64,000 nt of DNA from Aliiroseovarius marinus. GTDB taxonomy: Bacteria; Pseudomonadota; Alphaproteobacteria; Rhodobacterales; Rhodobacteraceae. The stretch spans positions 1 through 64,000 of the forward strand of contig NZ_ML178716.1 of assembly GCF_004360145.1 (NCBI RefSeq), in the 5' to 3' direction. Of this stretch, positions 1 through 64,000 are shown piece by piece. The position numbers were made by a program, and so were the translations under genes. The notes under the pieces were generated by a model. It was not told the origin of the DNA, did no database searches, and worked only from the letters and a program-made list of their open reading frames with translations. Positions within the stretch are counted from its first letter, which is position 1; each line of letters begins with the position of its first letter.

Positions 1-181
1 ACGCCGCCCTACTGGCCCACTTTTGCGCCGCCCTTGACATCTTGGATGATCGGGCGACTTCGGAACGCGCTCTCCTCATGCGCTTTCAATGATCCCGTTC
101 GCCTCGGTGCAAAGAGGGTAGGTTGTCATTAACGTTTCAAAAATATAAACTTTTGCGCGCAAAGTTTCACATATTGCGAAC
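1..181. other. Left edge: possible gene tail and LysR leader
   Basis: A plus-strand frame is open from the window edge to a TGA at 90-92 (it ends ...LLMRFQ) and may be the 3' end of a gene lying to the left, but 29 residues are too few to identify it. The remainder up to the LysR start is AT-rich and carries a palindrome described separately. I see no other gene here. Confidence 0.3.
147..167. promoter_or_regulatory. Palindromic operator upstream of LysR gene
   Basis: Arms AAACTTT and AAAGTTT flank a GC-rich centre TGCGCGC, giving a nearly perfect 21-bp inverted repeat that ends 14 bp before the LysR start codon. LysR regulators usually bind interrupted palindromes of this kind and repress their own gene. 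Binding here is inferred from position and symmetry only. Confidence 0.5.
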
Positions 182-1108
182 ATGGTTATGGCACGGAATT
201 CACTTGTTAATAATATCGGAGATGCCGATCTCAAGCTGCTGCGGATCTTCAAATCTGTGGTCGAAAGCGGTGGTTTGGCGGCAGCCGAGACCGAATTGAA
301 CATCGGTCGATCCACAATTTCGAAGCATCTTTCCGACTTGGAGCATCGATTGGACCTGCGATTGTGTGATCGGGGGCCAGCCGGATTCGCGCTGACTGAG
401 GACGGCGCGAAGGTTCTTGAAGCCGCCGACAGCCTGTTGGGCAGTGTCTCGGACTTCCGCGCCGAGGTGAATGAAATCAAGAAAAGACTGGTCGGCACGA
501 TCCGCATTGCGTTTTTCGACCAGTGTGCCTCAAACCCCGAGGTGAATCTGGCAAAGTCCATCGCGGCGTTTAACTTGGCTGCGCCGAATGTAGAAATCGA
601 CCTGTCAATCGAACCGCCGACCGCCATTGAAACCAAAGTCATCGGAGGAGAGCTGGATATCGGCATCATCGCTCAGCACCGGCCCTCGCCCAGCCTGAAC
701 TATGTGCCGATCTATGGCGAGAACATGTATGTATATTGCGGCAGGGACCACGAGTTTTTCGAACGCAGTGATGCGGGGCTGTCATTGGCTGACGTGCGCC
801 GGACCAACTATGCGGGCATCAGTGTGAACTCACCCAATTTGCATGTGGGGCAGAAACTTGGACTGCGTCGGTCTGCCAAGGTTCAAAGCGAACACGCATT
901 GTCCATTTTGATCCTGTCTGGGCGCTATATTGGTTTTCTTCCAGATCACCTTGCCAGAATTTTCGAACAACGTGGAAGCATGAGGCCCATTCTACCAGAC
1001 CAGCTTTACTATCGCACAACCTTCTGCGCGGTCACGCGGCGCAGGCCAAATCCCAACCGGATCACATCTCTCTTTATGCAAACGCTAGAGCGGCAACATT
1101 CGGAATAG
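182..1108 (+). CDS. LysR-family transcriptional regulator
   Basis: The 308-residue protein has the LysR layout: an N-terminal winged helix-turn-helix (about residues 15-75, with the motif LNIGRSTISKHLSDLE) and a C-terminal substrate-binding domain (about 100-300). It probably senses a small metabolite. The effector cannot be deduced, because the gene has no divergent partner in the window and the next genes are convergent. ATG codons lie at 182 and 188 without a strong ribosome site, so the exact start is uncertain. An IS6 remnant begins two bases after the stop, so the gene may once have been linked to genes now lost. Confidence 0.85.
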   Translation: MVMARNSLVNNIGDADLKLLRIFKSVVESGGLAAAETELNIGRSTISKHLSDLEHRLDLRLCDRGPAGFALTEDGAKVLEAADSLLGSVSDFRAEVNEIKKRLVGTIRIAFFDQCASNPEVNLAKSIAAFNLAAPNVEIDLSIEPPTAIETKVIGGELDIGIIAQHRPSPSLNYVPIYGENMYVYCGRDHEFFERSDAGLSLADVRRTNYAGISVNSPNLHVGQKLGLRRSAKVQSEHALSILILSGRYIGFLPDHLARIFEQRGSMRPILPDQLYYRTTFCAVTRRRPNPNRITSLFMQTLERQHSE

Positions 1109-1109
1109 T

Positions 1110-1279
1110 GGGGCTGTCAGGCGAGTTCTAATCCGTCTCGCCTAGACCGGCATCACTGCCCTTTACGCTGCACAAAGACCGCGCCACGCGGCAAGAGCGA
1201 CGGATTGGTTAAACTTGCAAAGTTGTGGCGGGGCTATGTCAGCGCCCTGCCCGTCTTAAACCTGTTTTCGATGACACGG
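1110..1279 (-). mobile_element. Internally deleted IS6-family element (MITE-like)
   Basis: This 170-bp stretch retains both ends of the IS6 element seen near 46 kb and nothing in between. On the minus strand it encodes the transposase C-terminus KFNQSVALAAWRGLCAA with its stop at 1163-1165. This matches the C-terminus LNRTTALTEWRGLCAA at 46087. At 1230-1278 it holds the leader end (GGCTATGTCAGCGCCCTGCC), matching GGCTAAGTCAGCACCCTGCC at 46623. The whole transposase body is missing, so it is non-autonomous. Confidence 0.75.
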
Positions 1280-1312
1280 ACATAGGAGAAGTGTTGACGG
1301 ATAAGAAGATAT

Positions 1313-1933
1313 TCAACCACCGCTTTTTCCAAGCACCAGAAAGGTCATCATCCCGAGCGGCGGCAGCGCGCGCTGCTCTTCAAGCGTCAGGGCATCCTCT
1401 TGCAATACAATCTCGATCTCGAAATCAGAGTGCCAGCCGATGGTATTGGCGAAGGGTGCGAATAGCCGCTCCAGAGACGCGATCACGCCCTGTTTTCGCT
1501 CGAAATGATTGGTGATCACCACCTTTCCGCCCGGTTTGCAAACCCTAGCGATCTCGGCCATCACTTTCTCCGGTTCAGGGACAACAGACAACACATGCAT
1601 CGCCGCAATGGTGTCAAAATGGTTGTCTGGGAAATCGAGTGTGCGGGCATCCATCTTACGCAACTCTTCGACTTGGCTAAGCTCCAACGCTTGCACTTTG
1701 TCGCGGGCCTTCTGAAGCATTTCTGCACTGAAATCGATCCCGGTCACATGCATGCCGGGTTTGTATTGCTCCAGCGACAGCCCGGTGCCCACTCCAACCT
1801 CAAGGACACTTCCGCCACGGCTGTTGATGTACTCCACAGCACATCGCCTGCCGACATTGGTGATTGCTCCGAATGTCTTGTCATAGACGGGTGCCCAACG
1901 GGCATAGGAAGACTGCACAGCTTTGATGTCCAT
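1313..1933 (-). CDS. pmtA: Phosphatidylethanolamine N-methyltransferase
   Basis: A 206-residue class I SAM-dependent methyltransferase with SAM motif I VLEVGVGTG at residues 43-51 and the acidic GIDFS strand at 65-69. Its length and N-terminus (YARWAPVYDKTFG) fit the Rhodobacter sphaeroides-type PmtA, which methylates phosphatidylethanolamine three times to make phosphatidylcholine at the cytoplasmic membrane. It is the last gene of a psd-pssA-pmtA operon, nine bases after pssA. The presence of PE-forming genes directly upstream strongly supports the lipid substrate over an unrelated ubiquinone/menaquinone methyltransferase. Confidence 0.85.
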   Translation of the reverse strand: MDIKAVQSSYARWAPVYDKTFGAITNVGRRCAVEYINSRGGSVLEVGVGTGLSLEQYKPGMHVTGIDFSAEMLQKARDKVQALELSQVEELRKMDARTLDFPDNHFDTIAAMHVLSVVPEPEKVMAEIARVCKPGGKVVITNHFERKQGVIASLERLFAPFANTIGWHSDFEIEIVLQEDALTLEEQRALPPLGMMTFLVLGKSGG

Positions 1934-1942
1934 ATCTGGTCC

Positions 1943-2725
1943 CTAATGCTTTGATTGTAGCCCCTTCTCAAGCCACGCCCAGATGACCGTCACCACATAC
2001 CCCAGGCACAGCACGATCAACGAGATCCAGGCGAATGTCAGGACAACCGCTCCAGCGCAGGCTACTCCGACGAGAAAGAATTTTACATTACCACGGGAAA
2101 TCTTGGTGGTTTTAAACGACCAGGTCGGTATGCGGCTAATCAGCAGAAGACCGATAAAGACCATGTAGATGCAGATGACACTTCCCGGCAGCAGCGATGC
2201 ATCTGCGAAGGCAAAAGAAAGATACATCGGCAACATGACCAGCAACGCACCTGCAGGCGCGGGCACGCCCTCGAAATAAGCTTTCTCTTGAGGTGACTGC
2301 TGAGCAACGTCTTCGGATTTGCTTCCGACGTTGAAACGGGCCAGCCGCATGACGCAACACACGGAAAAAATAAGAACGAAAATCCAAGCGGTGCTCGGGA
2401 TATCCTGCAGACCCCAAAAGTAGATAATGAGAGGCGGCGCCACCCCAAAATTTAGGAAGTCGGCAAGTGAATCAAGCTCCGCGCCCATTTTGCTATCGAC
2501 CCCAAGAAGCCGCGCAATACGCCCGTCTATTCCATCTAGGATACAGGCGACCATCACAAGCTGAACCGCAAGCGTGTAGTTGCCCTGAACTCCAAACCGG
2601 ATGGCGGACAGCCCCGCACAAATTGCCAATATCGTCAGCACATTTGGCAGAAGCTGGAAAAGCGTGAACGCGTTTTCCTTTTTGTCGATTGGGCCCGCCA
2701 CTGGCCTGTTTCTTTTACCGTTCAT
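1943..2725 (-). CDS. pssA: CDP-diacylglycerol-serine O-phosphatidyltransferase
   Basis: A 260-residue integral membrane protein with several hydrophobic helices. The CDP-alcohol phosphatidyltransferase signature DGx2ARx8Gx3Dx3D is complete, from D67 through G81, D85 and D89. It joins CDP-diacylglycerol and L-serine to give phosphatidylserine, the precursor for the neighbouring decarboxylase. The start codon overlaps the end of psd by 11 bases, so the two are translationally coupled. Because the downstream gene is a PE methyltransferase, serine is the likely alcohol rather than glycerol phosphate or inositol. Confidence 0.92.
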
Positions 2726-3389
2726 CCGACATATTCAGCTCTGCCAGAACGGTCTCACCCGCAATCATCGTTTGTCCAATGCTTACCAACGGGACCACAC
2801 CGTCAGGCAAGTAGACGTCCAGCCGCGAGCCGAACCGGATCAGTCCAAATCTTTCGGCGGTCTGCATCATGTCCCCCGGTTTGACAAAGCAGACGATACG
2901 TCTTGCCACCAGACCGGCGATCTGCACCAAGGCCAGATCCTGACCATTTGTCATCCGAATGCGCAGGCTGTTGCGTTCATTGTCGGCGCTGGCTTTATCC
3001 AGCGATGCGTTGAAGAACTTGCCAGGGCGATAGGCAATGGCTGTGATTTCACCTTCGATCGGTGTGCGATTCACATGACAGTTAAACACGCTCATAAACA
3101 CGCTAACGCGTGTAAGGGGCTCATCCGGCATCCCAAGCTCTTGGGGCGGAACAGCTTTTTCGATCAGCGAAACAACTCCGTCAGCGGGGCTGACGATCAG
3201 CCCTTCTCGCGTTGGTGGTACGCGTTCAGGATCGCGAAAGAAATAGTAGCACCAAATGGTAAGACCTACGCCGATCCAACCCAACAGATTGGAAAACAGG
3301 AACAGGACGACCGTGATGGCTGCAAAGATAGCTACAAACTTTATGCCCTCAGGGTGCATTGGTTTGATAAATGTATCGCGCATTCGCAT
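2715..3389 (-). CDS. psd: Phosphatidylserine decarboxylase (short form)
   Basis: A 224-residue proenzyme of the short bacterial Psd class. The self-cleavage motif GSR lies at residues 187-189. Cleavage before Ser188 would create the pyruvoyl cofactor and a small alpha chain. Hydrophobic stretches at about 17-50 anchor it to the membrane. It converts phosphatidylserine to phosphatidylethanolamine for PmtA. An in-frame ATG two codons later (3383) is an alternative start, and an AAGGAA site lies upstream. It is the first gene of the lipid operon. Confidence 0.92.
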
Positions 3390-3516
3390 CGTAATATTTC
3401 CTTAAGGTCAACCAACGACGTTCATAAGTGGATTAGACCTAAACGCAAGTATGTTTGGAAAATCAGTGCTAGTGCTGGCCGCTTTCGGGATTCATAGCTT
3501 GGAGAAACAAGGAAGG

Positions 3517-4470
3517 TTATCCGCTGATCTCTGCCTTGAAGGCCGATGGCGTGATACCGAACTTGTTCTTGAAGAGGCGAGAGAACTGCGCCTGATCCGA
3601 AAAGCCAAAACGATAGGAGACTTCCGAGATCGGAAGCCCCGGCGCCGTGGCCAGACGATCCCGCGCCGCGATCAGGCGCTGATCCCGTATTTGCTGGCTG
3701 ACCGTACCATTCACATCCTTGAACAGGTCATGCAGATAGCGTTTCGAAATCCCGCAGCTTTCAGCGATCAGATCGGGGGACAAGTTTGGGTTTTTAAGGT
3801 TCTCGCGGATGAATTTCTCGACCCGGGAAATATGCGCGGTGCGCACCGCAGAGAGATTGCTTGAGCTTGCGTCAACCGTTTCGTCAAGGGCAAGGCCAAG
3901 CAGTTCTAGAAGCTGGCGCCCTACGGTTTCGCCCGCAGCCGCTCCGAGATCTGCAAACTTCGACTGGGCCTGATCGACCATAGAGGCGAACAGTCCTGCC
4001 GTGCCCGACGTGGCATTGAATACTTTCGCGCAAAATCGGTCGGGTTGGCGCACGCGCTCTTCCAGCGCTTTACGCCCGACTTTCAGAACGAACAGGTCAT
4101 TGGGGTTTTCATAGAGGAACCGATAGGGCTCGTCGCCGCGTTCAATGATGAAGCCGCCCGGATCGCACCGCACCTCGCGCCCCAACTGGCGGAACTCGAC
4201 CGATGTGGCCCGCGGCAGAGTGATGAGATATTCTTCTTCCCGCGCCTCACGAATATGCGCGCGCCGCCGTTCATAGCTGAGCGGATCCGAGGTCAGTCGG
4301 GACATGCCCACATGCCCCATCGACATCCGGCTTAACTGTCCGTTGAAATGGATGGGATCTCGGAACTGAAGTTCCAGCGGAAAATACGCATCATTTACCA
4401 CCGCATTCCATTTACTGGAGCGGTGCTGCGGCTCTGTCGTGGCCGTCGAGAATGTGAACTCGGCGGTCAT
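3517..4470 (-). CDS. AraC-family transcriptional regulator
   Basis: A 317-residue regulator with an N-terminal cupin-like sensing domain of the type found in AraC/XylS activators (about 1-200) and a C-terminal AraC DNA-binding domain (about 215-315) with two helix-turn-helices (SPDLIAESCGISKRYLH and PISEVSYRFGFSDQAQFSRLF). The start at 4470 is preferred because GGGAGGAG lies just upstream. A longer reading frame extends into the repeat region and has no ribosome site. It is divergent from the hydantoinase/ABC operon and separated from it by four tandem 22-bp repeats that are good candidates for its binding sites. Confidence 0.88.
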   Translation of the reverse strand: MTAEFTFSTATTEPQHRSSKWNAVVNDAYFPLELQFRDPIHFNGQLSRMSMGHVGMSRLTSDPLSYERRRAHIREAREEEYLITLPRATSVEFRQLGREVRCDPGGFIIERGDEPYRFLYENPNDLFVLKVGRKALEERVRQPDRFCAKVFNATSGTAGLFASMVDQAQSKFADLGAAAGETVGRQLLELLGLALDETVDASSSNLSAVRTAHISRVEKFIRENLKNPNLSPDLIAESCGISKRYLHDLFKDVNGTVSQQIRDQRLIAARDRLATAPGLPISEVSYRFGFSDQAQFSRLFKNKFGITPSAFKAEISG

Positions 4471-4530
4471 ATGCGTCTCCTCCCAAGCCTGACCATAGCC
4501 AAGCCTCTCAATAAAACAAAGGAATTTGGA

Positions 4531-4618
4531 GGTTCTGCACTCTGCTGCAAACGGTTCTGCGCTGAGCGGCAAATTGTTCTGCACAAAGCTGCAAACGGTT
4601 CTGCGCTCATCGTCAAGA
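4531..4618. repeat. Four tandem 22-bp repeats (iteron-like operator)
   Basis: Four consecutive units start at 4531, 4553, 4575 and 4597, each exactly 22 bp. Each begins (G/T)GTTCTGC and the first three end in (T/G)GCAAA(C/T). The fourth is degenerate at its end. The 22-bp period is close to two helical turns, so all copies face the same side of the DNA. They lie in the 272-bp gap between the divergent AraC regulator and hyuB. The arrangement suggests a cooperative activator array. There are no spacers, so it is not CRISPR. Confidence 0.85.
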
Positions 4619-4742
4619 CCAGCCCAACAAGCCGCGACAAGCTGGGATCACAAGTTCGACGTGCAGGAGGAGCGCGCCGGATCAAGCGGAAGAATGCTCG
4701 GATCAGGCGGCCCCTTTGCGCCCATGCAAAGGACCAGAACGA

Positions 4743-6494
4743 ATGGCTAATAGACAAGTTGACCCCATCACGCTTTCGGTGGTGCGCGGCGTATTGGAAA
4801 CCACTCAGCGCGAAATGACGCTGGCCTTGGAAAAGACCGCGCGCAGCTCGGTTTTCAACTTGGCGCATGATTATTCGACGGCGCTGTTCAACCACACCCC
4901 CGAGATGATTTTGCAGGGTCAGGATATTCCGATTCACCTTGGATCGTTGATCCCGGCGATGAAGTCGGTCGCCAATTTCTTCGAGGGTGACATCCACGAG
5001 GGCGACCTGATCCTGCACAATGATCCCGCCTATGGTGGCAGCCACATCATCGACACCTGCATGTATTACCCGGTGTTCTATGAAGGCGAGCTGGTGTTCT
5101 GGACCGTCTGTAAGGGGCACCTGACGGATATCGGTGGGCCGGTGCCTGCGGGCTATAACCCCGAAGCGAAAGAGATCTTTGCAGAAGGTCTGCGCATTCC
5201 GCCGATCAAGCTGTGGGACAAGGGTGTTCCGCGCAATGACATCATGAACATGCTGCTGACCAACATGCGTGCACGGCGCGATCAGGAAGGCGACTTCAAC
5301 GCGCTGATTGGGGCCTGCCAAGTGGGTGCCCGCAACCTGACCGCGCTGATGGACAAATACGGCAAGGATGTGGTGCAGGAGTGCATTGCCGAGCTTCTGG
5401 ATATGGCCAACGCACATATGAACGGCCTGATCGCGCAAGTGCCGGACGGGACCTATTCGGGCACGGCCGTTCTGGAAGACGCGGGCCACGGGTTTGGGGA
5501 TTTCGACATCACCGCAACCGTGACGATCACCGGCGACAGCTGCCATATCGAGATCGAAAGCCCGCCGCAGGTGCCCTATTTCATCAACTCCTACGAGGGG
5601 AACTCGTATTCCGGAGTCTATCTCGGCCTGATGATGTTCGCACAATTGCCGCCGCCCTATAACGAAGGGCTATACCGCAATGTGACAGTCGACATGGGCA
5701 AGAAGGGCACCCTGTGTAACGCGCAGTCGCCCGCCCCGCATATGAACTGCACCACCACGCCAATGGAAACGCTGACCGACGCGGTGCGACTGGCTTTTGA
5801 ACAGGCCGCGCCTGACAAGGTGTCTGCCAGCTGGGGTCACGCCAATGGCTGCAATATTGCCGGGTGGGACAGCCGCCATGACGAGGAATACGTCACCATG
5901 GTGCTGGCCTCGATCATCTCGGGCGCGGGCGCCACGGCAAGCCAAGATGGCTGGCACGCCTGCGGACCGGAATGCTGCTTCGGCGCGCTGACCTCGGGCG
6001 ACATTGAGATGCTCGAGCACTCTTATCCAATCATCATCCATGAATACGGTCTGATGGAAGACAGCGGTGGCGCGGGCAAGTTCCGCGGTGGGTCCGGCAC
6101 GCGCTGGGCGGTCGAACCGCTGGACACCGACATGACGCTGGTCACCTTCGGCGAAGGGCGCCGCATTCCGGCCATGGGGGCCGCTGGGGCGAAATCCGAA
6201 ATGGTCCACAAGAAAGTCGGCCGTCTTGAAATCACCCGCGATGGCGAAACCCAAATCATCACCGACAACGTGATCGAAACCATCAAACCCGGCGAGATCG
6301 CAGCAAACCTGAACCCCGGCGGCGGTGGTTTTGGCAACCCGTTTGAACGTGACCCCCTGAAGGTGGTCGAGGACGTCCGCAATGGCCTCGTCTCGATCGA
6401 AGGCGCGCGGCTGGACTACGGCGTGATCATCTCGGACGCCGACACGCTTTCCATCGACGAAAACGCCACAGCCAAAGCCCGCGCTGCGGCCTGA
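4743..6494 (+). CDS. hyuB: Hydantoinase B / oxoprolinase-family subunit
   Basis: This 583-residue protein is full length for the hydantoinase B family, with the typical start DPITLSVVRGVLE and the conserved glycine-rich C-terminus NLNPGGGGFGNPFERDP. With HyuA it forms the ATP-dependent enzyme that opens five-membered cyclic amides (hydantoins, N-methylhydantoin, 5-oxoproline) or carboxylates ketones in the acetophenone carboxylase branch. The start at 4743 was chosen because the family begins close to this residue. An earlier in-frame ATG at 4716 adds nine atypical residues. It heads an operon with hyuA and an ABC importer. The substrate is unknown. Confidence 0.88.
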   Translation: MANRQVDPITLSVVRGVLETTQREMTLALEKTARSSVFNLAHDYSTALFNHTPEMILQGQDIPIHLGSLIPAMKSVANFFEGDIHEGDLILHNDPAYGGSHIIDTCMYYPVFYEGELVFWTVCKGHLTDIGGPVPAGYNPEAKEIFAEGLRIPPIKLWDKGVPRNDIMNMLLTNMRARRDQEGDFNALIGACQVGARNLTALMDKYGKDVVQECIAELLDMANAHMNGLIAQVPDGTYSGTAVLEDAGHGFGDFDITATVTITGDSCHIEIESPPQVPYFINSYEGNSYSGVYLGLMMFAQLPPPYNEGLYRNVTVDMGKKGTLCNAQSPAPHMNCTTTPMETLTDAVRLAFEQAAPDKVSASWGHANGCNIAGWDSRHDEEYVTMVLASIISGAGATASQDGWHACGPECCFGALTSGDIEMLEHSYPIIIHEYGLMEDSGGAGKFRGGSGTRWAVEPLDTDMTLVTFGEGRRIPAMGAAGAKSEMVHKKVGRLEITRDGETQIITDNVIETIKPGEIAANLNPGGGGFGNPFERDPLKVVEDVRNGLVSIEGARLDYGVIISDADTLSIDENATAKARAAA

Positions 6495-6520
6495 AGCCCC
6501 TGACTGAAAGGAACAAAACT

Positions 6521-8647
6521 ATGCGAACCCAATATCGTCTGGGCATCGACGCCGGCGGCACATTCACCGACTTCATTCTTGCCGACAAAAAGGGTGGGAC
6601 ACGGATCTTCAAGGTTCTGTCGACCCCGACTGAGCCGACCAAGGCCATCAAGAATGGCTTGGCGCTGATCACTGAAGAAACTGGGCTGACGGCGCAGGAA
6701 ATCGTGTCGAACTCGGACCTGTGCATCAACGGCACCACGGTGGGGCTGAATGCGCTGATCACCCATACCGGGGCCAAGACCGGCCTGATCGCCACCAAGG
6801 GGCACGAGGATTCCATCGAAATCCGCTTGGGCCACAAAGAAGACGGCTATCGCTATGACCCGGACTATCCGCCCGCAACCATGCTGGTGCCGCGCCACCT
6901 GCGTAAGGGGGTCAGCGAGCGGGTGATCTCGGACGGGTCGGTCAAGACGCCGATCAACGAGGAAGATGTGCGCGACGCCTGCCGTTACTTCATCGCGGAA
7001 GGCGTTGAATCGGTCGCGATCAGCTTTGTCTGGTCGGTGCTGCACCCCGACCACGAAAACCGCGCCGCCGAGATCGTCCGCGAGATGATGCCCGATGTGC
7101 GCCTGACCGTGGGCAGCCAGCTGTACCCGCAGGTGCGCGAATACACCCGCACCTCGACCGCTATCGTGAACGCCTATCTGGCGCCGATCCTGCAGCGCTA
7201 TGTCGAAGCCATCGACGCCTATTTCCGCGAGCTGGGCAGCCAGCATCCGGTGCGGTACTTCCAATCAAACGGCGGTCTGGCGTTGGGCAAAGTGGTATCG
7301 GATCAATCCGTTTATGCCATCAACTCTGGCCCTGCATCGGCACCGCAGGCGGCGCTGGACGTGGCCGAGCCTTGGGGTGACAAGAACATCATCACCTGTG
7401 ACATGGGCGGCACCTCGTTCGACATCACCCTGACCAAGGACGGGCAGGCCAACGTCAACAAGAACATCGACTTCCTGCGCTATCGTATCGGCATCCCGAT
7501 GATCCAGGTGGAAACCTTGGGTGCCGGGGGCGGTTCGATCGGCTGGATCGACTCGATGGGTCTGATGCAGATGGGGCCGCAATCGGCTGGATCTGAACCC
7601 GGGCCTGCCTGCTATGGGCAAGGCGGCGAGAACCCGACGACGACCGATGCCAACCTTGTGCTGGGCTATCTGAATGCGGACGGGCTGGTTGGTGGACGGC
7701 TTCCGTTGGATGTCGACAAGGCGCGCGGTGCGATCCAAACGAACCTTGCCGACCCGCTGGGCATTTCCGTCGAGAAAGCCGCCTATGGCATGTTCACCAT
7801 CGTTAACAACAACATGGTCAACGCCATCCGCCGGGTGTCGGTCGAACGGGGCTATGACCCGCGTGATTTCGTGCTGATGGGCGCTGGTGGTGCCACGGGC
7901 GCGCATATCACCGCACTGGCGCGCGAAATGGGAATCTCGAAGGTTCTGATCTCGAAACTTGCCTCGGGGCTGTGCGCCTATGGGCAGATCATTTCGGACG
8001 TCAAATACAACTACATGGCGCCCGCACCGATCCGTCTGGAAGGGGCAGCTGCGGCAAAGAAACTGGACGATCTGTTCACCTCGCTCGAGGCGCGCGGCAA
8101 GGTCGATCTGGCGGGTGATGGGTTCGCCGAGGACCGCATCTCAATCCGTCGGTCGCTTGATATGCGCTATGTCGGTCAGGTGCATGAATGCACGGTCGAG
8201 ATCAATCCGTTCGAGGTCACCGAAGCCACGATTGAAGACATCAAGGCCGCGTTCCACGCTCGCCACAAAGAGCTGTACACCTATGACGAACCGCATAACG
8301 CGGTCGAGATCGTCAACGTGGAAAGCACCATTGCCGGCCATGTGGACAAGCCCGAGCGCATGACCATTGCCGCTGGTAAAGGCGCGCATGAAACCCTAAA
8401 GGGCACCCGCCCGATGGTGTTCAATGCCGATGGCATCGCGCAGGACACGCCAGTCTATGACGGCTCTGCCATGGGCGCCGGGGACACGCTACATGGCCCC
8501 GCGGTGATCGAAGAGGTCACGACCACCATCGTGGTCGAGCCCGGCTGGACCGTCAGCCTGCATGACACCGGCGTTTATGTTCTGACTGCGGATGCGGAAA
8601 CCGACCGCGGCCCGCTGGAACAGATCAAAGAACTGGCCGAGGTCTGA
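6521..8647 (+). CDS. hyuA: Hydantoinase A / N-methylhydantoinase subunit
   Basis: A 708-residue member of the hydantoinase A/oxoprolinase family. The N-terminal sugar-kinase-like ATPase fold shows the phosphate-binding loop GIDAGGTFTDF at residues 7-17, and a second phosphate motif DMGGTSFDI lies near 300. ATP phosphorylates the substrate carbonyl to drive ring opening by the HyuB partner. It follows hyuB after 26 bp with a GAAAGGAAC ribosome site and ends two bases before the ABC transporter genes. The family also includes acetone and acetophenone carboxylases, so a carboxylase role cannot be excluded. Confidence 0.88.
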   Translation: MRTQYRLGIDAGGTFTDFILADKKGGTRIFKVLSTPTEPTKAIKNGLALITEETGLTAQEIVSNSDLCINGTTVGLNALITHTGAKTGLIATKGHEDSIEIRLGHKEDGYRYDPDYPPATMLVPRHLRKGVSERVISDGSVKTPINEEDVRDACRYFIAEGVESVAISFVWSVLHPDHENRAAEIVREMMPDVRLTVGSQLYPQVREYTRTSTAIVNAYLAPILQRYVEAIDAYFRELGSQHPVRYFQSNGGLALGKVVSDQSVYAINSGPASAPQAALDVAEPWGDKNIITCDMGGTSFDITLTKDGQANVNKNIDFLRYRIGIPMIQVETLGAGGGSIGWIDSMGLMQMGPQSAGSEPGPACYGQGGENPTTTDANLVLGYLNADGLVGGRLPLDVDKARGAIQTNLADPLGISVEKAAYGMFTIVNNNMVNAIRRVSVERGYDPRDFVLMGAGGATGAHITALAREMGISKVLISKLASGLCAYGQIISDVKYNYMAPAPIRLEGAAAAKKLDDLFTSLEARGKVDLAGDGFAEDRISIRRSLDMRYVGQVHECTVEINPFEVTEATIEDIKAAFHARHKELYTYDEPHNAVEIVNVESTIAGHVDKPERMTIAAGKGAHETLKGTRPMVFNADGIAQDTPVYDGSAMGAGDTLHGPAVIEEVTTTIVVEPGWTVSLHDTGVYVLTADAETDRGPLEQIKELAEV

Positions 8648-8649
8648 AG

Positions 8650-9399
8650 ATGGCGCGGCGGAAAGAAACGGGTTCCTCCCTGGCTGCGTCCGGGGTGACG
8701 GTGGCCTTCGGTGGGTTCAAAGCCCTGACCGATGTCACATTAACGATCACCCCGGGCGCGGTTCATGGGCTGATCGGCCCGAACGGGGCCGGTAAAACCA
8801 CCATGGTCAACACGTTGACCGGGTTTCAGGCTCCGACCACGGGCACTGTGACGCTTGGGGGCAGGAATGTCGGCACTTTGCCGCCGCACCAGTTGCGCCG
8901 GGCCGGTGTGGCCCGCACCTTCCAGGCTGGCCGCTTGTTCACCGGCCTGGATGTTCTGGACAACCTTGCGGTCACGGGCGTTGGGCTGGGATATACCCGC
9001 GCCGCGTCCGAGGCCGAGGCACAGCGGCTGCTGAGCTGGATGGGTGTCCCCCATCTAGCCCAGCAGCCCGCAGCGGGGCTTCCTTATACGGATGAGCGCC
9101 GCGTCGGCATTGCCCGGGCACTTATGTTCAGCCCCGACTTCCTTCTGCTTGATGAGCCAGCCGCAGGCATGTCCGAGGCCGAGGCGTCCGATCTGGCCGC
9201 GCTGATCAAACGCGTCGCGGACGAGCTGGGCATCGGTGTTTTGCTGATCGAACACAATGTCGGGTTGGTTCTTGAGGTATCGCACCACGTCTATGTCCTC
9301 GATGCCGGACAAGTGATCGAGGAAGGCGACCGCGCGCTCATCCTGTCCAGCCAGAAAGTGCGCGATGCCTATCTTGGCGCCGATAGCGAGGCCGCGTGA
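8650..9399 (+). CDS. livG: ABC transporter ATP-binding protein, LivG type
   Basis: A 249-residue cytoplasmic ATPase of the hydrophobic amino acid transporter class. Walker A GPNGAGKTT is at residues 43-51 and Walker B FLLLDEPAAGM is intact. The signature loop reads LPYTDERRVGIARAL, where LivG proteins normally have a glycine (LPYGxQR). The loop is therefore degenerate, although the partner LivF has a canonical LSGGQ. It energises import by LivHM of whatever the hydantoinase consumes. It starts two bases after hyuA and overlaps livF by one base. Confidence 0.88.
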   Translation: MARRKETGSSLAASGVTVAFGGFKALTDVTLTITPGAVHGLIGPNGAGKTTMVNTLTGFQAPTTGTVTLGGRNVGTLPPHQLRRAGVARTFQAGRLFTGLDVLDNLAVTGVGLGYTRAASEAEAQRLLSWMGVPHLAQQPAAGLPYTDERRVGIARALMFSPDFLLLDEPAAGMSEAEASDLAALIKRVADELGIGVLLIEHNVGLVLEVSHHVYVLDAGQVIEEGDRALILSSQKVRDAYLGADSEAA

Positions 9400-10145
9400 T
9401 GACCAAGCTAGGAGTATATGACCTTGAAGTGCGCTATGGCAAAGTTCCGGCGCTTGGTGGGGTGACCCTGCACCTTCAGGAAGGCGAACGACTGTTCGTG
9501 TCGGGGCCCAATGGCGCGGGAAAATCCTCGCTGCTCAAGGCCATCGCGGGGGCTGTGTCCAGCAGCCACGGGAGGGTTGAGCTGGACGGTGACATCATCA
9601 CCGGAAAAAGCGCCGAGGCGATTGCGCGATACGGCCTGTCGATGGTGCCTGAGGGGCGCGATATCTTCAGCACCCTGACGGTTGAGGAAAACCTGCGCGT
9701 CGGCACTGGTATTCGCGCCGACAAACAGGCCATCGAAGGTGATATTTCTGAAATTTACGACGCCTTCCCCATCTTGGGCGAACGCCGCCATGCCAATGCC
9801 GGTGCGCTGTCGGGTGGACAGCAACAAATGCTGGCCATCGGGCGCGGACTGATGACCAACCCGAAGCTCATGATGGTGGACGAGCCCTCGCTGGGGCTTG
9901 CGCCAAACATCGTTGACCAAGTCTATGACACGCTTGTCGCCCTGCAACAGGAACGCGGCCTGACGCTGCTGATCGTCGAGCAAAGCTCGGCCCGGGCGGC
10001 GCGGGTCGGTGGGCGCATGGTGCTTCTGCGTGGTGGTCAGGTCGTGGGAGACGGCGACGCAGCCGAGTTCGCCAAGCGTGACCTGCTGAAAGAGGCCTAT
10101 TTCGGTCAAGCCGATCAATCCAAATCTATGGAGGAAGCACTATGA
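9399..10145 (+). CDS. livF: ABC transporter ATP-binding protein, LivF type
   Basis: The second ATPase of the importer, 248 residues, with Walker A GPNGAGKSS near residue 36, signature LSGGQQQMLAIGRGL and Walker B LMMVDEPSLGLAP. The C-terminal GLTLLIVEQ segment is typical of LivF. The ATG at 9399 shares its A with the livG stop (TGATG). A GTG three bases earlier is possible. It pairs with LivG to power the LivHM membrane channel. Confidence 0.9.
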   Translation: MTKLGVYDLEVRYGKVPALGGVTLHLQEGERLFVSGPNGAGKSSLLKAIAGAVSSSHGRVELDGDIITGKSAEAIARYGLSMVPEGRDIFSTLTVEENLRVGTGIRADKQAIEGDISEIYDAFPILGERRHANAGALSGGQQQMLAIGRGLMTNPKLMMVDEPSLGLAPNIVDQVYDTLVALQQERGLTLLIVEQSSARAARVGGRMVLLRGGQVVGDGDAAEFAKRDLLKEAYFGQADQSKSMEEAL

Positions 10146-11056
10146 ATGCTGTCCCTCAGCTGTTCTTCGATGCGGCCGCGCTCGGTGGGATTTATGCCAT
10201 GGCAGCACTGGGGATCGCGCTGATCTTCGGCGTGATGAACTTGGTGAATTTTGCCCATGGCGAATACATCGCCTTCTGCGTCTTTGCCTTGATCGTGCCG
10301 TCGTCGGATGCGGTGGCGGTGATGTTCTTGGGCAAGGCACCGGCGATCCTGCTTATCCCTGTCCTGTTGGCGCTTGGGGCGCTGATTGCGGTGACCTCGG
10401 AATACCTCGTCTTCCGGCAATTGCGTAACGCCAACCCGGTCGCGATGATGATCTCGTCCTTTGCGCTTGGCTTTGTCATCCAAAACGCCCTGTTGGCGGT
10501 CTATGGCAGCCGCCCCAAGGCAATCAGCCTGTGGCCTGACCTCAACACCCCGATCTCGGTGGTCGGGGCGTCTGTTCCGCTGTTGCAGCTGATCGTCATC
10601 ATCACCACGCTTCTGGTGGTCAGCGTGCTGGCGCTTTTGCTGAAGAAAACCCGCGTTGGGCTTGAGATGCGCGCCGCTGCCGAGAACTTCACCATGGCAC
10701 GGCTTTTAGGGGTGCGGGCAAATGTCGTGATCACCGGGGCCTTCGCCCTGTCCGGCGCAATGGCGGCGGCCGTGGCGATGATCATGGTCACTCAGACCGG
10801 TGTCGCGGATGTCCGCATGGGCGGGCAGATCATGCTGGTTGCTTTCATCGCGACGGTGATCGGCGGGCTTGGGTCGCTGCCCGGCGCGGTTGCGGCAGGC
10901 TTTCTGATCGGGGCCGTGTCGGTCGTCTTGCAGGCCGCTTTGCCGCTGGACGCACGGCCGTTTCGCGACGCTTTCCTTTACACGCTGGTGATCGTCAGCC
11001 TGCTGCTTCGTCCGCAGGGTCTGTTCGCATCGGCCTCTGCCAAGCCGAGGGTTTAA
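10142..11056 (+). CDS. livH: ABC transporter permease, LivH type
   Basis: A 304-residue polytopic inner-membrane protein with eight or so hydrophobic segments. It has the LivH hallmarks FGVMNLVNFAHGEY near the N-terminus and GLGSLPGAVAAGFLIG near the C-terminus. It forms half of the translocation channel for the importer. Its start overlaps the livF stop by four bases (ATGA), showing tight translational coupling. Confidence 0.9.
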   Translation: MNAVPQLFFDAAALGGIYAMAALGIALIFGVMNLVNFAHGEYIAFCVFALIVPSSDAVAVMFLGKAPAILLIPVLLALGALIAVTSEYLVFRQLRNANPVAMMISSFALGFVIQNALLAVYGSRPKAISLWPDLNTPISVVGASVPLLQLIVIITTLLVVSVLALLLKKTRVGLEMRAAAENFTMARLLGVRANVVITGAFALSGAMAAAVAMIMVTQTGVADVRMGGQIMLVAFIATVIGGLGSLPGAVAAGFLIGAVSVVLQAALPLDARPFRDAFLYTLVIVSLLLRPQGLFASASAKPRV

Positions 11057-11058
11057 TC

Positions 11059-12126
11059 ATGATGGACGCACACCGCCAAAACCGACTTCGCGCACTGACC
11101 ACTCCTGTCATCCTGATCGCAATCCTATTGGCCTTTGTGCTGATCATCACGGCCACGGGAGACAAATCTCTGGCGCGCATGGCGGCGCAAACCTTGATCC
11201 GAGTGACCTTCGTGGTCGGGCTGTGGATCTTCGTCGGCAATTCCGGCGTGGTCAGCTTTGGTCATGCGGGCTTTATGGCCATCGGCGCCTATTGTTCCGC
11301 GTGGTTGACGCTGCGCCCGCAGATGAAGGGTATGTTCCTGCCTGACCTGCCACCTTGGTTGGCGTCAGCTGAGTGGCCACATCTGCCTGCCACGGTGGTC
11401 TCGGGCCTGCTGGCGGCTCTGGTCGCCCTGATCGTGGGCGCTGCCATCCTGCGCCTGTCGGGCATCGCGGCCTCGATCGCGACCTTCGCCTTCCTTGCCA
11501 TCGTGGACACGGTCTATTCGAACTGGGAAGGGGTGACCGGTGCGACCTCATCCGTCGTGGGCTTGGACCGCTATGCAGATGAATGGGTCACGTTGATCTG
11601 GGCGAGTGTGGCGGTGTTGGCCGCAGCGATCTATGCCAACTCGGCCTCGGGACTGGCGCTACGCGCAACCCGCGAAGACGAGGTCGCCGCAGCCGCGTCT
11701 GGTGTGAACATGTACCGCCACAGGCTTTTGTCGCTAGTGATCTCGGGCTTTTTCACCGGCGTCTCGGGCGTCCTTCTGGGCCATTCCTTGGGCGTCTTAA
11801 ATCCCAACAGCTTCTACCTTGGCATCACCTTCATCACGCTTGCGATGCTGGTCGTCGGCGGAATTGGCAGCCTGTCCGGTGCCGTGATCGGTGTGCTGGT
11901 CCTGTCGGTGCTGATCGAAGGGCTGGTCCGCTTCGAGCGCGGGATTGATATCGGGGGCGCCAGCTTTGCGCTGCCCAGCGGTGCTCAGGAAATCCTGATC
12001 GGCATCATCATGATCCTTGTGCTGATCATCCGCCCGACCGGCCTGACCGGAGGCCGCGAGCTTCGCCTGCCAGCCTTCGGGTTGCGCGTACGAAATTCCA
12101 AACAAGAACCACAATCTACCAACTGA
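11059..12126 (+). CDS. livM: ABC transporter permease, LivM type
   Basis: A 355-residue inner-membrane permease with about nine hydrophobic helices. The LivM signatures NSGVVSFGHAGFMAIGAY and the C-terminal VVGGIGSLSGAVIG are present, with the conserved EDEVAAAASGVN coupling loop that contacts the ATPase. It completes the membrane channel with LivH, two bases downstream of it. The residues that would reveal the substrate are in the binding protein encoded next, not here. Confidence 0.9.
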   Translation: MMDAHRQNRLRALTTPVILIAILLAFVLIITATGDKSLARMAAQTLIRVTFVVGLWIFVGNSGVVSFGHAGFMAIGAYCSAWLTLRPQMKGMFLPDLPPWLASAEWPHLPATVVSGLLAALVALIVGAAILRLSGIAASIATFAFLAIVDTVYSNWEGVTGATSSVVGLDRYADEWVTLIWASVAVLAAAIYANSASGLALRATREDEVAAAASGVNMYRHRLLSLVISGFFTGVSGVLLGHSLGVLNPNSFYLGITFITLAMLVVGGIGSLSGAVIGVLVLSVLIEGLVRFERGIDIGGASFALPSGAQEILIGIIMILVLIIRPTGLTGGRELRLPAFGLRVRNSKQEPQSTN

Positions 12127-12137
12127 GGAGAAACCCT

Positions 12138-13307
12138 ATGAAACGCTTAGCAACCGCTATGGCAATAAGCCTCGCAACGGCTGGTGCAGGTCTGGCAGAC
12201 GATATCACCGTCGGCTTTGCCATCGCCAAGTCAGGCTGGCTTGAGGCCTATGATACACCCGCAACCACGGCAGCTCGCATTCGCATTGACGAAATCAATG
12301 CCGCTGGGGGGCTGTTGGGGCGCCAGATCAACTGGATCGAGGCCGACACCAAATCTGACCAGGCCCAGTCCGCCAGTGCCGGTCTGCAGCTGATCGACGA
12401 AGGCGCCGATATGCTGGTCGTCAACTGCGACTATGACTTTGGTGCACCGGCGGCCTTGGCAGCGGAAGGGGCGGGGCTGAACTCGTTCTTCCTGTGCGCC
12501 GAAGACATCAAAGCGGGCATTCAGGGCGTCGGCCCGAACAGCTTCTCGGCCTCGGTGCTGGCAGCGGTTCAGGGCGCGACCATGGCCGAGTGGTCCATGG
12601 CAGACCGTGGGGCGAAAACGGGGTATGTGCTGCTGGATACCACAATCGAGTACAACAAAGGCATTTGCACCGGCTTTGACTGGATGTTCCCAAGTGCCGG
12701 TGGTGACATCGTCGGTCGTGACACCTTCAAAAACGGTGATGCCTCGATTGCCAGCCAGATCACCCGGATCAAGGCGCTTGAGACCGAGCCGGACGTGATC
12801 ATGCTGTGCAGCTATATTCCCGGCGCCGCCTCGGCCGTGCGGCAGATCCGTGCCGCTGGGATCAACTCGCTGATCTTGAACGGCTCGGCCGTGGATGGAT
12901 CATACTGGCTCGACGCCACGCCCAACCTGTCCGGTTTCGTTGTGCCCGTGCAGGGATCGATCTATGGCGATGATCCGCGCGCGGATGTCGAGGCCTTCAA
13001 CATGGCGTATGAAAAAGCGACCGGCAGCCGCCCCGCCAGCCAATACGCCTATCCGGGCTATGTGCTGATCGACCTGTGGGCCAAAGCGGTCGAGCGTGCC
13101 GGAAGCTTGGATGGCGCCGCTGTCACCGCCGAGCTTGAAAAGATGCGTGACGAACCCACGGCGTTCGGTCCGCGGAGTTTCTCGGATGCCATTCACCACC
13201 AGAACTCTGCCGAGATGCAGATCATCGAAATCACGGATGGCACCCCGGGAGTGACTGGCAATTGGAGGATCAGCACCCCGGTCCCGCTGGAGGTCTTGCT
13301 GAACTAA
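12138..13307 (+). CDS. Periplasmic substrate-binding protein of the Hyu-linked ABC importer
   Basis: A 389-residue type I periplasmic binding protein (leucine/amide family). A Sec signal peptide MKRLATAMAISLATAGAGLA precedes the mature start DDITVGFAIAKSG. The conserved segment RIDEINAAGGLLGRQ follows. It captures the substrate in the periplasm and delivers it to LivHM. Cotranscription with hyuBA suggests a hydantoin, allantoin, amide or modified amino acid. A GAGGAGAAA ribosome site precedes the start. This is the last gene of the operon and is followed by a hairpin at 13343. Confidence 0.88.
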   Translation: MKRLATAMAISLATAGAGLADDITVGFAIAKSGWLEAYDTPATTAARIRIDEINAAGGLLGRQINWIEADTKSDQAQSASAGLQLIDEGADMLVVNCDYDFGAPAALAAEGAGLNSFFLCAEDIKAGIQGVGPNSFSASVLAAVQGATMAEWSMADRGAKTGYVLLDTTIEYNKGICTGFDWMFPSAGGDIVGRDTFKNGDASIASQITRIKALETEPDVIMLCSYIPGAASAVRQIRAAGINSLILNGSAVDGSYWLDATPNLSGFVVPVQGSIYGDDPRADVEAFNMAYEKATGSRPASQYAYPGYVLIDLWAKAVERAGSLDGAAVTAELEKMRDEPTAFGPRSFSDAIHHQNSAEMQIIEITDGTPGVTGNWRISTPVPLEVLLN

Positions 13308-13342
13308 TCTGCCCTCCGTTGTCGGCGCAGACACTCGGGTGT

Positions 13343-13361
13343 CCCTCGCTTTGTGCGAGGG
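13343..13361 (+). terminator. Hairpin after the hyu/ABC operon
   Basis: CCCTCGC and GCGAGGG form a perfect 7-bp stem with a TTTGT loop, 35 bp after the last gene. The following tract is only weakly T-rich (CACCTTTCC), so termination is plausible but not certain. Confidence 0.45.
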
Positions 13362-13375
13362 GCACCTTTCCATCA

Positions 13376-13550
13376 AGTCGGATGGCACGTCTTCGACATT
13401 CCGAGGCGAGCGTTGAAACCAGACATACAGCATCACCGCAAAGCAAATGATCTCGGGACTGGTTTTGAAGTTCTGAAACAGAGTGTGTTTGGACATGGTG
13501 GGATGCCAATTCAACACTCTGCCCGCCTTGGGTGAGTTTCCTCTGGCACC
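13376..13550 (-). mobile_element. IS6-family remnant, transposase N-terminus only
   Basis: Reading leftward from 13496, the sequence encodes MSKHTLFQNFKTSPEII followed by FAVMLYVWF and RNVEDV. This matches the N-terminus of the transposase at 46616 (MTKHDPFKYFKTSPEII, then LAVMMYVQF and RNVEDL). The leader end at 13500-13550 also matches the end at 46620-46673. Homology stops near 13376, where the element is truncated. The 324-bp gap between the binding-protein gene and puuD (13308-13631) otherwise holds only the hairpin. Confidence 0.75.
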
Positions 13551-13631
13551 GTCGTGGAAAGTAATAGAGCGCCAAAACCAACCGGCCTTGGCGCTCCAAT
13601 CCTGAGTAGTGCTTAAAAACGCGCTGCGTCC

Positions 13632-14864
13632 TTAGTTGGACGTGGCGCCCTTGTACCAAGCGACGATAAAATCGCGACCCTCTTGATCCATCTCGATCGC
13701 ATTGGGTGGCGGCATGGCGTGGGACGCGCCCGCCTGCAGGTAGACTTGCTTGGCATGACGCGCGACATCAGCTTCGGTCTCTAGAACAACGCCCTTTGGC
13801 GCCCAGTACATGCCATCCCATGACGGCTCGCGGGCGTGGCACATCGAACAGTTGCCGACCACGGCGTAAAACGCATCTTCGAACCCATCGGCCGCGGCAA
13901 ACTTCTGCTCAAAAGTAGTCATCTCGCGCGCCTCGGCATCCTCGTAGGTTTCGCCAGTGCGCACCGTCGACAGCCACGCGATCAAGATCATCAGAAGCAC
14001 CGTCACCAACCATGTCCAGTTCGGCCCCCTGCCCGTCTTGTGCATGGTGTTGAAGTAGTGACGGATAGTAACGCCCGTCAGGAAGATCAGGCTGGCAATG
14101 ATCCAAGAGTACTGGGTACCGAACGCCAACGGATAGTGGTTCGCCAGCATCAGGAACACGACCGGAAGGGTCAGATAGTTGTTGTGGGTCGAGCGCACCT
14201 TGGCGATCTTGCCGTATTTCGCATCCGGCGTGCGGCCATTCTTAAGGTCATCCACAACGATGCGCTGGTTGGGCATGATCTGGAAGAACACGTTGGCCGT
14301 CATGATAGTCGCCGTAAACGCCCCCAGATGCAGAAGCGCCGCGCGCCCCGTGAAGATCTGGTTATAGCCCCATGACATCGCCACAAGGATCACAAACAAC
14401 AGCAGCATCAGAAGCGTTGGGTTCTCGCTCAGCTTAGATTTGCACATCTGGTCATAGAGCAGCCAGCCGATCGTCAGCGATCCGCCCGAGATCAAAATGC
14501 CCTGCCATAGCGATAGATCGGCCTTGGTCGGGTCCAGCAAGAACAGCTCTCCGCCGACCCAATAGATGATCATCAAAAGCGCCGCGCCCGACAGCCATGT
14601 CGTGTAGCTTTGCCATTTGTGCCATGTCAGATGCTCGGGCATCTCGGATGGGGCCACAAGGTATTTGACCGTGTGATAGAACCCGCCACCGTGGACTTCC
14701 CATTCCTCGCCATAGGCGCCGTCGGGCAGATTGGGATTGGGTTTCAGCATCAGATCAAGCGCGATGAAATAGAATGACGCCCCGATCCACGCCATCGCGG
14801 TGATGACATGAAGCCACCGCACAGAAAACGCGATCCAGTCCCACATAATTGCCAGGTCGTACAT
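13632..14864 (-). CDS. puuD: Urate hydroxylase PuuD, cytochrome c-fused membrane protein
   Basis: A 410-residue protein with about eight transmembrane helices (residues 10-300) followed by a cytochrome c domain. The haem motif CSMCH is at residues 339-343 and a distal methionine is likely in SHAMPPPNA. This is the architecture of the PuuD urate oxidase, which oxidises urate to 5-hydroxyisourate and passes electrons to a cytochrome c oxidase instead of making hydrogen peroxide. Neighbours encoding HIU hydrolase and OHCU decarboxylase confirm the role. The gene is divergent from a LysR gene across a 98-bp region with two palindromes. No soluble uricase is present in the window. Confidence 0.92.
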   Translation of the reverse strand: MYDLAIMWDWIAFSVRWLHVITAMAWIGASFYFIALDLMLKPNPNLPDGAYGEEWEVHGGGFYHTVKYLVAPSEMPEHLTWHKWQSYTTWLSGAALLMIIYWVGGELFLLDPTKADLSLWQGILISGGSLTIGWLLYDQMCKSKLSENPTLLMLLLFVILVAMSWGYNQIFTGRAALLHLGAFTATIMTANVFFQIMPNQRIVVDDLKNGRTPDAKYGKIAKVRSTHNNYLTLPVVFLMLANHYPLAFGTQYSWIIASLIFLTGVTIRHYFNTMHKTGRGPNWTWLVTVLLMILIAWLSTVRTGETYEDAEAREMTTFEQKFAAADGFEDAFYAVVGNCSMCHAREPSWDGMYWAPKGVVLETEADVARHAKQVYLQAGASHAMPPPNAIEMDQEGRDFIVAWYKGATSN

Positions 14865-14897
14865 GGCATACCTCCAGTTTTCGTCTTAGCGACACTC

Positions 14898-14938
14898 TAT
14901 GCTAAGCATATTTATTCTGGTATTGCTGCTAAATACCA
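14898..14938. promoter_or_regulatory. Two palindromes in the puuD/LysR intergenic region
   Basis: TATGC-TAA-GCATA occupies 14898-14910, and TGGTATT with AATACCA (7-base spacer) occupies 14918-14938. They lie between the divergent puuD and LysR start codons. Both are compatible with a LysR tetramer bound at a recognition site and an activation site controlling both genes. Confidence 0.6.
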
Positions 14939-14962
14939 AGCAGCATCAAAAAAAACAGAACA

Positions 14963-15880
14963 ATGTCCTACCTCGCCAACATCCGAACCTTTGTCCGCGT
15001 CTATGAATTGGGCAGCATGTCCGCGGCTGGACGCGACCTTCGGGTGTCGCCTGCGGTGACATCCTCGCGCATTTCACAGCTCGAAGACTATCTGGGCGTC
15101 CGGTTATTTCAACGCACCACACGCAGTCTGGCCCCCACGGAACAGGGCGAGCGGTTCTATCGCGGCGCAACGGAAATCCTTGAAGCCGTTGAGAATGCCG
15201 AGGCACAAATTGTTGATATTACAGATAATCCCAAAGGGCCGCTCTATGTCGCTGCCCCGTTGGGCGTCGGGCGTCGTCTGATCGCCCCCTTGGTGCCGGA
15301 CTTTCTGAAAAAATACCCGGAAGTCAGCGTGCGCCTGCGCCTGACCGACCGCAAAGTGGACCTGACCACCGAGGGGCTCGATCTCGCGTTCTTCCTTGGG
15401 CAACCGGAAGACAGCAACCTGAAGATCCGCAAAATTGCGGATGTCGAACGCGTCCTCTGTGCGACGCCTGAGTATATTAAGCAACGCGGCATGCCGCGGA
15501 ACGGCGACGACCTGATCAACGATGGGCATGAATGCCTGAACCTGCGCTTCCCCGGCGCGACCGAATTCCAGTGGCTACTCACCACGAAAGACGGCCCGAA
15601 ACGCTTTCGCGTAACGGGGCGCTATGAATCGGATGACGGAGATGTACTGACCGATTGGGCGCTGGGTGGAAACGGCATCGCGATGAAGCCGGTTTTCGAA
15701 ATCTCGGAACACCTGAAGTCGGGGCGGCTGGTGCCCGTCGCCACCGAAACCCCGCCCGAACCGATCCAGATGGCTTGCTTGTTCACCCATCGACGCGGTC
15801 AGGATCCCAAGTCTCGCTTGTTTATGGAGTTCGTGATCGACCGGATCGCGACCAGCATCCGCAGCACGGATCAGGGCTAG
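14963..15880 (+). CDS. LysR-family regulator of the purine cluster (paralogue 1)
   Basis: A 305-residue LysR regulator. The N-terminal winged helix contains VSPAVTSSRISQLEDYLGVRLFQ (split here by description: residues about 29-51), followed by a sensor domain from about 90. It is very similar throughout to the regulator at 27754 (shared segments RLFxRTTRSLxPTE, GRRxIAPLVPxF and DRKVDxxxxGLDxAFF), so the two are paralogues flanking the purine genes. Divergence from puuD points to urate or another purine intermediate as the likely effector, which is inference. Confidence 0.88.
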   Translation: MSYLANIRTFVRVYELGSMSAAGRDLRVSPAVTSSRISQLEDYLGVRLFQRTTRSLAPTEQGERFYRGATEILEAVENAEAQIVDITDNPKGPLYVAAPLGVGRRLIAPLVPDFLKKYPEVSVRLRLTDRKVDLTTEGLDLAFFLGQPEDSNLKIRKIADVERVLCATPEYIKQRGMPRNGDDLINDGHECLNLRFPGATEFQWLLTTKDGPKRFRVTGRYESDDGDVLTDWALGGNGIAMKPVFEISEHLKSGRLVPVATETPPEPIQMACLFTHRRGQDPKSRLFMEFVIDRIATSIRSTDQG

Positions 15881-15882
15881 GT

Positions 15883-16236
15883 TTAGCTGCCGCGATAGGT
15901 CGAATACCCGAAGGGCGATAGAAGCAGTGGCACGTGATAGTGCGATGCCTCGGACATGCCGAAGCGCAGCGGGATCACATCCAGAAATCGGGGCGCTTCA
16001 GGCGGAACACCGATGCTGTCTAGGTAATCCCCCGCGTAAAACACAAGCTCATACTCGCCGGTCTCAAATTTCTCGGCAGGCAGGATCTGTTCATCCGTCC
16101 GCCCATCGTCGTTGGTCACCAGCGTTTTAAGCAGAGTGCGCTCAGCGCCATCCAGCCGAAACAGCTCGATCTTCAAGCCCTCAGCGGGACACCCGCGGGC
16201 GGTATCAAGCACATGCGTGGTCAGGTAGCCTGTCAT
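15883..16236 (-). CDS. uraH: 5-hydroxyisourate hydrolase (transthyretin-like)
   Basis: At 117 residues this is the normal length for bacterial HIU hydrolase. It has the N-terminal motif LTTHVLDTARGCPA and the diagnostic C-terminal tetrapeptide YRGS, with the active-site His in HYHVPLLLSPFGYSTYRGS. It hydrolyses 5-hydroxyisourate from PuuD to OHCU in the cytoplasm. Its stop lies two bases from the convergent LysR stop, and it is divergent from puuE across 164 bp. Confidence 0.95.
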   Translation of the reverse strand: MTGYLTTHVLDTARGCPAEGLKIELFRLDGAERTLLKTLVTNDDGRTDEQILPAEKFETGEYELVFYAGDYLDSIGVPPEAPRFLDVIPLRFGMSEASHYHVPLLLSPFGYSTYRGS

Positions 16237-16400
16237 CTTCGGTGTCTCCTATATGGGCTTTTGCTTGGCACCCTCTTCTTAGTCTGGAAGCGCAGATGCA
16301 CACAGAGCCCGACTGCCAAACAATCCTTCTTATTTATTTTGAAAGTGTGTGCAGATTTTCTGACCTAGAATGACATTCAAGACTAGCAAAGGGAAACCAC

Positions 16401-17813
16401 GTGACACGATACCCACGAGACATGACCGGATACGGCGCCAAGCCACCGGTCGTCAAATGGCCGGGCGACGCAAAGATCGCCGTTCAGATCGTCCTGAACT
16501 ATGAAGAAGGCGGCGAGAACTGCGTCCTGCACGGGGACGCAGCATCCGAAGCCTTCCTGTCTGAAATCACCGGGGCACAGCCTTGGGCGGGACAGCGGCA
16601 TTGGAACATGGAGTCCATCTATGAGTACGGGTCGCGGGCCGGGTTCTGGCGTGTGCATCGCCTGCTTGGGGACCTGCCGGTCACGGTCTATGGCGTGGCC
16701 ACGGCTTTGGCGCGCGCGCCAGAACAAGTGAAGGCGATGAAGACCTCAAGCTGGGAGATCGCGAGCCACGGCCTGAAATGGGTCGAGCACAAGGATATGT
16801 CGCCTGACGAAGAGCGCGCGCAGATCCGCGAGGCAATCCGCCTGCATACCGAAGTCACCGGCACGCCCCCGCGCGGCTGGTACACCGGTCGCTGCTCGAT
16901 GAACACGGTGGCGTTGGCCGCTGAAGAAGGCGATTTCGCCTATATCGCTGACAGTTACGCCGATGATCTTCCCTATTGGATAAACGTTGGAGGCAAGGAC
17001 CAACTGGTGGTTCCCTACACGATGGATTGCAACGACATGCGTTTCGCGATTCAGGCGGGATACACAAATGGCGACCAGTTTGAGAGCTATCTGAAAGACA
17101 GCTTCGACATGCTCTATGCCGAAGGAAAATCCGGCGCACCCAAGATCCTGTCCATTGGCCTGCATTGCCGCCTGATCGGGCGTCCGGGCCGAGCCGCGGC
17201 GCTAAAACGCGTCATCGACTACTTCAAATCGCATGATGGTGTCTGGTTCGCTACCCGTGAGCAGATCGCAGATCACTGGGCCAAGGAGCACCCCCCGATG
17301 CAAGGTATAAAACCGTCCGAAATGGACCAAGAGACATTCGTGGCCGAGTTCGGCGGCGTGTTCGAACACAGCCCTTGGATTGCCGAGGGTGCGTTTGGTC
17401 TGGAACTGGGACCAACCCATGACACGGCTGCGGGCGTCCACAACGCCCTCGCGCGCATCTTCCGCAGCGCCAGCGAAGAGGCGCGCTTGGGCGTGCTGGT
17501 GGCACACCCCGACTTGGCCGGGAAACTCGCCGCCGCCGGACGGTTGACCGCGGAAAGCACCGCCGAACAGGCGGGCGCTGGTCTGGATATGTTGACGGAC
17601 GAGGAACGCACGACCTTCACGAAGCTCAACGAAGCGTACACGACCAAGCACGGCTTCCCCTTCATCATCGCGGTGAAGGACAACACCAAGCCGAGCATTC
17701 TGGAGGCGTTCCATCGCCGAATCGGCAATGACCGTGACACCGAGTTTGCCGAGGCCTGCCGACAGGTCGAACGCATCGCCGAGCTTCGTCTGGAAGAGAA
17801 GTTCGCCGCATGA
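16401..17813 (+). CDS. puuE: Allantoinase (PuuE) fused to OHCU decarboxylase (UraD)
   Basis: A 470-residue bifunctional protein. Residues 1 to about 302 are a cofactor-independent allantoinase of the polysaccharide deacetylase fold (start RYPRDMTGYG). Residues about 303-470 are a complete 2-oxo-4-hydroxy-4-carboxy-5-ureidoimidazoline decarboxylase, with VAHPDLAGKLA at 367-377 and KHGFPFIIAVK near the end. It makes S-allantoin from OHCU and then hydrolyses it to allantoate, so consecutive steps share one chain. The start is GTG at 16401 after AAAGGGAAA. An ATG at 16422 is an alternative. The gene overlaps allA by four bases. Confidence 0.93.
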   Translation: MTRYPRDMTGYGAKPPVVKWPGDAKIAVQIVLNYEEGGENCVLHGDAASEAFLSEITGAQPWAGQRHWNMESIYEYGSRAGFWRVHRLLGDLPVTVYGVATALARAPEQVKAMKTSSWEIASHGLKWVEHKDMSPDEERAQIREAIRLHTEVTGTPPRGWYTGRCSMNTVALAAEEGDFAYIADSYADDLPYWINVGGKDQLVVPYTMDCNDMRFAIQAGYTNGDQFESYLKDSFDMLYAEGKSGAPKILSIGLHCRLIGRPGRAAALKRVIDYFKSHDGVWFATREQIADHWAKEHPPMQGIKPSEMDQETFVAEFGGVFEHSPWIAEGAFGLELGPTHDTAAGVHNALARIFRSASEEARLGVLVAHPDLAGKLAAAGRLTAESTAEQAGAGLDMLTDEERTTFTKLNEAYTTKHGFPFIIAVKDNTKPSILEAFHRRIGNDRDTEFAEACRQVERIAELRLEEKFAA

Positions 17814-18298
17814 CCTTGACCATTACCCCCCTGCCCCTGACACCCGAGGCATTCGCGCCCTTTGGCGACGTGCTCGACACCACGGGCACGCCGGACAAAA
17901 TGATCAATCAAGGGCTTTGCGGGCGGTATCACGACCGGGCGACGCTGGATTTTTCAGATGGACAGGCCGGGATCAGCATCTTTGACGCCGAGGCACGTAG
18001 CCTGCCGCTGACGCTGGACATGGTCGAGCGCCATCCGGACGGAAGTCAGGCCTTCATCCCGATCAGCCGCGCACCCTATCTGGTGGTCGTCGCCCCGGAC
18101 GCGGGCGGCCAACCGGGGACACCCGTGGCCTTCATCGCACAGCCCGGACAGGGCGTGAATTACCACCGCAATACCTGGCACGGGGTCTGTGCCCCCCTCT
18201 CTGATCAGGGACAGTTTGCGGTGATCGACAGGATCGGCACGGGGCCGAACCTGCAGGAACACTGGTTCAAGGAGGAAATCAGAATCGAGAAGCCATAA
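17810..18298 (+). CDS. allA: Ureidoglycolate lyase
   Basis: A 162-residue cupin-fold enzyme of the AllA family with the characteristic segment NYHRNTWHGVCAPL, whose histidines line the active site, and the ending DRIGTGPNLQEHWF. It splits ureidoglycolate into glyoxylate and urea, the final carbon-releasing step of purine breakdown. The ATGA overlap with puuE-uraD shows translational coupling. Its product glyoxylate is the substrate of the bhc operon 11 kb downstream. Confidence 0.93.
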   Translation: MTLTITPLPLTPEAFAPFGDVLDTTGTPDKMINQGLCGRYHDRATLDFSDGQAGISIFDAEARSLPLTLDMVERHPDGSQAFIPISRAPYLVVVAPDAGGQPGTPVAFIAQPGQGVNYHRNTWHGVCAPLSDQGQFAVIDRIGTGPNLQEHWFKEEIRIEKP

Positions 18299-18348
18299 GC
18301 CCGAAGCCGGAAGAGAAGCCGTCACGGGCATCATAGGGAGGAAGAAAA

Positions 18349-19773
18349 ATGGCTAACACATCCATCGGGACGCCAGAGCAGCTGCGCGATCCCAATTACA
18401 CACCACCACTTGCCAAGGCTGTGCCCTTGGGCATCCAACACGTGCTGGCGATGTTCGTCTCGAACGTCACGCCAGCCATCATCATATGCGGGGCTGCTGG
18501 GTTCGGGTTCGGCTCGAACAGCCCGGACTTTCCGCAGATGATCTATATGATCCAGATGTCGATGTTCTTTGCGGGCGTCGCCACCTTGATCCAGACCATC
18601 GGTCTGGGCCCGGCAGGCGCCCGTCTGCCCATTGTTCAGGGTACATCTTTTGCCTTCATCCCGATCATGATCCCGCTGGTTGCGGGCAAAGGAGTTGATG
18701 CCATCGCGGTCCTGATGGGTGGGGTCATCGTGGGGGGCTTATTCCACGCATTCCTGGGCCTGTTCATCGGCAGGATTCGCTTTGCCTTGCCACCACTGGT
18801 GACAGGCCTTGTGGTGACCATGATCGGTCTGGCGCTGGTCAAGGTCGGCATTCAGTATGCTGCAGGCGGCGTTCCGGCTATCGGCAAGCCTGAATATGGA
18901 TCGCTGATCAACTGGACCATGGCGCTGGTCGTGATCTTCGTCACGCTTGGCCTTAAGTTCTATACCCGTGGCATGCTGTCGGTATCCGCGGTTCTGATCG
19001 GCCTGATCGTGGGCTACATCTTTGCCTTCGTCATCGGCGAGGTGAACCTTGGCAATGTTGGCCGCGCAGCGCCCTTCGCGCTTCCGAACCCCTTCCACTT
19101 CGGTGTCGAGTTCTCGGTCGCGGCGATCATCGGCTTCTGTCTGATGTCCTTCGTCTCTGCCGTGGAAACCGTTGGCGACGTCTCGGGGATTACCAAAGGT
19201 GGTGCCGGACGCGAAGCAACCGACACCGAGATCCAAGGCGCAACCTATGCTGACGGTATCGGCACGGCGGTCTCGGGCCTGTTCGGTGCTCTGCCCAACA
19301 CCTCGTTCAGCCAGAACGTGGGCCTGATTGCCATGACCGGCGTGATGAGCCGCCACGTGGTGACCATCGGTGCGATCTTCCTGATCCTTGCCGGGCTTAT
19401 CCCTAAAATCGGTGCGATCATCTCGTCCATCCCGATTGAAGTGCTGGGCGGTGGCGTGATTGTGATGTTCGGCATGGTGGCCTCGGCGGGTATTTCGATG
19501 CTCTCGGATGTCGACTGGAACCGCCGCAACATGGTGATCTTCGCTATTTCGCTGTCGCTGGGTCTTGGCCTTCAGTTGGAGCCGGGTGCGCTGCAGCATC
19601 TGCCCGCGACGATCAAGGTTCTGGCCACGTCGGGCATCCTGCCTGCCGCACTGATCGCGATTGTGCTGAACCTGGTGCTTCCCGAGGAACTGTCGAATGA
19701 ATCGACCGAAGAAGTCTCGGGCGGGTTATCTGGACACGGTCAAGGATCCCTGCCGAACAGCGATAACGGCTAA
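18349..19773 (+). CDS. NCS2 nucleobase (xanthine/urate) permease
   Basis: A 474-residue membrane protein with 12-14 hydrophobic helices of the nucleobase-ascorbate transporter family. The NAT signature [QEP]NxGx4T[RKG] is matched by QNVGLIAMTG, and FVSAVETVGDVSGITKG contains the conserved glutamate used for purine binding. It is a proton-coupled importer, probably of urate or xanthine given its place directly after puuE-uraD and allA. The bacterial xanthine and urate carriers cannot be separated by eye. A GGGAGGAAG ribosome site precedes the ATG. Confidence 0.9.
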   Translation: MANTSIGTPEQLRDPNYTPPLAKAVPLGIQHVLAMFVSNVTPAIIICGAAGFGFGSNSPDFPQMIYMIQMSMFFAGVATLIQTIGLGPAGARLPIVQGTSFAFIPIMIPLVAGKGVDAIAVLMGGVIVGGLFHAFLGLFIGRIRFALPPLVTGLVVTMIGLALVKVGIQYAAGGVPAIGKPEYGSLINWTMALVVIFVTLGLKFYTRGMLSVSAVLIGLIVGYIFAFVIGEVNLGNVGRAAPFALPNPFHFGVEFSVAAIIGFCLMSFVSAVETVGDVSGITKGGAGREATDTEIQGATYADGIGTAVSGLFGALPNTSFSQNVGLIAMTGVMSRHVVTIGAIFLILAGLIPKIGAIISSIPIEVLGGGVIVMFGMVASAGISMLSDVDWNRRNMVIFAISLSLGLGLQLEPGALQHLPATIKVLATSGILPAALIAIVLNLVLPEELSNESTEEVSGGLSGHGQGSLPNSDNG

Positions 19774-19797
19774 GAACGGCACTTAAGCAAAGTGAAA

Positions 19798-19827
19798 AGC
19801 GGCGTGAGGTTCACGCCGCTTTTTTTG
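19798..19827. terminator. Bidirectional Rho-independent terminator
   Basis: AGCGGCGTGA and TCACGCCGCT form a 10-bp perfect stem with a GGT loop, followed by a run of seven T on the plus strand. A shorter T run flanks it on the minus strand. It separates the convergent permease and guaD genes. Confidence 0.9.
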
Positions 19828-19844
19828 TTGGAAATGGGCTAAAA

Positions 19845-21197
19845 CTACGCCGCAACTGGTTGGGTCAGCTTCTCAGGATCCGCGCTCGTTGGCACAGATT
19901 TCGACGCGATCCCCGCCACATAGACCTGCTCAACTGCGCGATCATCCCCCAACATCTGCAGGATGAACAGTTCTTCGGATAGGGTCTCGGCCCGTTGCAT
20001 CCGAAGGTCCATCGCGTGGGTCGAGCGGGCGTTCAGAACCACAATATCGGCGTCCGTCCCCTCGGCCAGCGATCCGATCTTATCCGACAGACCTAGAACC
20101 TCGGCATTGCCACGGGTGATCCAGTCAAACGCCGCAAGCGGGTGCAGTTTCTGGTTCTGAAGCTGCAGGATCTTGTAGCCCTCATTCAGGGTCTGCAGCA
20201 TCGAATAGCTGGTCCCTGCCCCGACATCCGTAGCGATCCCGTTCTGAATTCCACGCGCACGAAGGCCCGCATCGTCAAACAAACCACTGCCCAAGAAAAG
20301 GTTCGAGGTCGGGCAGAAGACTGGCTTCGAGCGCGTCTCGGCCAGCACGTCAATCTCGCGCGGGGTTAGGTGAATGGCGTGCCCCAGCAAGGTCTTTTCA
20401 CCTAGCAATCCATAGTGCTCATAGACACCCAGATAGTCGGGCGCGTCGGGATAGAGTTCGGCGGTGAAGGTGATCTCGTCATGGTTTTCGCTCAGATGCG
20501 TTTGGACGTAGCATTCGGGATGCTCGGCCACCAACGCGCCCGCCATTTCCATCTGTTCAGGTGTCGAGGTGATCGCAAAGCGCGGCGTGATCGCATACTG
20601 CGCGCGGCCTTTGCCATGCCATTTCTCGATCAGCGCCTTACCGTCGTCAAAGCCCGTCTGCGGCGTATCCCGCAGCTCATCGGGGGCGTTGCGATCCATC
20701 ATGACCTTGCCGCTGATCATGCACATGTTGCGCTTGGCGGCTTCTGTGAACAGCGCGTCGACCGATCCCGCATGGACGGACCCAAAGGCAACTGCCGTGG
20801 TGGTGCCGTGGCCGGTCAGCAGATCACAGAAATGCGCGGCCATCGCAGCGGCGTGGGCATCGTCTGCAAAGCGGGTTTCTTCCGGGAATGTATAGGTGTT
20901 CAGCCAGTCCAGAAGCTGCGCGCCCCACGAGGCGATCACCTGCACCTGTGGAAAGTGGACATGCATGTCGATGAAGCCAGGCATCAAGAGATGCGGGCGG
21001 TGGTCGATTACCGTCGCATCTGGTGCGCGGGCAGAAATCTGGTCGTAGGGACCGGTCGCTTCGATCTTGCCGTTTGCGATCAGGATCGCGCCATCCGCTA
21101 CGTAGTTGTAAGCCTCGGTGTCGTTTTCATCCAAAGGCTTGCGGTTAAAGTCGAGCGTCCGCCCCCGCAGGAGCGTCCGCGGCTGTGTGTTCGTCAT
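19845..21197 (-). CDS. guaD: Guanine deaminase
   Basis: A 450-residue amidohydrolase with the zinc-binding motif PGFIDMHVHFPQ and the guanine deaminase segments HGTTTAVAFGSVH, QTHLSENHDE and GHAIHL. It deaminates guanine to xanthine and so feeds the xanthine dehydrogenase encoded upstream in the same direction. The start at 21197 (MTNTQPRTLL) fits the family. A longer frame runs upstream but its 41 extra residues look non-coding. It appears to be the last gene of an xdhABC-permease-guaD transcription unit. Confidence 0.93.
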   Translation of the reverse strand: MTNTQPRTLLRGRTLDFNRKPLDENDTEAYNYVADGAILIANGKIEATGPYDQISARAPDATVIDHRPHLLMPGFIDMHVHFPQVQVIASWGAQLLDWLNTYTFPEETRFADDAHAAAMAAHFCDLLTGHGTTTAVAFGSVHAGSVDALFTEAAKRNMCMISGKVMMDRNAPDELRDTPQTGFDDGKALIEKWHGKGRAQYAITPRFAITSTPEQMEMAGALVAEHPECYVQTHLSENHDEITFTAELYPDAPDYLGVYEHYGLLGEKTLLGHAIHLTPREIDVLAETRSKPVFCPTSNLFLGSGLFDDAGLRARGIQNGIATDVGAGTSYSMLQTLNEGYKILQLQNQKLHPLAAFDWITRGNAEVLGLSDKIGSLAEGTDADIVVLNARSTHAMDLRMQRAETLSEELFILQMLGDDRAVEQVYVAGIASKSVPTSADPEKLTQPVAA

Positions 21198-21279
21198 TTG
21201 GTGTTCCGATTTTCTGAGAGTGAGCGGAAAGGGTGTGGGCCGACGGTTAACGCCGCGGCCCACTCCAAGGTTCAGGGCG

Positions 21280-22863
21280 TTATTCCGCAGGCGTGGTTGG
21301 GGCTTCCTCAACCACGACATTCTCGTTCACCAGCTCGTCTTCCTTGTGGAAAAGCGGGTAGATGTAGAGGAACGCCGCCGAGATCAAGTAACCCGCAGAG
21401 ACGCCGCTGAGTTCCGGCCAATGCAGGCTGGCGCCATGGATGATGCCAAAAGCCGACATAATGGCCGCCGCGAAGGCAAAGCCGCCTGCGTTCTTGAAAT
21501 TGCCGTCAATGACGCTGGCCACAATGGCACCCCAGATCAATCCGGTCAGGATTGCACCTTGGGATAGCGCCAGATGGCCCTCGAAATGTGCACCTTGCTG
21601 CAGAAGGGCAGCGGTCAACGCCTCATCGCCTAGCTTCGGCAGGCCCGCCACGCCGACAGCGCCAAGCGCGCCAATGAGCGATCCCCATTTGACCATCAGG
21701 AAGGATGACACGTGCGGCATCATCGCGAAGGTTACCGCCGCCATATGGTCGGTCTTGACCGAATGGGCCGTGTTGGTGATCAGGCTTAGCGCAACAAACA
21801 CCAGAACCGGCGCAGCAGCGGCCACGGGGATCAGGTTATTCAGGAACGCCAACAGGCCAAGGAACGCGGCCAGAGGGATCACGACGCCCACGCCGATGAT
21901 ATATCCCGCATGTGCCCCCATGCGCTTATAGGCCGGATGGCCGATATAGGCGGTGGTCGGGAACGGAGATCCAAAGACAGCGCCAACCATCGTGCCGACA
22001 CCATCGGTGATCTGGCAGGTCGCAACCGGGTAGTGGTCGCCCGCAGCCTCGGCGCTTTCCACGTTGTTCATCGTTTCGATGAAGTTGTAGATCTGCACCG
22101 GCACCAGAACCAGGAACAGCTCCGGGTTGGCGAACAGGTGCTGGATACCTGCGATCAGGTCACCGATATAGGGCATGGGTGGGTAGAAACCGACGCCATC
22201 CGTGCTGATCTTGGCCTCGCCAATGGCAAAAGCCACGATCGTGCCGACGATCAGCGCAAGCAGACCGGCCGGGATGTTGAACGGCAGGCGGAAGCGTCCG
22301 ACCAGTCCCCACAGGATGATGATCATCGAGGCAAAACCGATGAACGGGTTCTCGAACACGGTGGCCAGCGGCACGGTGCCGATGAACACAAGCGCGATGC
22401 CGCACAGTGTGCCCAGCATCCCCGCGCGTGGCGTGACGCGCTTCAGCCAAGGGCCGATGATCGCGCCCATGGCGGCAACAATACCCCCCATGAAGCCCGC
22501 GCCAATCCCGACCTGCCAGGCCAGAACCGGGTCATTCGTTGACCAGTAGATCGGCCCAATGACGCCAAACAGATAGACGAACATCACCGGCGTCGAGATG
22601 CCGTAAGGCATCGCCGTCACATCCCGCCCATGCTGGGCCGCCGCGCGTTTGGCAAGGCCCACATAGACCGCGATACCCGCAAGGATCGCGATAGCGGCCC
22701 CGGGTACGATGCGGCCATAGACGATGTCCGCCGGCATTTGGAAGACGAACTGGCAGATGCCTGCCAGAACCATCAAGTTGATCAAGTTGTCTGTGAACAG
22801 CGCCCAAAACGCGCTGAAGTCGCTGCGGTGAAACAGCTTGTAAGTGTAACTCCCATCCCTCAT
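21280..22863 (-). CDS. Purine permease of the AzgA/NCS2 type
   Basis: A 527-residue polytopic membrane protein with many hydrophobic helices and the motif NFIETMNNVESAEAAGD, which corresponds to the substrate-binding glutamate region of xanthine/uracil and AzgA-like permeases. Position between xdhC and guaD suggests import of xanthine, hypoxanthine or guanine. It differs clearly from the NCS2 carrier at 18349, so the cluster has two uptake routes. The 65-bp gap to xdhC contains no obvious terminator. Confidence 0.85.
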   Translation of the reverse strand: MRDGSYTYKLFHRSDFSAFWALFTDNLINLMVLAGICQFVFQMPADIVYGRIVPGAAIAILAGIAVYVGLAKRAAAQHGRDVTAMPYGISTPVMFVYLFGVIGPIYWSTNDPVLAWQVGIGAGFMGGIVAAMGAIIGPWLKRVTPRAGMLGTLCGIALVFIGTVPLATVFENPFIGFASMIIILWGLVGRFRLPFNIPAGLLALIVGTIVAFAIGEAKISTDGVGFYPPMPYIGDLIAGIQHLFANPELFLVLVPVQIYNFIETMNNVESAEAAGDHYPVATCQITDGVGTMVGAVFGSPFPTTAYIGHPAYKRMGAHAGYIIGVGVVIPLAAFLGLLAFLNNLIPVAAAAPVLVFVALSLITNTAHSVKTDHMAAVTFAMMPHVSSFLMVKWGSLIGALGAVGVAGLPKLGDEALTAALLQQGAHFEGHLALSQGAILTGLIWGAIVASVIDGNFKNAGGFAFAAAIMSAFGIIHGASLHWPELSGVSAGYLISAAFLYIYPLFHKEDELVNENVVVEEAPTTPAE

Positions 22864-22928
22864 GGGGACCTCCTTCAGTCAGACCGGGTCGGGGGCGTTC
22901 TCCTCAACACATCCCAACCCGCGTTGCT

Positions 22929-23780
22929 TCACTGCGCCGCGATATGCGAGACAGCGCCCCAGTCAGGGGATTTTGCGGCAGTTTCAGAGGTCAATGCCGT
23001 GATCACTTCTGCCGCCACGAGGGCGGCGATCACGGCGGGCCGCTTGTCGCGGCTACCGCCTGCCCCGATGGGGCAGATCAAGGGTGCGACAGACAGGTCG
23101 TCGCAATTCTTACGGGTCCAGCTGGCGAATTTCGCCCGCTTTGTGGCGGACCCAATCATTCCAACATAGGCTGCATCGCCACGTTCAAGCGCGGCCGAAG
23201 TCAGCAGAAAATCCAACCCGTGGTCATGGGTCAGCACGATGAAGGCGCTGCCTTTCGGCGCGTTCATCACGTCGAATTCAGGCACGACACTCAGCCGTTT
23301 TTCGACAGAGGCGTGCGACAAAGCTAGCTCGTCTTCGCGTTGGTCTACCAACACGCAGCGCACCGGAAGGTGCTGGAACAGTTCCGCCAGCGCGCGTCCC
23401 ACATGGCCCGCCCCCAGCACATAGACCGCAGGCTGCGCGGCTTCTTCCATGTGCACAGCATCCAAGGCGATATCTTTGTCCGTCGCGCTCATCCGTGCGA
23501 GCGTGATTTCGACCCGTCCACCGCAGCATTGCCCGATCTCCGGCCCAAGGGGGACATCCAAATGTTGCGACAGATCGCCATTCGCCAGCAGGTTTCGCGC
23601 GGCCTCAATCGCCAGATGCTCTAACTGCCCACCTCCGATGGTCCCCCACAACCCGTCAGCCCGCACAAACATTTCGGTCCCGGCCGTGCGGGGGGAGGAA
23701 CCACGCACTTTGGTCAGTCGCACGCTGGCGACCGGGCCGGGACCTGTCAGGAACTGTTGAAGGGATTGAGCGGAATACAT
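22929..23780 (-). CDS. xdhC: Xanthine dehydrogenase accessory factor XdhC
   Basis: A 283-residue protein of the XdhC/CoxI family with the conserved GQCCGGRVEITL segment containing the paired cysteines and a Rossmann-like C-terminal half (VYVLGAGHVGRALAELF). XdhC binds molybdenum cofactor, promotes its sulfuration and inserts it into XdhB. The start at 23780 lies four bases after the xdhB stop. An upstream in-frame start would overlap xdhB by 26 bases. Confidence 0.93.
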   Translation of the reverse strand: MYSAQSLQQFLTGPGPVASVRLTKVRGSSPRTAGTEMFVRADGLWGTIGGGQLEHLAIEAARNLLANGDLSQHLDVPLGPEIGQCCGGRVEITLARMSATDKDIALDAVHMEEAAQPAVYVLGAGHVGRALAELFQHLPVRCVLVDQREDELALSHASVEKRLSVVPEFDVMNAPKGSAFIVLTHDHGLDFLLTSAALERGDAAYVGMIGSATKRAKFASWTRKNCDDLSVAPLICPIGAGGSRDKRPAVIAALVAAEVITALTSETAAKSPDWGAVSHIAAQ

Positions 23781-23784
23781 CGGA

Positions 23785-26109
23785 TCAATCCTGTGCGCGC
23801 AGGCGTTCAACCGCCATCAAGACACGTTCGGGTGTGGCCGGAGCTTCAAGACGGGGACAAGTGCGATAGTCATTCACCGACGCCACCGCCATCGACAGCG
23901 CCTCCAGCACCGAAACGCCCAGCACAAACGGGGGCTCGCCCACCGCTTTCGACCGTTTGATCGTCATCTCGCGGTTCTCGGACCAGTCGGCAAGGTTTAC
24001 GTTGAACTCACGCGGGCGGTCGCTGGCGAGCGGTATCTTGTAAGTCGACGGCGCATGGGTACGCAGACGGCCTGCGTCGTCCCACCACAGCTCTTCCGTG
24101 GTCAGCCAGCCCATGCCCTGAACGAAGGCGCCTTCTACCTGCCCCTTGTCCAAGATCGGGTTCAGCGACCGGCCCACATCATGCAGGATGTCCGTCCGCT
24201 CGATCCGGTATTCGCCGGTCAGCGTGTCGATGGCGACCTCGGAGCACGAGGCCCCATAGGCGTAGTAATAGAACGGCCGCCCGGTGCCCGAGGCACGATC
24301 CCAGTGGATTTTCGGCGTCTTATAGAACCCGGCTGCCGAGAGCTGCACACGGGCCATATAGGCTTCTTTGACGAAAGCATCGAAGGCGATGGTTTCGTCC
24401 CCGATGCGCAGATGGTTGGGACGGAACTCGACTGCATCTTCCGACACGCCACGGCTTTCCACTGCAAACTGCTCCAACCGCGCCTTGATCTGTTCCACCG
24501 CATCCAGCGCCGCCAGACCGTTCAGGTCCGCCCCGGACGAGGCAGCCGTGGCCGAGGTGTTCGGCACTTTCTCGGTCGTGGTTTTGGTGATCTTGATCCG
24601 GTCGAAATCGACCTGAAAGGCTTCAGCCACAACCTGCGCGATTTTGGTGTTCAGCCCCTGCCCCATCTCGGTCCCGCCGTGGTTCAGGTGGATCGAGCCG
24701 TCATTGTAGACATGGACCAGAGCGCCGGCCTGATTGAACCAGGTGGCGGTAAACGAGATGCCGAATTTCACCGGCGTCAATGCGATGCCGCGACGGATTA
24801 CGCCGCCTTTGGCATTATGTTCAAGGATCGCTTTGCGACGTGCTTGATAATCCGCGCTGTCTTCCAGCTCATCCACGATCCGACCAATGACATTGTCTTC
24901 GACGGTCTGGTGATAGGGCGTCACATTGCGCCCATCGGTTTCATCGCCATAGAAGTTCGCCTTGCGGACCTCCAACGGATCCTTGCCCAGCGCAAACGCG
25001 ATCTCTTCGATCATCCGCTCGGCCGCCACAGCCCCTTGCGGCCCACCGAACCCACGAAACGCGGTGTTCGAGACCGTGTTGGTCTTTTGCGGGCGCGAGG
25101 TCAGGCGCACATTGGGATAATAATAGGCGTTATCCGCGTGAAACAGCGCGCGGTCGGTGACAGGACCAGACAGGTCCGAGGAATATCCACAGCGCGCGGC
25201 AAACTGACTTTCCACCGCTTGAATACGACCGTCACCATCGAATCCCAGATCATAGTCGATCACGAAGTCATGGCGCTTGCCGGTGGCGGTCATATCCTGA
25301 TCCCGATCCGGGCGGATCTTGACCGGGCGGTTCAACTTCTTGGCACCCAGCGCCGCGACCGCACAGAACAGGTTCATCTGGCTTTCCTTGCCGCCGAACC
25401 CGCCGCCCATACGGCGCACATTGACTACGACCGCATTGTTTGGAACGCCCAGAACATGGGCCACCATATGCTGCGCCTCGCTTGGGTGCTGGGTCGAGCA
25501 ATGAACGATCACGTCGTCATCTTCGCCGGGGATGGCAAAGGCGATATGGCCTTCCAGATACATGTGATCCTGCCCGCCGACGATCATCTGACCCGAGATA
25601 CGGTGCGTGGCTTCGGCAAACCCGGCCTCAATATCCCCGCGCTCCAACTTCAAAGGATCAGTGACAAGGGGCATCCCTGCCTGTTCCGCAGCGACAGGGT
25701 CCAGCGCATGCGGCAGAACCTCATAATCCACATCCGCAAGCTCGGCCGCGCGGCGTGCAGCATCACGTGTTTCGGCAACAACCGCGAACAAAGGTTGGCC
25801 GTGGAATTCGACCTTCTCGGTCGGGAAGACCGGTTCGTCATGACGACCCGTGGGGCTGACATCATTCACACCCGGCACGTCTTCGGCAGTTAGCACCGTG
25901 ACCACGCCCGGCGCTTGACGCACACGTGACAGGTCCATCGACAGGATCTTACCGTGGGTCACGGTCGAGACGCCCAGATAGGCATGCAGCGTGCCAATCG
26001 GCTCGGCGATGTCATCGGTATAGTCCGCGCGGCCCTGCACCTGTTTGACGGCACTGTCGTGTTTCAGGTTCTGATGCGCGGCACCTTTTACGGTCTGAAG
26101 GTCTTTCAT
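23785..26109 (-). CDS. xdhB: Xanthine dehydrogenase, molybdopterin-binding subunit
   Basis: A 774-residue large subunit with molybdopterin motifs including GGGFGGKESQMN (about residue 242), RGFGGPQGAVAAE, and the GQGLNTKIAQV loop. The C-terminal GEPPFVLGVSVLEAL contains the catalytic glutamate region. With XdhA it oxidises hypoxanthine and xanthine to urate and reduces NAD. It follows xdhA by 12 bp. A long plus-strand open frame across this gene is an antisense shadow. Confidence 0.95.
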   Translation of the reverse strand: MKDLQTVKGAAHQNLKHDSAVKQVQGRADYTDDIAEPIGTLHAYLGVSTVTHGKILSMDLSRVRQAPGVVTVLTAEDVPGVNDVSPTGRHDEPVFPTEKVEFHGQPLFAVVAETRDAARRAAELADVDYEVLPHALDPVAAEQAGMPLVTDPLKLERGDIEAGFAEATHRISGQMIVGGQDHMYLEGHIAFAIPGEDDDVIVHCSTQHPSEAQHMVAHVLGVPNNAVVVNVRRMGGGFGGKESQMNLFCAVAALGAKKLNRPVKIRPDRDQDMTATGKRHDFVIDYDLGFDGDGRIQAVESQFAARCGYSSDLSGPVTDRALFHADNAYYYPNVRLTSRPQKTNTVSNTAFRGFGGPQGAVAAERMIEEIAFALGKDPLEVRKANFYGDETDGRNVTPYHQTVEDNVIGRIVDELEDSADYQARRKAILEHNAKGGVIRRGIALTPVKFGISFTATWFNQAGALVHVYNDGSIHLNHGGTEMGQGLNTKIAQVVAEAFQVDFDRIKITKTTTEKVPNTSATAASSGADLNGLAALDAVEQIKARLEQFAVESRGVSEDAVEFRPNHLRIGDETIAFDAFVKEAYMARVQLSAAGFYKTPKIHWDRASGTGRPFYYYAYGASCSEVAIDTLTGEYRIERTDILHDVGRSLNPILDKGQVEGAFVQGMGWLTTEELWWDDAGRLRTHAPSTYKIPLASDRPREFNVNLADWSENREMTIKRSKAVGEPPFVLGVSVLEALSMAVASVNDYRTCPRLEAPATPERVLMAVERLRAQD

Positions 26110-26121
26110 CTTGTCGCCTCC

Positions 26122-27585
26122 TTACGCAATCGCCAAACGTGCGGGCACGTCATTGGCGGTGTCATGTTCAAGGTGGAAGCGGCGCAGCAGGTTGCCTGCC
26201 ACAAGCAGCCGGTATTCTGCCGACGCGCGCCAATCCGTGAGGGGTGTGAAGTCTTGCGCCAGCGCCTTGGCCGCCGTGTCGAACACCTCTGCGCTCCATG
26301 GCTGGCCTACCAGCACAGCCTCGGCGGCGACCGCACGTTTCGGCGTGGCAGCCATCCCGCCAAACGCAATGCGGGCGTCCGTGATGATGCCATCCTCGAC
26401 CGACACGCTTAGCCCTGCGGCAACGGAAGAGATATCCTCGTCCCGACGCTTCGAAATCTTATAGGCTGCATCAATCTGCGTCGCCGTGGCACGGGGGATG
26501 CGGATGCTGGCGACAAACTCACCCTCGTTGCGGTCCTGTTTGCCGTAGTCGATGAAGAAGTCCTCGAGCGGCAGAACGCGCGTGCCCTTGGTGCTTTGCA
26601 GCGTCACTTCGGCGCCCAGAGCGATCAGAACTGGCGGGGTGTCCCCGATGGGCGAGCCATTTGCGATATTGCCCCCAATTGTCCCCATATTGCGCACTTG
26701 CCAGCCGGCAATGCGGTCCCAGTATTCCCCGAGATGGGGGAAGGCCTGACGGATCGCAGATTGGCTTTCGCTATAGGTCACACCAGCGCCAATCGTCAGC
26801 GCGTCGTCGGTGATCTCGATGGATTTCAACTCGGCCAGATGGGTGATGAACACGACCGGAGAGATCGGGCGCATGAACTTTGTCACCCACAGGCCCACAT
26901 CGGTGGATCCAGCGACGATGGTCGCCTTGGGGTTATCAGCCAGAACCTCGGCGAAGTCGGCGACATCAAGCGGCAAGATCGCACGATCATCTTCTGGGCC
27001 AGTCTCAATGCGCGCAGTCTGCGCAAGTTCGCTCAGCTTCGCGGTCACCATCGCGCGCTCGGTGTTCAGATGATCATGTGCCGGGGTGCCATACTGGTTC
27101 ACGGCCAGCGCCGCCTTCACGATGGGCTCATACCCGGTGCATCGGCACAGGTTTCCCTGAATGGCCGTTTCGACCTCATGGGCCGTCGGCTGCGGGGTCT
27201 CCATCCACAGGGCGTAAAGCGACATGACGAAGCCCGGGGTACAGAAACCACATTGACTGCCGTGGAAGTCAACCATCGCTTGCTGCACCGGATGCAGCCG
27301 CCCCTTGGGGCCAGCGAGATGTTCGATCGTGACGATGTGGCAACCATTCAAAGACGCCAGAAAACGGATGCAGGCATTCACCGTTTCATAGTGCAGCACA
27401 CCGTTTTGGAGCCGCCCGACCATGACCGTACAAGCTCCGCAATCACCTTCAGCACACCCTTCCTTGGTGCCGGTCAGACGTTCCTCAAGCCGCAGATAGT
27501 CCAGAAGCGTCAGCGTGGCATTCACGCTTGATACGGTCTTTTCCTGTCCGTTCAGAAGAAAGCGAATGGTGCTTTGATACGTCAT
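26122..27585 (-). CDS. xdhA: Xanthine dehydrogenase, 2Fe-2S/FAD subunit
   Basis: A 487-residue small subunit. Two iron-sulfur clusters are bound by the N-terminal half: the plant-ferredoxin type CAEGDCGACTV and the four-helix type CGFCTPGFVMSLYAL with NLCRCTGYEP. The FAD domain follows from about residue 195 (ATIVAGSTDVGLWV). The start at 27585 has GGGAGG upstream. This is the first gene of the xdhABC-permease-guaD unit and is divergent from a LysR gene across a palindrome. Confidence 0.95.
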   Translation of the reverse strand: MTYQSTIRFLLNGQEKTVSSVNATLTLLDYLRLEERLTGTKEGCAEGDCGACTVMVGRLQNGVLHYETVNACIRFLASLNGCHIVTIEHLAGPKGRLHPVQQAMVDFHGSQCGFCTPGFVMSLYALWMETPQPTAHEVETAIQGNLCRCTGYEPIVKAALAVNQYGTPAHDHLNTERAMVTAKLSELAQTARIETGPEDDRAILPLDVADFAEVLADNPKATIVAGSTDVGLWVTKFMRPISPVVFITHLAELKSIEITDDALTIGAGVTYSESQSAIRQAFPHLGEYWDRIAGWQVRNMGTIGGNIANGSPIGDTPPVLIALGAEVTLQSTKGTRVLPLEDFFIDYGKQDRNEGEFVASIRIPRATATQIDAAYKISKRRDEDISSVAAGLSVSVEDGIITDARIAFGGMAATPKRAVAAEAVLVGQPWSAEVFDTAAKALAQDFTPLTDWRASAEYRLLVAGNLLRRFHLEHDTANDVPARLAIA

Positions 27586-27677
27586 AAGGCCTCCCAAAAC
27601 CTGTCCCGCGCGGGCGGGTATGAAGGTGAGACTACGGCGAATGACTGCACGGAAAAATGATAGGTTTTGGGAAATAC

Positions 27678-27696
27678 TTTCAACAGATCGTTGAAA
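27678..27696. promoter_or_regulatory. LysR-type palindrome between xdhA and LysR gene
   Basis: TTTCAAC and GTTGAAA form a perfect 7-bp inverted repeat around AGATC. It lies between the divergent xdhA and LysR start codons and contains a T-N11-A core. This is a strong candidate for the recognition site of the regulator encoded at 27754. Confidence 0.7.
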
Positions 27697-27753
27697 ATGG
27701 CTATACTGGGCGCCAGCGGCACTATGGTGCCTTGAGAAAAGTTAGGAACCCCA

Positions 27754-28674
27754 ATGGCCTATATGGAAAGCCTGCGAGTCTTCTGCCGCGTGGTCGAGCT
27801 GGGCAGCATTACCTCGGGCGGGCGCGACCTGCGTTTGACGCCAGCCGTGGCCAGCAAACGGATCAAGGAACTTGAGAAACATCTGGGGGTTCGACTGTTC
27901 AATCGGACGACTCGGTCGCTGACCCCGACTGAGGTCGGCCAGCAGTTCTATTCCGAAGCCCTGCGCATTCTGGAGACGGTGGACGAGGCCGAAAGCGTTG
28001 TGGCGCGCTTTTCGGACGCACCGCGCGGCACGGTGCGGGTGACCGCGCCCATGGCGGCAGGGCGCCGGATCATTGCCCCATTGGTGCCCGAGTTTGTGGA
28101 TCGAAATCCGAATATTGACGTGCGGATGCGGATGTCGGATCGCAAGGTCGATATTCTTGCAGACGGTCTGGACGTGGCATTCTTCGTTGGCACGCCGCAT
28201 GACAGCAGTCTGAAACTGCGCAAAATCGCCGACTGCACGCGTGTGCTCTGTGCGACCCCCGGATATCTGGAACAAGCGGGCACGCCGCAGCATCCCGATG
28301 ACCTGCTACAGGGTCACAACTGCCTGTTGCTGCGCTATCCCCGGTCACCCGAGTATTTCTGGACACTTAACACTGAGGCTGGGTATCGCAAGTTCGAGGT
28401 GTCCGGAAAATATGACGCGGATGACAGCGATGTGCTGCTGAACTGGGCGCTGGACGGGCGCGGAATCGTGAACAAGCCGCTCTTTGAAGTGGCCGAGCAT
28501 CTACAATCGGGTCGATTGGTAGAGATCTTGCCCAATGCCCGCCCCATGCCGTCCATGTTCGGGTGCCTGTACCCCCACAAGAAACTGCAAGATCCGAAGA
28601 TCCGCCTGCTTGTCGATTTTGTAGCGCGCCGTGGATTGGAACTGCTGAAGGCAAACACCGCGCGCACAACGTAA
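27754..28674 (+). CDS. LysR-family regulator of the purine cluster (paralogue 2)
   Basis: A 306-residue LysR regulator with helix-turn-helix LTPAVASKRIKELEKHLG and a sensor domain. It closely resembles the regulator at 14963 along its whole length, apart from the sensor loops, and probably arose by duplication. It is divergent from xdhA and likely controls the xdh operon in response to a purine or intermediate. Its stop faces bhcD across a terminator. Confidence 0.88.
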   Translation: MAYMESLRVFCRVVELGSITSGGRDLRLTPAVASKRIKELEKHLGVRLFNRTTRSLTPTEVGQQFYSEALRILETVDEAESVVARFSDAPRGTVRVTAPMAAGRRIIAPLVPEFVDRNPNIDVRMRMSDRKVDILADGLDVAFFVGTPHDSSLKLRKIADCTRVLCATPGYLEQAGTPQHPDDLLQGHNCLLLRYPRSPEYFWTLNTEAGYRKFEVSGKYDADDSDVLLNWALDGRGIVNKPLFEVAEHLQSGRLVEILPNARPMPSMFGCLYPHKKLQDPKIRLLVDFVARRGLELLKANTARTT

Positions 28675-28676
28675 AA

Positions 28677-28709
28677 CGCCCGCCACGGGGAACCGGGCGG
28701 GCGCTGTTT
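28677..28709. terminator. Terminator between convergent LysR and bhcD
   Basis: CGCCCGCC and GGCGGGCG form an 8-bp GC-rich stem at 28677-28703, followed by TGTTTT on the plus strand. It lies just after the LysR stop and just before the bhcD stop, so it could serve both directions. Confidence 0.75.
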
Positions 28710-28725
28710 TGTGATGTGCGTCTGA

Positions 28726-29691
28726 TCAGAAATCGACTTCGATGGCGATACCTTTTTCGATGGCAAGCTCCACGACCGACGCCGCTACGGCAAGGTCCTG
28801 CAGCCCAACGCCTGTGCCATCAAACAGCGTGATCTGATCGTCCGAGCTCCGCCCCGGGTTCGTCCCGTTGATCACCGCGCCGATCTGCGCCACGTCGCTT
28901 TCCAGGATCAGTCCTTGCCCCACGGCGTGCTGAGCCTCGCCAATCGAAATGGACTGCGCCACCTCATCGGTGAAGACGTCGGCCTTGACCAGAAGCTGCG
29001 GATCAACCTCTTGCTTGCCCTTCGTGTCGGTCCCCATGCAGGCAATATGCGTGCCGGGGCTGACTTGGCCTGCCCCAAGGATGGCGTCGAAGGAAGACGT
29101 GATCGAGATGATCACATCAGCCTCGGTCATGCCATCCAGCTCGACCGCCTCGAAGGGCAAGCCAGCCTCACTGGCAACCTTTTCGAGGTTCGGCAGCATC
29201 TCAGGATGCAGGTTCCAGCCAATCACCTTTTCAAACGAGCGCTGCTCAAGCGCGGCGCGCAGCTGGAACGTCGCCTGATGACCCGCGCCGATCATGCCAA
29301 TCACCTTCGCATCGTCTCGCGCAAGGTGTTTGATCGACACCGAAGACGCGGCAGCGGTACGTAGGGCGGTCAACAGGTTCCCCCCCACCATCGCCTTGGC
29401 CTTGCCGGTGTCCGGGTCAAACAGAAACACGGTGGATTGGTGATTGATCAGCCCGCGCTTTTCCAGATTGTGGGGCCAGTAACCGCCCGCCTTTAGCCCC
29501 AAAGTCAGCCCGGCCTGATCGAACCCGCCCTTAAAGCCGTAAAGCGCATCCTCATGGCCAATCGCCTCGCGGATCACCGGGAAATTATAGGCGTCGCCCG
29601 ACGCCATCGCCGCGAAAACTTGCTCCACCGCGCTAAAGGCGGCCTCGCGGGTCATCAGGCCCGCAATCTCGCGTTCTGGAACGATATACAT
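28726..29691 (-). CDS. bhcD: Iminosuccinate reductase of the beta-hydroxyaspartate cycle
   Basis: A 321-residue member of the ornithine cyclodeaminase/mu-crystallin fold with the NAD(P)-binding glycine motif GMIGAGHQATFQ. By sequence alone it would be called ornithine cyclodeaminase. As the last gene of a bhcABCD operon it is best read as BhcD, which reduces iminosuccinate to L-aspartate and so regenerates the amino donor of the cycle. The start at 29691 has AAAGGAC upstream. A hairpin separates it from bhcC. Confidence 0.88.
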   Translation of the reverse strand: MYIVPEREIAGLMTREAAFSAVEQVFAAMASGDAYNFPVIREAIGHEDALYGFKGGFDQAGLTLGLKAGGYWPHNLEKRGLINHQSTVFLFDPDTGKAKAMVGGNLLTALRTAAASSVSIKHLARDDAKVIGMIGAGHQATFQLRAALEQRSFEKVIGWNLHPEMLPNLEKVASEAGLPFEAVELDGMTEADVIISITSSFDAILGAGQVSPGTHIACMGTDTKGKQEVDPQLLVKADVFTDEVAQSISIGEAQHAVGQGLILESDVAQIGAVINGTNPGRSSDDQITLFDGTGVGLQDLAVAASVVELAIEKGIAIEVDF

Positions 29692-29705
29692 GTCTGTGTC
29701 CTTTG

Positions 29706-29735
29706 AAAAAGCGGGTGGAGCGTGACGCTCCACCC
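29706..29735 (-). terminator. Strong hairpin with U-run between bhcC and bhcD
   Basis: On the minus strand GGGTGGAGCG and CGCTCCACCC form a perfect 10-bp stem with a 3-base loop (29713-29735), followed by GCTTTTT. It has the form of a Rho-independent terminator but lies inside the operon, 46 bp after the bhcC stop and immediately before the bhcD ribosome site. It may be an attenuator or processing site that lowers bhcD expression. Confidence 0.75.
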
Positions 29736-29781
29736 AGTTCAGGAGGGTTAGGCCCGTCGCCGGACCAACCTCAGAGGTTCC

Positions 29782-30945
29782 TTAAAACGCCTTACCGCGC
29801 GCCGAGACCGGCCAGAGGGTTTCGACCTTGCCGTTCCGCACGCCGACATACCAATCATGGACGTTGGCGGTTGGGTCGCAGTGGCCAGGCACAAGGCGCA
29901 GTTTGTCGTTCACTTTCAGAGCACCGTCCGGATCAGACACCACGCCATGTTCATCCGAGCATTTGATGTATTCGACATCATCACGCCCAAAGACCACGGG
30001 CAGACCGCTATCGATCGACTGCGCCTTCAGGCCCGCATCTACGATGGCCTTGTCGGCCTTGGTGTGGCTCATCACCGAGGTCAGGATGAAGAACGCGTTC
30101 TCCCATTCACCTTGGTCGATCCGGTTACCATCCTTGTCCAGAATGCGCCCGTAATCCGCATCCATGAACGCGTAGGACCCGCACTGCAGCTCGTTATACA
30201 CGCCCGAGTTCGACTCGAAATAATAGGAGCCCGTGCCCCCGCCCGAGACCAGCTCGCAGTCGATACCTTCCGCCTTCAGGCCGTCCACCGCGGCTTTCAC
30301 CAGGCCGATGGCGATATCCAACTTCTCTTTGCGCGCCTCATAGGTATCGAGGTGCTGCATCGCGCCCTGATAGGCCTGAATACCGGTGAACTTCAGGTTG
30401 TCGGCGGCGTTAATCGCCTTAGCAATCTCGATCACATCCGCGGTCGAATTCACACCGCAGCGACCAGCGCCACAGTCGATCTCGATGAAGGTTTCAAGTT
30501 CGGTGCCGTGCTTCTGCGCGGCCACCGAAAGGTCGGCCACATTGTCCAGATCATCGACACAGACGATGATCCGGCTGCCCAGCTTCGGCAGCTGCGCGAG
30601 ACGGTCGATCTTCAGCGGATCGCGCACTTGGTTCGACACAAGAACGTCTTTGATCCCGCCGCGCACGAACACCTCGGCTTCAGAGACTTTCTGACAGCAG
30701 ACGCCAACTGCGCCGCCCAGTTTTTCCTGCAGCTTGGCCACATCCACGGACTTGTGCATCTTGCCATGCACCCGGTGGCGCATCCCATGCGCCTTGGCAT
30801 AGTCGCCCATCTTCTTGATGTTGCGCTCCAGGGCGTCCAGATCCAGCACAAGCGCCGGGGTCTGGATGTCAGCCTCGTCTATGCCCGGCAAGGCCGGAAC
30901 GTCAAAGCCAACGATAAGGTTATCGAAATTGGTCACTGCGTTCAT
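29782..30945 (-). CDS. bhcC: erythro-beta-hydroxyaspartate aldolase
   Basis: A 387-residue fold-type III PLP enzyme of the D-threonine aldolase family. The segment HRVHGKMHKSVDVAKLQ contains the PLP lysine region, and the C-terminal LVPGHCDPTANVHDWYVG holds the histidine/aspartate metal site. As BhcC it condenses glyoxylate and glycine into beta-hydroxyaspartate. The ATG at 30945 is favoured over 30951 because it leaves seven bases after GAAGGAG. It follows bhcB by 12 bp. Confidence 0.9.
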   Translation of the reverse strand: MNAVTNFDNLIVGFDVPALPGIDEADIQTPALVLDLDALERNIKKMGDYAKAHGMRHRVHGKMHKSVDVAKLQEKLGGAVGVCCQKVSEAEVFVRGGIKDVLVSNQVRDPLKIDRLAQLPKLGSRIIVCVDDLDNVADLSVAAQKHGTELETFIEIDCGAGRCGVNSTADVIEIAKAINAADNLKFTGIQAYQGAMQHLDTYEARKEKLDIAIGLVKAAVDGLKAEGIDCELVSGGGTGSYYFESNSGVYNELQCGSYAFMDADYGRILDKDGNRIDQGEWENAFFILTSVMSHTKADKAIVDAGLKAQSIDSGLPVVFGRDDVEYIKCSDEHGVVSDPDGALKVNDKLRLVPGHCDPTANVHDWYVGVRNGKVETLWPVSARGKAF

Positions 30946-30957
30946 TGTCATTCTCCT

Positions 30958-31923
30958 TCACAGAGTCCACGGCAGGCGGTCGAGATCGACATTGCCGCCG
31001 GTGATAATCAGGCCCACGCGCTTGCCTTTGAACGCGTCGGGATTCTTCAAGATGGTGGCGAGCGGTACGGCACTGGACGGCTCCATAACCACGCGCAGGT
31101 GCTTCCAAATCAGCTTCATCGCGTCGATGATCTCCGGGTCTGACGCAGTGTAGATTTCGCTCACATGGTTCGACACGAAGTGCCAGGTCAGGTCCTTCAG
31201 CGGCACCAGCAACCCATCCGCGATGGTTTTGGGTGCGTCATCCGCGATGATGTAGCCTGCCTTGAAGCTGCGATAGGCGTCATCCGCCTGCTCAGGCTCG
31301 GCTGCGATCACTTGCGTCTCTGGGGCCAGCGTCGACAGCGTCAGGCAGGTGCCCGAGATCATGCCGCCGCCCCCGATGGGCGCAACGACTGCATCCAGAC
31401 CGTCGGTCTGCTCGATAAACTCGCGCGCGCAAGTGCCCTGCCCCGCGATCACCCGGTGGTCGTTATAGGGATGCACGAAATCCCCACCAGTTTCGGCCTG
31501 CACACGCGCAAAGGTTTCTTCGCGCGACGAGGTCGACGGCTCACATTCCGTGATCTTGCCCCCGTATCGACGCACCGTGTCTTTCTTGGCCTGCGGCGCG
31601 GTGCGCGGCATGACCACGTTGCAGGGAATGCCCCGCTTCATCGCGGCGTAAGACAGGCACGAGGCATGGTTGCCTGACGAATGGGTGGCGACACCCTTGG
31701 CCGCCTGTTCCTCGTCCAGCCCAAACACCGCGTTCGAGGCACCACGGACTTTAAACGCCCCCGGTTCTTGAAAGTTCTCGCATTTGAAGAACAGCTCGGC
31801 CCCGGTCAGTTCGTTCAGGTAATCCGAGGTCCGAACCGGCGTGCGGCGGATATAGGGCTGGATGCGCGCATGCGCCTCCAGCATGTCGTCAAAGGTCGGG
31901 ATATACATCGGCGCATCCTTCAT
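30958..31923 (-). CDS. bhcB: beta-hydroxyaspartate dehydratase
   Basis: A 321-residue fold-type II PLP enzyme resembling threonine dehydratase and serine racemase. The PLP lysine is in GAFKVRGASNA, the substrate loop is SSGNHA and the phosphate-binding loop is GGGGM. As BhcB it removes water and gives iminosuccinate for BhcD. The ATG at 31923 overlaps the bhcA stop by four bases (ATGA). An ATG five codons later is possible. Confidence 0.9.
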   Translation of the reverse strand: MKDAPMYIPTFDDMLEAHARIQPYIRRTPVRTSDYLNELTGAELFFKCENFQEPGAFKVRGASNAVFGLDEEQAAKGVATHSSGNHASCLSYAAMKRGIPCNVVMPRTAPQAKKDTVRRYGGKITECEPSTSSREETFARVQAETGGDFVHPYNDHRVIAGQGTCAREFIEQTDGLDAVVAPIGGGGMISGTCLTLSTLAPETQVIAAEPEQADDAYRSFKAGYIIADDAPKTIADGLLVPLKDLTWHFVSNHVSEIYTASDPEIIDAMKLIWKHLRVVMEPSSAVPLATILKNPDAFKGKRVGLIITGGNVDLDRLPWTL

Positions 31924-33113
31924 TCCGCAGCCTCTTGCTGGCTCATGGCGGCACTTCCGCGATAATATTCCTGCGCGGTCGCAACCCCGAGACCCAGCGT
32001 GATGTCCAAGCCAAGGTCGACCATGCACATCTCGGCCGTCGCGATGCCTGACAGGGCCATAACGTCGGTCATGCTGCCCAGATGGCCGATGCGGAATACT
32101 TTGCCGGCGACCTCGCCCAGCCCGACCCCAAAGGCGACGCCGTATTTTTCGGCCGCCAAGGTGACGATGTCCGTGGCATTGAAATGTGCAGGCGTGCGAA
32201 TGGCGCTGACCGTGTCCGAGTACACGTCAGGCGACGCCGCACACAGCTCCAACCCCCACGCGCCCACGGCGGCGCGTACACCTTCTGCAATGCGGTTGTG
32301 CCGGGCAAAGACATTCTCCAACCCTTCGTCCAAAAGCATTTTGCATGCTTCGTTCAGGCCGTTCATCAGCCCAACTGCGGGCGTGTAGGGATAGGCGTTA
32401 TTGGCATAGCCCTTCGCCATGTCGTGCACGTCAAAGAAGGTGCGCGGCAGCGTGCCGGTCTTGGTCGCCTCCATCGCCTTGGGGCTGAACCCCACGATGG
32501 CCAGACCGGCGGGCAGCATGAAGCCCTTCTGCGACCCGGTCACAGCCACATCAACGCCCCATTCGTCAAAACGGAAATCCATCGACGCGATCGAGCTTAC
32601 GCCATCGACGAACAGCAGCGCCGGGTGGCCTGCGGCGTCCAGTGCGCGGCGCACCGCGGCAATGTCAGACTTCACGCCGGTGGCGGTTTCGTTATGCGTC
32701 GCCAGAACCGCTTTGATCTCGTGACCTTTGTCGGCGGTCAGGATATCCTCATAGCGATCTGCGGGAATACCTTCACCCCACGGGGTTTCCACAATGGTGA
32801 CCTCCAGCCCGTGACGCTGACACATGTCGATCCAGCGATGCGAGAACATGCCGTTGCGCGCCGCAAGGATCTTGTCACCCGCGGACAGCGTGTTGGTCAG
32901 GGCCGTTTCCCAACCGCCCGTGCCGCTGGAGGGGAAAATGAAGACCTCGGCCGATTGGCTTTTCAAGATCTTCTTAACACCTGCGCGCGCCGGATGCAGG
33001 ATTTGACCGAACAGCGGCGAACGATGGTCGATCGTCGGCATGTCGGACGCCTTGCGCAGGCTTTCGGGGATGTTGGTCGGGCCCGGAATGAAAACGGGGT
33101 TCTGAAAACTCAT
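31920..33113 (-). CDS. bhcA: L-aspartate:glyoxylate aminotransferase
   Basis: A 397-residue class V aminotransferase with the PLP lysine in TGSQKGFMLPAG and the serine-glyoxylate aminotransferase-like N-terminus PGPTNIPESLRKA. As BhcA it transfers the amino group of aspartate to glyoxylate, producing glycine and oxaloacetate. This is the net output of the cycle. AAGGAGAA precedes the start at 33113. It is the first gene of the operon, divergent from bhcR. Serine-glyoxylate aminotransferase is the alternative call, but the operon order decides against it. Confidence 0.9.
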   Translation of the reverse strand: MSFQNPVFIPGPTNIPESLRKASDMPTIDHRSPLFGQILHPARAGVKKILKSQSAEVFIFPSSGTGGWETALTNTLSAGDKILAARNGMFSHRWIDMCQRHGLEVTIVETPWGEGIPADRYEDILTADKGHEIKAVLATHNETATGVKSDIAAVRRALDAAGHPALLFVDGVSSIASMDFRFDEWGVDVAVTGSQKGFMLPAGLAIVGFSPKAMEATKTGTLPRTFFDVHDMAKGYANNAYPYTPAVGLMNGLNEACKMLLDEGLENVFARHNRIAEGVRAAVGAWGLELCAASPDVYSDTVSAIRTPAHFNATDIVTLAAEKYGVAFGVGLGEVAGKVFRIGHLGSMTDVMALSGIATAEMCMVDLGLDITLGLGVATAQEYYRGSAAMSQQEAAE

Positions 33114-33173
33114 GGGGTTCTCCTTCGTCATTGAAGCCACAATATCGGGCGTCCATTTCGAGGGATATTTTTT

Positions 33174-33188
33174 TGAAATCGTTTTTCA
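33174..33188. promoter_or_regulatory. Palindrome upstream of bhcA
   Basis: TGAAA and TTTCA flank a 5-base centre in the AT-rich bhcA/bhcR gap, 61 bp before the bhcA start. It resembles the half-sites of the palindrome at 33245. A role as a second BhcR site is inference. Confidence 0.45.
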
Positions 33189-33228
33189 TTTTCTCAACAG
33201 GGCGATATTTATATTATTTTTCAATCCA

Positions 33229-33261
33229 TTGACTTTTTCATATTGTGAATTTATTTTTCAC
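33229..33261 (+). promoter_or_regulatory. bhcR promoter with overlapping operator
   Basis: A -35 box TTGACT (33229-33234) and a -10 box TATTTT (33252-33257) are separated by 17 bp. The inverted repeat GTGAA-N7-TTCAC (33245-33261) covers the -10 box. A regulator bound there would block the promoter, as expected for an autorepressing IclR protein. The bhcR start is 24 bp downstream of the -10 box. Confidence 0.65.
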
Positions 33262-33280
33262 TTAAAATGCGAGGGTTTTT

Positions 33281-34126
33281 ATGGAATCTCAAAAAGACGG
33301 CATTTCGCCCACCCGTAAGGCCCGCGGACGCCCCCGTGACTGGCATGACAAAACCGCTCAGAACACGATCAAATCGCTTGATCGCGCGATGGAGGTGTTT
33401 GAACATCTCAGCGAAGCGCAGGGCAAACCCCTGTCCGTGATTGCCGAGGAAATGGGGCAGTCGCCCGCGACCGTCTATCGGGTTCTGGTAACGCTTGAGA
33501 CGCGCGGGCTTGTGGAGTTCGACACTGTCGAACAGGTCTGGTTCATCGGCGCCCGCGCCTTTGTCATCGGCGCGCGTTTTCTACGGCGCACCAGCCTTGT
33601 CGACCGGGCCCGTCCCATTCTGCGCAAGCTGATGGAAGCCACCGGCGAAACAGCGAACCTGGGCATCGAGAAAGAAGGGTCCGTCCTGTTTCTAAGCCAA
33701 GTCGAGACTCACGCCAACATCCGAGCTTTCTTCCCCCCTGGGTCTTTGTCGCCAATGCACTCGTCGGGAATTGGCAAGGCGGTGTTGGCCTATATGGATG
33801 AGGACAGGTTGAACCGGGTACTCGATGCCGCAACTTTCGAGACCTTCACCGAGCACACGATCACGACAGCAGAAGAACTTCGTGCGGACCTAGATCAGAT
33901 CCGCACGCGTGGATACTCCATCGACAATGAGGAGAAAAACGCCGGGATGCGGTGCATCGCGGCGCCTGTGTTTGACATGAACGGCGAGGTCGTCGCTGGT
34001 ATTTCGGTGTCCGGCCCCACCAGCCGCGTTGGTCAAGACCAAACCGAGCGCTTAAGTCGCGCCGTCATAGACGCATCACTCCGCCTGACCGAAGCCATCG
34101 GTGGGATCGCACCCCAGACGCTCTGA
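33281..34126 (+). CDS. bhcR: IclR-family regulator of the beta-hydroxyaspartate cycle
   Basis: A 281-residue IclR regulator: winged helix at about 28-90 (SVIAEEMGQSPATVYRVLVTLETRG, described in part) and an effector-binding domain at about 100-275 with SPMHSSGIGKAVLAYM. BhcR homologues sense glyoxylate and control bhcABCD. The gene sits in the expected place, divergent from bhcA across a 167-bp AT-rich region with palindromes. Confidence 0.9.
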   Translation: MESQKDGISPTRKARGRPRDWHDKTAQNTIKSLDRAMEVFEHLSEAQGKPLSVIAEEMGQSPATVYRVLVTLETRGLVEFDTVEQVWFIGARAFVIGARFLRRTSLVDRARPILRKLMEATGETANLGIEKEGSVLFLSQVETHANIRAFFPPGSLSPMHSSGIGKAVLAYMDEDRLNRVLDAATFETFTEHTITTAEELRADLDQIRTRGYSIDNEEKNAGMRCIAAPVFDMNGEVVAGISVSGPTSRVGQDQTERLSRAVIDASLRLTEAIGGIAPQTL

Positions 34127-34129
34127 CGC

Positions 34130-34963
34130 TTAGTGACCGCCACCCAGCCGCAACGGCATGTGGCGGTTTACATCCTTGTAGAGCAGATACCGGAACCGAC
34201 CCGGCCCGCCCGCATAACAGGCCTGCGGACAGAACGCGCGCAACCACATGAAATCTCCAGCCTCAACCTCGACCCAATCTTGATTCAGGCGATAGGCCGC
34301 CTTGCCTTCCAGCACGTACAGCCCGTGCTCCATCACATGGGTTTCCAGAAACGGGATCACCCCGCCCGGCTCGAAGGTCACGATCGTCACATGCATGTCA
34401 TGCCGCAGGTCATTTGGGTCGACAAACCGCGTCGTGGCCCATGTGCCATCCGTGTCCGGCATCGGCGTGGGCGCGACATCCTTTTCGTTCAGGATCAACA
34501 CATCAGGCGCGTCCAGTCCCTCGACCCGCTGATAGGCCTTGCGGATCCAGTGGAACCGCAGAACCTCGTCGCCTTTGTTGTGCAGCGTCCACTGCTCAGA
34601 TGGCGGCAGATACGCATAGCCGCCCGGCGTCAGCTCGTGAACCTCACCTGCGATTTCCAACGTTGCGGCGCCTTCGACCACGAACAACACAGCTTGCGCG
34701 TCTGGATCATCCTCGGGGCGATCAGAGCCGCCACCCGGCTGAACCTCCATGATGTATTGCGAGAAGGTCTCGGCAAAACCGCTGAGCGGACGCGACAGCA
34801 CCCAAAGCCGTGTGCCTGTCCAGAAGGGCAAGAAGCTGGTTACAATATCCTGCATCACCCCCTTAGGGATCACGGCATACGCATCCGTAAAAACGGCTCG
34901 ATCGGTCAGAAGCTGGGTCTGAGCGGGAAGTCCCCCGTGCGGTGCGTAATATTGTGTGCTCAT
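34130..34963 (-). CDS. allE: (S)-ureidoglycine aminohydrolase
   Basis: A 277-residue bicupin protein of the AllE/UGlyAH family. The C-terminal cupin has THVMEHGLYVLEGKAAYRLN, whose histidine and glutamate bind manganese. It hydrolyses S-ureidoglycine to ureidoglycolate and ammonia, the step immediately before AllA. GGAG stands five bases before the start at 34963. It is convergent with bhcR, three bases away. The allantoate amidohydrolase that should precede it is not in the window. Confidence 0.92.
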   Translation of the reverse strand: MSTQYYAPHGGLPAQTQLLTDRAVFTDAYAVIPKGVMQDIVTSFLPFWTGTRLWVLSRPLSGFAETFSQYIMEVQPGGGSDRPEDDPDAQAVLFVVEGAATLEIAGEVHELTPGGYAYLPPSEQWTLHNKGDEVLRFHWIRKAYQRVEGLDAPDVLILNEKDVAPTPMPDTDGTWATTRFVDPNDLRHDMHVTIVTFEPGGVIPFLETHVMEHGLYVLEGKAAYRLNQDWVEVEAGDFMWLRAFCPQACYAGGPGRFRYLLYKDVNRHMPLRLGGGH

Positions 34964-35197
34964 GAGTGCTCCGAAATAACCTATCGTTTTCAAAACTATG
35001 CTTGGGAAGCCCTGACCTCACCACCCTTAATCCGACAACAGCACTTTGGGGGATTTTTTGAAAAAGGGGGTCTTGAGCGAAACCGCGCGATCGGGCTCTA
35101 GGATGTCTCGTTTGCGTGCATTTCACACATCCGCAGGCTTTAGTGTACTGCCAGACAGTTTCCAGCCAGTCTCAGCCAGGCCAGCATGACGAACCCT

Positions 35198-36304
35198 TCA
35201 AATGATCTCTGACATTTCGACCGATCGCTTTTCCGAGATAGATTTTTGCGCGGCGATGCCCATTAGAACAGCCTGCTTGCCATCGGTCAGGCTGACCTCG
35301 GGCGCTGAACGGTCGCCACGCACCAGCTCCAGAAAATACTTGTGCTGATAAAATGTTGATCCGTTGTGGTAGCCTGCGTCCAAGATGTCGGGATCTACGG
35401 GAATGTCCTGTTCCACCGGACCCTTGGGGTCACGCGGGGACAGGATCAGTTTGGGCGTTGGGGCCGCGCCCAGATGTTCGGGCCAGAAGCGTCCCGGGCC
35501 GGGAACCAGCGCTTCGATCTTGCCCTTCGGGCCGACGGCCGCGATCTCTTCCTGGTACTCGGCCCCTTCTGCGAACATGCACAGTTCCAGCATCGCACGC
35601 GCGCCGTTCTCGAAATCAACGATGACATATCCGTTGTCCAGAATGTCCGGCACCTGTCCGTCATAGCTTTCGTCCAGATGGTTCGCATCCTGCCCGCCCG
35701 ACGCCATCACGCGCACGGGTTCTGATCCAAGCGTCAAACGCATCAGGTCAAAGAAGTGGCAACACTTCTCGACAAACGTCCCCCCGGATTTGGCGTTGAA
35801 GCGGTTCCAGTCATCAACCTTTTCAAGGAATGGGAAGCGATGTTCGCGGATGGTCAGCATCTTGATCCCGCCGGTCGCTTCGCTGGCTTGCTCGAGAAAC
35901 GCGGCGACGGGCGGCATATAGCGGTACTCCATCGCTACCCAGACCGGGGCGGGATAGGACGCCGCGAAGGCATTGATCCGGGCCAGATCCTGCGGTTCGG
36001 TGTAAAGCGGTTTCTCGACGAGGATCGGAAGCGCGCGCGTCTTGGCGATCATGTCCAGCTGGTCGACATGGCAGAAATTCGGGCTGGCGATCAGAAGGCA
36101 GTCCAGTGTCTCGATGGCCAGAAGATCGTCCAGACTGTCAACGAACACCGCATCCGGCGCGAAACGTGCACTCTCTGCACGCATCTGGGCGTTGGGCTCG
36201 AATATGGCGCCGACCTGCGTGTTGGGCAGAAGGGCGATGTTGCGCAGATGCTCTTGACCCATCATGCCGCAGCCGATGATCCCGTAAGTGGTGGGTTTGG
36301 TCAT
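35198..36304 (-). CDS. Gfo/Idh/MocA-family dehydrogenase
   Basis: A 368-residue NAD(P)-dependent oxidoreductase. The N-terminal Rossmann fold starts TYGIIGCGMMGQEHLRN, and the family motif EKPLY contains the conserved lysine. Family members oxidise or reduce sugars, inositols or their derivatives. The start at 36304 follows AGGAGA. It lies nine bases after the GntR gene and is divergent from the monooxygenase operon, so it probably acts on the same carbon source. The exact substrate cannot be read. Confidence 0.85.
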   Translation of the reverse strand: MTKPTTYGIIGCGMMGQEHLRNIALLPNTQVGAIFEPNAQMRAESARFAPDAVFVDSLDDLLAIETLDCLLIASPNFCHVDQLDMIAKTRALPILVEKPLYTEPQDLARINAFAASYPAPVWVAMEYRYMPPVAAFLEQASEATGGIKMLTIREHRFPFLEKVDDWNRFNAKSGGTFVEKCCHFFDLMRLTLGSEPVRVMASGGQDANHLDESYDGQVPDILDNGYVIVDFENGARAMLELCMFAEGAEYQEEIAAVGPKGKIEALVPGPGRFWPEHLGAAPTPKLILSPRDPKGPVEQDIPVDPDILDAGYHNGSTFYQHKYFLELVRGDRSAPEVSLTDGKQAVLMGIAAQKSISEKRSVEMSEII

Positions 36305-36312
36305 GGTGTCTC

Positions 36313-37023
36313 CTAGGTGAGGCGTTGGATATAGATAGATTGATCGGGGTCGAACCACGTGCGCGAGAACTCGACCGGGGCGCGATCCTGCGACCAGCTG
36401 AGGCGCTCGATATAGCCGACCGTGGTGCCAGCGGATTTTCTGAATGCATCCGGTGCCCAGTCTGGAACCACGCCGATCGAAACGCGGTCCTCGGCGCGGC
36501 GGATCCAGAAACCCAACTGCTTTTGATAGTAGTGATAGAGCGATTCAGACAGTTTCGCAGGGTCGACCCGCCCCGCATCGCCATCCAGCCAGATCTCTTC
36601 CACTGCGATCACGATGTCGTCCAAGTACCGCAGCCTGCGAATCCGTGTTCCGCGATTCGAGGTTCCGAAGTCTGGCAGGTCGCCGGGCTTCTCCATGTCA
36701 TGCACCGACAAGATGTCCGCTGTGGGCAACCCACCCCCACCCGGAAGCTCAAGGCGAAACATCGAATAGACGCTGCGCCCGCTTTGGGTGGCACGCACAT
36801 AGTTTCCTGACCCTTGAATACGTTCCAACATGCCTTGTTGTTCAAGCTCGGACAGCGATTTGCGCAATGTACGCACGGTTGTTCCGTACTGCCGTGCCAG
36901 CTCGCGTTCAGGCGGCAGGCGTTCGCCATCGACCAGTCGGCCTGCGGCAATCTCGCGGATCAGGGTTTCGCTGATCTGAAGATAGAGCGGCAGGGCCGAA
37001 CTGCTGAGGTCTGGATTAGACAT
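36313..37023 (-). CDS. GntR-family regulator, HutC/UTRA type
   Basis: A 236-residue regulator with an N-terminal GntR winged helix (about 10-75, LPPERELARQYGTTVRTLRKSL) and a C-terminal UTRA ligand-binding domain (about 90-230). UTRA regulators typically sense sugars, sugar phosphates or related acids. Divergence from the monooxygenase/TRAP operon and cotranscription with the MocA-type dehydrogenase point to control of this whole block. Confidence 0.9.
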   Translation of the reverse strand: MSNPDLSSSALPLYLQISETLIREIAAGRLVDGERLPPERELARQYGTTVRTLRKSLSELEQQGMLERIQGSGNYVRATQSGRSVYSMFRLELPGGGGLPTADILSVHDMEKPGDLPDFGTSNRGTRIRRLRYLDDIVIAVEEIWLDGDAGRVDPAKLSESLYHYYQKQLGFWIRRAEDRVSIGVVPDWAPDAFRKSAGTTVGYIERLSWSQDRAPVEFSRTWFDPDQSIYIQRLT

Positions 37024-37049
37024 GGATCATCCCAAAAATTGATACACCA

Positions 37050-37063
37050 TTGATCTACATCAA
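37050..37063. promoter_or_regulatory. GntR-type palindrome
   Basis: TTGAT-CTAC-ATCAA is a perfect inverted repeat in the 90-bp gap between the divergent GntR and monooxygenase genes. A further TTGAT half-site lies at 37039. The position suits the operator of the GntR regulator. Confidence 0.6.
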
Positions 37064-37113
37064 ATCACAGTTTATTCAAGTGTTAAGGAAAACGAGATTT
37101 TGGGAGGAACTCG

Positions 37114-38268
37114 ATGACCGTCGTGCCGGTGACATCCGCTGATCTGGATGCTGTTGAAGTCTCGTGGTTTGCCGCATTGTGTTCGGACGATTATCAGTTT
37201 CTGGGCGTGCCGGATGGCGATCTGCGGTCGTCTTGGGCGCATTGCTCGAACATCGTGAAGGAAGCCGAAGCACAGGGATTTCGGAACATCCTCTGCCCGT
37301 CCTCGTACCAGGTCGGGCAAGACACGCTAAGCTTCGTTGCGGGCTGCGCCCCGATCACCGACAAGATCAATCTGCTGGCCGCTGTACGCTGCGGAGAGAT
37401 GCAGCCCATCATGCTGGCCCGCACATTGGCGACGCTCGACCACATGCTGGAAGGGCGCCTGACGGTGAACATCATCTCGTCCGATTTCCCGGGTGAAAAA
37501 GCCGATAGCAGCTTTCGGTATCAGCGCTCGCGCGAAGTGGTCGAGATCCTGAAGCAGGCGTGGACGCAGGGCGAGATCAACCACACTGGCGAGGTCTATA
37601 ACTTCGAAGGTCTGACCACCGATCCTGCGATCCCCTATCAAACCGGCGGGCCACTTTTGTATTTTGGCGGCTATTCCCCGGATGCGCTGGAACTGTGCGG
37701 GCAGCATTGCGACGTCTATCTGATGTGGCCCGAAAAGATGGACGAGCTGGAAGGCCGGATGAAGGCCGTGAACGCGGTGGCCGAGCGCTATGGCCGAACG
37801 CTGGACTATGGTCTGCGCGTGCATGTCATTGTCCGCGATACCGAAGCCGAGGCGCGTGAATACGCGGACTATATCGTGTCCAAGCTGGACGACGAACAGG
37901 GCCGTGCGATCCGCGAGCGGGCGCTGGATGCGAAGTCTTTGGGCGTGTCGCATCAGGCAAAGAACCGTGATGTCGCCGATGATGATGGGTTTATCGAACC
38001 CCATCTGTGGACGGGTGTGGGTCGTGCGCGGTCAGGCTGTGGCGCGGCGCTGGTTGGATCGACGGATCAGGTTTTGTCCAAGCTGGAAGCCTATCAGAAA
38101 ATGGGCATGCGCGCCTTCGTATTGTCGGGCTACCCGCATATCGACGAGGCCAAACATTTCGGCGCCCGAGTCATGCCCCATCTAAACACTGTGTCGCTGC
38201 CGCATGCCTATGGGCGCGTGCCGACCTCGACCCCTCAAACCCCCTTAGGTATCGGAGAACGTCGCTGA
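37114..38268 (+). CDS. FMNH2-dependent LLM-class monooxygenase (sulfonate/SmoC-like)
   Basis: A 384-residue luciferase-like monooxygenase of the alkanesulfonate monooxygenase group (SsuD, SmoC), judged by length and the segments VRCGEMQPIMLARTLATLDHM (in part) and GRLTVNIISSDFPGE. It uses reduced flavin and oxygen to cleave a C-S bond, giving an aldehyde and sulfite. An aldo-keto reductase and a flavin reductase follow immediately, which is the SmoC-SmoB-SmoA combination of the sulfoquinovose monooxygenase pathway. GGGAGGAAC precedes the start. It could instead act on another sulfonate. Confidence 0.8.
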   Translation: MTVVPVTSADLDAVEVSWFAALCSDDYQFLGVPDGDLRSSWAHCSNIVKEAEAQGFRNILCPSSYQVGQDTLSFVAGCAPITDKINLLAAVRCGEMQPIMLARTLATLDHMLEGRLTVNIISSDFPGEKADSSFRYQRSREVVEILKQAWTQGEINHTGEVYNFEGLTTDPAIPYQTGGPLLYFGGYSPDALELCGQHCDVYLMWPEKMDELEGRMKAVNAVAERYGRTLDYGLRVHVIVRDTEAEAREYADYIVSKLDDEQGRAIRERALDAKSLGVSHQAKNRDVADDDGFIEPHLWTGVGRARSGCGAALVGSTDQVLSKLEAYQKMGMRAFVLSGYPHIDEAKHFGARVMPHLNTVSLPHAYGRVPTSTPQTPLGIGERR

Positions 38269-39158
38269 TGGATCGCGTCGAGATCGCAAATGGGCTGAGC
38301 TTCAGCCACCTTGTTTACGGCATGTGGCGCGTGGCTGACGATGCCGACACCTCGCCCGCTTATGTCGAGGCCAAGATCCAAGCCTGTCTGGATCAGGGGA
38401 TCACCACGATTGATCAGGCCGACATCTATGGCGACTACGGTGCCGAGGCCGTGTTGGGCGGTGCTTTGAAGGCCAACCCGGCCCTGCGCAATCAGATCGA
38501 GATCGTGACGAAATGCGATATCGTCGCGCCCATCGGGATGTATGCCGACAAGCCGGTCAAATACTATGACACGTCGCGTGCCCATATCGAGGCGTCGGTG
38601 GATCGGTCCCTGACCGAGATGGGCGTTGATCACGTGGATCTTCTGCTGATCCACCGCCCCGATCCTTTGATGGATCACAATGAAACCGGCGCGGCGCTGG
38701 ATGATCTGGTCACCTCTGGCAAGGTGCGCGCCGTGGGCGTGTCGAACTTCCGTCCATGGGACTGGCAGCTTCTGCAATCGGCGATGAAAACCCCGCTAGC
38801 CACCAACCAGATCGAAATCTCGCTGGCCGAGATCGCCCCCTTCACAAACGGGGATCTGGCGTTCCATCAGCAAAATGCTCACTCGGTCATGGCGTGGTCT
38901 CCGCTTGGTGGGGGCAGCTTGATGACCGGCACGGGCCAACTGGCCGAACGTCTGGACCGGATCGCCGCCGACCAAGGTGTCGATCGCGCGGCCGTGGCCA
39001 TCGCGTTCCTGCTGCGCCACCCGGCCCGCATCCTACCGGTGCTGGGCACCAATAATCTGGAGCGTATCAAAACGATCTCCGATGCGACCAAGGTTAACTT
39101 GGATCGCGAAACCTGGTTCACCCTTTACGAAGCCGCTCTCGGCAAGGAGGTCCCATGA
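38268..39158 (+). CDS. Aldo-keto reductase (SmoB-like)
   Basis: A 296-residue NAD(P)H-dependent aldo-keto reductase. The catalytic tetrad is represented by D in TTIDQADIYGDYG with the following tyrosine, K in VTKCDIV and H in LLIHRPDPL. It resembles the YdhF/SmoB branch. In the sulfo-SMO pathway this enzyme reduces 6-dehydroglucose to glucose. The start at 38268 shares one base with the monooxygenase stop (TGATG), so the two are made together. Confidence 0.82.
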   Translation: MDRVEIANGLSFSHLVYGMWRVADDADTSPAYVEAKIQACLDQGITTIDQADIYGDYGAEAVLGGALKANPALRNQIEIVTKCDIVAPIGMYADKPVKYYDTSRAHIEASVDRSLTEMGVDHVDLLLIHRPDPLMDHNETGAALDDLVTSGKVRAVGVSNFRPWDWQLLQSAMKTPLATNQIEISLAEIAPFTNGDLAFHQQNAHSVMAWSPLGGGSLMTGTGQLAERLDRIAADQGVDRAAVAIAFLLRHPARILPVLGTNNLERIKTISDATKVNLDRETWFTLYEAALGKEVP

Positions 39159-39682
39159 TGTCCGCACACTCGGTCGGAGGGAAGCTCAGCTTTGTGCCCG
39201 ATCCCAATAACACCCGCCTGCTGCGCGACGCCTTTGGGCGCTTTGCCACCGGCGTGACCATCGTTACTGCCGCCTCGGATCAGGGGCCGGTGGCGATCAC
39301 CGCCAACAGCTTTTCTTCTGTGTCGCTGACCCCGCCTTTGGTGTTGTGGTCGCCCGACAAGAACTCGCGCCGGTTTCCGCATTTCGAGCGCGCAGATCAC
39401 TATGCCATCCACGTGCTGTCGGCCGAGCAGGACGACCTGTGCTGGACGGTTGCGAAAGATGCGTTCGGTCTGGCGTCGGTCGATCATCACGTGAACGACT
39501 GGGGCGTACCGGTGCTTGAAAACTGCCTGGCCCGGTTCGAATGCACACGTTCGGCCATTTACGAAGGGGGCGATCACGCGATCGTTCTTGGCCATGTTGA
39601 CCGCGCAACCATGCGCGAAGATGGAGATGCTTTGACATTCTACAAAGGCCAGATGGGCCAAATCGCCGCCGCAAAACAATAA
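39155..39682 (+). CDS. Flavin reductase (SmoA/SsuE-like partner)
   Basis: A 175-residue flavin reductase of the HpaC-like domain family, with the typical segments LRDAFGRFATGVTIVT and ITANSFSSVSLTPPLV. It supplies FMNH2 to the monooxygenase two genes upstream. The ATG at 39155 overlaps the aldo-keto reductase stop, and AAGGAGG lies just upstream. A second ATG one codon later may be used. Confidence 0.88.
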   Translation: MMSAHSVGGKLSFVPDPNNTRLLRDAFGRFATGVTIVTAASDQGPVAITANSFSSVSLTPPLVLWSPDKNSRRFPHFERADHYAIHVLSAEQDDLCWTVAKDAFGLASVDHHVNDWGVPVLENCLARFECTRSAIYEGGDHAIVLGHVDRATMREDGDALTFYKGQMGQIAAAKQ

Positions 39683-39739
39683 GCGCGGGGCACGCATCCC
39701 GAAGGAGGTCGGGATGCACAACAGGAGGAGAGAAGCGCG

Positions 39740-40330
39740 ATGAAGGCAGTCTTTGCTGTCTTGGATCTGTTGCGTCCACTAAACACCGGACTGCTTGCAG
39801 TCGGGCGTTGGGTGGGCGTGTTTGCCATTGCCGTGATGGTGATCGCGATCCTGATTCAGGTGTTCTTCCGCTATGTTTTAGGCAACGCGCTGCCGTGGCC
39901 AGACGAAGCGGCGCGCTTTTTCATGCTGTGGATGACGGGATTGATGGCGCCCTCGGCCTTTCGCAGCGGCGGGTTCGTGGCAATCGATTTCATCGACGCG
40001 GTAATCCAGGGCAAAGCCATGCACGTGCTGCAGTTCATCCTTCTTTTGATCAGCCTGACGGTCCTGATTGTCGGCGTGCAGATCGGCTATAAAGAGGTCA
40101 CGGGGCTTGGTGGTCGCTTTGCGACGGCATCGCTTTATATCCCGATGTCGCTTGGCTTTGACGAGTGGTACCGCATTCCGCGCAGCTGGATGATGCTGTC
40201 CATTCTGATCGGGATCGCGATGCTGATCTTGGTGAACATCGAACTTCTGCTCGAACGTTTTGTCCGTCTTTTGGGCTATGGCGATCAACTTCCCGCGCGG
40301 CCCGGCCTTGAGATGGGAGGGGCCGAGTGA
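39740..40330 (+). CDS. dctQ: TRAP transporter small permease (DctQ)
   Basis: A 196-residue membrane protein with four hydrophobic helices and the DctQ motif NALPWPDEAARFFMLWMTGL. It stabilises the large permease subunit in the inner membrane. It follows the flavin reductase by 57 bp with AGGAGGAGAG, suggesting cotranscription with the monooxygenase genes, and overlaps dctM by four bases. Confidence 0.9.
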   Translation: MKAVFAVLDLLRPLNTGLLAVGRWVGVFAIAVMVIAILIQVFFRYVLGNALPWPDEAARFFMLWMTGLMAPSAFRSGGFVAIDFIDAVIQGKAMHVLQFILLLISLTVLIVGVQIGYKEVTGLGGRFATASLYIPMSLGFDEWYRIPRSWMMLSILIGIAMLILVNIELLLERFVRLLGYGDQLPARPGLEMGGAE

Positions 40331-41799
40331 TGTTGATCTGGTTCCTTCCCCTCTTCCTGTTCCTTCTTCTGGTCGGCCTGCCGGTCTTTTTCTGTCTTCT
40401 GGCCGCACCGGGCGCGCTTCTATGGCTGAACGGGCAAGAACGCGACATCACGCTGCTGTATCGCAACCTTTATAACGGGATGGATAGTTTCCCACTGATG
40501 GCGATCCCGTTCTTCATGCTGGCGGGCGAGCTGATGAACCGGGGCGGGATCACCGTGCGACTGGTCGAGTTCTCGCAAGCCTTGATGGGGCATCTGCGGG
40601 GTGGATTGGCGCAAGTGAACATCCTGTCGTCCATCCTTTTTGCCGGGCTGTCCGGGTCCGCCGTTGCCGACACTTCGGCGCTGGGGTCGATGCTGATCCC
40701 AGCGATGGAGCGCGAAGGCTATTCGCGCCGTTTCGCCGCCGCTGTTACCGCTGCAAGTTCGGTCATCGGCCCGATCATCCCGCCCTCGGGCATCATGATC
40801 ATCTATGCCTATGTGATGGGCGAAAGCGTTGCGGCGCTGTTCCTTGCCGGCATCGTGCCGGGTGTGTTGGTCGGTGTAGGGCTGATGATCATGGTCCGCG
40901 TCATGGCCGATAAATACGACCTGCCCGCCGCGCGCCGCGTGACATTCGAGCATGTGGAAATCAGCGCGTTGGAAAGCTGGTTTTCCTTCGTGCTGGTGCG
41001 TCTGAACCTTGGGCTGTTGCTGGCGCAACTCGTACCTGCCCAAGACACTGCCTTGTCAAAATGGCTGGTCTTCTTAGGCGCGGTTCTGCTGGCGCATGGT
41101 CTGATGCTGGGCCTGCGCCGCATCGTTAGCCACGACTTCCGCATCGTCTGCAAACGCGCCGTTGTGCCGCTGCAAACCCCGATCCTGATCCTTGGCGGCA
41201 TTCTGGCTGGCGTCTTCACCCCGACCGAGGCTGCTGCCGTCGCCGTGGCCTATGCCCTGCTTGTCGGGTTCATGGTCCTGCGCACGATGAAGCTGAAAGA
41301 CCTGCCCGAGGTTTTCACCCGTGCGGGCATCACCTCTGCCGTTGTCCTATTGCTAGTCGGCGCGGCCATGTCGTTCAAAACGGTGGTCAGCCTAAGCCAC
41401 GCACCTGAAATTCTGGCTCAGTTCATTCTGACCCTGTCGGAAAACCCGTTGATCCTGTTGTTCCTGATCAACCTGCTGCTGTTCATCGTCGGGATGTTCT
41501 TGGACGCAGGACCCGCAATCATCATCCTTGGCCCCATTCTGGCCCCGGTCTTTGCAGGCCTCGGCGTCGAGCCCGTCCACTTCGCGATCATCATGTGTGT
41601 GAACCTGACCGTGGGTCTGGCCACGCCGCCGATGGGGCTGGTGTTGTTCGTCGCCGCGTCCGTTTCGCACGAGAGGGTGACCACCATCGCGAAAGCCATT
41701 CTGCCGTTCTTGGCGGTCGAGATCGCGGTGATCTTCCTGATCACCTTCGTGCCCGCAATCTCGCTGACCATCCCCCGGATTACCGGGTTCTTAAACTGA
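40327..41799 (+). CDS. dctM: TRAP transporter large permease (DctM)
   Basis: A 490-residue permease of the DctM family with many transmembrane helices and the motifs GLSGSAVADTSALGSMLIPAM and IGPIIPPSGIMIIYAY (in part). It carries out sodium-driven import of the ligand delivered by DctP. It is about 60 residues longer than a typical DctM. The extra sequence, near residues 205-265, contains an additional hydrophobic hairpin. Confidence 0.9.
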   Translation: MMLIWFLPLFLFLLLVGLPVFFCLLAAPGALLWLNGQERDITLLYRNLYNGMDSFPLMAIPFFMLAGELMNRGGITVRLVEFSQALMGHLRGGLAQVNILSSILFAGLSGSAVADTSALGSMLIPAMEREGYSRRFAAAVTAASSVIGPIIPPSGIMIIYAYVMGESVAALFLAGIVPGVLVGVGLMIMVRVMADKYDLPAARRVTFEHVEISALESWFSFVLVRLNLGLLLAQLVPAQDTALSKWLVFLGAVLLAHGLMLGLRRIVSHDFRIVCKRAVVPLQTPILILGGILAGVFTPTEAAAVAVAYALLVGFMVLRTMKLKDLPEVFTRAGITSAVVLLLVGAAMSFKTVVSLSHAPEILAQFILTLSENPLILLFLINLLLFIVGMFLDAGPAIIILGPILAPVFAGLGVEPVHFAIIMCVNLTVGLATPPMGLVLFVAASVSHERVTTIAKAILPFLAVEIAVIFLITFVPAISLTIPRITGFLN

Positions 41800-41834
41800 T
41801 AAAAAACAAACATGTGCAACAGGAGGAAACACGC

Positions 41835-42893
41835 ATGATCATGAAACTGGCAAAGACGGTGGCGCTGTCGGCCTTGGTGGCTGGCTCGGCGCTGACGGCT
41901 GTTGCGGCGGATTACACGATCCGCGCGACGGCGAACTCGAACGAAAACGACGAAGACTATGACGGTCTGGTCGTCTTCAAAAACTACGTCGAGTCCGCAT
42001 CAAACGGCGCGATCGAGGTCGAGCTGTTCATCGGCACCCAGCTGTGCTCGAACGGGGCCGAGTGTCTGCAAGGCGTCGCGGATGGATCGATTGATGTCTA
42101 CATCTCGACTTCAGGCGGCGCGTCGGGCCTGTTCCCCTATGTGCAGGTGCTGGACCTGCCCTATCTGATGGCAGATGACCGGATCGCCGAGCACGTGCTG
42201 TCGGGCGACTTCACTCGCAAGATGCGGGCGATGGCGCTGGAGGATTCGGGCGATGCGATCCGTCTGATGACCATCGGCAACACTGGTGGCTGGCGCAACT
42301 TTGCCAACACGCAACGCCGCGTGGCCGCACCTGCCGACATGGCAGGCCTGAAGATCCGCACCGTGGTCGCCGACCTGCCGCAAGAACTTGTGAAAGCCCT
42401 TGGTGCGTCGCCCACGCCGATCCCGTGGCCGGAACTGTTCACCAGCTTCCAGACGGGCGTTGTGGAAGGCTCGAAAAACGGGATCACCGACATCATGGGC
42501 ATGAAGTTCCCGGATGCGGGTCTGCAGTATGTCACTCTAGACGGCCACGCCTATATGGGCGCGCTGTGGTGGATGTCGAACCAGAAGTTCATGGCAATGC
42601 CGGAAGATATGCGCCGCGTGGTGGTAGATGGGTTCTATGCCTTGCAGCAGGCCACCTTTGCCTCGCCCAAGCGCAAGTCGATCCAAGCCTATGAGGATTT
42701 CGTCGCCGGTGGTGGAGACCTTTACGTTCCGACCCCAGCCGAGAAGGACGCGTTCAAACAGGCTGCATCGCCGGTCTATGACTGGTTCAAGTCGAACGTG
42801 GCCCGTGGGGACGAGGTGTTCACCGCGCTGACCGATGCCGTTGCCGCAGCCGAGGCTGACGTGAACGGTGCGCGTGACGCCGATCTGAACTAA
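41835..42893 (+). CDS. dctP: TRAP transporter periplasmic binding protein (DctP)
   Basis: A 352-residue periplasmic binding protein. The signal peptide is MIMKLAKTVALSALVAGSAL up to TAVAA, and the mature chain begins DYTIRATANSNE. The conserved arginine of the DctP fold, which binds an anionic group on the ligand, is in GLKIRTVVADLPQ. The start at 41835 follows AGGAGG by eight bases. It is the last gene of the monooxygenase/TRAP operon and is followed by a strong terminator. A sulfonated or carboxylated compound is the likely ligand. Confidence 0.9.
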   Translation: MIMKLAKTVALSALVAGSALTAVAADYTIRATANSNENDEDYDGLVVFKNYVESASNGAIEVELFIGTQLCSNGAECLQGVADGSIDVYISTSGGASGLFPYVQVLDLPYLMADDRIAEHVLSGDFTRKMRAMALEDSGDAIRLMTIGNTGGWRNFANTQRRVAAPADMAGLKIRTVVADLPQELVKALGASPTPIPWPELFTSFQTGVVEGSKNGITDIMGMKFPDAGLQYVTLDGHAYMGALWWMSNQKFMAMPEDMRRVVVDGFYALQQATFASPKRKSIQAYEDFVAGGGDLYVPTPAEKDAFKQAASPVYDWFKSNVARGDEVFTALTDAVAAAEADVNGARDADLN

Positions 42894-42900
42894 ACTCAAT

Positions 42901-42930
42901 CGGCGCGGGGGCTGACCTCGCGCCGTTTTT
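42901..42930 (+). terminator. Rho-independent terminator after dctP
   Basis: CGGCGCGGGG pairs with CCTCGCGCCG (one wobble) around a short loop and is followed by five T. It begins seven bases after the dctP stop codon. Confidence 0.88.
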
Positions 42931-42941
42931 CCGTCTGGGGC

Positions 42942-43433
42942 TTACCGGAACGGATACATCCAGACGCGGTAATCCTCGACCAGAATATGCGCTTTTTCGA
43001 TCTCTTCTTTGGTCATCTTCTTCACAACCTCTTCAAGGCTGATCGCCGCGTCGGGGTCGCCACCAATGGCCGAAAGCGTGTACCACATATAAGCGCGCAC
43101 CAGATCCGGAGCGGGCATGCCGCGCCCGATTTCATAGTACCAACCGACACCCGATTGCGCACCGGGATGGCCCTTCATCGAACTGCGCAGATACCACTCA
43201 AATGCACGTTGGTCGTCGCGCTCGACCCCCAGCCCCATCGCATACATCACGCCGATCAGCTCTTCCGCGTCGGCATTGCCGGACCGGGCGGCGGGCCACA
43301 GCGCGTCACGGGCGGCTTCAAACTCCCCGGCTTCCATCAGATCGCGCGCGGCTTCGATCTCGGCGCGCGCCGGAAGTATTGCGGACAACGTCAGCGCCGC
43401 AGCCAAAACAAAGGATTTCGGGGTCTGTCGCAT
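42942..43433 (-). CDS. Secreted Sel1-like repeat protein
   Basis: A 163-residue protein with a signal peptide (MRQTPKSFVLAAALTLSAIL up to ARA) and two or three Sel1-like repeats: AAARSGNADAEELIGVMYAMG (in part), SSMKGHPGAQSGVGWYYEIG and SAIGGDPDAAISLEEV. Such proteins act as periplasmic protein-interaction scaffolds. No specific partner can be deduced. Its start region overlaps the beginning of the divergent peroxidase gene. Confidence 0.8.
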   Translation of the reverse strand: MRQTPKSFVLAAALTLSAILPARAEIEAARDLMEAGEFEAARDALWPAARSGNADAEELIGVMYAMGLGVERDDQRAFEWYLRSSMKGHPGAQSGVGWYYEIGRGMPAPDLVRAYMWYTLSAIGGDPDAAISLEEVVKKMTKEEIEKAHILVEDYRVWMYPFR

Positions 43434-44744
43434 CTGTTATCCTTCCTGCTTCTGGCGGTCCCAGCCCTTGCCGATACGCCCGTTCTGCCCGCCCCCTTGA
43501 CGCTTGATGACTTCATGGAGGTCGACACCCAAAAGGCCGAGCTTGGTCGGCTGCTATTTTACGACAAGATACTGTCCGGGAACAGAAATATTAGCTGCGG
43601 AACCTGCCATCATCCTGCGTTTGGAACTTCCGACGGATTGTCCTTGGGGCTGGGCGAAGGCGGATTAGGGTTGGGGCCGGATCGGGTGTCGGGCACCGGA
43701 TTAGACCGGATCGTCAAGCGCGTACCACGCAATGCACCAGCGTTGTGGAACATTGGCGCAAAATCCATCAGTGTATTGATGCATGACGGCCGGATCAGCG
43801 TTGATCCGATCTATGGCAACGGATTCAACACCCCCGCCGAGGAATGGCTGCCTGACGGGCTGGAATCGCTGATCGCAGCGCAGGCGTTGTTCCCCATGAC
43901 CTCTAGCATCGAGATGGCCGGAAATGTCGGCGAGAACGAGGTGATCGGCGCGACCCGTGACCGGATAGATGCAGCTTGGCCAATCATCGCAAAGCGGGTG
44001 CGGACGATCCCTGCCTATGGGGACAGGTTCGTCGCCGCCTTCGACGAGGTTGATACCTCGGAAGAAGTCTCAATCACCCAAATCGCCGAGGCCTTGGCGC
44101 ATTTCATGGTCCAGGATTTCACCTCGTTTGACAGTTCGTTTGATGCCTATCTGGCGGGCAACGAGACAGCTTTGACTGACCAACAACGCAAGGGGATGGA
44201 GCTGTTCTTTGGTGATGTAGGTTGCAGCAGTTGCCATTCAGGCCCGTTGTTTTCGGATCAGCAATTTCACGCTCTGGGGTTGCCAGCCTTTGGTCCGGGT
44301 CGGACGCGAAAATTCGATCCCTATGCACGTGACGTGGGCCGGATGGGCGAGACCGATGATCTGAAAGACGCCTATCGCTTCCGCACGCCGATGCTGCGCA
44401 ACGTGGCACTGACCGCGCCGTATGGGCATAACGGAGCCTATCCAACATTGGAGCGGATGATACGCCACCACATGACGCCCGAAGCCGCACGCCTTGCATG
44501 GTCTCCGGGCGATCTGACTCTGCCCGACGTGCCATGGCTGAGCGACATTGATTTTGTCATCCAGCAAGACCGGATCGAGATGGAGCGACAAGCCCACGCG
44601 CGCGATATCCACATTGCATCACGAAACGACAGTGATATCGCGGCCCTTGTCGCGTTCTTGGAGAGCCTGACTGGATCGGCAGCAAAATCTGGAAACAGCC
44701 GAATTCCAGAACAGGTTCCCAGCGGATTGGATATAGACCGGTGA
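43425..44744 (+). CDS. Di-haem cytochrome c peroxidase/MauG-family protein
   Basis: A periplasmic protein of about 439 residues with two haem c sites, CGTCH near the N-terminus and CSSCH near residue 268, and the family phrase FRTPMLRNVALTAPYGHNG. It reduces peroxide or oxidises a protein substrate. The signal sequence LSHLLSFLLLAVPALA has no ATG, GTG or TTG in frame near it. The annotated start is therefore a CTG at 43425 and is uncertain (43434 is also CTG). The start overlaps the divergent Sel1 gene. Confidence 0.75.
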   Translation: MSHLLSFLLLAVPALADTPVLPAPLTLDDFMEVDTQKAELGRLLFYDKILSGNRNISCGTCHHPAFGTSDGLSLGLGEGGLGLGPDRVSGTGLDRIVKRVPRNAPALWNIGAKSISVLMHDGRISVDPIYGNGFNTPAEEWLPDGLESLIAAQALFPMTSSIEMAGNVGENEVIGATRDRIDAAWPIIAKRVRTIPAYGDRFVAAFDEVDTSEEVSITQIAEALAHFMVQDFTSFDSSFDAYLAGNETALTDQQRKGMELFFGDVGCSSCHSGPLFSDQQFHALGLPAFGPGRTRKFDPYARDVGRMGETDDLKDAYRFRTPMLRNVALTAPYGHNGAYPTLERMIRHHMTPEAARLAWSPGDLTLPDVPWLSDIDFVIQQDRIEMERQAHARDIHIASRNDSDIAALVAFLESLTGSAAKSGNSRIPEQVPSGLDIDR

Positions 44745-44750
44745 AGGTGT

Positions 44751-44799
44751 TGGCTGACGAGTTCGAACCCGTCTCAAGTTAGTTTCACCTGACACGGCC
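44751..44799. mobile_element. Minimal IS6-end remnant
   Basis: GGCTGACGAGTTCGAACCCG resembles one IS6 end (compare 46039-46060), and GTTAGTTTCACCTGACACGG resembles the other (compare 46653-46670). They are fused with almost no interior, so this looks like an IS collapsed to its ends. It lies seven bases after the peroxidase stop. Confidence 0.45.
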
Positions 44800-44813
44800 C
44801 CCTATTGCTAGGT

Positions 44814-45098
44814 TCAATCCAGCCAATCGACTTCTAGCTCTTCGCGAAACGCAAAACGCTCCAAATGCTTGGCGAGAACACGCTTCAACCTCTCTAGGTT
44901 TTCATCCGTTTCCGCCCGAGCAGTCATGACCAACCCTTCGGCCTCTGTCCGTAGATCAGCCGTACCAAATTCGAATGCGATGGTGCCCGTCTCAGGCGTA
45001 AACGTCACCTCGGTTTTATGTCCGAAATGCTTACACAAGCGTTGCAGATAACTGCTGGCATTCTCGGTTGCGACCAGAGTTTCTGAAGAATTTGACAT
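44814..45098 (-). CDS. DUF2218 domain protein
   Basis: A 94-residue protein matching the DUF2218 family in length and in its core (YLQRLCKHFGHK, FEFGTADLRTEAEGLVM and the C-terminal RFAFREELEVDW). The biochemical function is unknown. In other bacteria such genes often accompany siderophore or metal transport genes, but none is present here. The start at 45098 has GGGAGG upstream. It is surrounded by IS remnants and may be a survivor of an imported block. Confidence 0.8.
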   Translation of the reverse strand: MSNSSETLVATENASSYLQRLCKHFGHKTEVTFTPETGTIAFEFGTADLRTEAEGLVMTARAETDENLERLKRVLAKHLERFAFREELEVDWLD

Positions 45099-45326
45099 CG
45101 TCACCTCCCTTGGATGGGCGTTTCCGTTTAACAGGGGCATCTAGGCAATGAGCATCACCATTGAGCGGACATTTTAGCGTTTCAGCTTGAGCGGCAAGGA
45201 CAAGGATAGAGCACATCCAAATACCAAATCTGCGCCCTGCCCTCGTTGGCTGGCTTCATCAGATCCCGGCAGCAAAGCGATATTGGGCCCATCGCACTAC
45301 ACAACGGGCCCGCAGAGTTCATAATC

Positions 45327-45512
45327 TTAGGCACATTCCAAAAGTAGCGTGCCTGCGCCGGTGTTCGAGATCGGAATGTGATAGTTCCGCGTGATCTCGG
45401 TGATGTTGTCACCCAGCGCGCCGCGCATCATCATCCACATCAGGAATTCTGTCCCCTGTGCACCGGCCTTCTCGACCAGTTCCATGCGCGAGATCTTGGT
45501 CAGTTCTTCCGG
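45327..45512 (-). pseudogene. 3' fragment of a LigB-like extradiol dioxygenase
   Basis: On the minus strand 61 codons read NPEELTKISRMELVEKAGAQ, then GTEFLMWMMMRGALGD and YHIPISNTGAGTLLLE, and end at a TAA (45327-45329). This resembles the C-terminus of LigB-type class III extradiol dioxygenase subunits. The 5' part is missing: the frame is lost at 45512, where a different sequence begins. It is a truncated remnant at a recombination junction. Confidence 0.55.
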
Positions 45513-45515
45513 GTT

Positions 45516-45652
45516 GTGGCGGGGTTTTCGAGAACATCGACGACGTCATCCCCGCCGACGAACGCGCCGAGTTTATGGCCAAGTACAAATCCGCTGCCGG
45601 GTTCGCCCGCGACGCCCTGAACGCCGCTCTTAGAACGATCGAGATTGAGTAG
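45516..45652 (+). pseudogene. 3' fragment of an unidentified gene
   Basis: A plus-strand frame encodes FENIDDVIPADERAEFMAKY followed by KSAAGFARDALNAALRTIEIE and a TAG stop. Its codon use resembles genuine genes of this genome, but it has no start and is cut at the junction with the dioxygenase fragment. I do not recognise the family. It ends directly at an IS6 end. Confidence 0.35.
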
Positions 45653-45654
45653 AA

Positions 45655-46029
45655 CTGTGCTGTCAGATACATACAAACTAGGCTGACCGTATCGTTTCAT
45701 CGCTTTCATCAAGAATTTAAAGGCTGCACGCTTGTCTCGGCGCTTCGTCACGTAGCTTTCCAACACCTCCCCTTCGTGATCGATCGCTCGCTACAAGTAA
45801 TGTCGCTCGCCGTTGATCTACACAAACACTTCGTCCAGGTGCCACTGCCATTGTGAGAAGGAGCGGAGTTGTTGGTTCCGGTGCTTCCGGATCTCAGCGG
45901 CAAACAACGGACCAAATCGGTTCCACCAAAAACAGATGGTTTCGTGACTTACCTCGATCCCGTGCTCGTTCAGAAGGACTTCCACATTTCGAAGCGAGAG
46001 TGGAAACCGGATATCCCGATTTAAGCTTC
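45655..46029 (-). pseudogene. IS6-family transposase remnant A (two internal stops)
   Basis: The minus strand encodes the middle of an IS6/IS26-type transposase: RFPLSLRNVEVLLNEHGIEV, FWWNRFGPLFAAEIRKHR, HLDEVFV and VLESYVTKRRDKRAA. The catalytic HLDE aspartate is present. TAG stops interrupt it right after HLDEVFV (in place of the usual lysine) and after ERHYL (in place of tryptophan). The N-terminus is cut by the next IS copy. The C-terminal third is deleted up to the terminal sequence at 45655. Confidence 0.85.
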
Positions 46030-46673
46030 GGCCTGTGCTCTCAGACGAATTCGAACCAGTCTCAGCTAGGACAACACGACTGTCCTTTATGCAGCACAGA
46101 GACCGCGCCACTCGGTCAGAGCGGTGGTTCGGTTGAGCTTGAATTGATCTCTATTTGACAGGCACCGCTCATGATTGAAGTGGTTAAATATGGAGGCGTG
46201 GACGGCTACGAGTTTCTGTAAACTTCACATGCGCCTGAAACGCGACATGGCGCGTTCTCGTCGTCGAAACGGGAGATGAGAGTTCTCAATCCGGTTGTTC
46301 AAATAGCGCCCAGTGACCTGCTTCTCCGCATTGCCAATCTCCCGCATCGCAGCCCCGTAGGACCTTAGGCGATCGGTGACGACCACCTTTGGCTCGCCGT
46401 ATCGTTTCATCGCTTTCTCCGGATCTCTGACGCGAACAACGGCCCAAATCTGTTCCACCAATATCTCACGGTTTCGTGGCTGATATCGATGCCACGCTCG
46501 TGCAGCAGGTCCTCCACATTCCGCAGTGAAAGTGGAAACTGAACATACATCATCACTGCAAGCTTGATGATCTCTGGGCTGGTTTTGAAATATTTGAAAG
46601 GGTCGTGTTTGGTCACGGCGGGAGGCTAAGTCAGCACCCTGCCCGCTTCAACCTAAGTTCTTCTGACACTGCC
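46030..46673 (-). mobile_element. IS6-family element B, defective
   Basis: Both ends are present (GGCCTGTGCTCTCAGACGAA at 46030 and CTTCTGACACTGCCC at the right). The transposase (46616 down to a TAA at 46087-46089) has an intact N-terminus (MTKHDPFKYFKTSPEII) and the later motif VVVTDRLRSYGAAMREIGN. The segment with the first catalytic aspartate is deleted, and a frameshift follows RFRRM before the conserved ending TALTEWRGLCAA. It cannot transpose by itself. It lies beside remnant A, suggesting one copy inserted into another. Confidence 0.85.
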
Positions 46674-46764
46674 CGTCTCAGGGAAATACCCCATCGCCGC
46701 AACGCACGGAAATTGTGCGATGAATTCGCAAGAAACTCGTGACGGGATTTGAGAAGGGAATGAC

Positions 46765-46839
46765 TGGCTGGGGTGGTAGGATTCGAACCTACGGTACGCG
46801 GTACCAAAAACCGTTGCCTTACCACTTGGCTACACCCCA
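46765..46839 (-). tRNA. tRNA-Gln (anticodon TTG)
   Basis: The minus strand folds into a cloverleaf of 75 bases including an encoded CCA. Acceptor arms TGGGGTG and CACCCCA pair, the T loop GTTCGAA is canonical, and the anticodon loop TTTTGGT gives TTG. The gene lies 91 bp from an IS6 end, consistent with tRNA-adjacent insertion hotspots. Confidence 0.95.
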
Positions 46840-46851
46840 ACCGTGCGGGTG

Positions 46852-46880
46852 TAACTAGCCAAAGCAGAAACGGGGTGCAA
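46852..46880 (-). promoter_or_regulatory. tRNA-Gln promoter
   Basis: Reading leftward, a -35 box TTGCAC (46875-46880) and a -10 box TAGTTA (46852-46857) are spaced by exactly 17 bp and end 12 bp before the tRNA 5' end. This is a good housekeeping sigma factor promoter. Confidence 0.7.
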
Positions 46881-47029
46881 CCCCAAAAGTTTGCTTCTTG
46901 CAGGAATTTCGACGGGCCCACATCTTGCGCTAACACTCTGGATGCGTACATGCGGCGAGCGCGTATAGGATGCGCCATTCTCAGGCTGCCGATCGCGCAT
47001 TCCTGTGCACATGCGTAGCCGGCAGACCC

Positions 47030-47857
47030 TTAAACCGGCCGTGCTTTCGCCAGAGAATCGAATGCTGCGAGTTCCGTCAGGAGTGCAGGCATCTGCTCAA
47101 TGGGAATCATGTTTGGGCCATCCGACGGCGCGGCATCCGGATCCTGATGCGTCTCGATAAAAACACCGGCGACACCGACGGCCACCGCTGCGCGCGCCAG
47201 CACGGGTGCAAAATCCCGCTGCCCCCCCGAAGACGTGCCCTGCCCGCCGGGCATCTGCACCGCGTGGGTGGCGTCCATGATCACCGGATGCCCCAGTTCA
47301 GCCATCTGCGGCAGCCCACGCATATCGGTGACCAGCGTGTTATAGCCGAAGCTTGTGCCCCTTTCCGTCAGCAGGACCTGCTCATTTCCGGCCGATACCA
47401 GCTTGTCCGCCACATGCGACATATCCCACGGGGCAAGGAACTGACCTTTCTTTACGTTCACAGGCCTGCCGGTGCGCGCGGAAGCCACCAACAGATCGGT
47501 CTGACGGCACAGGAACGCCGGGATCTGCAGCGCGTCCGCGACCTCGGCCACCGGGGCGCACTGATCTGGTGAATGTACATCCGTGAGGACCGGTACTCCG
47601 GTTTCGGACTTAACCGCTGCCAGCATCTTCAGCCCGGCGTCCATCCCCGGGCCACGCTTTCCCTGTGCAGAGGTCCGGTTGGCCTTGTCAAACGAGGCCT
47701 TGAAGACAAATCCGACGCCCGCATCCGCGCAGGCCTGTTTCAGCCGCTCGGCTAAAAACAGGGCGTGATCGCGTGTCTCAAGCTGACAAGGCCCGGCAAT
47801 CACCGACAAGGGCAGATGGTTGCCAAAGCGCACCGGGCCGATCGACACAACAGACAT
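47030..47857 (-). CDS. kdsA: 3-deoxy-8-phosphooctulonate synthase
   Basis: A 275-residue KDO-8-phosphate synthase with the family segments VIAGPCQLETRDHA, FKASFDKANRTS and FIETHQDPDAAPSDGPNM. It condenses arabinose-5-phosphate and PEP for KDO. The ATG at 47857 matches the normal N-terminus. A GTG at 47878 would overlap the upstream gene. Its position after capsule-export genes suggests KDO supply for a capsule linker, in addition to or instead of lipopolysaccharide. Confidence 0.93.
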   Translation of the reverse strand: MSVVSIGPVRFGNHLPLSVIAGPCQLETRDHALFLAERLKQACADAGVGFVFKASFDKANRTSAQGKRGPGMDAGLKMLAAVKSETGVPVLTDVHSPDQCAPVAEVADALQIPAFLCRQTDLLVASARTGRPVNVKKGQFLAPWDMSHVADKLVSAGNEQVLLTERGTSFGYNTLVTDMRGLPQMAELGHPVIMDATHAVQMPGGQGTSSGGQRDFAPVLARAAVAVGVAGVFIETHQDPDAAPSDGPNMIPIEQMPALLTELAAFDSLAKARPV

Positions 47858-47858
47858 A

Positions 47859-49553
47859 TCAGGACGAGATCTGTTCACGCAGGATCGACGCGGTCAGCGA
47901 CAGCATCAGGTAGATGCCGGAAAAAATCAGGAACGCCAGAAGCGTGTTTTCAAACGCTTTGGGATAGGTCGGCTGGTCCGGTGCCACAGGGCTAACGTTG
48001 GTGGACAGATAGCGGGTCTGCTTGTTGGCTTCGATCCGGGCCACTTCCAATTGCTGCAACGCCTGTTGCATCAAAAGCGTCCGCGTTTCCAGATTGGTTT
48101 GCGCGATCCGCAACTGCCCACTGATGGACGCCAGCGACCCGTTTTCGCCCCCTGTATCCGTCAGCTTCCCGCGCAGTTCGGCAATCAAGGCTTCAAGCCG
48201 CGCAATATCACCCCGCACACCATCCACGCGGGCCTGGTTGGGATTGGCATTGTCCAGAAGTTGGTCCAACCGCAACCGCTTGTCCTGCAGTTGTAGTTCA
48301 AACGTGTTGATCTGCGACATCAAAGACGACGCGTCCGAGGTCGCATCGAACACACCAACGTCTTCCTGTAGCTTCAATACACGATCCTGCGCAGCCAGCA
48401 TCTCGGCCTCGGCTTCTTCATAGCTGTCGAGCGCGCCTTGCATCTGATCCTCGCGTTTGCGCTGGGTCAGGTTGTCGACACGCTCTTCCGCGTAGGCGAT
48501 CAGCGATTTCGAGTATTGTTCGCTGACCTCGGGCGAGGCGGCGATAACCTCCATCTTGATGATGCCCTCGGTCGGGTCGAAGCCGATTTTCACCCGCTTG
48601 CGATAAACCTTATAGGCGGTTTCGTTGCTGGCATCCGGATCAAGCCGCTGCACCACATCAATCGATGGATCACTGAAATGCTCTTTGAAGCCGACATCAC
48701 GATCCAGTCGCAGCATCGCCTCGCGCGAGGTCAGATAGCCCTGCACACCGATACTGTCCTGACTTGAAGCAAGGCCGGTCCCGGCAAACAGCCCGGCGGC
48801 GCCCGTGCCGCCAGCCCCATCCGCTTGTTGGATCACAAACTCGGACTTTGTGGCGTACATCGGGGTGGCCACGTTGAAATAGTAATAGCCAGCTACAATC
48901 GATGGCAGCACCACGAAGAACGCCAGACGCAACAGGAGCATCCGCAGATTGCGGCGGCGGCGGCGGGAAATATCCTGCTGGATATCCATGACTGACCGCG
49001 CACGCGCTGCCGCATCCATCACGCCAGGCGCAGGGGCACTGGGCTGGACTGCGGGTTGCGGCAGGTTGGCGGCGTTTCGGTCGCCCTCCCCCTCGACCAG
49101 CTCCAACATGTTGGCACGCTTGAACGGGTCTATCCCGGCCTGCCGCAGCCGATAGACAGCCTCGTGATCGTCCTCGGCCTGGATGCCATGTTTTTGCGCG
49201 ACCCGACGCGCCATCCGCAACTGCCGCGCGGTCAGACCCTCCTGACGCACCAATTCGATATCCGCGGCCTCATCGCCCCCGGTCGGATTAGTGCCGCGCT
49301 GCACGCGGACCCGTGGGGTTGGCGGCAACCCATCCTCTTGCGGACCAGCGGCCATTTCCTCGAGCGGGTTCAGTGGGCGATTTCGCGTATTGGCAGAGTT
49401 TTGAGCTGTATCCTGAACGGTCTGACCGGTCTGATCCGGCGCGCCAGCATCCGCGTCCTGCGCAACCTCAGCAGCATCCGCCTGCCCCGTTTGCGAGACA
49501 GTTCCGACACCTCGGCGGATGCGATAACGATTAGCCTTGGGTTTGGTAGTCAT
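47859..49553 (-). CDS. kpsE: Capsule polysaccharide export inner-membrane protein, KpsE-like
   Basis: A 564-residue polysaccharide co-polymerase. An N-terminal 200-residue polar, disordered-looking extension rich in Gln, Ala and Pro precedes the first transmembrane helix (about 205-227, LLLRLAFFVVLPSIVAGYYYF in part). A long periplasmic coiled coil (about 365-480) and a second helix near the C-terminus (LLAFLIFSGIYLMLSLTASI) follow. It bridges the inner-membrane ABC transporter and the outer-membrane exporter. The extension is longer than in E. coli KpsE. It overlaps kpsT by 23 bases. Confidence 0.82.
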   Translation of the reverse strand: MTTKPKANRYRIRRGVGTVSQTGQADAAEVAQDADAGAPDQTGQTVQDTAQNSANTRNRPLNPLEEMAAGPQEDGLPPTPRVRVQRGTNPTGGDEAADIELVRQEGLTARQLRMARRVAQKHGIQAEDDHEAVYRLRQAGIDPFKRANMLELVEGEGDRNAANLPQPAVQPSAPAPGVMDAAARARSVMDIQQDISRRRRRNLRMLLLRLAFFVVLPSIVAGYYYFNVATPMYATKSEFVIQQADGAGGTGAAGLFAGTGLASSQDSIGVQGYLTSREAMLRLDRDVGFKEHFSDPSIDVVQRLDPDASNETAYKVYRKRVKIGFDPTEGIIKMEVIAASPEVSEQYSKSLIAYAEERVDNLTQRKREDQMQGALDSYEEAEAEMLAAQDRVLKLQEDVGVFDATSDASSLMSQINTFELQLQDKRLRLDQLLDNANPNQARVDGVRGDIARLEALIAELRGKLTDTGGENGSLASISGQLRIAQTNLETRTLLMQQALQQLEVARIEANKQTRYLSTNVSPVAPDQPTYPKAFENTLLAFLIFSGIYLMLSLTASILREQISS

Positions 49554-50190
49554 AGAGCTGCTTCGCTTCTTCCAAAGTCTCGAACTGGTAAAATTGGCCG
49601 TTTGTCAGAACGGCCGCCGAGTTACATAGTTTTTCCAGTGTCTTCGCCTGATGAGACACCACAATTACCGTGGCGTCTTTCAGCCGTTCCTGCAACACCT
49701 CGCCTGCCCGACGGTTAAATTCGGCATCTGTCGTGCTCGGCATGCCCTCATCGATCAGGTAGATGTCAAAATCCATCGCCAACAGAAGCGCGAAGGTGAA
49801 CCGTCCCCGCATCCCCGCACTGTAGGTCGCTATCGGGAAGTCATAGTATTCTTCAAGGTCACAGAGCCAGCGAGTGAACGCCTCGAGATAATCGGGATCA
49901 AGCCCATAGAGCCGCGCAATGTGGCGGGCATTGTCGCGGGCAGACAGCTTGCTGACCACGCCCCCCATGAATCCCAAAGGAAACGAGATCCGGCACCCGC
50001 GTACAATCTCGCCCTCATCCGGCTTTTCCAGCCCGGCCATCATGTTGATCAGTGTGGTTTTGCCTGTGCCGTTTGGGGCGAGAATGCCCAGCGAATTGCC
50101 CAACTCAACCCGGAAGGACGCCTGGTCCAAAATGACCTTGCGCTGTTTCCCGGTCCAAAAGGACTTGCTGACATTCCTGAATTCGAGCAT
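49531..50190 (-). CDS. kpsT: Capsule polysaccharide ABC exporter ATPase, KpsT-like
   Basis: A 219-residue ATPase with Walker A APNGTGKTT, signature TYSAGMRGR and Walker B FDIYLIDEGMPS, all as in KpsT/RfbE-type polysaccharide exporters. It powers export of a lipid-linked capsule chain. Its usual permease partner KpsM is not encoded next to it, so the permease must be elsewhere. It is the first gene of a kpsT-kpsE-kdsA unit. Confidence 0.88.
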   Translation of the reverse strand: MLEFRNVSKSFWTGKQRKVILDQASFRVELGNSLGILAPNGTGKTTLINMMAGLEKPDEGEIVRGCRISFPLGFMGGVVSKLSARDNARHIARLYGLDPDYLEAFTRWLCDLEEYYDFPIATYSAGMRGRFTFALLLAMDFDIYLIDEGMPSTTDAEFNRRAGEVLQERLKDATVIVVSHQAKTLEKLCNSAAVLTNGQFYQFETLEEAKQLYDYQTQG

Positions 50191-50323
50191 TCGCGCTCCG
50201 ATACCTGAAGTGGTCCCACTACTCTTAGGCCGACTTTCTTAATTAAGAGCTATAGGCCGCCATTTCGGCGAAACTATGTCTGTTTTCACAAGAAATCTAG
50301 CGTGTGACGGCGTGAAACAAAGG

Positions 50324-50352
50324 GGAAAGCGCCAGAAAATCTGACGCTTTCC
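50324..50352 (-). terminator. Probable terminator after nhaA
   Basis: GGAAAGCG and CGCTTTCC with inner CAGA/TCTG pairs form a long hairpin with two mismatched positions, 48 bp after the nhaA stop. On the minus strand it is followed by CCTTTGTTT. The 209-bp gap between kpsT and nhaA holds nothing else I recognise. Confidence 0.6.
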
Positions 50353-50399
50353 ATAAGTATCAGTGGGCAGCTATGGCAGCCCAAGGCCCGGGATCGGGA

Positions 50400-51698
50400 T
50401 CAGCCGTGCTGTTTTTCAACCCGCAAGAGTTTGCCGGCGATGAAGGACAGAGCCACCGCACCAAAGCTGAACAGCGCCCCCATTTTGGCAGCGTCCTGCA
50501 CCGGTCCCGGTGCGAAAGCGACCGAGGCCACGAAGAGCGACACGGTAAAGCCGATCGCGGCGACAAAGCCAATCACGATCAGGTCGACCAGCCGCATACC
50601 CGCAGGAAGGCCAAGTCGCATCGGCCCGACCGCGATCCATCCCATGATGAAGACCCCGATGGGTTTACCGATGATCAGGCCTGCCAGCACCAGCCAGGTG
50701 GCTTCGCCGATGGCACCAAACTCGACGCCCGCGTTCAGAAGGCCGAAGAAGAACAGCACGATGTCGACCGGGATGGCCAACGAGTGCTCCATCTGGTTCA
50801 GCGTGTCCGTCAGATACTTTTCCGCCTCCGAGAAGATACCGAAGGCGCGGTCGGCATGCGGGATGGCCGGGATCACCGGAAGCAGGCCCAGCGCCGGGTG
50901 GATGCCAGCCTGTGCAAAACCGTACCAGCTGATGCAGCCCGCGATGGCGTAGGGAATCCAGCCCAGTTTCTTGCGCACGAAAGTCGAGTACTGGCGCAAC
51001 TGATCGCCCCGATCTTTGTGGCGCGGCAACCAGTTGAACAGCACAAACACGATGACCGACGCAGCAACAGACAGCAGCAGCCATTCCGGTGCCAGCTCGC
51101 CCGAGGGATAGAAGATCGCCAGAATGATCAGACCTGCCGCATCGTCCGCGATGGCCAGAAGCAGCAGGAAGCGCACCGCCGGGTGGCCTGCGCCGAAGAC
51201 CAGACGGCCGACCAAATAGCTGAACGCAATATCCGTTGCGGTCGGGATCGCCCACCCGCGCGACACCGCGTCAAAGGTGCTGGAACCAAGGAAGTAAGCA
51301 ATGCCAAGATAGACCGCGATCGGACCGATCATGCCGCCAGCCGTGGCCACCAAAGGAGTCGCGGCTTTCTTGCCGCGCAGGCTGCCATTTTTCAGAATGA
51401 CGGCCTCCCACACCTCTTTACCGGCGATGGCAAAGAATAGGGCCATCAGCATGTCATTGATCAGGTAGTGGAAGGTCAGTACCTTCTCGACATCGCCGTA
51501 CTCAAAGTACTCTGCGCCATGCCCATAGGCCTTTTCCCAGTACCCGATGTCGATACCGATCCAGCCGTTAAACCACAGAGGATACTCGACAAAATGGTGA
51601 TACGAATGGGGGTCAATATTTGCCCAAACCAACGCAATCAAAGCACCACTGATAAGAAGAATGGAATAGGTGGTGATAAAATTCCACACACGATACAT
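50400..51698 (-). CDS. nhaA: Na+/H+ antiporter NhaA
   Basis: A 432-residue inner-membrane antiporter with about 12 helices. The NhaA sodium-binding aspartates are in LLLAIADDAAG and the assembly motif in GWAIPTATDIAFSYLVG. It exchanges internal Na+ (or Li+) for external protons, supporting salt and alkaline tolerance. The start at 51698 sits six bases after a GGGGA ribosome site that can be masked by the structured leader described at 51704. Confidence 0.93.
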   Translation of the reverse strand: MYRVWNFITTYSILLISGALIALVWANIDPHSYHHFVEYPLWFNGWIGIDIGYWEKAYGHGAEYFEYGDVEKVLTFHYLINDMLMALFFAIAGKEVWEAVILKNGSLRGKKAATPLVATAGGMIGPIAVYLGIAYFLGSSTFDAVSRGWAIPTATDIAFSYLVGRLVFGAGHPAVRFLLLLAIADDAAGLIILAIFYPSGELAPEWLLLSVAASVIVFVLFNWLPRHKDRGDQLRQYSTFVRKKLGWIPYAIAGCISWYGFAQAGIHPALGLLPVIPAIPHADRAFGIFSEAEKYLTDTLNQMEHSLAIPVDIVLFFFGLLNAGVEFGAIGEATWLVLAGLIIGKPIGVFIMGWIAVGPMRLGLPAGMRLVDLIVIGFVAAIGFTVSLFVASVAFAPGPVQDAAKMGALFSFGAVALSFIAGKLLRVEKQHG

Positions 51699-51703
51699 GG
51701 CGT

Positions 51704-51779
51704 TCCCCGTTCGGTCTTATTCTTGTAAACAGGCCGCACCCCAGCTGCTACGCGGGGATGCGACCGCATCCTGTTACAA
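51704..51779 (-). ncRNA. Structured nhaA leader, candidate cation riboswitch
   Basis: The 5' leader folds into an outer 10-bp stem, TTGTAACAGG with CCTGTTTACAA (one bulged base), closing an inner stem GCATCCCC with GGGGTGC. The strand TCCCCG of the inner stem (51753-51758) is also complementary to CGGGGA of the nhaA ribosome site (51704-51709). The two pairings exclude each other, as in a translational switch. Conserved nhaA leader motifs (nhaA-I and nhaA-II) are known lithium-responsive riboswitch classes. Membership of either is not verified. Confidence 0.6.
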
Positions 51780-51813
51780 TTGGAAATAATTCATTTGCCG
51801 TCAAACAACAACA

Positions 51814-51846
51814 GGGGGCCAGCAATTCTCCGCTTGCCAGCCCCCC
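51814..51846 (-). terminator. Terminator after the UPF0718 permease
   Basis: GGGGGGCTGGCAA pairs with TTGCTGGCCCCC around a short loop (minus strand), 14 bp after the permease stop, followed by TGTTGTTGTTT. It isolates the permease operon from the nhaA leader. Confidence 0.75.
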
Positions 51847-51859
51847 TTGTCATTCACGT

Positions 51860-52897
51860 TCACGCGATGGCGCTCCAGCCAATACCAGCCAGAACGGCAC
51901 CCACAACCGCGATGCCCAGATAGGCGGCAAAGACCCGCGGCTTGACCAAGGCCCAGACCGCGATGGCTGCAGGGATACAGCTGACACCTCCTGCGATGAC
52001 AAAGGACATGGCGGCGCCATTGGACATGCCTTGCTCAAGCAGTGCTGCCACCATCGGAACGGCGGCATAGCCATTCAGATAAGCTGGCGCGCCAACGATT
52101 GCCCCCAGCAGGATCGGCCCAAGGCCGGTTCCACCCAGAACCTGCGCCACAAGGTCCGCAGGGATGTAACGCAGCATCAGCGCCTCAATCATATAGGCCA
52201 GAAGCAACCACTTCCCTAGGAACAGAGCGTTCTCGACGGCGGCGGTCTTGAATGTGTCGCGGCGATTTGCCTCGGTCCAGAACTTCCAGTTCACGTCGCC
52301 CGAATACACGTCTGCGCCGGTTCCGCAGGACGAGCTGCAGCAAGACTTGACCGGCGCGTTCTTCAGCGGATCAGCAAACACGGCAGAGGTTGCGAAGGTT
52401 TTCACGATGAAACCACCCAGAAGCCCGATGCCCACAGCCGACACCAGCTTGGCCGTGGCAAACCCCGTACCCAACGTGCCTGCCGTGATGGCGAACATCG
52501 CCGGGTCCATCAGGGGCGAGGACAACCAGAAGGCCATGACCGCCGACAGCGGCGCCCCCACGGCCAGAAGGGCCGCGATGAACGGGATCACCTCGCATGA
52601 ACAGAAGGGCGACAGGCCGCCCGCAAAGGCCGCAAGCACGATCATGCGCGTCTCACGCCCTTCAAAGGCGCGGGCCAGCAGGTTTTCGGCCCCAGTGGAT
52701 TTCAGAAACGCCACCGCGAGGATCGCAAAGAGGATAAACGGTGCCGTGTGGCCAAGTGCCGTCAGCGCGAAACGCAGCATCGGCATGACTTCGGCCGGGT
52801 CCACAAGTGCAAGGATCAGCGGCACCAGCAGGACAAATACCCAAGCCCAATCCGGTTTGAACCGCCGTGGCGGTTGGGTTTGCGTCGTCTCAGCCAT
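51860..52897 (-). CDS. UPF0718/ArsP-like membrane permease
   Basis: A 345-residue permease with two groups of four helices separated by a hydrophilic loop. It belongs to the UPF0718 (DUF318) family that includes YraQ and the organoarsenical exporter ArsP. The first half contains GGLSPFCSCEVIPFIAAL with C99 and C101. The loop has a cysteine cluster (C186, C187, C191). Cotranscription with an ArsR regulator suggests metal or metalloid export. The 8-bp overlap with the arsR stop indicates coupling. The substrate is not certain. Confidence 0.82.
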   Translation of the reverse strand: MAETTQTQPPRRFKPDWAWVFVLLVPLILALVDPAEVMPMLRFALTALGHTAPFILFAILAVAFLKSTGAENLLARAFEGRETRMIVLAAFAGGLSPFCSCEVIPFIAALLAVGAPLSAVMAFWLSSPLMDPAMFAITAGTLGTGFATAKLVSAVGIGLLGGFIVKTFATSAVFADPLKNAPVKSCCSSSCGTGADVYSGDVNWKFWTEANRRDTFKTAAVENALFLGKWLLLAYMIEALMLRYIPADLVAQVLGGTGLGPILLGAIVGAPAYLNGYAAVPMVAALLEQGMSNGAAMSFVIAGGVSCIPAAIAVWALVKPRVFAAYLGIAVVGAVLAGIGWSAIA

Positions 52898-53231
52898 GAT
52901 TGTGGCCCTCTCCTTCAGCGCAATCTGCGCAGCATTCTGACAAAAGGTAATCCGACAGGGCCCGCATGACGTCATATTCCGCAGCCGCGCAAATGATCGA
53001 GCGCCCTTGTTTTTCCTGTGTTACCAAGCCTGCAGCGGCAAGGATTTTCATGTGATGGGTCAGGGTCGAGCCCGTGATACCACAACGTTCGCCCAGCGCG
53101 CCGATGGTCAGCCCTTCCGGGCCTGCCCGTACCAAGGTGCGCAAAACGCTTAGGCGATGTTCCGACCCAAGGGCCGCGAACTGCGATGCAAAGACATCAA
53201 CGTCTTTGGGGGATTGGGATTCGTGTTTCAT
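52890..53231 (-). CDS. ArsR-family metal-sensing repressor
   Basis: A 113-residue winged-helix repressor of the ArsR/SmtB family with the recognition region GALGERCGITGSTLTHHMKIL. A C-terminal cluster, CCADCAEGEGHNHG, provides three cysteines and two histidines for thiophilic metal binding. It is expected to repress itself and the following permease until metal is bound. Its own start codon lies inside a palindromic operator. Confidence 0.88.
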   Translation of the reverse strand: MKHESQSPKDVDVFASQFAALGSEHRLSVLRTLVRAGPEGLTIGALGERCGITGSTLTHHMKILAAAGLVTQEKQGRSIICAAAEYDVMRALSDYLLSECCADCAEGEGHNHG

Positions 53232-53299
53232 ATTTCTAGAAATATCGAAATAAATGCGTGACGCAAGATATATTTCGACAAAACTAGAAATATTGAAAT
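53230..53299. promoter_or_regulatory. ArsR operator region
   Basis: The perfect palindrome ATATTTCTAGAAATAT (53230-53245) covers the arsR start codon. The 16-mer CTAGAAATAT(C/T)GAAAT occurs at 53236 and again at 53284, 48 bp apart on the same strand. Two sites flanking the promoter are typical of ArsR repression. Confidence 0.75.
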
Positions 53300-53327
53300 C
53301 TCCACGAACCCTTTCTAGGCTGCGCCC

Positions 53328-53915
53328 ATGACCGACCTGAACGCCCAGATCATGTCCTGCACCCTCTGCGCCACCCGTTTCGCCCAGACGGAAACCGCTC
53401 ACACGCCGCGCCCCGTGGTGTGGTTTCAGCCCGGTGCGCGGATCAGGGTCATTGGGCAAGCGCCGGGGATGCGCGTGCATAAATCGGGCGTGCCATTTGA
53501 CGATCCCTCGGGCGATCGGTTGCGGCAGTGGATGGGTGTGGATCGAGACGTCTTCTATGACCGCGCGCGTATTGCCATCACGCCGATGGCCTTTTGTTTC
53601 CCAGGCTATGACGCCAAAGGATCCGACCTTCCGCCACCGCCGCTTTGCGCCAAGACATGGGCCGACCATGTGGATCAGGCGTTGGGCGACATCCCCCTCA
53701 CCCTGCTTGTCGGGGGCTATGCGCAGGCCCGCCATCTGGGCCGCGGCAAAGGTGTCACCGCCACGGTAGCCAATTGGCGCGCCCATGCGCCGCGGCTCTT
53801 CCCCTTGCCACATCCGTCTTGGCGCAATACGGGTTGGCTGAAGAAAAACCCGTGGTTCGAGGCCGAACTTCTGCCCGAACTACAAAAGCAGGTCGCCATC
53901 GCGCTGACCGCATAG
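53328..53915 (+). CDS. Uracil-DNA glycosylase family protein (Fe-S type)
   Basis: A 195-residue protein of the family 4-like uracil-DNA glycosylases. Motif GQAPGMRVHKSGVPFDDPSG forms the active-site loop, and LPHPSWRN supplies the DNA-inserting loop. Cysteines at 11, 14, 90 and 107 have the C-x2-C and C-x16-C spacing that binds a 4Fe-4S cluster. It removes uracil or related bases from DNA. It is divergent from arsR and 12 bp before sseB. Confidence 0.88.
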   Translation: MTDLNAQIMSCTLCATRFAQTETAHTPRPVVWFQPGARIRVIGQAPGMRVHKSGVPFDDPSGDRLRQWMGVDRDVFYDRARIAITPMAFCFPGYDAKGSDLPPPPLCAKTWADHVDQALGDIPLTLLVGGYAQARHLGRGKGVTATVANWRAHAPRLFPLPHPSWRNTGWLKKNPWFEAELLPELQKQVAIALTA

Positions 53916-53927
53916 CCGGAGATTGCC

Positions 53928-54716
53928 ATGAGCGAACCCACGCAACTGGACCACGCCCACGCCGCCATGCAGGCAGACTTGAACGATGATGCAGCACGGT
54001 TGCGGTTTTACGAACGGCTGGCGGATCGCGAGTTGTTCCTGCTTTTGTCCGCCGAACCGCAGGGCGAGGATATCGAACCCGAACTGTTTGAACTCGAGAC
54101 CGAGAAATACGTGCTGGTCTTTGACCGCGAGGATCGACTCGCCGAGTTCGTCGGCGCCCCCGCCCCCTACGCCGCCCTTCCGGGCCGTATCATCGCGGGG
54201 ATGCTATCTGGTCAGGGCATCGGGCTTGGCGTCAATCTGGGCGTCGCGCCTTCATCCATCCTGATCCCGGCTGAGGCGATGGATTGGCTGGCCCAGACGC
54301 TTTCGAGCGCGCCGGACGAGGTCGAGGCGCAGATCACCGAGATCCTGCCCCCGTCTGCCCCCGAAGTCTTGCTGAACGCTCTGGCGGAAAAACTGGGCTC
54401 TGCCGGTGGCTTGGCCCAATACGCTTGTTTGGCCGCCGTCGGCCACGCGGACGGTCGCCGCGGACATCTTCTGGCCTTCGTCAACCCGGCAGAAGGCGCG
54501 GAACGCGCTCTGGCCGGCGCAGCGAACGAGGCGCTGACCTTCTCGGGCATCGATGTAGGAGAGCTGGACGTCGGCTTTTTCGCCGAAGCGGATGAGATCG
54601 CACAGAAACTGACCACCATCGGCCTGCGCTTTGACCTGCCCGCGCCAGAGGCCCGCGAACGGCTCGCCCCGGTTGCCCCCGGCTCGAACCCCGAGAAACC
54701 ACCGATCCTGAAGTAA
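53928..54716 (+). CDS. SseB-family protein
   Basis: A 262-residue protein with an N-terminal SseB domain (about residues 10-120, RLRFYERLADRELFLLL and FDREDRLAEFVG) and a C-terminal half of the type seen in the longer SseB proteins. No enzymatic motif is visible. The biochemical function is unknown. It probably shares a transcript with the upstream glycosylase. Confidence 0.75.
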   Translation: MSEPTQLDHAHAAMQADLNDDAARLRFYERLADRELFLLLSAEPQGEDIEPELFELETEKYVLVFDREDRLAEFVGAPAPYAALPGRIIAGMLSGQGIGLGVNLGVAPSSILIPAEAMDWLAQTLSSAPDEVEAQITEILPPSAPEVLLNALAEKLGSAGGLAQYACLAAVGHADGRRGHLLAFVNPAEGAERALAGAANEALTFSGIDVGELDVGFFAEADEIAQKLTTIGLRFDLPAPEARERLAPVAPGSNPEKPPILK

Positions 54717-54749
54717 TCCGCAGACGATCCGGGCAACACAAAAAGAAAA

Positions 54750-54770
54750 GGGCGCAGAAACTCCGCGCCC
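54750..54770. terminator. Hairpin between sseB and ubiK
   Basis: GGGCGC and GCGCCC pair around a 9-base loop. The minus strand continues TTTTCTTTTT, so it would terminate transcripts from ubiK (minus strand) better than those from sseB. The rest of the 215-bp gap shows no gene. Confidence 0.55.
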
Positions 54771-54931
54771 TCCCCCACCAGGAACGCCCCCGGCAAAGCC
54801 GTATTCCTAGGTTAGTGTCTCGACCAGTATTTTGGAAAAGTGGCAACTTGATGTCACAATTCTATGACATTCTTGCCTGACACGAAAAAGTGAGTGCGGC
54901 ATCAACAATACGCCCCGCGCCCAGCTATTGT

Positions 54932-55174
54932 TTACTTTTTGGCTTCTAGCGCATCCAAACGCGCCTTCAGCGCTTCGTTTTCTTCGCGGGCTTTCTGCGC
55001 CATAGCACGCACCGCGTCGAATTCTTCGCGGGTCACGAAATCACGATCTGCCAGCCAGCGATCCATCCAGCTTTTCATCGCGGTTTCAGCTTCGTCCTTC
55101 GCGCCCTGCGCCACGCCCATGGCGTTGGTCATCAGCTGGGAAATGTCGTCAAAAACCTTGTTGCGCGTCTGCAT
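54932..55174 (-). CDS. ubiK: Ubiquinone biosynthesis accessory factor UbiK
   Basis: An 80-residue protein of the UbiK/YqiC (BMFP) family: an amphipathic first half and a C-terminal coiled coil (REEFDAVRAMAQKAREENEA, then LKARLDALEAKK). UbiK trimers assist the late hydroxylation steps of ubiquinone synthesis with the UbiJ-bound enzyme complex. GAGGAGAAG precedes the start. It is divergent from lgt. Confidence 0.9.
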   Translation of the reverse strand: MQTRNKVFDDISQLMTNAMGVAQGAKDEAETAMKSWMDRWLADRDFVTREEFDAVRAMAQKAREENEALKARLDALEAKK

Positions 55175-55268
55175 CTGCTTCTCCTCGCTTGAGCTGCCCC
55201 CTATATGGGGCTTTGCGCAGGCAGAGACAAGGTTGACTTGCCCCGAAGAAGAGGTTCAACAACGACCC

Positions 55269-56165
55269 ATGTATATGGCCATCCCCTTTCCCAATATCGG
55301 GCCCGAGATCTTTTCGATTGATCTGGGCAGCTTCACCTTTGCTCTGCGCTGGTACGCGATGGGTTATCTTGTGGGGATCGCGATTGGCTGGTGGATCATC
55401 GCCCGCGCACTGGCCCGTCCAGCGCTGTGGCGGGGCGAGCCGCCGATGACGAAGGCGCAGCTCGAAGATCTGGCCACATGGATCATCCTCGGCATCATCG
55501 CGGGTGGCCGACTGGGCTTCGTCGCCTTCTATCAACCGGAATACTATCTGGCGAACCCGCTGGACATTCTAAAGATCTGGCAGGGCGGCATGTCCTTCCA
55601 CGGCGGATTTCTGGGCGTAATTGTTGCCGTATGGCTGTTTAGCCGCCGGAATGGGCTGCTGACAGCCTCGATCGCCGACCTTCTGGCCATCGCCGCACCC
55701 ATTGGCATCGGCCTTGTGCGCGTCGCAAACTTTATCAATGCCGAGCTCTGGGGCCGCCCAACCACCGCCCCGTGGGGTGTGATCTTCCCCGGTGAATACG
55801 CCCAGAACTGCCCAGGCTGGGACGCCGCACTTGGTGCCTGCGCCCGCCACCCCAGCCAGCTTTACGAGGCGCTGCTCGAAGGTGCTGTTCTGGCGATTGC
55901 CCTTCTCTATCTGGCCTATCGCCGCGGCTGGCTGAAAACCCCGGGCCGCCTGACTGGCCTGTTCTTCTTGGGCTACGGCCTGTCTCGCTTCATCGTCGAG
56001 TTCTTCCGTCAGGCCGATGCGCATTTCATTACACCGGACAACCCGTGGGGCCATGTGATCCGTCTGGGCGACCTGGGCATCACCATGGGCCAGACCCTGA
56101 CGCTGCCGATGATTGCGATTGGTATCGCCACGCTGATGTGGGCCAACCGGCGGGCATCCGAATGA
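55269..56165 (+). CDS. lgt: Prolipoprotein diacylglyceryl transferase
   Basis: A 298-residue inner-membrane enzyme with seven helices. The Lgt signature is RVANFINAELWGRPT, with the essential arginine and asparagine, together with GGMSFHGGFLGV and RHPSQLYEALLEG. It transfers diacylglycerol from phosphatidylglycerol to the lipobox cysteine of prolipoproteins. The start could be 55269 or the ATG at 55275. Neither has a strong ribosome site. It overlaps midA by four bases. Confidence 0.95.
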   Translation: MYMAIPFPNIGPEIFSIDLGSFTFALRWYAMGYLVGIAIGWWIIARALARPALWRGEPPMTKAQLEDLATWIILGIIAGGRLGFVAFYQPEYYLANPLDILKIWQGGMSFHGGFLGVIVAVWLFSRRNGLLTASIADLLAIAAPIGIGLVRVANFINAELWGRPTTAPWGVIFPGEYAQNCPGWDAALGACARHPSQLYEALLEGAVLAIALLYLAYRRGWLKTPGRLTGLFFLGYGLSRFIVEFFRQADAHFITPDNPWGHVIRLGDLGITMGQTLTLPMIAIGIATLMWANRRASE

Positions 56166-57229
56166 GCGCTTTAGAAAAGCAACTTATTGGTCGCATTTCA
56201 AAAGTAGGCCCCATCTCGGTCGCTGACTATATGGCCGAATGCCTGCTGCATCCTGAGCACGGATATTACGCCACCCGCGATCCGTTCGGCAAAAAAGGCG
56301 ACTTCACCACCGCGCCCGAGATTAGCCAGATGTTCGGCGAAATGCTGGGCCTTGCGCTGGCGCAAGCGTGGCTTGACCAAGGCGCCCCGTCGCCCTTTAC
56401 ACTGGCCGAGCTTGGGCCGGGACGCGGCACCTTGATGGCCGACATTCTGCGCGCCACCAAAGGCGTGCCGGGATTCCATGCCGCCGCACAGGTGCATCTG
56501 GTCGAGGCCTCGCCCGTGCTCCGCGCCCATCAGGTTAAGCGACTGTCGCCTACTCAAGTGACCCATCACGATAGCATCGGCAGCCTGCCCGACGCGCCCT
56601 TGTTTCTTGTGACGAACGAGTTCTTCGACGCCCTCCCCATCCGCCAATACCAACGCGATGGCGACGGCTGGCGCGAAGTTCAGGTGGGGCTTGAGGGCGA
56701 TAATCTCGCACTGGGCCTGACCGCCCCCCTGCCCGTTCCGGCTCTGGATCACCGGCTGGAGGACACGAAAGATGGCGACGTTGTTGAGATTTGCACCCCT
56801 GCCCAAGGTGTCATGTCCAAGCTGGCGCATTTCATCGACACGCAGGGCGGTGCCGCGTTCATCATCGACTATGGCGATTGGCGGTCGTTGGGGGATACGT
56901 TTCAAGCGCTGAAGAACCACACGCCAGTGTCGGTGCTGGACACACCGGGTGAAGCAGACCTGACCGCGCATGTTGATTTCGAGGCCTTGGCCCGCGCCGC
57001 TACCCCCCTGACAGCGCACCAAATGACCCCGCAGGGCGTGTTTCTGGAACGTCTTGGCATCACCGCCCGCGCACAGGCCTTGGCTGGACAGCTCAGCGAC
57101 GATGCGCTGGACAGCCATATCGCGGCACACCGGCGCTTGACGCACCCGGACGAAATGGGGACGCTCTTCAAAGTGCTGGGACTGACTCGCGCCGACGCGC
57201 CTGATCTGCCCGGCCTTGATCGCAACTGA
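56162..57229 (+). CDS. MidA/NDUFAF7-family SAM methyltransferase
   Basis: A 355-residue class I methyltransferase of the MidA family with the SAM motif LAELGPGRGTLMADIL and N-terminal signature ECLLHPEHGYYATRDPFG. The mitochondrial homologue NDUFAF7 methylates an arginine of a respiratory complex I subunit during assembly. A similar role in this bacterium is inference. It starts inside the lgt stop and is directly before pgeF, a gene order frequent in alphaproteobacteria. Confidence 0.9.
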   Translation: MSALEKQLIGRISKVGPISVADYMAECLLHPEHGYYATRDPFGKKGDFTTAPEISQMFGEMLGLALAQAWLDQGAPSPFTLAELGPGRGTLMADILRATKGVPGFHAAAQVHLVEASPVLRAHQVKRLSPTQVTHHDSIGSLPDAPLFLVTNEFFDALPIRQYQRDGDGWREVQVGLEGDNLALGLTAPLPVPALDHRLEDTKDGDVVEICTPAQGVMSKLAHFIDTQGGAAFIIDYGDWRSLGDTFQALKNHTPVSVLDTPGEADLTAHVDFEALARAATPLTAHQMTPQGVFLERLGITARAQALAGQLSDDALDSHIAAHRRLTHPDEMGTLFKVLGLTRADAPDLPGLDRN

Positions 57230-57245
57230 ACACAGGCCCACCCGG

Positions 57246-58004
57246 ATGGCACTCGAGATCCTGACCTCTGACGCCCTTGGCCAAACACGGCATGGGTTCT
57301 TCACCCGCAAGGGCGGCGCGTCCTCGGGCGTATATGCCGGACTGAACTGCGGCAGCGGCAGCAAAGATCAAGCCGAGCTGGTTCAGATCAACAAAGACCG
57401 CGTGGCGCAGGCGCTGGACGTGGCGCCCAGCCATCTGTGCGGCGTCTATCAGGTGCATTCGCCGGATGTGGTCGTGGCAGAAGGTCCGATCACCGGTGAC
57501 AAACCCCACGCAGACGCGGTTGTGACCGCCACACCGGGGCTGGCCCTGTCGATCCTGACCGCAGATTGCCAACCGGTCCTATTCGCAGACCCCGACGCAG
57601 GCGTAATTGGTGCCGCGCACGCAGGTTGGAAAGGCGCGCTTGGGGGCGTGCTGGAAGCCACGCTCGACGCAATGGAAGCGCTTGGCGCGACCCACGCCAA
57701 CGTCACCGCCGTCATCGGCCCGACGATTAGCCTTGAGGCCTATGAGGTCGGCCCCGAATTCCGCGAGGCCTTTACCGCTGAAGACACAAGCTATGACCGC
57801 TTCTTCACCGACGGAGACGGCGACCGCGCCATGTTCGACCTGCCTGCTTTCGGCCTGCATCGTCTGACCGCGGCGGGGGTCAAACATGCAGAATGGACGG
57901 GCCACTGCACCTATTCCGATCCCGAGCGGTTCTACTCCTATCGCCGCACCTGCCACCGGAACGAACCGGACTATGGCCGTCTGATCTCGGCGATCCGGCT
58001 GTAA
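57246..58004 (+). CDS. pgeF: Peptidoglycan editing factor PgeF (YfiH, laccase-domain)
   Basis: A 252-residue multicopper-like 'polyphenol oxidase' fold protein. Zinc-binding residues are in GVYQVHSPDV, TADCQPVL and AHAGWKGALGG. PgeF removes mis-incorporated L-serine from muropeptide precursors in E. coli. The start at 57246 is 17 bp after midA. A longer frame would overlap midA. The gene is followed by a terminator shared with lrp. Confidence 0.9.
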   Translation: MALEILTSDALGQTRHGFFTRKGGASSGVYAGLNCGSGSKDQAELVQINKDRVAQALDVAPSHLCGVYQVHSPDVVVAEGPITGDKPHADAVVTATPGLALSILTADCQPVLFADPDAGVIGAAHAGWKGALGGVLEATLDAMEALGATHANVTAVIGPTISLEAYEVGPEFREAFTAEDTSYDRFFTDGDGDRAMFDLPAFGLHRLTAAGVKHAEWTGHCTYSDPERFYSYRRTCHRNEPDYGRLISAIRL

Positions 58005-58017
58005 CACGCCAAACAAA

Positions 58018-58044
58018 AATGCCGCCAACGATGTGGGCGGCATT
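58018..58044. terminator. Terminator between pgeF and lrp
   Basis: AATGCCGCC and GGCGGCATT form a perfect 9-bp stem with a 9-base loop. The minus strand continues TTTGTTTG, so it terminates the lrp transcript and possibly also the convergent pgeF transcript. Confidence 0.8.
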
Positions 58045-58069
58045 CCAGCACTCGACAGCGATGTAATTC

Positions 58070-58570
58070 TTACGGCGTGTCTTCCATCCGCGCTTCCAGC
58101 ACGTCAAACGGCACGCCCGGCTCGTCCTTGGCGCCACGAATGACCAGCGATGTTTTCACCGAGGCCACGTTCTCGGCGGCGGTCAGTTGTTCGGTCAGGA
58201 AGCTCTGGAAGGTCGACAGGTCGGGAGCGACACATTTCAGGATGAAGTCCACCTCGCCATTCAGCATGTGGCATTCGCGGACCAGAGGCCAGTGGCGGCA
58301 CTGTTCCTCAAACGCGGACAGGTCAACCTCGGCCTGACTGACCAAGCCAACCATCGCGAAAACCTGCACCTCGAAGCCCAGCGCGCGGGCATCCACATCC
58401 GCGTGATAGCCCCGGATCAACCCATGTTCTTCCAGCGTACGCACACGCCGCAGACAGGGCGGTGCGGAAATCCCGACACGTTTGGCCAGTTCCACGTTGG
58501 TCATGCGACCGTCGGCCTGAAGTTCGGCCAGAATCATACGGTCGATAGGATCAAGTTTGCTTGCGGACAT
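58070..58570 (-). CDS. Lrp/AsnC-family transcriptional regulator
   Basis: A 166-residue regulator with an N-terminal helix-turn-helix (LDPIDRMILAELQADGRMTN, GISAPPCLRRVRTLEEHGLI) and a C-terminal RAM ligand-binding domain (about 70-145). The sequence fits the global Lrp of alphaproteobacteria, which senses amino acids. It is divergent from trxB with palindromic TTGCGCA-type motifs between them, consistent with autoregulation. Confidence 0.9.
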   Translation of the reverse strand: MSASKLDPIDRMILAELQADGRMTNVELAKRVGISAPPCLRRVRTLEEHGLIRGYHADVDARALGFEVQVFAMVGLVSQAEVDLSAFEEQCRHWPLVRECHMLNGEVDFILKCVAPDLSTFQSFLTEQLTAAENVASVKTSLVIRGAKDEPGVPFDVLEARMEDTP

Positions 58571-58651
58571 TGAATTGCCTTCTGATGAGCATCCGGTGGC
58601 GCGCCAATTGGCGGCATTCGTTCGGAAATTGCGCAGAGACTATATCTAGAC

Positions 58652-58666
58652 GTTGCATTGCGCAAC
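58652..58666. promoter_or_regulatory. Lrp-type palindrome between lrp and trxB
   Basis: GTTGC-ATTGC-GCAAC is an inverted repeat in the 243-bp gap between the divergent lrp and trxB genes. Related TTGCGCA or GCGCAAC motifs occur at about 58629 and 58684. The three sites suggest cooperative Lrp binding. I see no gene in this gap. Confidence 0.55.
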
Positions 58667-58813
58667 AATCTTTCGCACCCGCGCAACATCATTTCTTGAA
58701 GATTTCGCCATCGACATCCTCACAGGGTCGCGACGGGCCTTGGCTCGGGCCTTTCAATACAGGTCCAGCTCGCTTATATGCGTCACGAACCAAGAATGCT
58801 CAAGGAAGTTCCA

Positions 58814-59755
58814 ATGTCCGAGACCCGCCATACCAAAGTTCTGATCATCGGCTCCGGCCCCGCTGGTTACACCGCAGGCGTCTACGCCTCGCGCGCCATG
58901 TTGGAGCCGATCCTTGTGCAAGGCATGGAGCCGGGTGGCCAGCTGACCACCACGACCGAAGTCGAGAACTATCCTTCCTTCATCGACATCCAAGGCCCCG
59001 AGCTGATGATGAAGATGGAAGAGCATGCCCGCGCCATGGGGACCGAGGTGATCGGCGACTTGATCGTGGATCTGGACATCTCGAAACGCCCCTTTACCGC
59101 CAAGGGTGATAGCGGCACGATCTACACCGCCGATGCCGTCATTCTGGCGACCGGCGCCCGTGCCAAGTGGCTGGGGCTGGACAGCGAAGAGAAATTCAAG
59201 GGCTTTGGCGTCTCGGCCTGTGCAACCTGTGACGGCTTCTTCTATCGCGGCGAGGAAATCGTCGTGGTGGGCGGCGGCAACACCGCTGTCGAGGAAGCGC
59301 TGTTCCTGACCAAGTTTGCCTCGAAAGTGACGCTGATCCACCGCCGCGATACGCTGCGTGCGGAAAAGATCCTGATCGACCGCCTGATGAAGAACGAAAA
59401 GATCGTGCCCCTGTGGGATCACACGCTGGAAGAGGTCGTGGGTGACGAAAACCCGCTGGGCGTTACCGGCGTGCGCGCCAAGCATGTGAAGACCGGCGAG
59501 ATCACCGAGATCCCGGCGAAGGGCGTCTTCATCGCGATCGGCCACGCGCCCGCCAACGAGTTGGTGAAGGACACGCTGGAAACTCATATGGGCGGCTACG
59601 TGGTGACCAAGCCGGATTCGACCGCGACGTCTGTCCCCGGCGTCTTCGCCGCCGGTGACCTGACAGACCACAAGTACCGCCAAGCTGTGACCTCGGCCGG
59701 CATGGGCTGCATGGCCGCGTTGGAAGCCGAGCACTTCCTGTCTGAAAACGAATAA
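58814..59755 (+). CDS. trxB: Thioredoxin reductase
   Basis: A 313-residue FAD/NADPH flavoprotein with the FAD-binding GSGPAGYTAGVYASRA, the redox-active CATC at residues 136-139 followed by DG, and the NADPH-binding GGGNTAVEEA. It reduces thioredoxin in the cytoplasm. CAAGGAAG stands five bases before the ATG at 58814. An in-frame ATG at 58778 gives twelve extra residues and is less likely. Confidence 0.96.
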   Translation: MSETRHTKVLIIGSGPAGYTAGVYASRAMLEPILVQGMEPGGQLTTTTEVENYPSFIDIQGPELMMKMEEHARAMGTEVIGDLIVDLDISKRPFTAKGDSGTIYTADAVILATGARAKWLGLDSEEKFKGFGVSACATCDGFFYRGEEIVVVGGGNTAVEEALFLTKFASKVTLIHRRDTLRAEKILIDRLMKNEKIVPLWDHTLEEVVGDENPLGVTGVRAKHVKTGEITEIPAKGVFIAIGHAPANELVKDTLETHMGGYVVTKPDSTATSVPGVFAAGDLTDHKYRQAVTSAGMGCMAALEAEHFLSENE

Positions 59756-59785
59756 GGCCAAGAGCCTTCACGAAACACACCCAAA

Positions 59786-59808
59786 GGCGGCCTCTCGGTC
59801 GCCTTTTT
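59786..59808 (+). terminator. Terminator after trxB
   Basis: GGCGGCC and GGTCGCC pair (one wobble) around TCTC and are followed by five T, 30 bp after the trxB stop. Confidence 0.85.
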
Positions 59809-59951
59809 CGTGCCTGCCAGAACGCAAACGTCCCGCTACGCCCTCCGAATTCAAAACACTGTTCCCTAATCCACACAGTCTTAGCGACATTCCCCGTAAA
59901 TTAGAATCCTGCCGAAATACTCCTTTGCTGGGCAGTTATTTCATGCGATGC

Positions 59952-59965
59952 GTTCACGCGTGAAC
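59952..59965. promoter_or_regulatory. Perfect palindrome upstream of sat-cysC
   Basis: GTTCACGCGTGAAC is a 14-bp perfect palindrome 20 bp before the sat-cysC start. It could be the operator of the winged-helix domain that forms the N-terminus of the downstream protein. That link is inference. Confidence 0.55.
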
Positions 59966-59984
59966 ACACTTTGAGTCGCAAGAC

Positions 59985-62060
59985 ATGTCGTCAACCGAAG
60001 CCAAACCCACCCCCGGGGAAGAGGATCAGCTCTTCCGGCTCCTGCGCCAATTGGATACGGCGCCGGAAGCATCGCAGCGCGCGCTCGCGTCCGCCATTGG
60101 GGTGTCCCTGGGGCGGCTGAACGCGCTTCTGCGCGCGGCGGTCGATGCCGGGCTGATCACGATCAGCGAGCGCGATGGCTCCGACAAGCGCCAGCGGTTT
60201 GCCTATTCGCTGACCGCACGCGGCGCATCCGAGAAGGTGCGGCTCACAGACATTTTTTTGAACCGCAAGCTTGCCGAATATGACGCATTGCACGCGGAAC
60301 TAACCGGTACAACCAGCGGCCTGGTTCCGCTTAAACACAGGACCAATCTTATGGAACACAACCTTGCTCCGATCCCCGAGCTCTATGTCAGCCATGAAAG
60401 CGCGCAGAAACTGAAAGTTGAAGCTGCGGATCTGACCAGCCACGACCTGACCCCGCGCCAGATCTGTGACCTTGAGCTTCTGATGAACGGCGGCTTCAAC
60501 CCGCTGAAAGGCTTCCTGACCGAGGAAGACTATAACGGCGTTGTGGAAAACATGCGTCTGGCCGATGGCCAACTGTGGCCGATGCCGATCACGCTGGACG
60601 TGTCGGAAGACTTCGCCGCCTCGATCGAGCTGGGTCAGGACATCGCCCTGCGCGACCAAGAAGGCGTCATTCTGGCCACCATGACCGTGACCGACCGCTG
60701 GGAGCCGAACAAGGCCCGTGAAGCCGAGAAGGTCTTTGGCGCCGATGACGACGCCCACCCGGCGGTGAACTATCTGCACAATCAGGCTGGCAAGATCTAT
60801 CTGGGTGGCCCGGTTGTCGGCATCCAGCAGCCCGTCCATTATGATTTCCGCGCCCGTCGCGACACCCCGAACGAGCTGCGCGCCTATTTCCGCAAGCTGG
60901 GTTGGCGCAAGATCGTGGCCTTCCAGACCCGCAACCCGCTGCACCGCGCGCACCAGGAACTGACCTTCCGCGCCGCGAAAGAGGCGCAGGCCAACCTGCT
61001 GATCCACCCGGTTGTCGGCATGACCAAACCCGGCGACGTGGACCACTTCACCCGCGTGCGCTGCTACGAAGCCGTGCTGGACAAATACCCGGCATCGACC
61101 ACCAGCATGTCGCTTCTGAACCTGGCCATGCGTATGGCCGGCCCGCGTGAAGCTGTGTGGCACGGTCTGATCCGCAAGAACCACGGCTGCACCCACTTCA
61201 TCGTTGGTCGCGACCACGCTGGCCCCGGCAAGAACTCGGCTGGTGAAGACTTCTATGGCCCCTATGACGCACAGGATCTGTTCCGCGAGCATCAGGCCGA
61301 GATCGGCATCGAAATGGTCGACTTCAAGCACATGGTCTATGTGCAGGAACGCGCCCAATACGAACCGAATGACGAGATCAAGGATCGCGACAACGTCACC
61401 ATCCTGAACATCTCGGGCACCGAACTGCGCCGCCGCCTGTCGGAAGGTCTGGAGATCCCCGAGTGGTTCTCGTTCCCTGAAGTGGTCAAAGAGCTGCGCC
61501 GCACCAAGCCGCCGCGTTCGAAGCAGGGCTTCACCGTGTTCTTCACCGGCTTCTCGGGCTCGGGCAAGTCAACCATCGCCAACGCGCTGATGGTGAAACT
61601 GATGGAACAGGGCGGCCGCCCCGTGACACTGCTGGATGGTGACATCGTGCGTAAAAACTTGTCGAGCGAGCTTGGCTTCTCGAAAGAGCACCGCGACCTG
61701 AACATCCGCCGCATTGGCTACGTGGCCTCGGAGATCACCAAGAACGGTGGTATCGCGATCTGCGCGCCCATCGCGCCCTACGCCACCACCCGCCGCGCCG
61801 TGCGCGAGGATATCGAACAGTTCGGTGCGTTTGTGGAAGTGCACGTCGCAACCTCGATCGAGGAATGCGAACGCCGCGACCGCAAGGGTCTGTATAAACT
61901 GGCCCGCGAAGGCAAGATCAAAGAGTTCACCGGCATCTCGGACCCCTATGACGTGCCGGTTAACCCGGAACTGTCGGTCGAGACCGAGAACGTCGACGTC
62001 GACAACTGCGCCCACCAGGTTCTGTTGAAACTGGAAAGCATGGGTCTGGTGAAAGCCTGA
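59985..62060 (+). CDS. Winged-helix + ATP sulfurylase + APS kinase (sat-cysC)
   Basis: A single 691-codon frame. Residues about 10-108 match the MarR-like EPS-associated winged-helix family (LFRLLRQLDTAPEASQRALA, SLGRLNALLRAAVDAGLI). From residue 123 a complete ATP sulfurylase follows (QTRNPLHRAHQE, GRDHAGPG), then an APS kinase (P-loop GFSGSGKST near 522). The enzymes turn sulfate into PAPS. An ATG at 60351, after CAGGA and at the natural sulfurylase start, may begin a separate enzyme. If so, the regulator simply lacks its own stop. Fusion or nested start cannot be told apart here. Confidence 0.85.
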   Translation: MSSTEAKPTPGEEDQLFRLLRQLDTAPEASQRALASAIGVSLGRLNALLRAAVDAGLITISERDGSDKRQRFAYSLTARGASEKVRLTDIFLNRKLAEYDALHAELTGTTSGLVPLKHRTNLMEHNLAPIPELYVSHESAQKLKVEAADLTSHDLTPRQICDLELLMNGGFNPLKGFLTEEDYNGVVENMRLADGQLWPMPITLDVSEDFAASIELGQDIALRDQEGVILATMTVTDRWEPNKAREAEKVFGADDDAHPAVNYLHNQAGKIYLGGPVVGIQQPVHYDFRARRDTPNELRAYFRKLGWRKIVAFQTRNPLHRAHQELTFRAAKEAQANLLIHPVVGMTKPGDVDHFTRVRCYEAVLDKYPASTTSMSLLNLAMRMAGPREAVWHGLIRKNHGCTHFIVGRDHAGPGKNSAGEDFYGPYDAQDLFREHQAEIGIEMVDFKHMVYVQERAQYEPNDEIKDRDNVTILNISGTELRRRLSEGLEIPEWFSFPEVVKELRRTKPPRSKQGFTVFFTGFSGSGKSTIANALMVKLMEQGGRPVTLLDGDIVRKNLSSELGFSKEHRDLNIRRIGYVASEITKNGGIAICAPIAPYATTRRAVREDIEQFGAFVEVHVATSIEECERRDRKGLYKLAREGKIKEFTGISDPYDVPVNPELSVETENVDVDNCAHQVLLKLESMGLVKA

Positions 62061-62081
62061 TCACAAACACATCCAAAGAAA

Positions 62082-62108
62082 AGCCCGGCCATTGCGCCGG
62101 GCTTTTTG
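62082..62108 (+). terminator. Terminator after sat-cysC
   Basis: AGCCCGGC and GCCGGGCT form a perfect 8-bp stem with a 6-base loop, followed by TTTT, 22 bp after the stop codon. Confidence 0.9.
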
Positions 62109-62188
62109 TTGTGGGGCTTTGCCCCCGCGTGAAGGCCGTTTGGCCTTCACACTCCCCCAGGATATTTGGGGCAAGAAAATGAGGGGCG

Positions 62189-63295
62189 CTAGGTGCTCAG
62201 CCCATCCGGCATTGGGTTCCAGTCGAAATAGGCTTTGACGATCCCGTGGTCAGACGCGCCCAGTTCCTCTTCAAAGCTCTCGCGGTTCAGGTGGTCGTTG
62301 ATCACCTCCATCTCGCGGAAGGACCACAGGCGCTTGCGCGAGTGGTCGTAGAATTCCTCGCTGACCAGAATATGGTCGAGGCTTTCGCGCTTATGCTTGT
62401 AAACATGGGTGTAATAGACATGCCGCATGGATCGGTATTGTTGCAGCCGTTCGACGGAATAGAGGCCCTTATCGGAGGTCAGCCCCGCGCGGCTTTTCTG
62501 CACCATGCGATAGGTCGGTTGGTCCGAAATCAGCTCGTTCGTCACCGACATTGTGTCGTCGTTCAGGTCACCCATCACGATGGTGGGCGAGATGTCGTCT
62601 TCGTCTTCGGACTTCATCCAACCATCCAGAAGCACCCGCAGCGCACCGGCCTCCATCACGCGGCGGATATGGGCCAGTGACGATTTCGCGTGTTTGGCGT
62701 GGTGTTGCAGGATCAGGGGTTGCGGCTGCGCGAAGGACACGCGGGCCGGGCCTTTGGATTTCAGATGCGCCACCACCACGCGCACTTCGGGCGGCTTGGG
62801 GCCAGTGCCTTCGGGCTGGATCCGCGCCACCAGCAAGGGCCGCGAGAATTTGTTGATGGTGATGGTGACCTCTTCTTCGGCCCCAGCAGTCTCGCGCACC
62901 TTGTCGAACCGGAACTGCGGCGGGAAATCCGCGTGCCAGCCGCCATCGACCAGCTGCGCGTTGCCGTCCCGATCCTTGCGCACCGCCAAAGCAACCTGAG
63001 GCCGCCCCCGCCCCGGCGCGTCCCGCGCCACGAGGTCATAGTCATTGGTCAGCCCCGCCTCGGCGAAACATTCGCGTAAGGCGACAACGGACCAGAGCTC
63101 CTGAAAGGCGATGATTTCGGCGTCGACCTCTTTCAGGCGCGCGGCAGTCCACTTGATCTTGCGCTGGTAATGGGCGCGGCCTTCGGCGTCGTCCTCGATA
63201 TGCGGACGGTTGGAATAGGTAATCCCGCCGGGAACCTGTAGATTGAAAAGATTGATCGTCGCGAAGCTTAAATCGCGCATATTCGCACGGGCCAT
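62189..63295 (-). CDS. Endonuclease/exonuclease/phosphatase family protein
   Basis: A 368-residue protein of the DNase I-like metal-dependent hydrolase superfamily. Catalytic segments are IIAFQELW (metal-binding Glu), VVVAHLKSKG, TIVMGDLNDD and a terminal ASDHGIVKAYFDW with the paired Asp-His. The substrate (DNA, RNA, phospholipid or phosphate ester) cannot be deduced. There is no signal peptide, so it is cytoplasmic. AGGAGG precedes the start. Confidence 0.85.
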   Translation of the reverse strand: MARANMRDLSFATINLFNLQVPGGITYSNRPHIEDDAEGRAHYQRKIKWTAARLKEVDAEIIAFQELWSVVALRECFAEAGLTNDYDLVARDAPGRGRPQVALAVRKDRDGNAQLVDGGWHADFPPQFRFDKVRETAGAEEEVTITINKFSRPLLVARIQPEGTGPKPPEVRVVVAHLKSKGPARVSFAQPQPLILQHHAKHAKSSLAHIRRVMEAGALRVLLDGWMKSEDEDDISPTIVMGDLNDDTMSVTNELISDQPTYRMVQKSRAGLTSDKGLYSVERLQQYRSMRHVYYTHVYKHKRESLDHILVSEEFYDHSRKRLWSFREMEVINDHLNRESFEEELGASDHGIVKAYFDWNPMPDGLST

Positions 63296-63382
63296 GGCAA
63301 AGTCCTCCTGAAATCAACTTCAGGAAGAATAGCATGATTCTATGCGATTGCATGACAGGGGGAGAGGTTCGCCCTTTTTGAC

Positions 63383-63796
63383 CTAGGCTTTGTTGATCGT
63401 GATGGTCTGCACCACAGTCTCTGGCTCGGCCCGTTCAAGATCGATATGCAGAAGCCCGTTTTCGGTTTTGGCGCCCACAACCTCGACCCCTTCGGCCAGC
63501 ACGAAGCTTTTCATGAACTGGCGCGATGCGATGCCCCGGTGCAGGTACACCCGGCCTTCATGTGTGTCGCCCTGCGATCCGCGGATCACCAGCTTGGCGT
63601 TCTCGACCGTGATCGACAGATCGTCATCCGCAAACCCAGCCACGGCCAGCGTGATCCGATAGGCCCGGTCCGAGACCTGTTCGATATTGAAGGGGGGATA
63701 GCCGTCCTTGCCGGATTTCGCGGCCTGTTCGACCATGCGCTCTAGCTGTTCAAAGCCCAACAGAAAGGGATGCGTTCCCAAGCTTACTTTTGTCAT
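63383..63796 (-). CDS. Small heat-shock protein (Hsp20/IbpA family)
   Basis: A 137-residue alpha-crystallin-type chaperone. The N-terminus (THPFLLGFEQLERMVE) and core (YPPFNIEQVSDRAYRITLAV, RGIASRQFMKSF) are typical of IbpA-class proteins, which bind unfolding proteins during heat stress. The C-terminal anchor motif IxI appears as TITI. The start at 63796 has AAGGACG upstream. A heat-shock promoter lies 60 bp upstream. Confidence 0.92.
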   Translation of the reverse strand: MTKVSLGTHPFLLGFEQLERMVEQAAKSGKDGYPPFNIEQVSDRAYRITLAVAGFADDDLSITVENAKLVIRGSQGDTHEGRVYLHRGIASRQFMKSFVLAEGVEVVGAKTENGLLHIDLERAEPETVVQTITINKA

Positions 63797-63856
63797 CGAC
63801 ACGTCCTTGAATAAGCGACACGTTTGATATGGCCCCCGCAGGCGACCACATCTTGA

Positions 63857-63885
63857 ATATGGGTGTCCCTCCAATCAGTTGCAAG
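63857..63885 (-). promoter_or_regulatory. Sigma-32 type heat-shock promoter of hsp20
   Basis: Reading leftward, CTTGCAA (63879-63885) and CCCATAT (63857-63863) are separated by 15 bp. This closely matches the RpoH consensus. The predicted leader of about 50 bases is GC-rich. No convincing ROSE-type thermometer pairing with the ribosome site was found. Confidence 0.65.
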
Positions 63886-63956
63886 GCGGCTTTTGCTTGG
63901 CGACCCCCCCCGGCAGACGTTATGGTCAGGCAACCACTCACGAGACTGACTCGCAC

Positions 63957-64000
63957 ATGAGCAATGCCAAAGAAATGAAGACCGACGACGTGCTCCGCGT
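63957..64000 (+). CDS. 5' end of a gene truncated by the window
   Basis: An ATG at 63957 opens a frame that reads MSNAKEMKTDDVLR and runs off the window edge. Its start is divergent from hsp20. Fourteen residues are too few to identify the product. Confidence 0.45.
   Translation, partial: MSNAKEMKTDDVLR

Follow-up and report, generated by a model that had tools for sequence, protein, structure and literature searches.

The window analysed here is a stretch of 64,000 nucleotides from Aliiroseovarius marinus, and between positions 13632 and 34993 it carries an island in which genes of purine breakdown lie on both sides of the genes of the beta-hydroxyaspartate cycle (BHAC). The first-pass annotation had named guaD, xdhABC, puuD, uraH, puuE-uraD, ureidoglycolate lyase (allA), a ureidoglycine aminohydrolase and bhcRABCD within 13632-34963, and profile matches recovered all of them in that interval. 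Its end point, 34963, agrees with an ATG start of the last gene, which lies within a longer open reading frame (ORF) reaching 34993.

Gene content of the island

The purine genes begin with puuD (13632..14864, minus strand), encoding a membrane urate oxidase of the cytochrome c type that matches Pfam Urate_ox_N with 434 bits and is without an NCBIfam match. A gene for a LysR-type regulator (14963..15880, plus strand; Pfam LysR domains) adjoins both puuD and uraH, the gene for 5-hydroxyisourate hydrolase (15883..16236, minus; TIGR02962, 124 bits, cut-off 87). Next come puuE-uraD (16401..17813, plus), a single ORF fusing allantoinase to OHCU decarboxylase (TIGR03212, 500 bits, cut-off 425; TIGR03164, 205 bits, cut-off 96), and allA (17810..18298, plus; NF002952, 267 bits, cut-off 260), whose product, ureidoglycolate lyase, yields glyoxylate and urea. 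They are followed by a gene for a pbuX-like NCS2 permease of the xanthine/urate type (18349..19773, plus; TIGR03173, 434 bits, cut-off 414) and by the guanine deaminase gene guaD (19845..21197, minus; TIGR02967, 557 bits, cut-off 375), for which an internal ATG was taken as the start, the ORF being open to 21320. The membrane protein encoded at 21280..22863 (minus) is without an NCBIfam or Pfam match; its homologues at the same place in loci L160-L162 are annotated "xanthine/uracil/vitamin C permease". Xanthine dehydrogenase (XDH) is encoded on the minus strand by xdhC, for the accessory protein (22929..23810, start uncertain; TIGR02964, 274 bits, cut-off 162), xdhB, for the Mo subunit (23785..26109; TIGR02965, 1323 bits, cut-off 850), and xdhA, for the small subunit (26122..27585, ORF open to 27597; TIGR02963, 678 bits, cut-off 467), with a second LysR-type regulator gene adjoining xdhA (27754..28674, plus; Pfam LysR domains).

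The four BHAC enzymes are encoded together on the minus strand, each scoring above its curated NCBIfam equivalog cut-off: bhcD, iminosuccinate reductase (28726..29691, ORF open to 29733; NF045643, 590 bits, cut-off 500); bhcC, 3-hydroxy-D-aspartate aldolase (29782..30951; NF045642, 758 bits, cut-off 690; 698 bits to PDB 6qkb); bhcB, beta-hydroxyaspartate dehydratase (30958..31923, ORF open to 32028; NF045641, 583 bits, cut-off 550); and bhcA, aspartate-glyoxylate aminotransferase (31920..33113, ORF open to 33140; NF045640, 748 bits, cut-off 650). Divergent from bhcA is bhcR (33281..34126, plus; NF045644, 397 bits, cut-off 350), encoding the IclR-family regulator of bhc. The last gene of the island encodes an allE-type cupin (34130..34963, minus; NF040771, 512 bits, cut-off 350; NF008373, 536 bits, cut-off 445). 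It is convergent with bhcR and separated by bhc from the remaining purine genes, so that bhc, with xdh on one flank and the cupin gene on the other, lies within the purine cluster. The genome also has a second set of purine genes at a different location.

Each step from guanine to glyoxylate thus has a gene in the window, the allantoate step being assigned from a model name, "bifunctional allantoicase/(S)-ureidoglycine aminohydrolase" (NF040771). The cupin gene would accordingly supply a step that had been left unassigned in the earlier reading, and the bifunctional-model match answers the apparent gap. A separate allantoate amidohydrolase, AllC, gave no match in this genome at E<=1e-80, and among 61 genomes it gave a single match, with a score under the cut-off. 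Work by Puggioni and others (2014, in Biochemistry), cited in PMC4562309, may underlie the model.

The putative BhcR operator and transcription units

A palindrome search of the gap shared by bhcR and bhcA located an exact TGAAA-N5-TTTCA at 33174..33188 and a second copy with one mismatch, within a conserved block, at 33246..33260. The exact palindrome recurs in 48 of 78 bhcR-bhcA gaps (shuffled mean 0.04), and we infer that it is the site bound by BhcR. Across 87 loci, exact sites outside recognised genes fall before bhcA in 45 cases, before bhcR in 10 and elsewhere in 2. Of the sites with one mismatch, 28 belong to bhcR, 14 to bhcA and 1 each to xdhA, the cupin gene, puuE and bhcD, with 36 elsewhere and 8 within genes; the single sites at purine genes precede xdhA in L064, the cupin gene in L112 and puuE in L119.

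In the window, the putative operator occurs in the bhcR-bhcA gap only, and none was found at the purine promoters there, leaving direct control of the purine genes by BhcR unsupported in the window. The genes flanking bhc are convergent, and bhc does not share a transcription unit with purine genes there. Together, these two observations argue against direct co-regulation in the window. The arrangement resembles the E. coli allantoin regulon, where a glyoxylate-sensing IclR-family regulator, AllR, is tied to purine (allantoin) and glyoxylate operons, and BhcR is reported to be closely related, as a sister group, to homologues of IclR and AllR (PMC11323563). However, E. coli AllR represses both gene sets while the candidate BhcR operator of the window covers bhc only, and, unlike in the AllR regulon, the purine genes of the window have two LysR genes alongside.

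A different arrangement is found in Paracoccus denitrificans, the model organism of the BHAC. Its bhc locus (L163) has the same five genes in the same order as the window, and its BhcC is identical to PDB 6qkb and 78% identical to that of the window. Whereas bhc in the window is flanked by xdh and the cupin gene, bhcABCD in P. denitrificans is followed in line by a gene of the xanthine permease family (41 bases after bhcD), an overlapping gene for 8-oxoguanine deaminase and, 16 bases on, uraH, after which comes a terminator-like hairpin. Terminator-like sites number 8 in this stretch against a shuffled mean of 4.2, two weak ones lying within the permease gene. In four further Paracoccus loci the permease and deaminase genes follow bhcD in that order, the neighbours overlapping slightly or standing 37-50 bases apart. 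From this spacing, bhc and the purine genes form an apparent operon in P. denitrificans. The BHAC of this species was published as a pathway of glycolate and glyoxylate assimilation: bhc promoter activity rises with glyoxylate, growth on glyoxylate needs the bhc genes, growth on glyoxylate and glycolate needs bhcR, and strains deleted for bhcR and bhcABCD exist (PMC11323563).

Recurrence of the linkage in the family

We surveyed a family draw of 295 genomes, one per genus, using bhcB alone to represent bhc. A bhcB match was found in 127 (125 of them passing the cut-off), and a purine gene lies within 25 kb of bhcB in at least 43 of these 127 genera. This count is a lower bound because uraD was counted among the matches listed, whereas cupin matches were complete for the bhcB-bearing genomes, and because contig ends likewise conceal linkage. 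By this test 84 of the 127 are without linkage. Within 4 kb, linkage was seen in 32 of 115 genomes against 0.24 under random placement, the genera not being independent of one another. In the window's own genus all 13 testable bhc-bearing genomes are linked, the bhc genes of a 14th being on a 3.7-kb contig. Outside the genus, a first draw gave linkage in one of four genomes with a bhcB match, the bhcB-like gene of genome G034 scoring below the cut-off, and bhc of Ruegeria pomeroyi DSS-3 has no purine linkage within 12 kb. The survey rules out that the adjacency is unique to one strain, one of the outcomes that the first-pass annotation had named as refuting its proposal, and chance adjacency in a single strain is rejected with it.

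Nor is co-occurrence the entire cause of the linkage. The cupin gene is present in 263 of the 295 genomes, in 115 of 127 with bhcB and 148 of 168 without; thus, the presence of bhc does not follow the purine pathway. Genes resembling glcD, for glycolate oxidase, are present in 119 of the 127 bhcB-bearing genomes, every match scoring under the curated cut-off, and they lie near bhcB in only 2 of these 119. None is near bhc in the 87 loci, and the cupin gene is near glcD in 2 of 108 cases. Glyoxylate carboligase (gcl) was found in none of the 295 genomes, that of the window included, in a search that scored up to four candidates per genome at E<=1e-200 and in which the E. coli control was positive. 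The rival glyoxylate pathway via gcl therefore seems absent from these genomes.

The neighbourhoods themselves vary. When the border layout is defined by the nearest recognised purine gene on each side within 9 kb, 14 layouts occur among the 47 linked of the 87 loci, or a minimum of 7 when empty sides may match anything, some empty sides being due to cut flanks; the sample is biased in that 80 of the loci were taken, among the matches listed, for their closeness to the BhcC of the window.

Purines as a probable source of glyoxylate for the BHAC

We think it probable that the island carries guanine, xanthine and urate through to oxaloacetate, the glyoxylate from purines being assimilated by the BHAC, which is switched on via BhcR. 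Guanine deaminase and xanthine dehydrogenase would give urate, which PuuD, UraH and PuuE-UraD would convert to allantoate. The cupin enzyme would take allantoate to ureidoglycolate, and AllA would split the latter into urea and glyoxylate. BhcR would sense glyoxylate and turn on bhcABCD, whose four enzymes would join glyoxylate two by two into oxaloacetate. Purines would then give nitrogen and, through glyoxylate, carbon. Flux from purines into the BHAC, the use of purines as a carbon source for growth and selection keeping the genes together are all what we would predict from gene content and order. The proposal that purines are a second glyoxylate source for the BHAC gains from the linkage in at least 43 of 127 genera and in all 13 genomes of the genus, from the several layouts, from the apparent P. 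denitrificans operon, from the rarity of glcD-like genes beside bhc and from a Leisingera plasmid of 108.7 kb that carries the whole island together with a molybdate importer (XDH requires Mo) and an AmiS/UreI transporter. It is weakened by the 84 genera without linkage and by the near-equal frequency of the cupin gene with and without bhcB. The first-pass description of the route as carbon-conserving holds from glyoxylate onward and is overstated for the whole purine, as three of the five purine carbons are lost as CO2 or urea.

Other readings of the adjacency have to be weighed. On a bhc tree of 93 rows (14 unscored owing to short flanks), linkage is clustered, with 9 changes against a shuffled mean of 23.3, so that much of it reflects common descent. 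Such clustering also favours hitch-hiking, in which both gene sets, as accessory catabolic modules, would gather on plasmids, chromids and islands in common and adjacency would record shared mobility and not shared use. Linked copies are indeed plasmid-borne in Leisingera, Ruegeria AD91A and P. pseudonitzschiae, and bhcC occurs in 118 PLSDB records, 44 of them from Pseudosulfitobacter. Hitch-hiking, however, sits poorly with the several border layouts, with the tight operon-like spacing in Paracoccus and with the rarity of glcD, also a glyoxylate source, beside bhc, and we consider it improbable. We give even less credence to a role of bhc in removing toxic glyoxylate while purines serve for nitrogen and any carbon gain is incidental. 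The wide occurrence of the cupin gene speaks for it, since family members lacking bhc presumably use purines too, perhaps for nitrogen. Yet a four-enzyme assimilation cycle would be a costly detoxifier where malate synthase could serve to clear glyoxylate, and P. denitrificans needs its bhc genes to grow on glyoxylate.

A stronger contender, to which we would give even chances, is that the bhc set is a plug-in module placed beside many sources of glyoxylate, purines being just one. An alpha-hydroxy acid oxidase gene lies one gene from bhcR on an Agrobacterium plasmid, bhc adjoins oxidoreductase genes on an Aminobacter plasmid, glcD is 3.4 kb from bhcB in genome G277, and in one branch of the bhc tree 20 rows are unlinked against 5 linked, a further 9 being unscored. 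Against this, the branch holding the window is purine-linked in 46 of 59 rows, with 8 unlinked and 5 unscored. For the window itself, a plug-in module and feeding of the BHAC by purines are compatible.

The design of purine genes beside glyoxylate assimilation is known from P. aeruginosa, where the purine/allantoin genes are contiguous with the gcl cluster (PA1498-PA1502), allantoin-induced and needed for growth with allantoin as sole carbon source (PMC12694930); the BHAC version appears to be new. The two differ in that glyoxylate carboligase loses CO2 (PMC11323563) while the BHAC of the window is without that loss. The introduction of PMC11323563 lists purines and allantoin as glyoxylate sources; xanthine, urate, uric and ureidoglycolate do not occur in its text. 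No report of bhc-purine linkage was found among titles and opening abstracts; the founding 2019 Nature paper and Cunliffe 2016, on the R. pomeroyi purine transcriptome, may mention it. A bolder extension, which we regard as possible but doubtful, is that in a large Rhodobacterales branch the BHAC is chiefly a pathway for purine carbon, spread with purine genes and serving glycolate secondarily. Some genomes would then divide purine-linked and free bhc copies (or, in Aliiroseovarius, bhc-linked and free purine sets) into carbon and nitrogen branches, and in P. denitrificans glyoxylate acting through BhcR would induce, from the same operon, 8-oxoguanine deamination and the uptake of purines or urate as well.

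The BHAC is currently discussed as a marine route for algal glycolate. If bhc is tied to purine breakdown in about one third of the bhcB-bearing genera in this family, and rarely to glycolate oxidase, dissolved purines and urate would be a second natural carbon feed, and the glycolate-only view of the cycle would be incomplete. That the pairing recurs across dozens of related genera, as well as in the laboratory species from which the cycle is known, suggests that purines are an overlooked natural feed of the BHAC.

Gene content and layout of the window cluster

The first-pass annotation had proposed that purine breakdown genes are physically joined to those of the beta-hydroxyaspartate cycle (BHAC), and profile matches confirm such a cluster at window 13632-34993. 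In order, it comprises puuD, a LysR gene, uraH, a puuE-uraD fusion, allA, an NCS2 permease gene, guaD and a membrane protein gene, followed by xdhC, xdhB, xdhA, a second LysR gene, bhcD, bhcC, bhcB, bhcA, bhcR and an allE-type cupin gene. In the profile search of the window, all five bhc proteins passed NCBIfam equivalog cut-offs. The cupin passed all four models listed, including NF040771 (bifunctional allantoicase/ureidoglycine aminohydrolase; 512 bits, cut-off 350), and no AllC was found in the genome at E<=1e-80. Because of this gene content and the NF040771 match, a complete route from guanine to oxaloacetate is predicted to be encoded in the window, the allantoate step being assigned by the name of that model.

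In the window, bhcDCBA lies on the minus strand and bhcR on the plus strand; bhcR and the cupin gene are convergent, with 3 bases between them, and bhcD likewise converges on the LysR gene that adjoins xdhA. Since the neighbours on both sides are convergent, bhc sits within the purine cluster, yet in this window the two have no transcription unit in common.

The membrane protein gene (21280-22863), placed beside guaD and xdhC as in several linked loci, has no Pfam or NCBIfam match; its counterparts in three plasmid loci (L160-L162) are annotated as xanthine/uracil/vitamin C permeases. Adjoining puuD, window 4716-13307 carries hydantoinase A/B genes, an ABC importer and a Peripla_BP_6 binding protein; in L162, a distant hydantoinase pair (28-29%) likewise follows purine genes. 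A short transposase-like ORF at 46407-46616, seen by eye, is a possible insertion sequence remnant.

A second purine set lies elsewhere in the same genome, with cupin, uraH, puuE-uraD and allA genes on contig C5 (loci L147 and L148; 73%, 72%, 68% and 56% identical to the window proteins, respectively) and xdhABC separately on contig C3 (L149; xdhA 48%, xdhB 53%). In the 40 kb of C5 covered, no puuD was seen. Genes for cupin, puuE-uraD and allA lie close together in four congeners that lack bhcB (G003, G013, G017 and G019), at identities to the window proteins like those of the C5 set.

Recurrence of the linkage

We surveyed 295 genomes, one per genus of the family. bhcB was found at E<=1e-120 in 127, 125 of them over the cut-off; the cupin gene was found in 263. 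The adjacency does recur: at least 43 of the 127 bhcB-bearing genera have a purine gene (cupin or uraD) no more than 25 kb from bhcB, two of them via uraD only. This is a lower bound, because uraD was counted among the matches listed and because many of the assemblies are fragmented. Of the 115 genomes with both genes, 41 have the cupin gene at most 25 kb from bhcB, and in 32 it is less than 4 kb away (spacing 3003-3927 bases). As a control, glcD-like genes were located, every match falling short of the curated cut-off: 119 of the 127 bhcB-bearing genomes have one, and in two it is no more than 25 kb from bhcB (3.4 and 22.1 kb). Cupin and glcD are within 25 kb of each other in 2/108. Presence or absence by itself gives no sign of a tie: the cupin occurs in 115/127 genomes with bhcB versus 148/168 without. 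Three genomes have two bhcB copies: one cupin-linked and one unlinked in G099 and G143, neither linked in G217. The glyoxylate carboligase gene gcl was found in none of the 295 genomes at E<=1e-200, an E. coli control being positive.

Within the genus (the window genome and 20 congeners), bhcB exceeded the cut-off in 14 genomes; the cupin-bhc adjacency and further purine genes were present in all 13 that were testable (40 kb each), the 14th having bhcB on a 3.7-kb contig. The genus holds two differing subgroups, one of which has a bhcR of only 49-51% identity to that of the window and a greater distance from bhcD to the permease and purine genes, with the cupin-bhcR-bhcA order retained. Four other-genus genomes in this draw had a bhcB match; one was linked (G022), two were unlinked (G021, G035) and one (G034) held merely a bhcB-like gene below the cut-off.

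Among the 80 loci that best match the window's BhcC in the matches listed, 41 have at least one purine gene in the flank. They include Leisingera, Ruegeria, Shimia, Sulfitobacter, Roseovarius, Paracoccus, Frigidibacter and Limibaculum, and also Fulvimarina, Nitratireductor and Oricola, which are members of other families. Adding six plasmid-collection records (P. denitrificans included) and the window gave 87 loci, 47 of which have a purine gene within 9 kb of bhc; no glcD-like gene (>150 bits, one query) was near bhc in any. Counted by hand on the nearest purine gene on each side, the 47 fall into 14 layouts, or at least 7 if an empty side matches anything.

A tree was built from concatenated BhcABCD with 93 rows, of which 51 are linked, 28 unlinked and 14 unscored; P. 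denitrificans is not among them. Linkage requires 9 changes on it versus 23.3 in shuffles, gain and loss being indistinguishable in these counts. One branch (SH-aLRT 99) separates 59 rows including the window (46 linked, 8 unlinked, 5 unscored) from the other 34 (5 linked, 20 unlinked, 9 unscored). The bhcB and bhcC of a Spirulina subsalsa FACHB-351 contig (L103) are placed inside Paracoccus, and this cyanobacterial contig is therefore probably a contaminant. Rhodobacteraceae bacterium KLH11 has two bhc copies on two scaffolds (L096, L097), near-identical in shared genes; only bhcB, bhcC and bhcD were seen in L096.

Paracoccus denitrificans and plasmid loci

P. denitrificans HAMBI_2443, whose BhcC is identical to PDB 6qkb, has a gap of 41 bases between bhcD and a pbuX-family permease gene (511 bits, cut-off 414) that comes next and is overlapped by a gene for 8-oxoguanine deaminase (698 bits, cut-off 532), an enzyme whose product is urate. 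Sixteen bases on lies uraH, then a terminator-like hairpin (25416-25434) and puuD; none of the remaining purine genes was seen in the 41 kb covered. In four further Paracoccus loci (L098, L107, L111 and L119), bhcD, permease and deaminase follow in the same order, either 37-50 bases apart or slightly overlapping; the deaminase was not seen in the remaining four Paracoccus loci of the named set (L072, L102, L113 and L139).

Linkage is present in 5 of the 10 plasmid records examined, P. denitrificans among them. On a Leisingera aquaemixtae plasmid of 108.7 kb, a single stretch holds modABC, cupin, bhcRABCD, an AmiS/UreI transporter, permease, allA, puuE, uraH, puuD, xdhABC and guaD; Ruegeria sp. 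AD91A has a similar one, from whose displayed part modABC and guaD are missing, and on two P. pseudonitzschiae plasmids xdh, guaD and cupin adjoin bhc. No purine linkage was found within 12 kb of bhc in R. pomeroyi DSS-3, Phaeobacter pP75_g, Paracoccus marcusii, Aminobacter or Agrobacterium, the last having near its edge a xanthine-dehydrogenase-family set merely 27-31% identical to that of the window. Plasmid pP75_g of Phaeobacter gallaeciensis (L164; 31.9 kb, typed conjugative) has bhcB-bhcC beside RidA, an FAD oxidoreductase and a TRAP transporter, adjoining mercury resistance genes; bhcA, bhcD and bhcR were not found in this stretch.

Regulation and relation to known glyoxylate assimilation

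The palindrome TGAAA-N5-TTTCA occurs in 48 of 78 bhcR-bhcA gaps (shuffled mean 0.04), and its arms at other spacings in 0-2 of the 78. Its conservation suggests that it would be the BhcR site. In the window, this gap contains an exact copy and a second one with a single mismatch; a further one-mismatch copy lies at 48674, away from bhc and purine genes. Across the 87 loci, where only homologues of window genes were recognised, exact copies number 45 before bhcA, 10 before bhcR and 2 elsewhere, and one-mismatch copies include single cases before xdhA (L064), cupin (L112) and puuE (L119), with 36 elsewhere. In the accessible part of a reporter study, Pbhc activity rises with glyoxylate, and growth on glyoxylate requires bhcR (PMC11323563). 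Since almost all exact sites lie before bhcA or bhcR, any coupling between purine genes and bhc would be mainly through glyoxylate itself.

Purine genes joined to glyoxylate assimilation are a design already known with gcl: the accessible part of one report describes a P. aeruginosa gcl cluster that is likewise joined to purine genes, induced by allantoin and required for growth on it (PMC12694930). The difference is that the pathway there is gcl, whereas here it is the BHAC. In the literature searched, which the founding BHAC paper lies outside, we found no report of the BHAC version, its frequency or the P. denitrificans arrangement. The proposal that glyoxylate from purines enters the BHAC is supported in part: the survey strengthens it, and the function, predicted from sequence, would be the assimilation of purine-derived glyoxylate.
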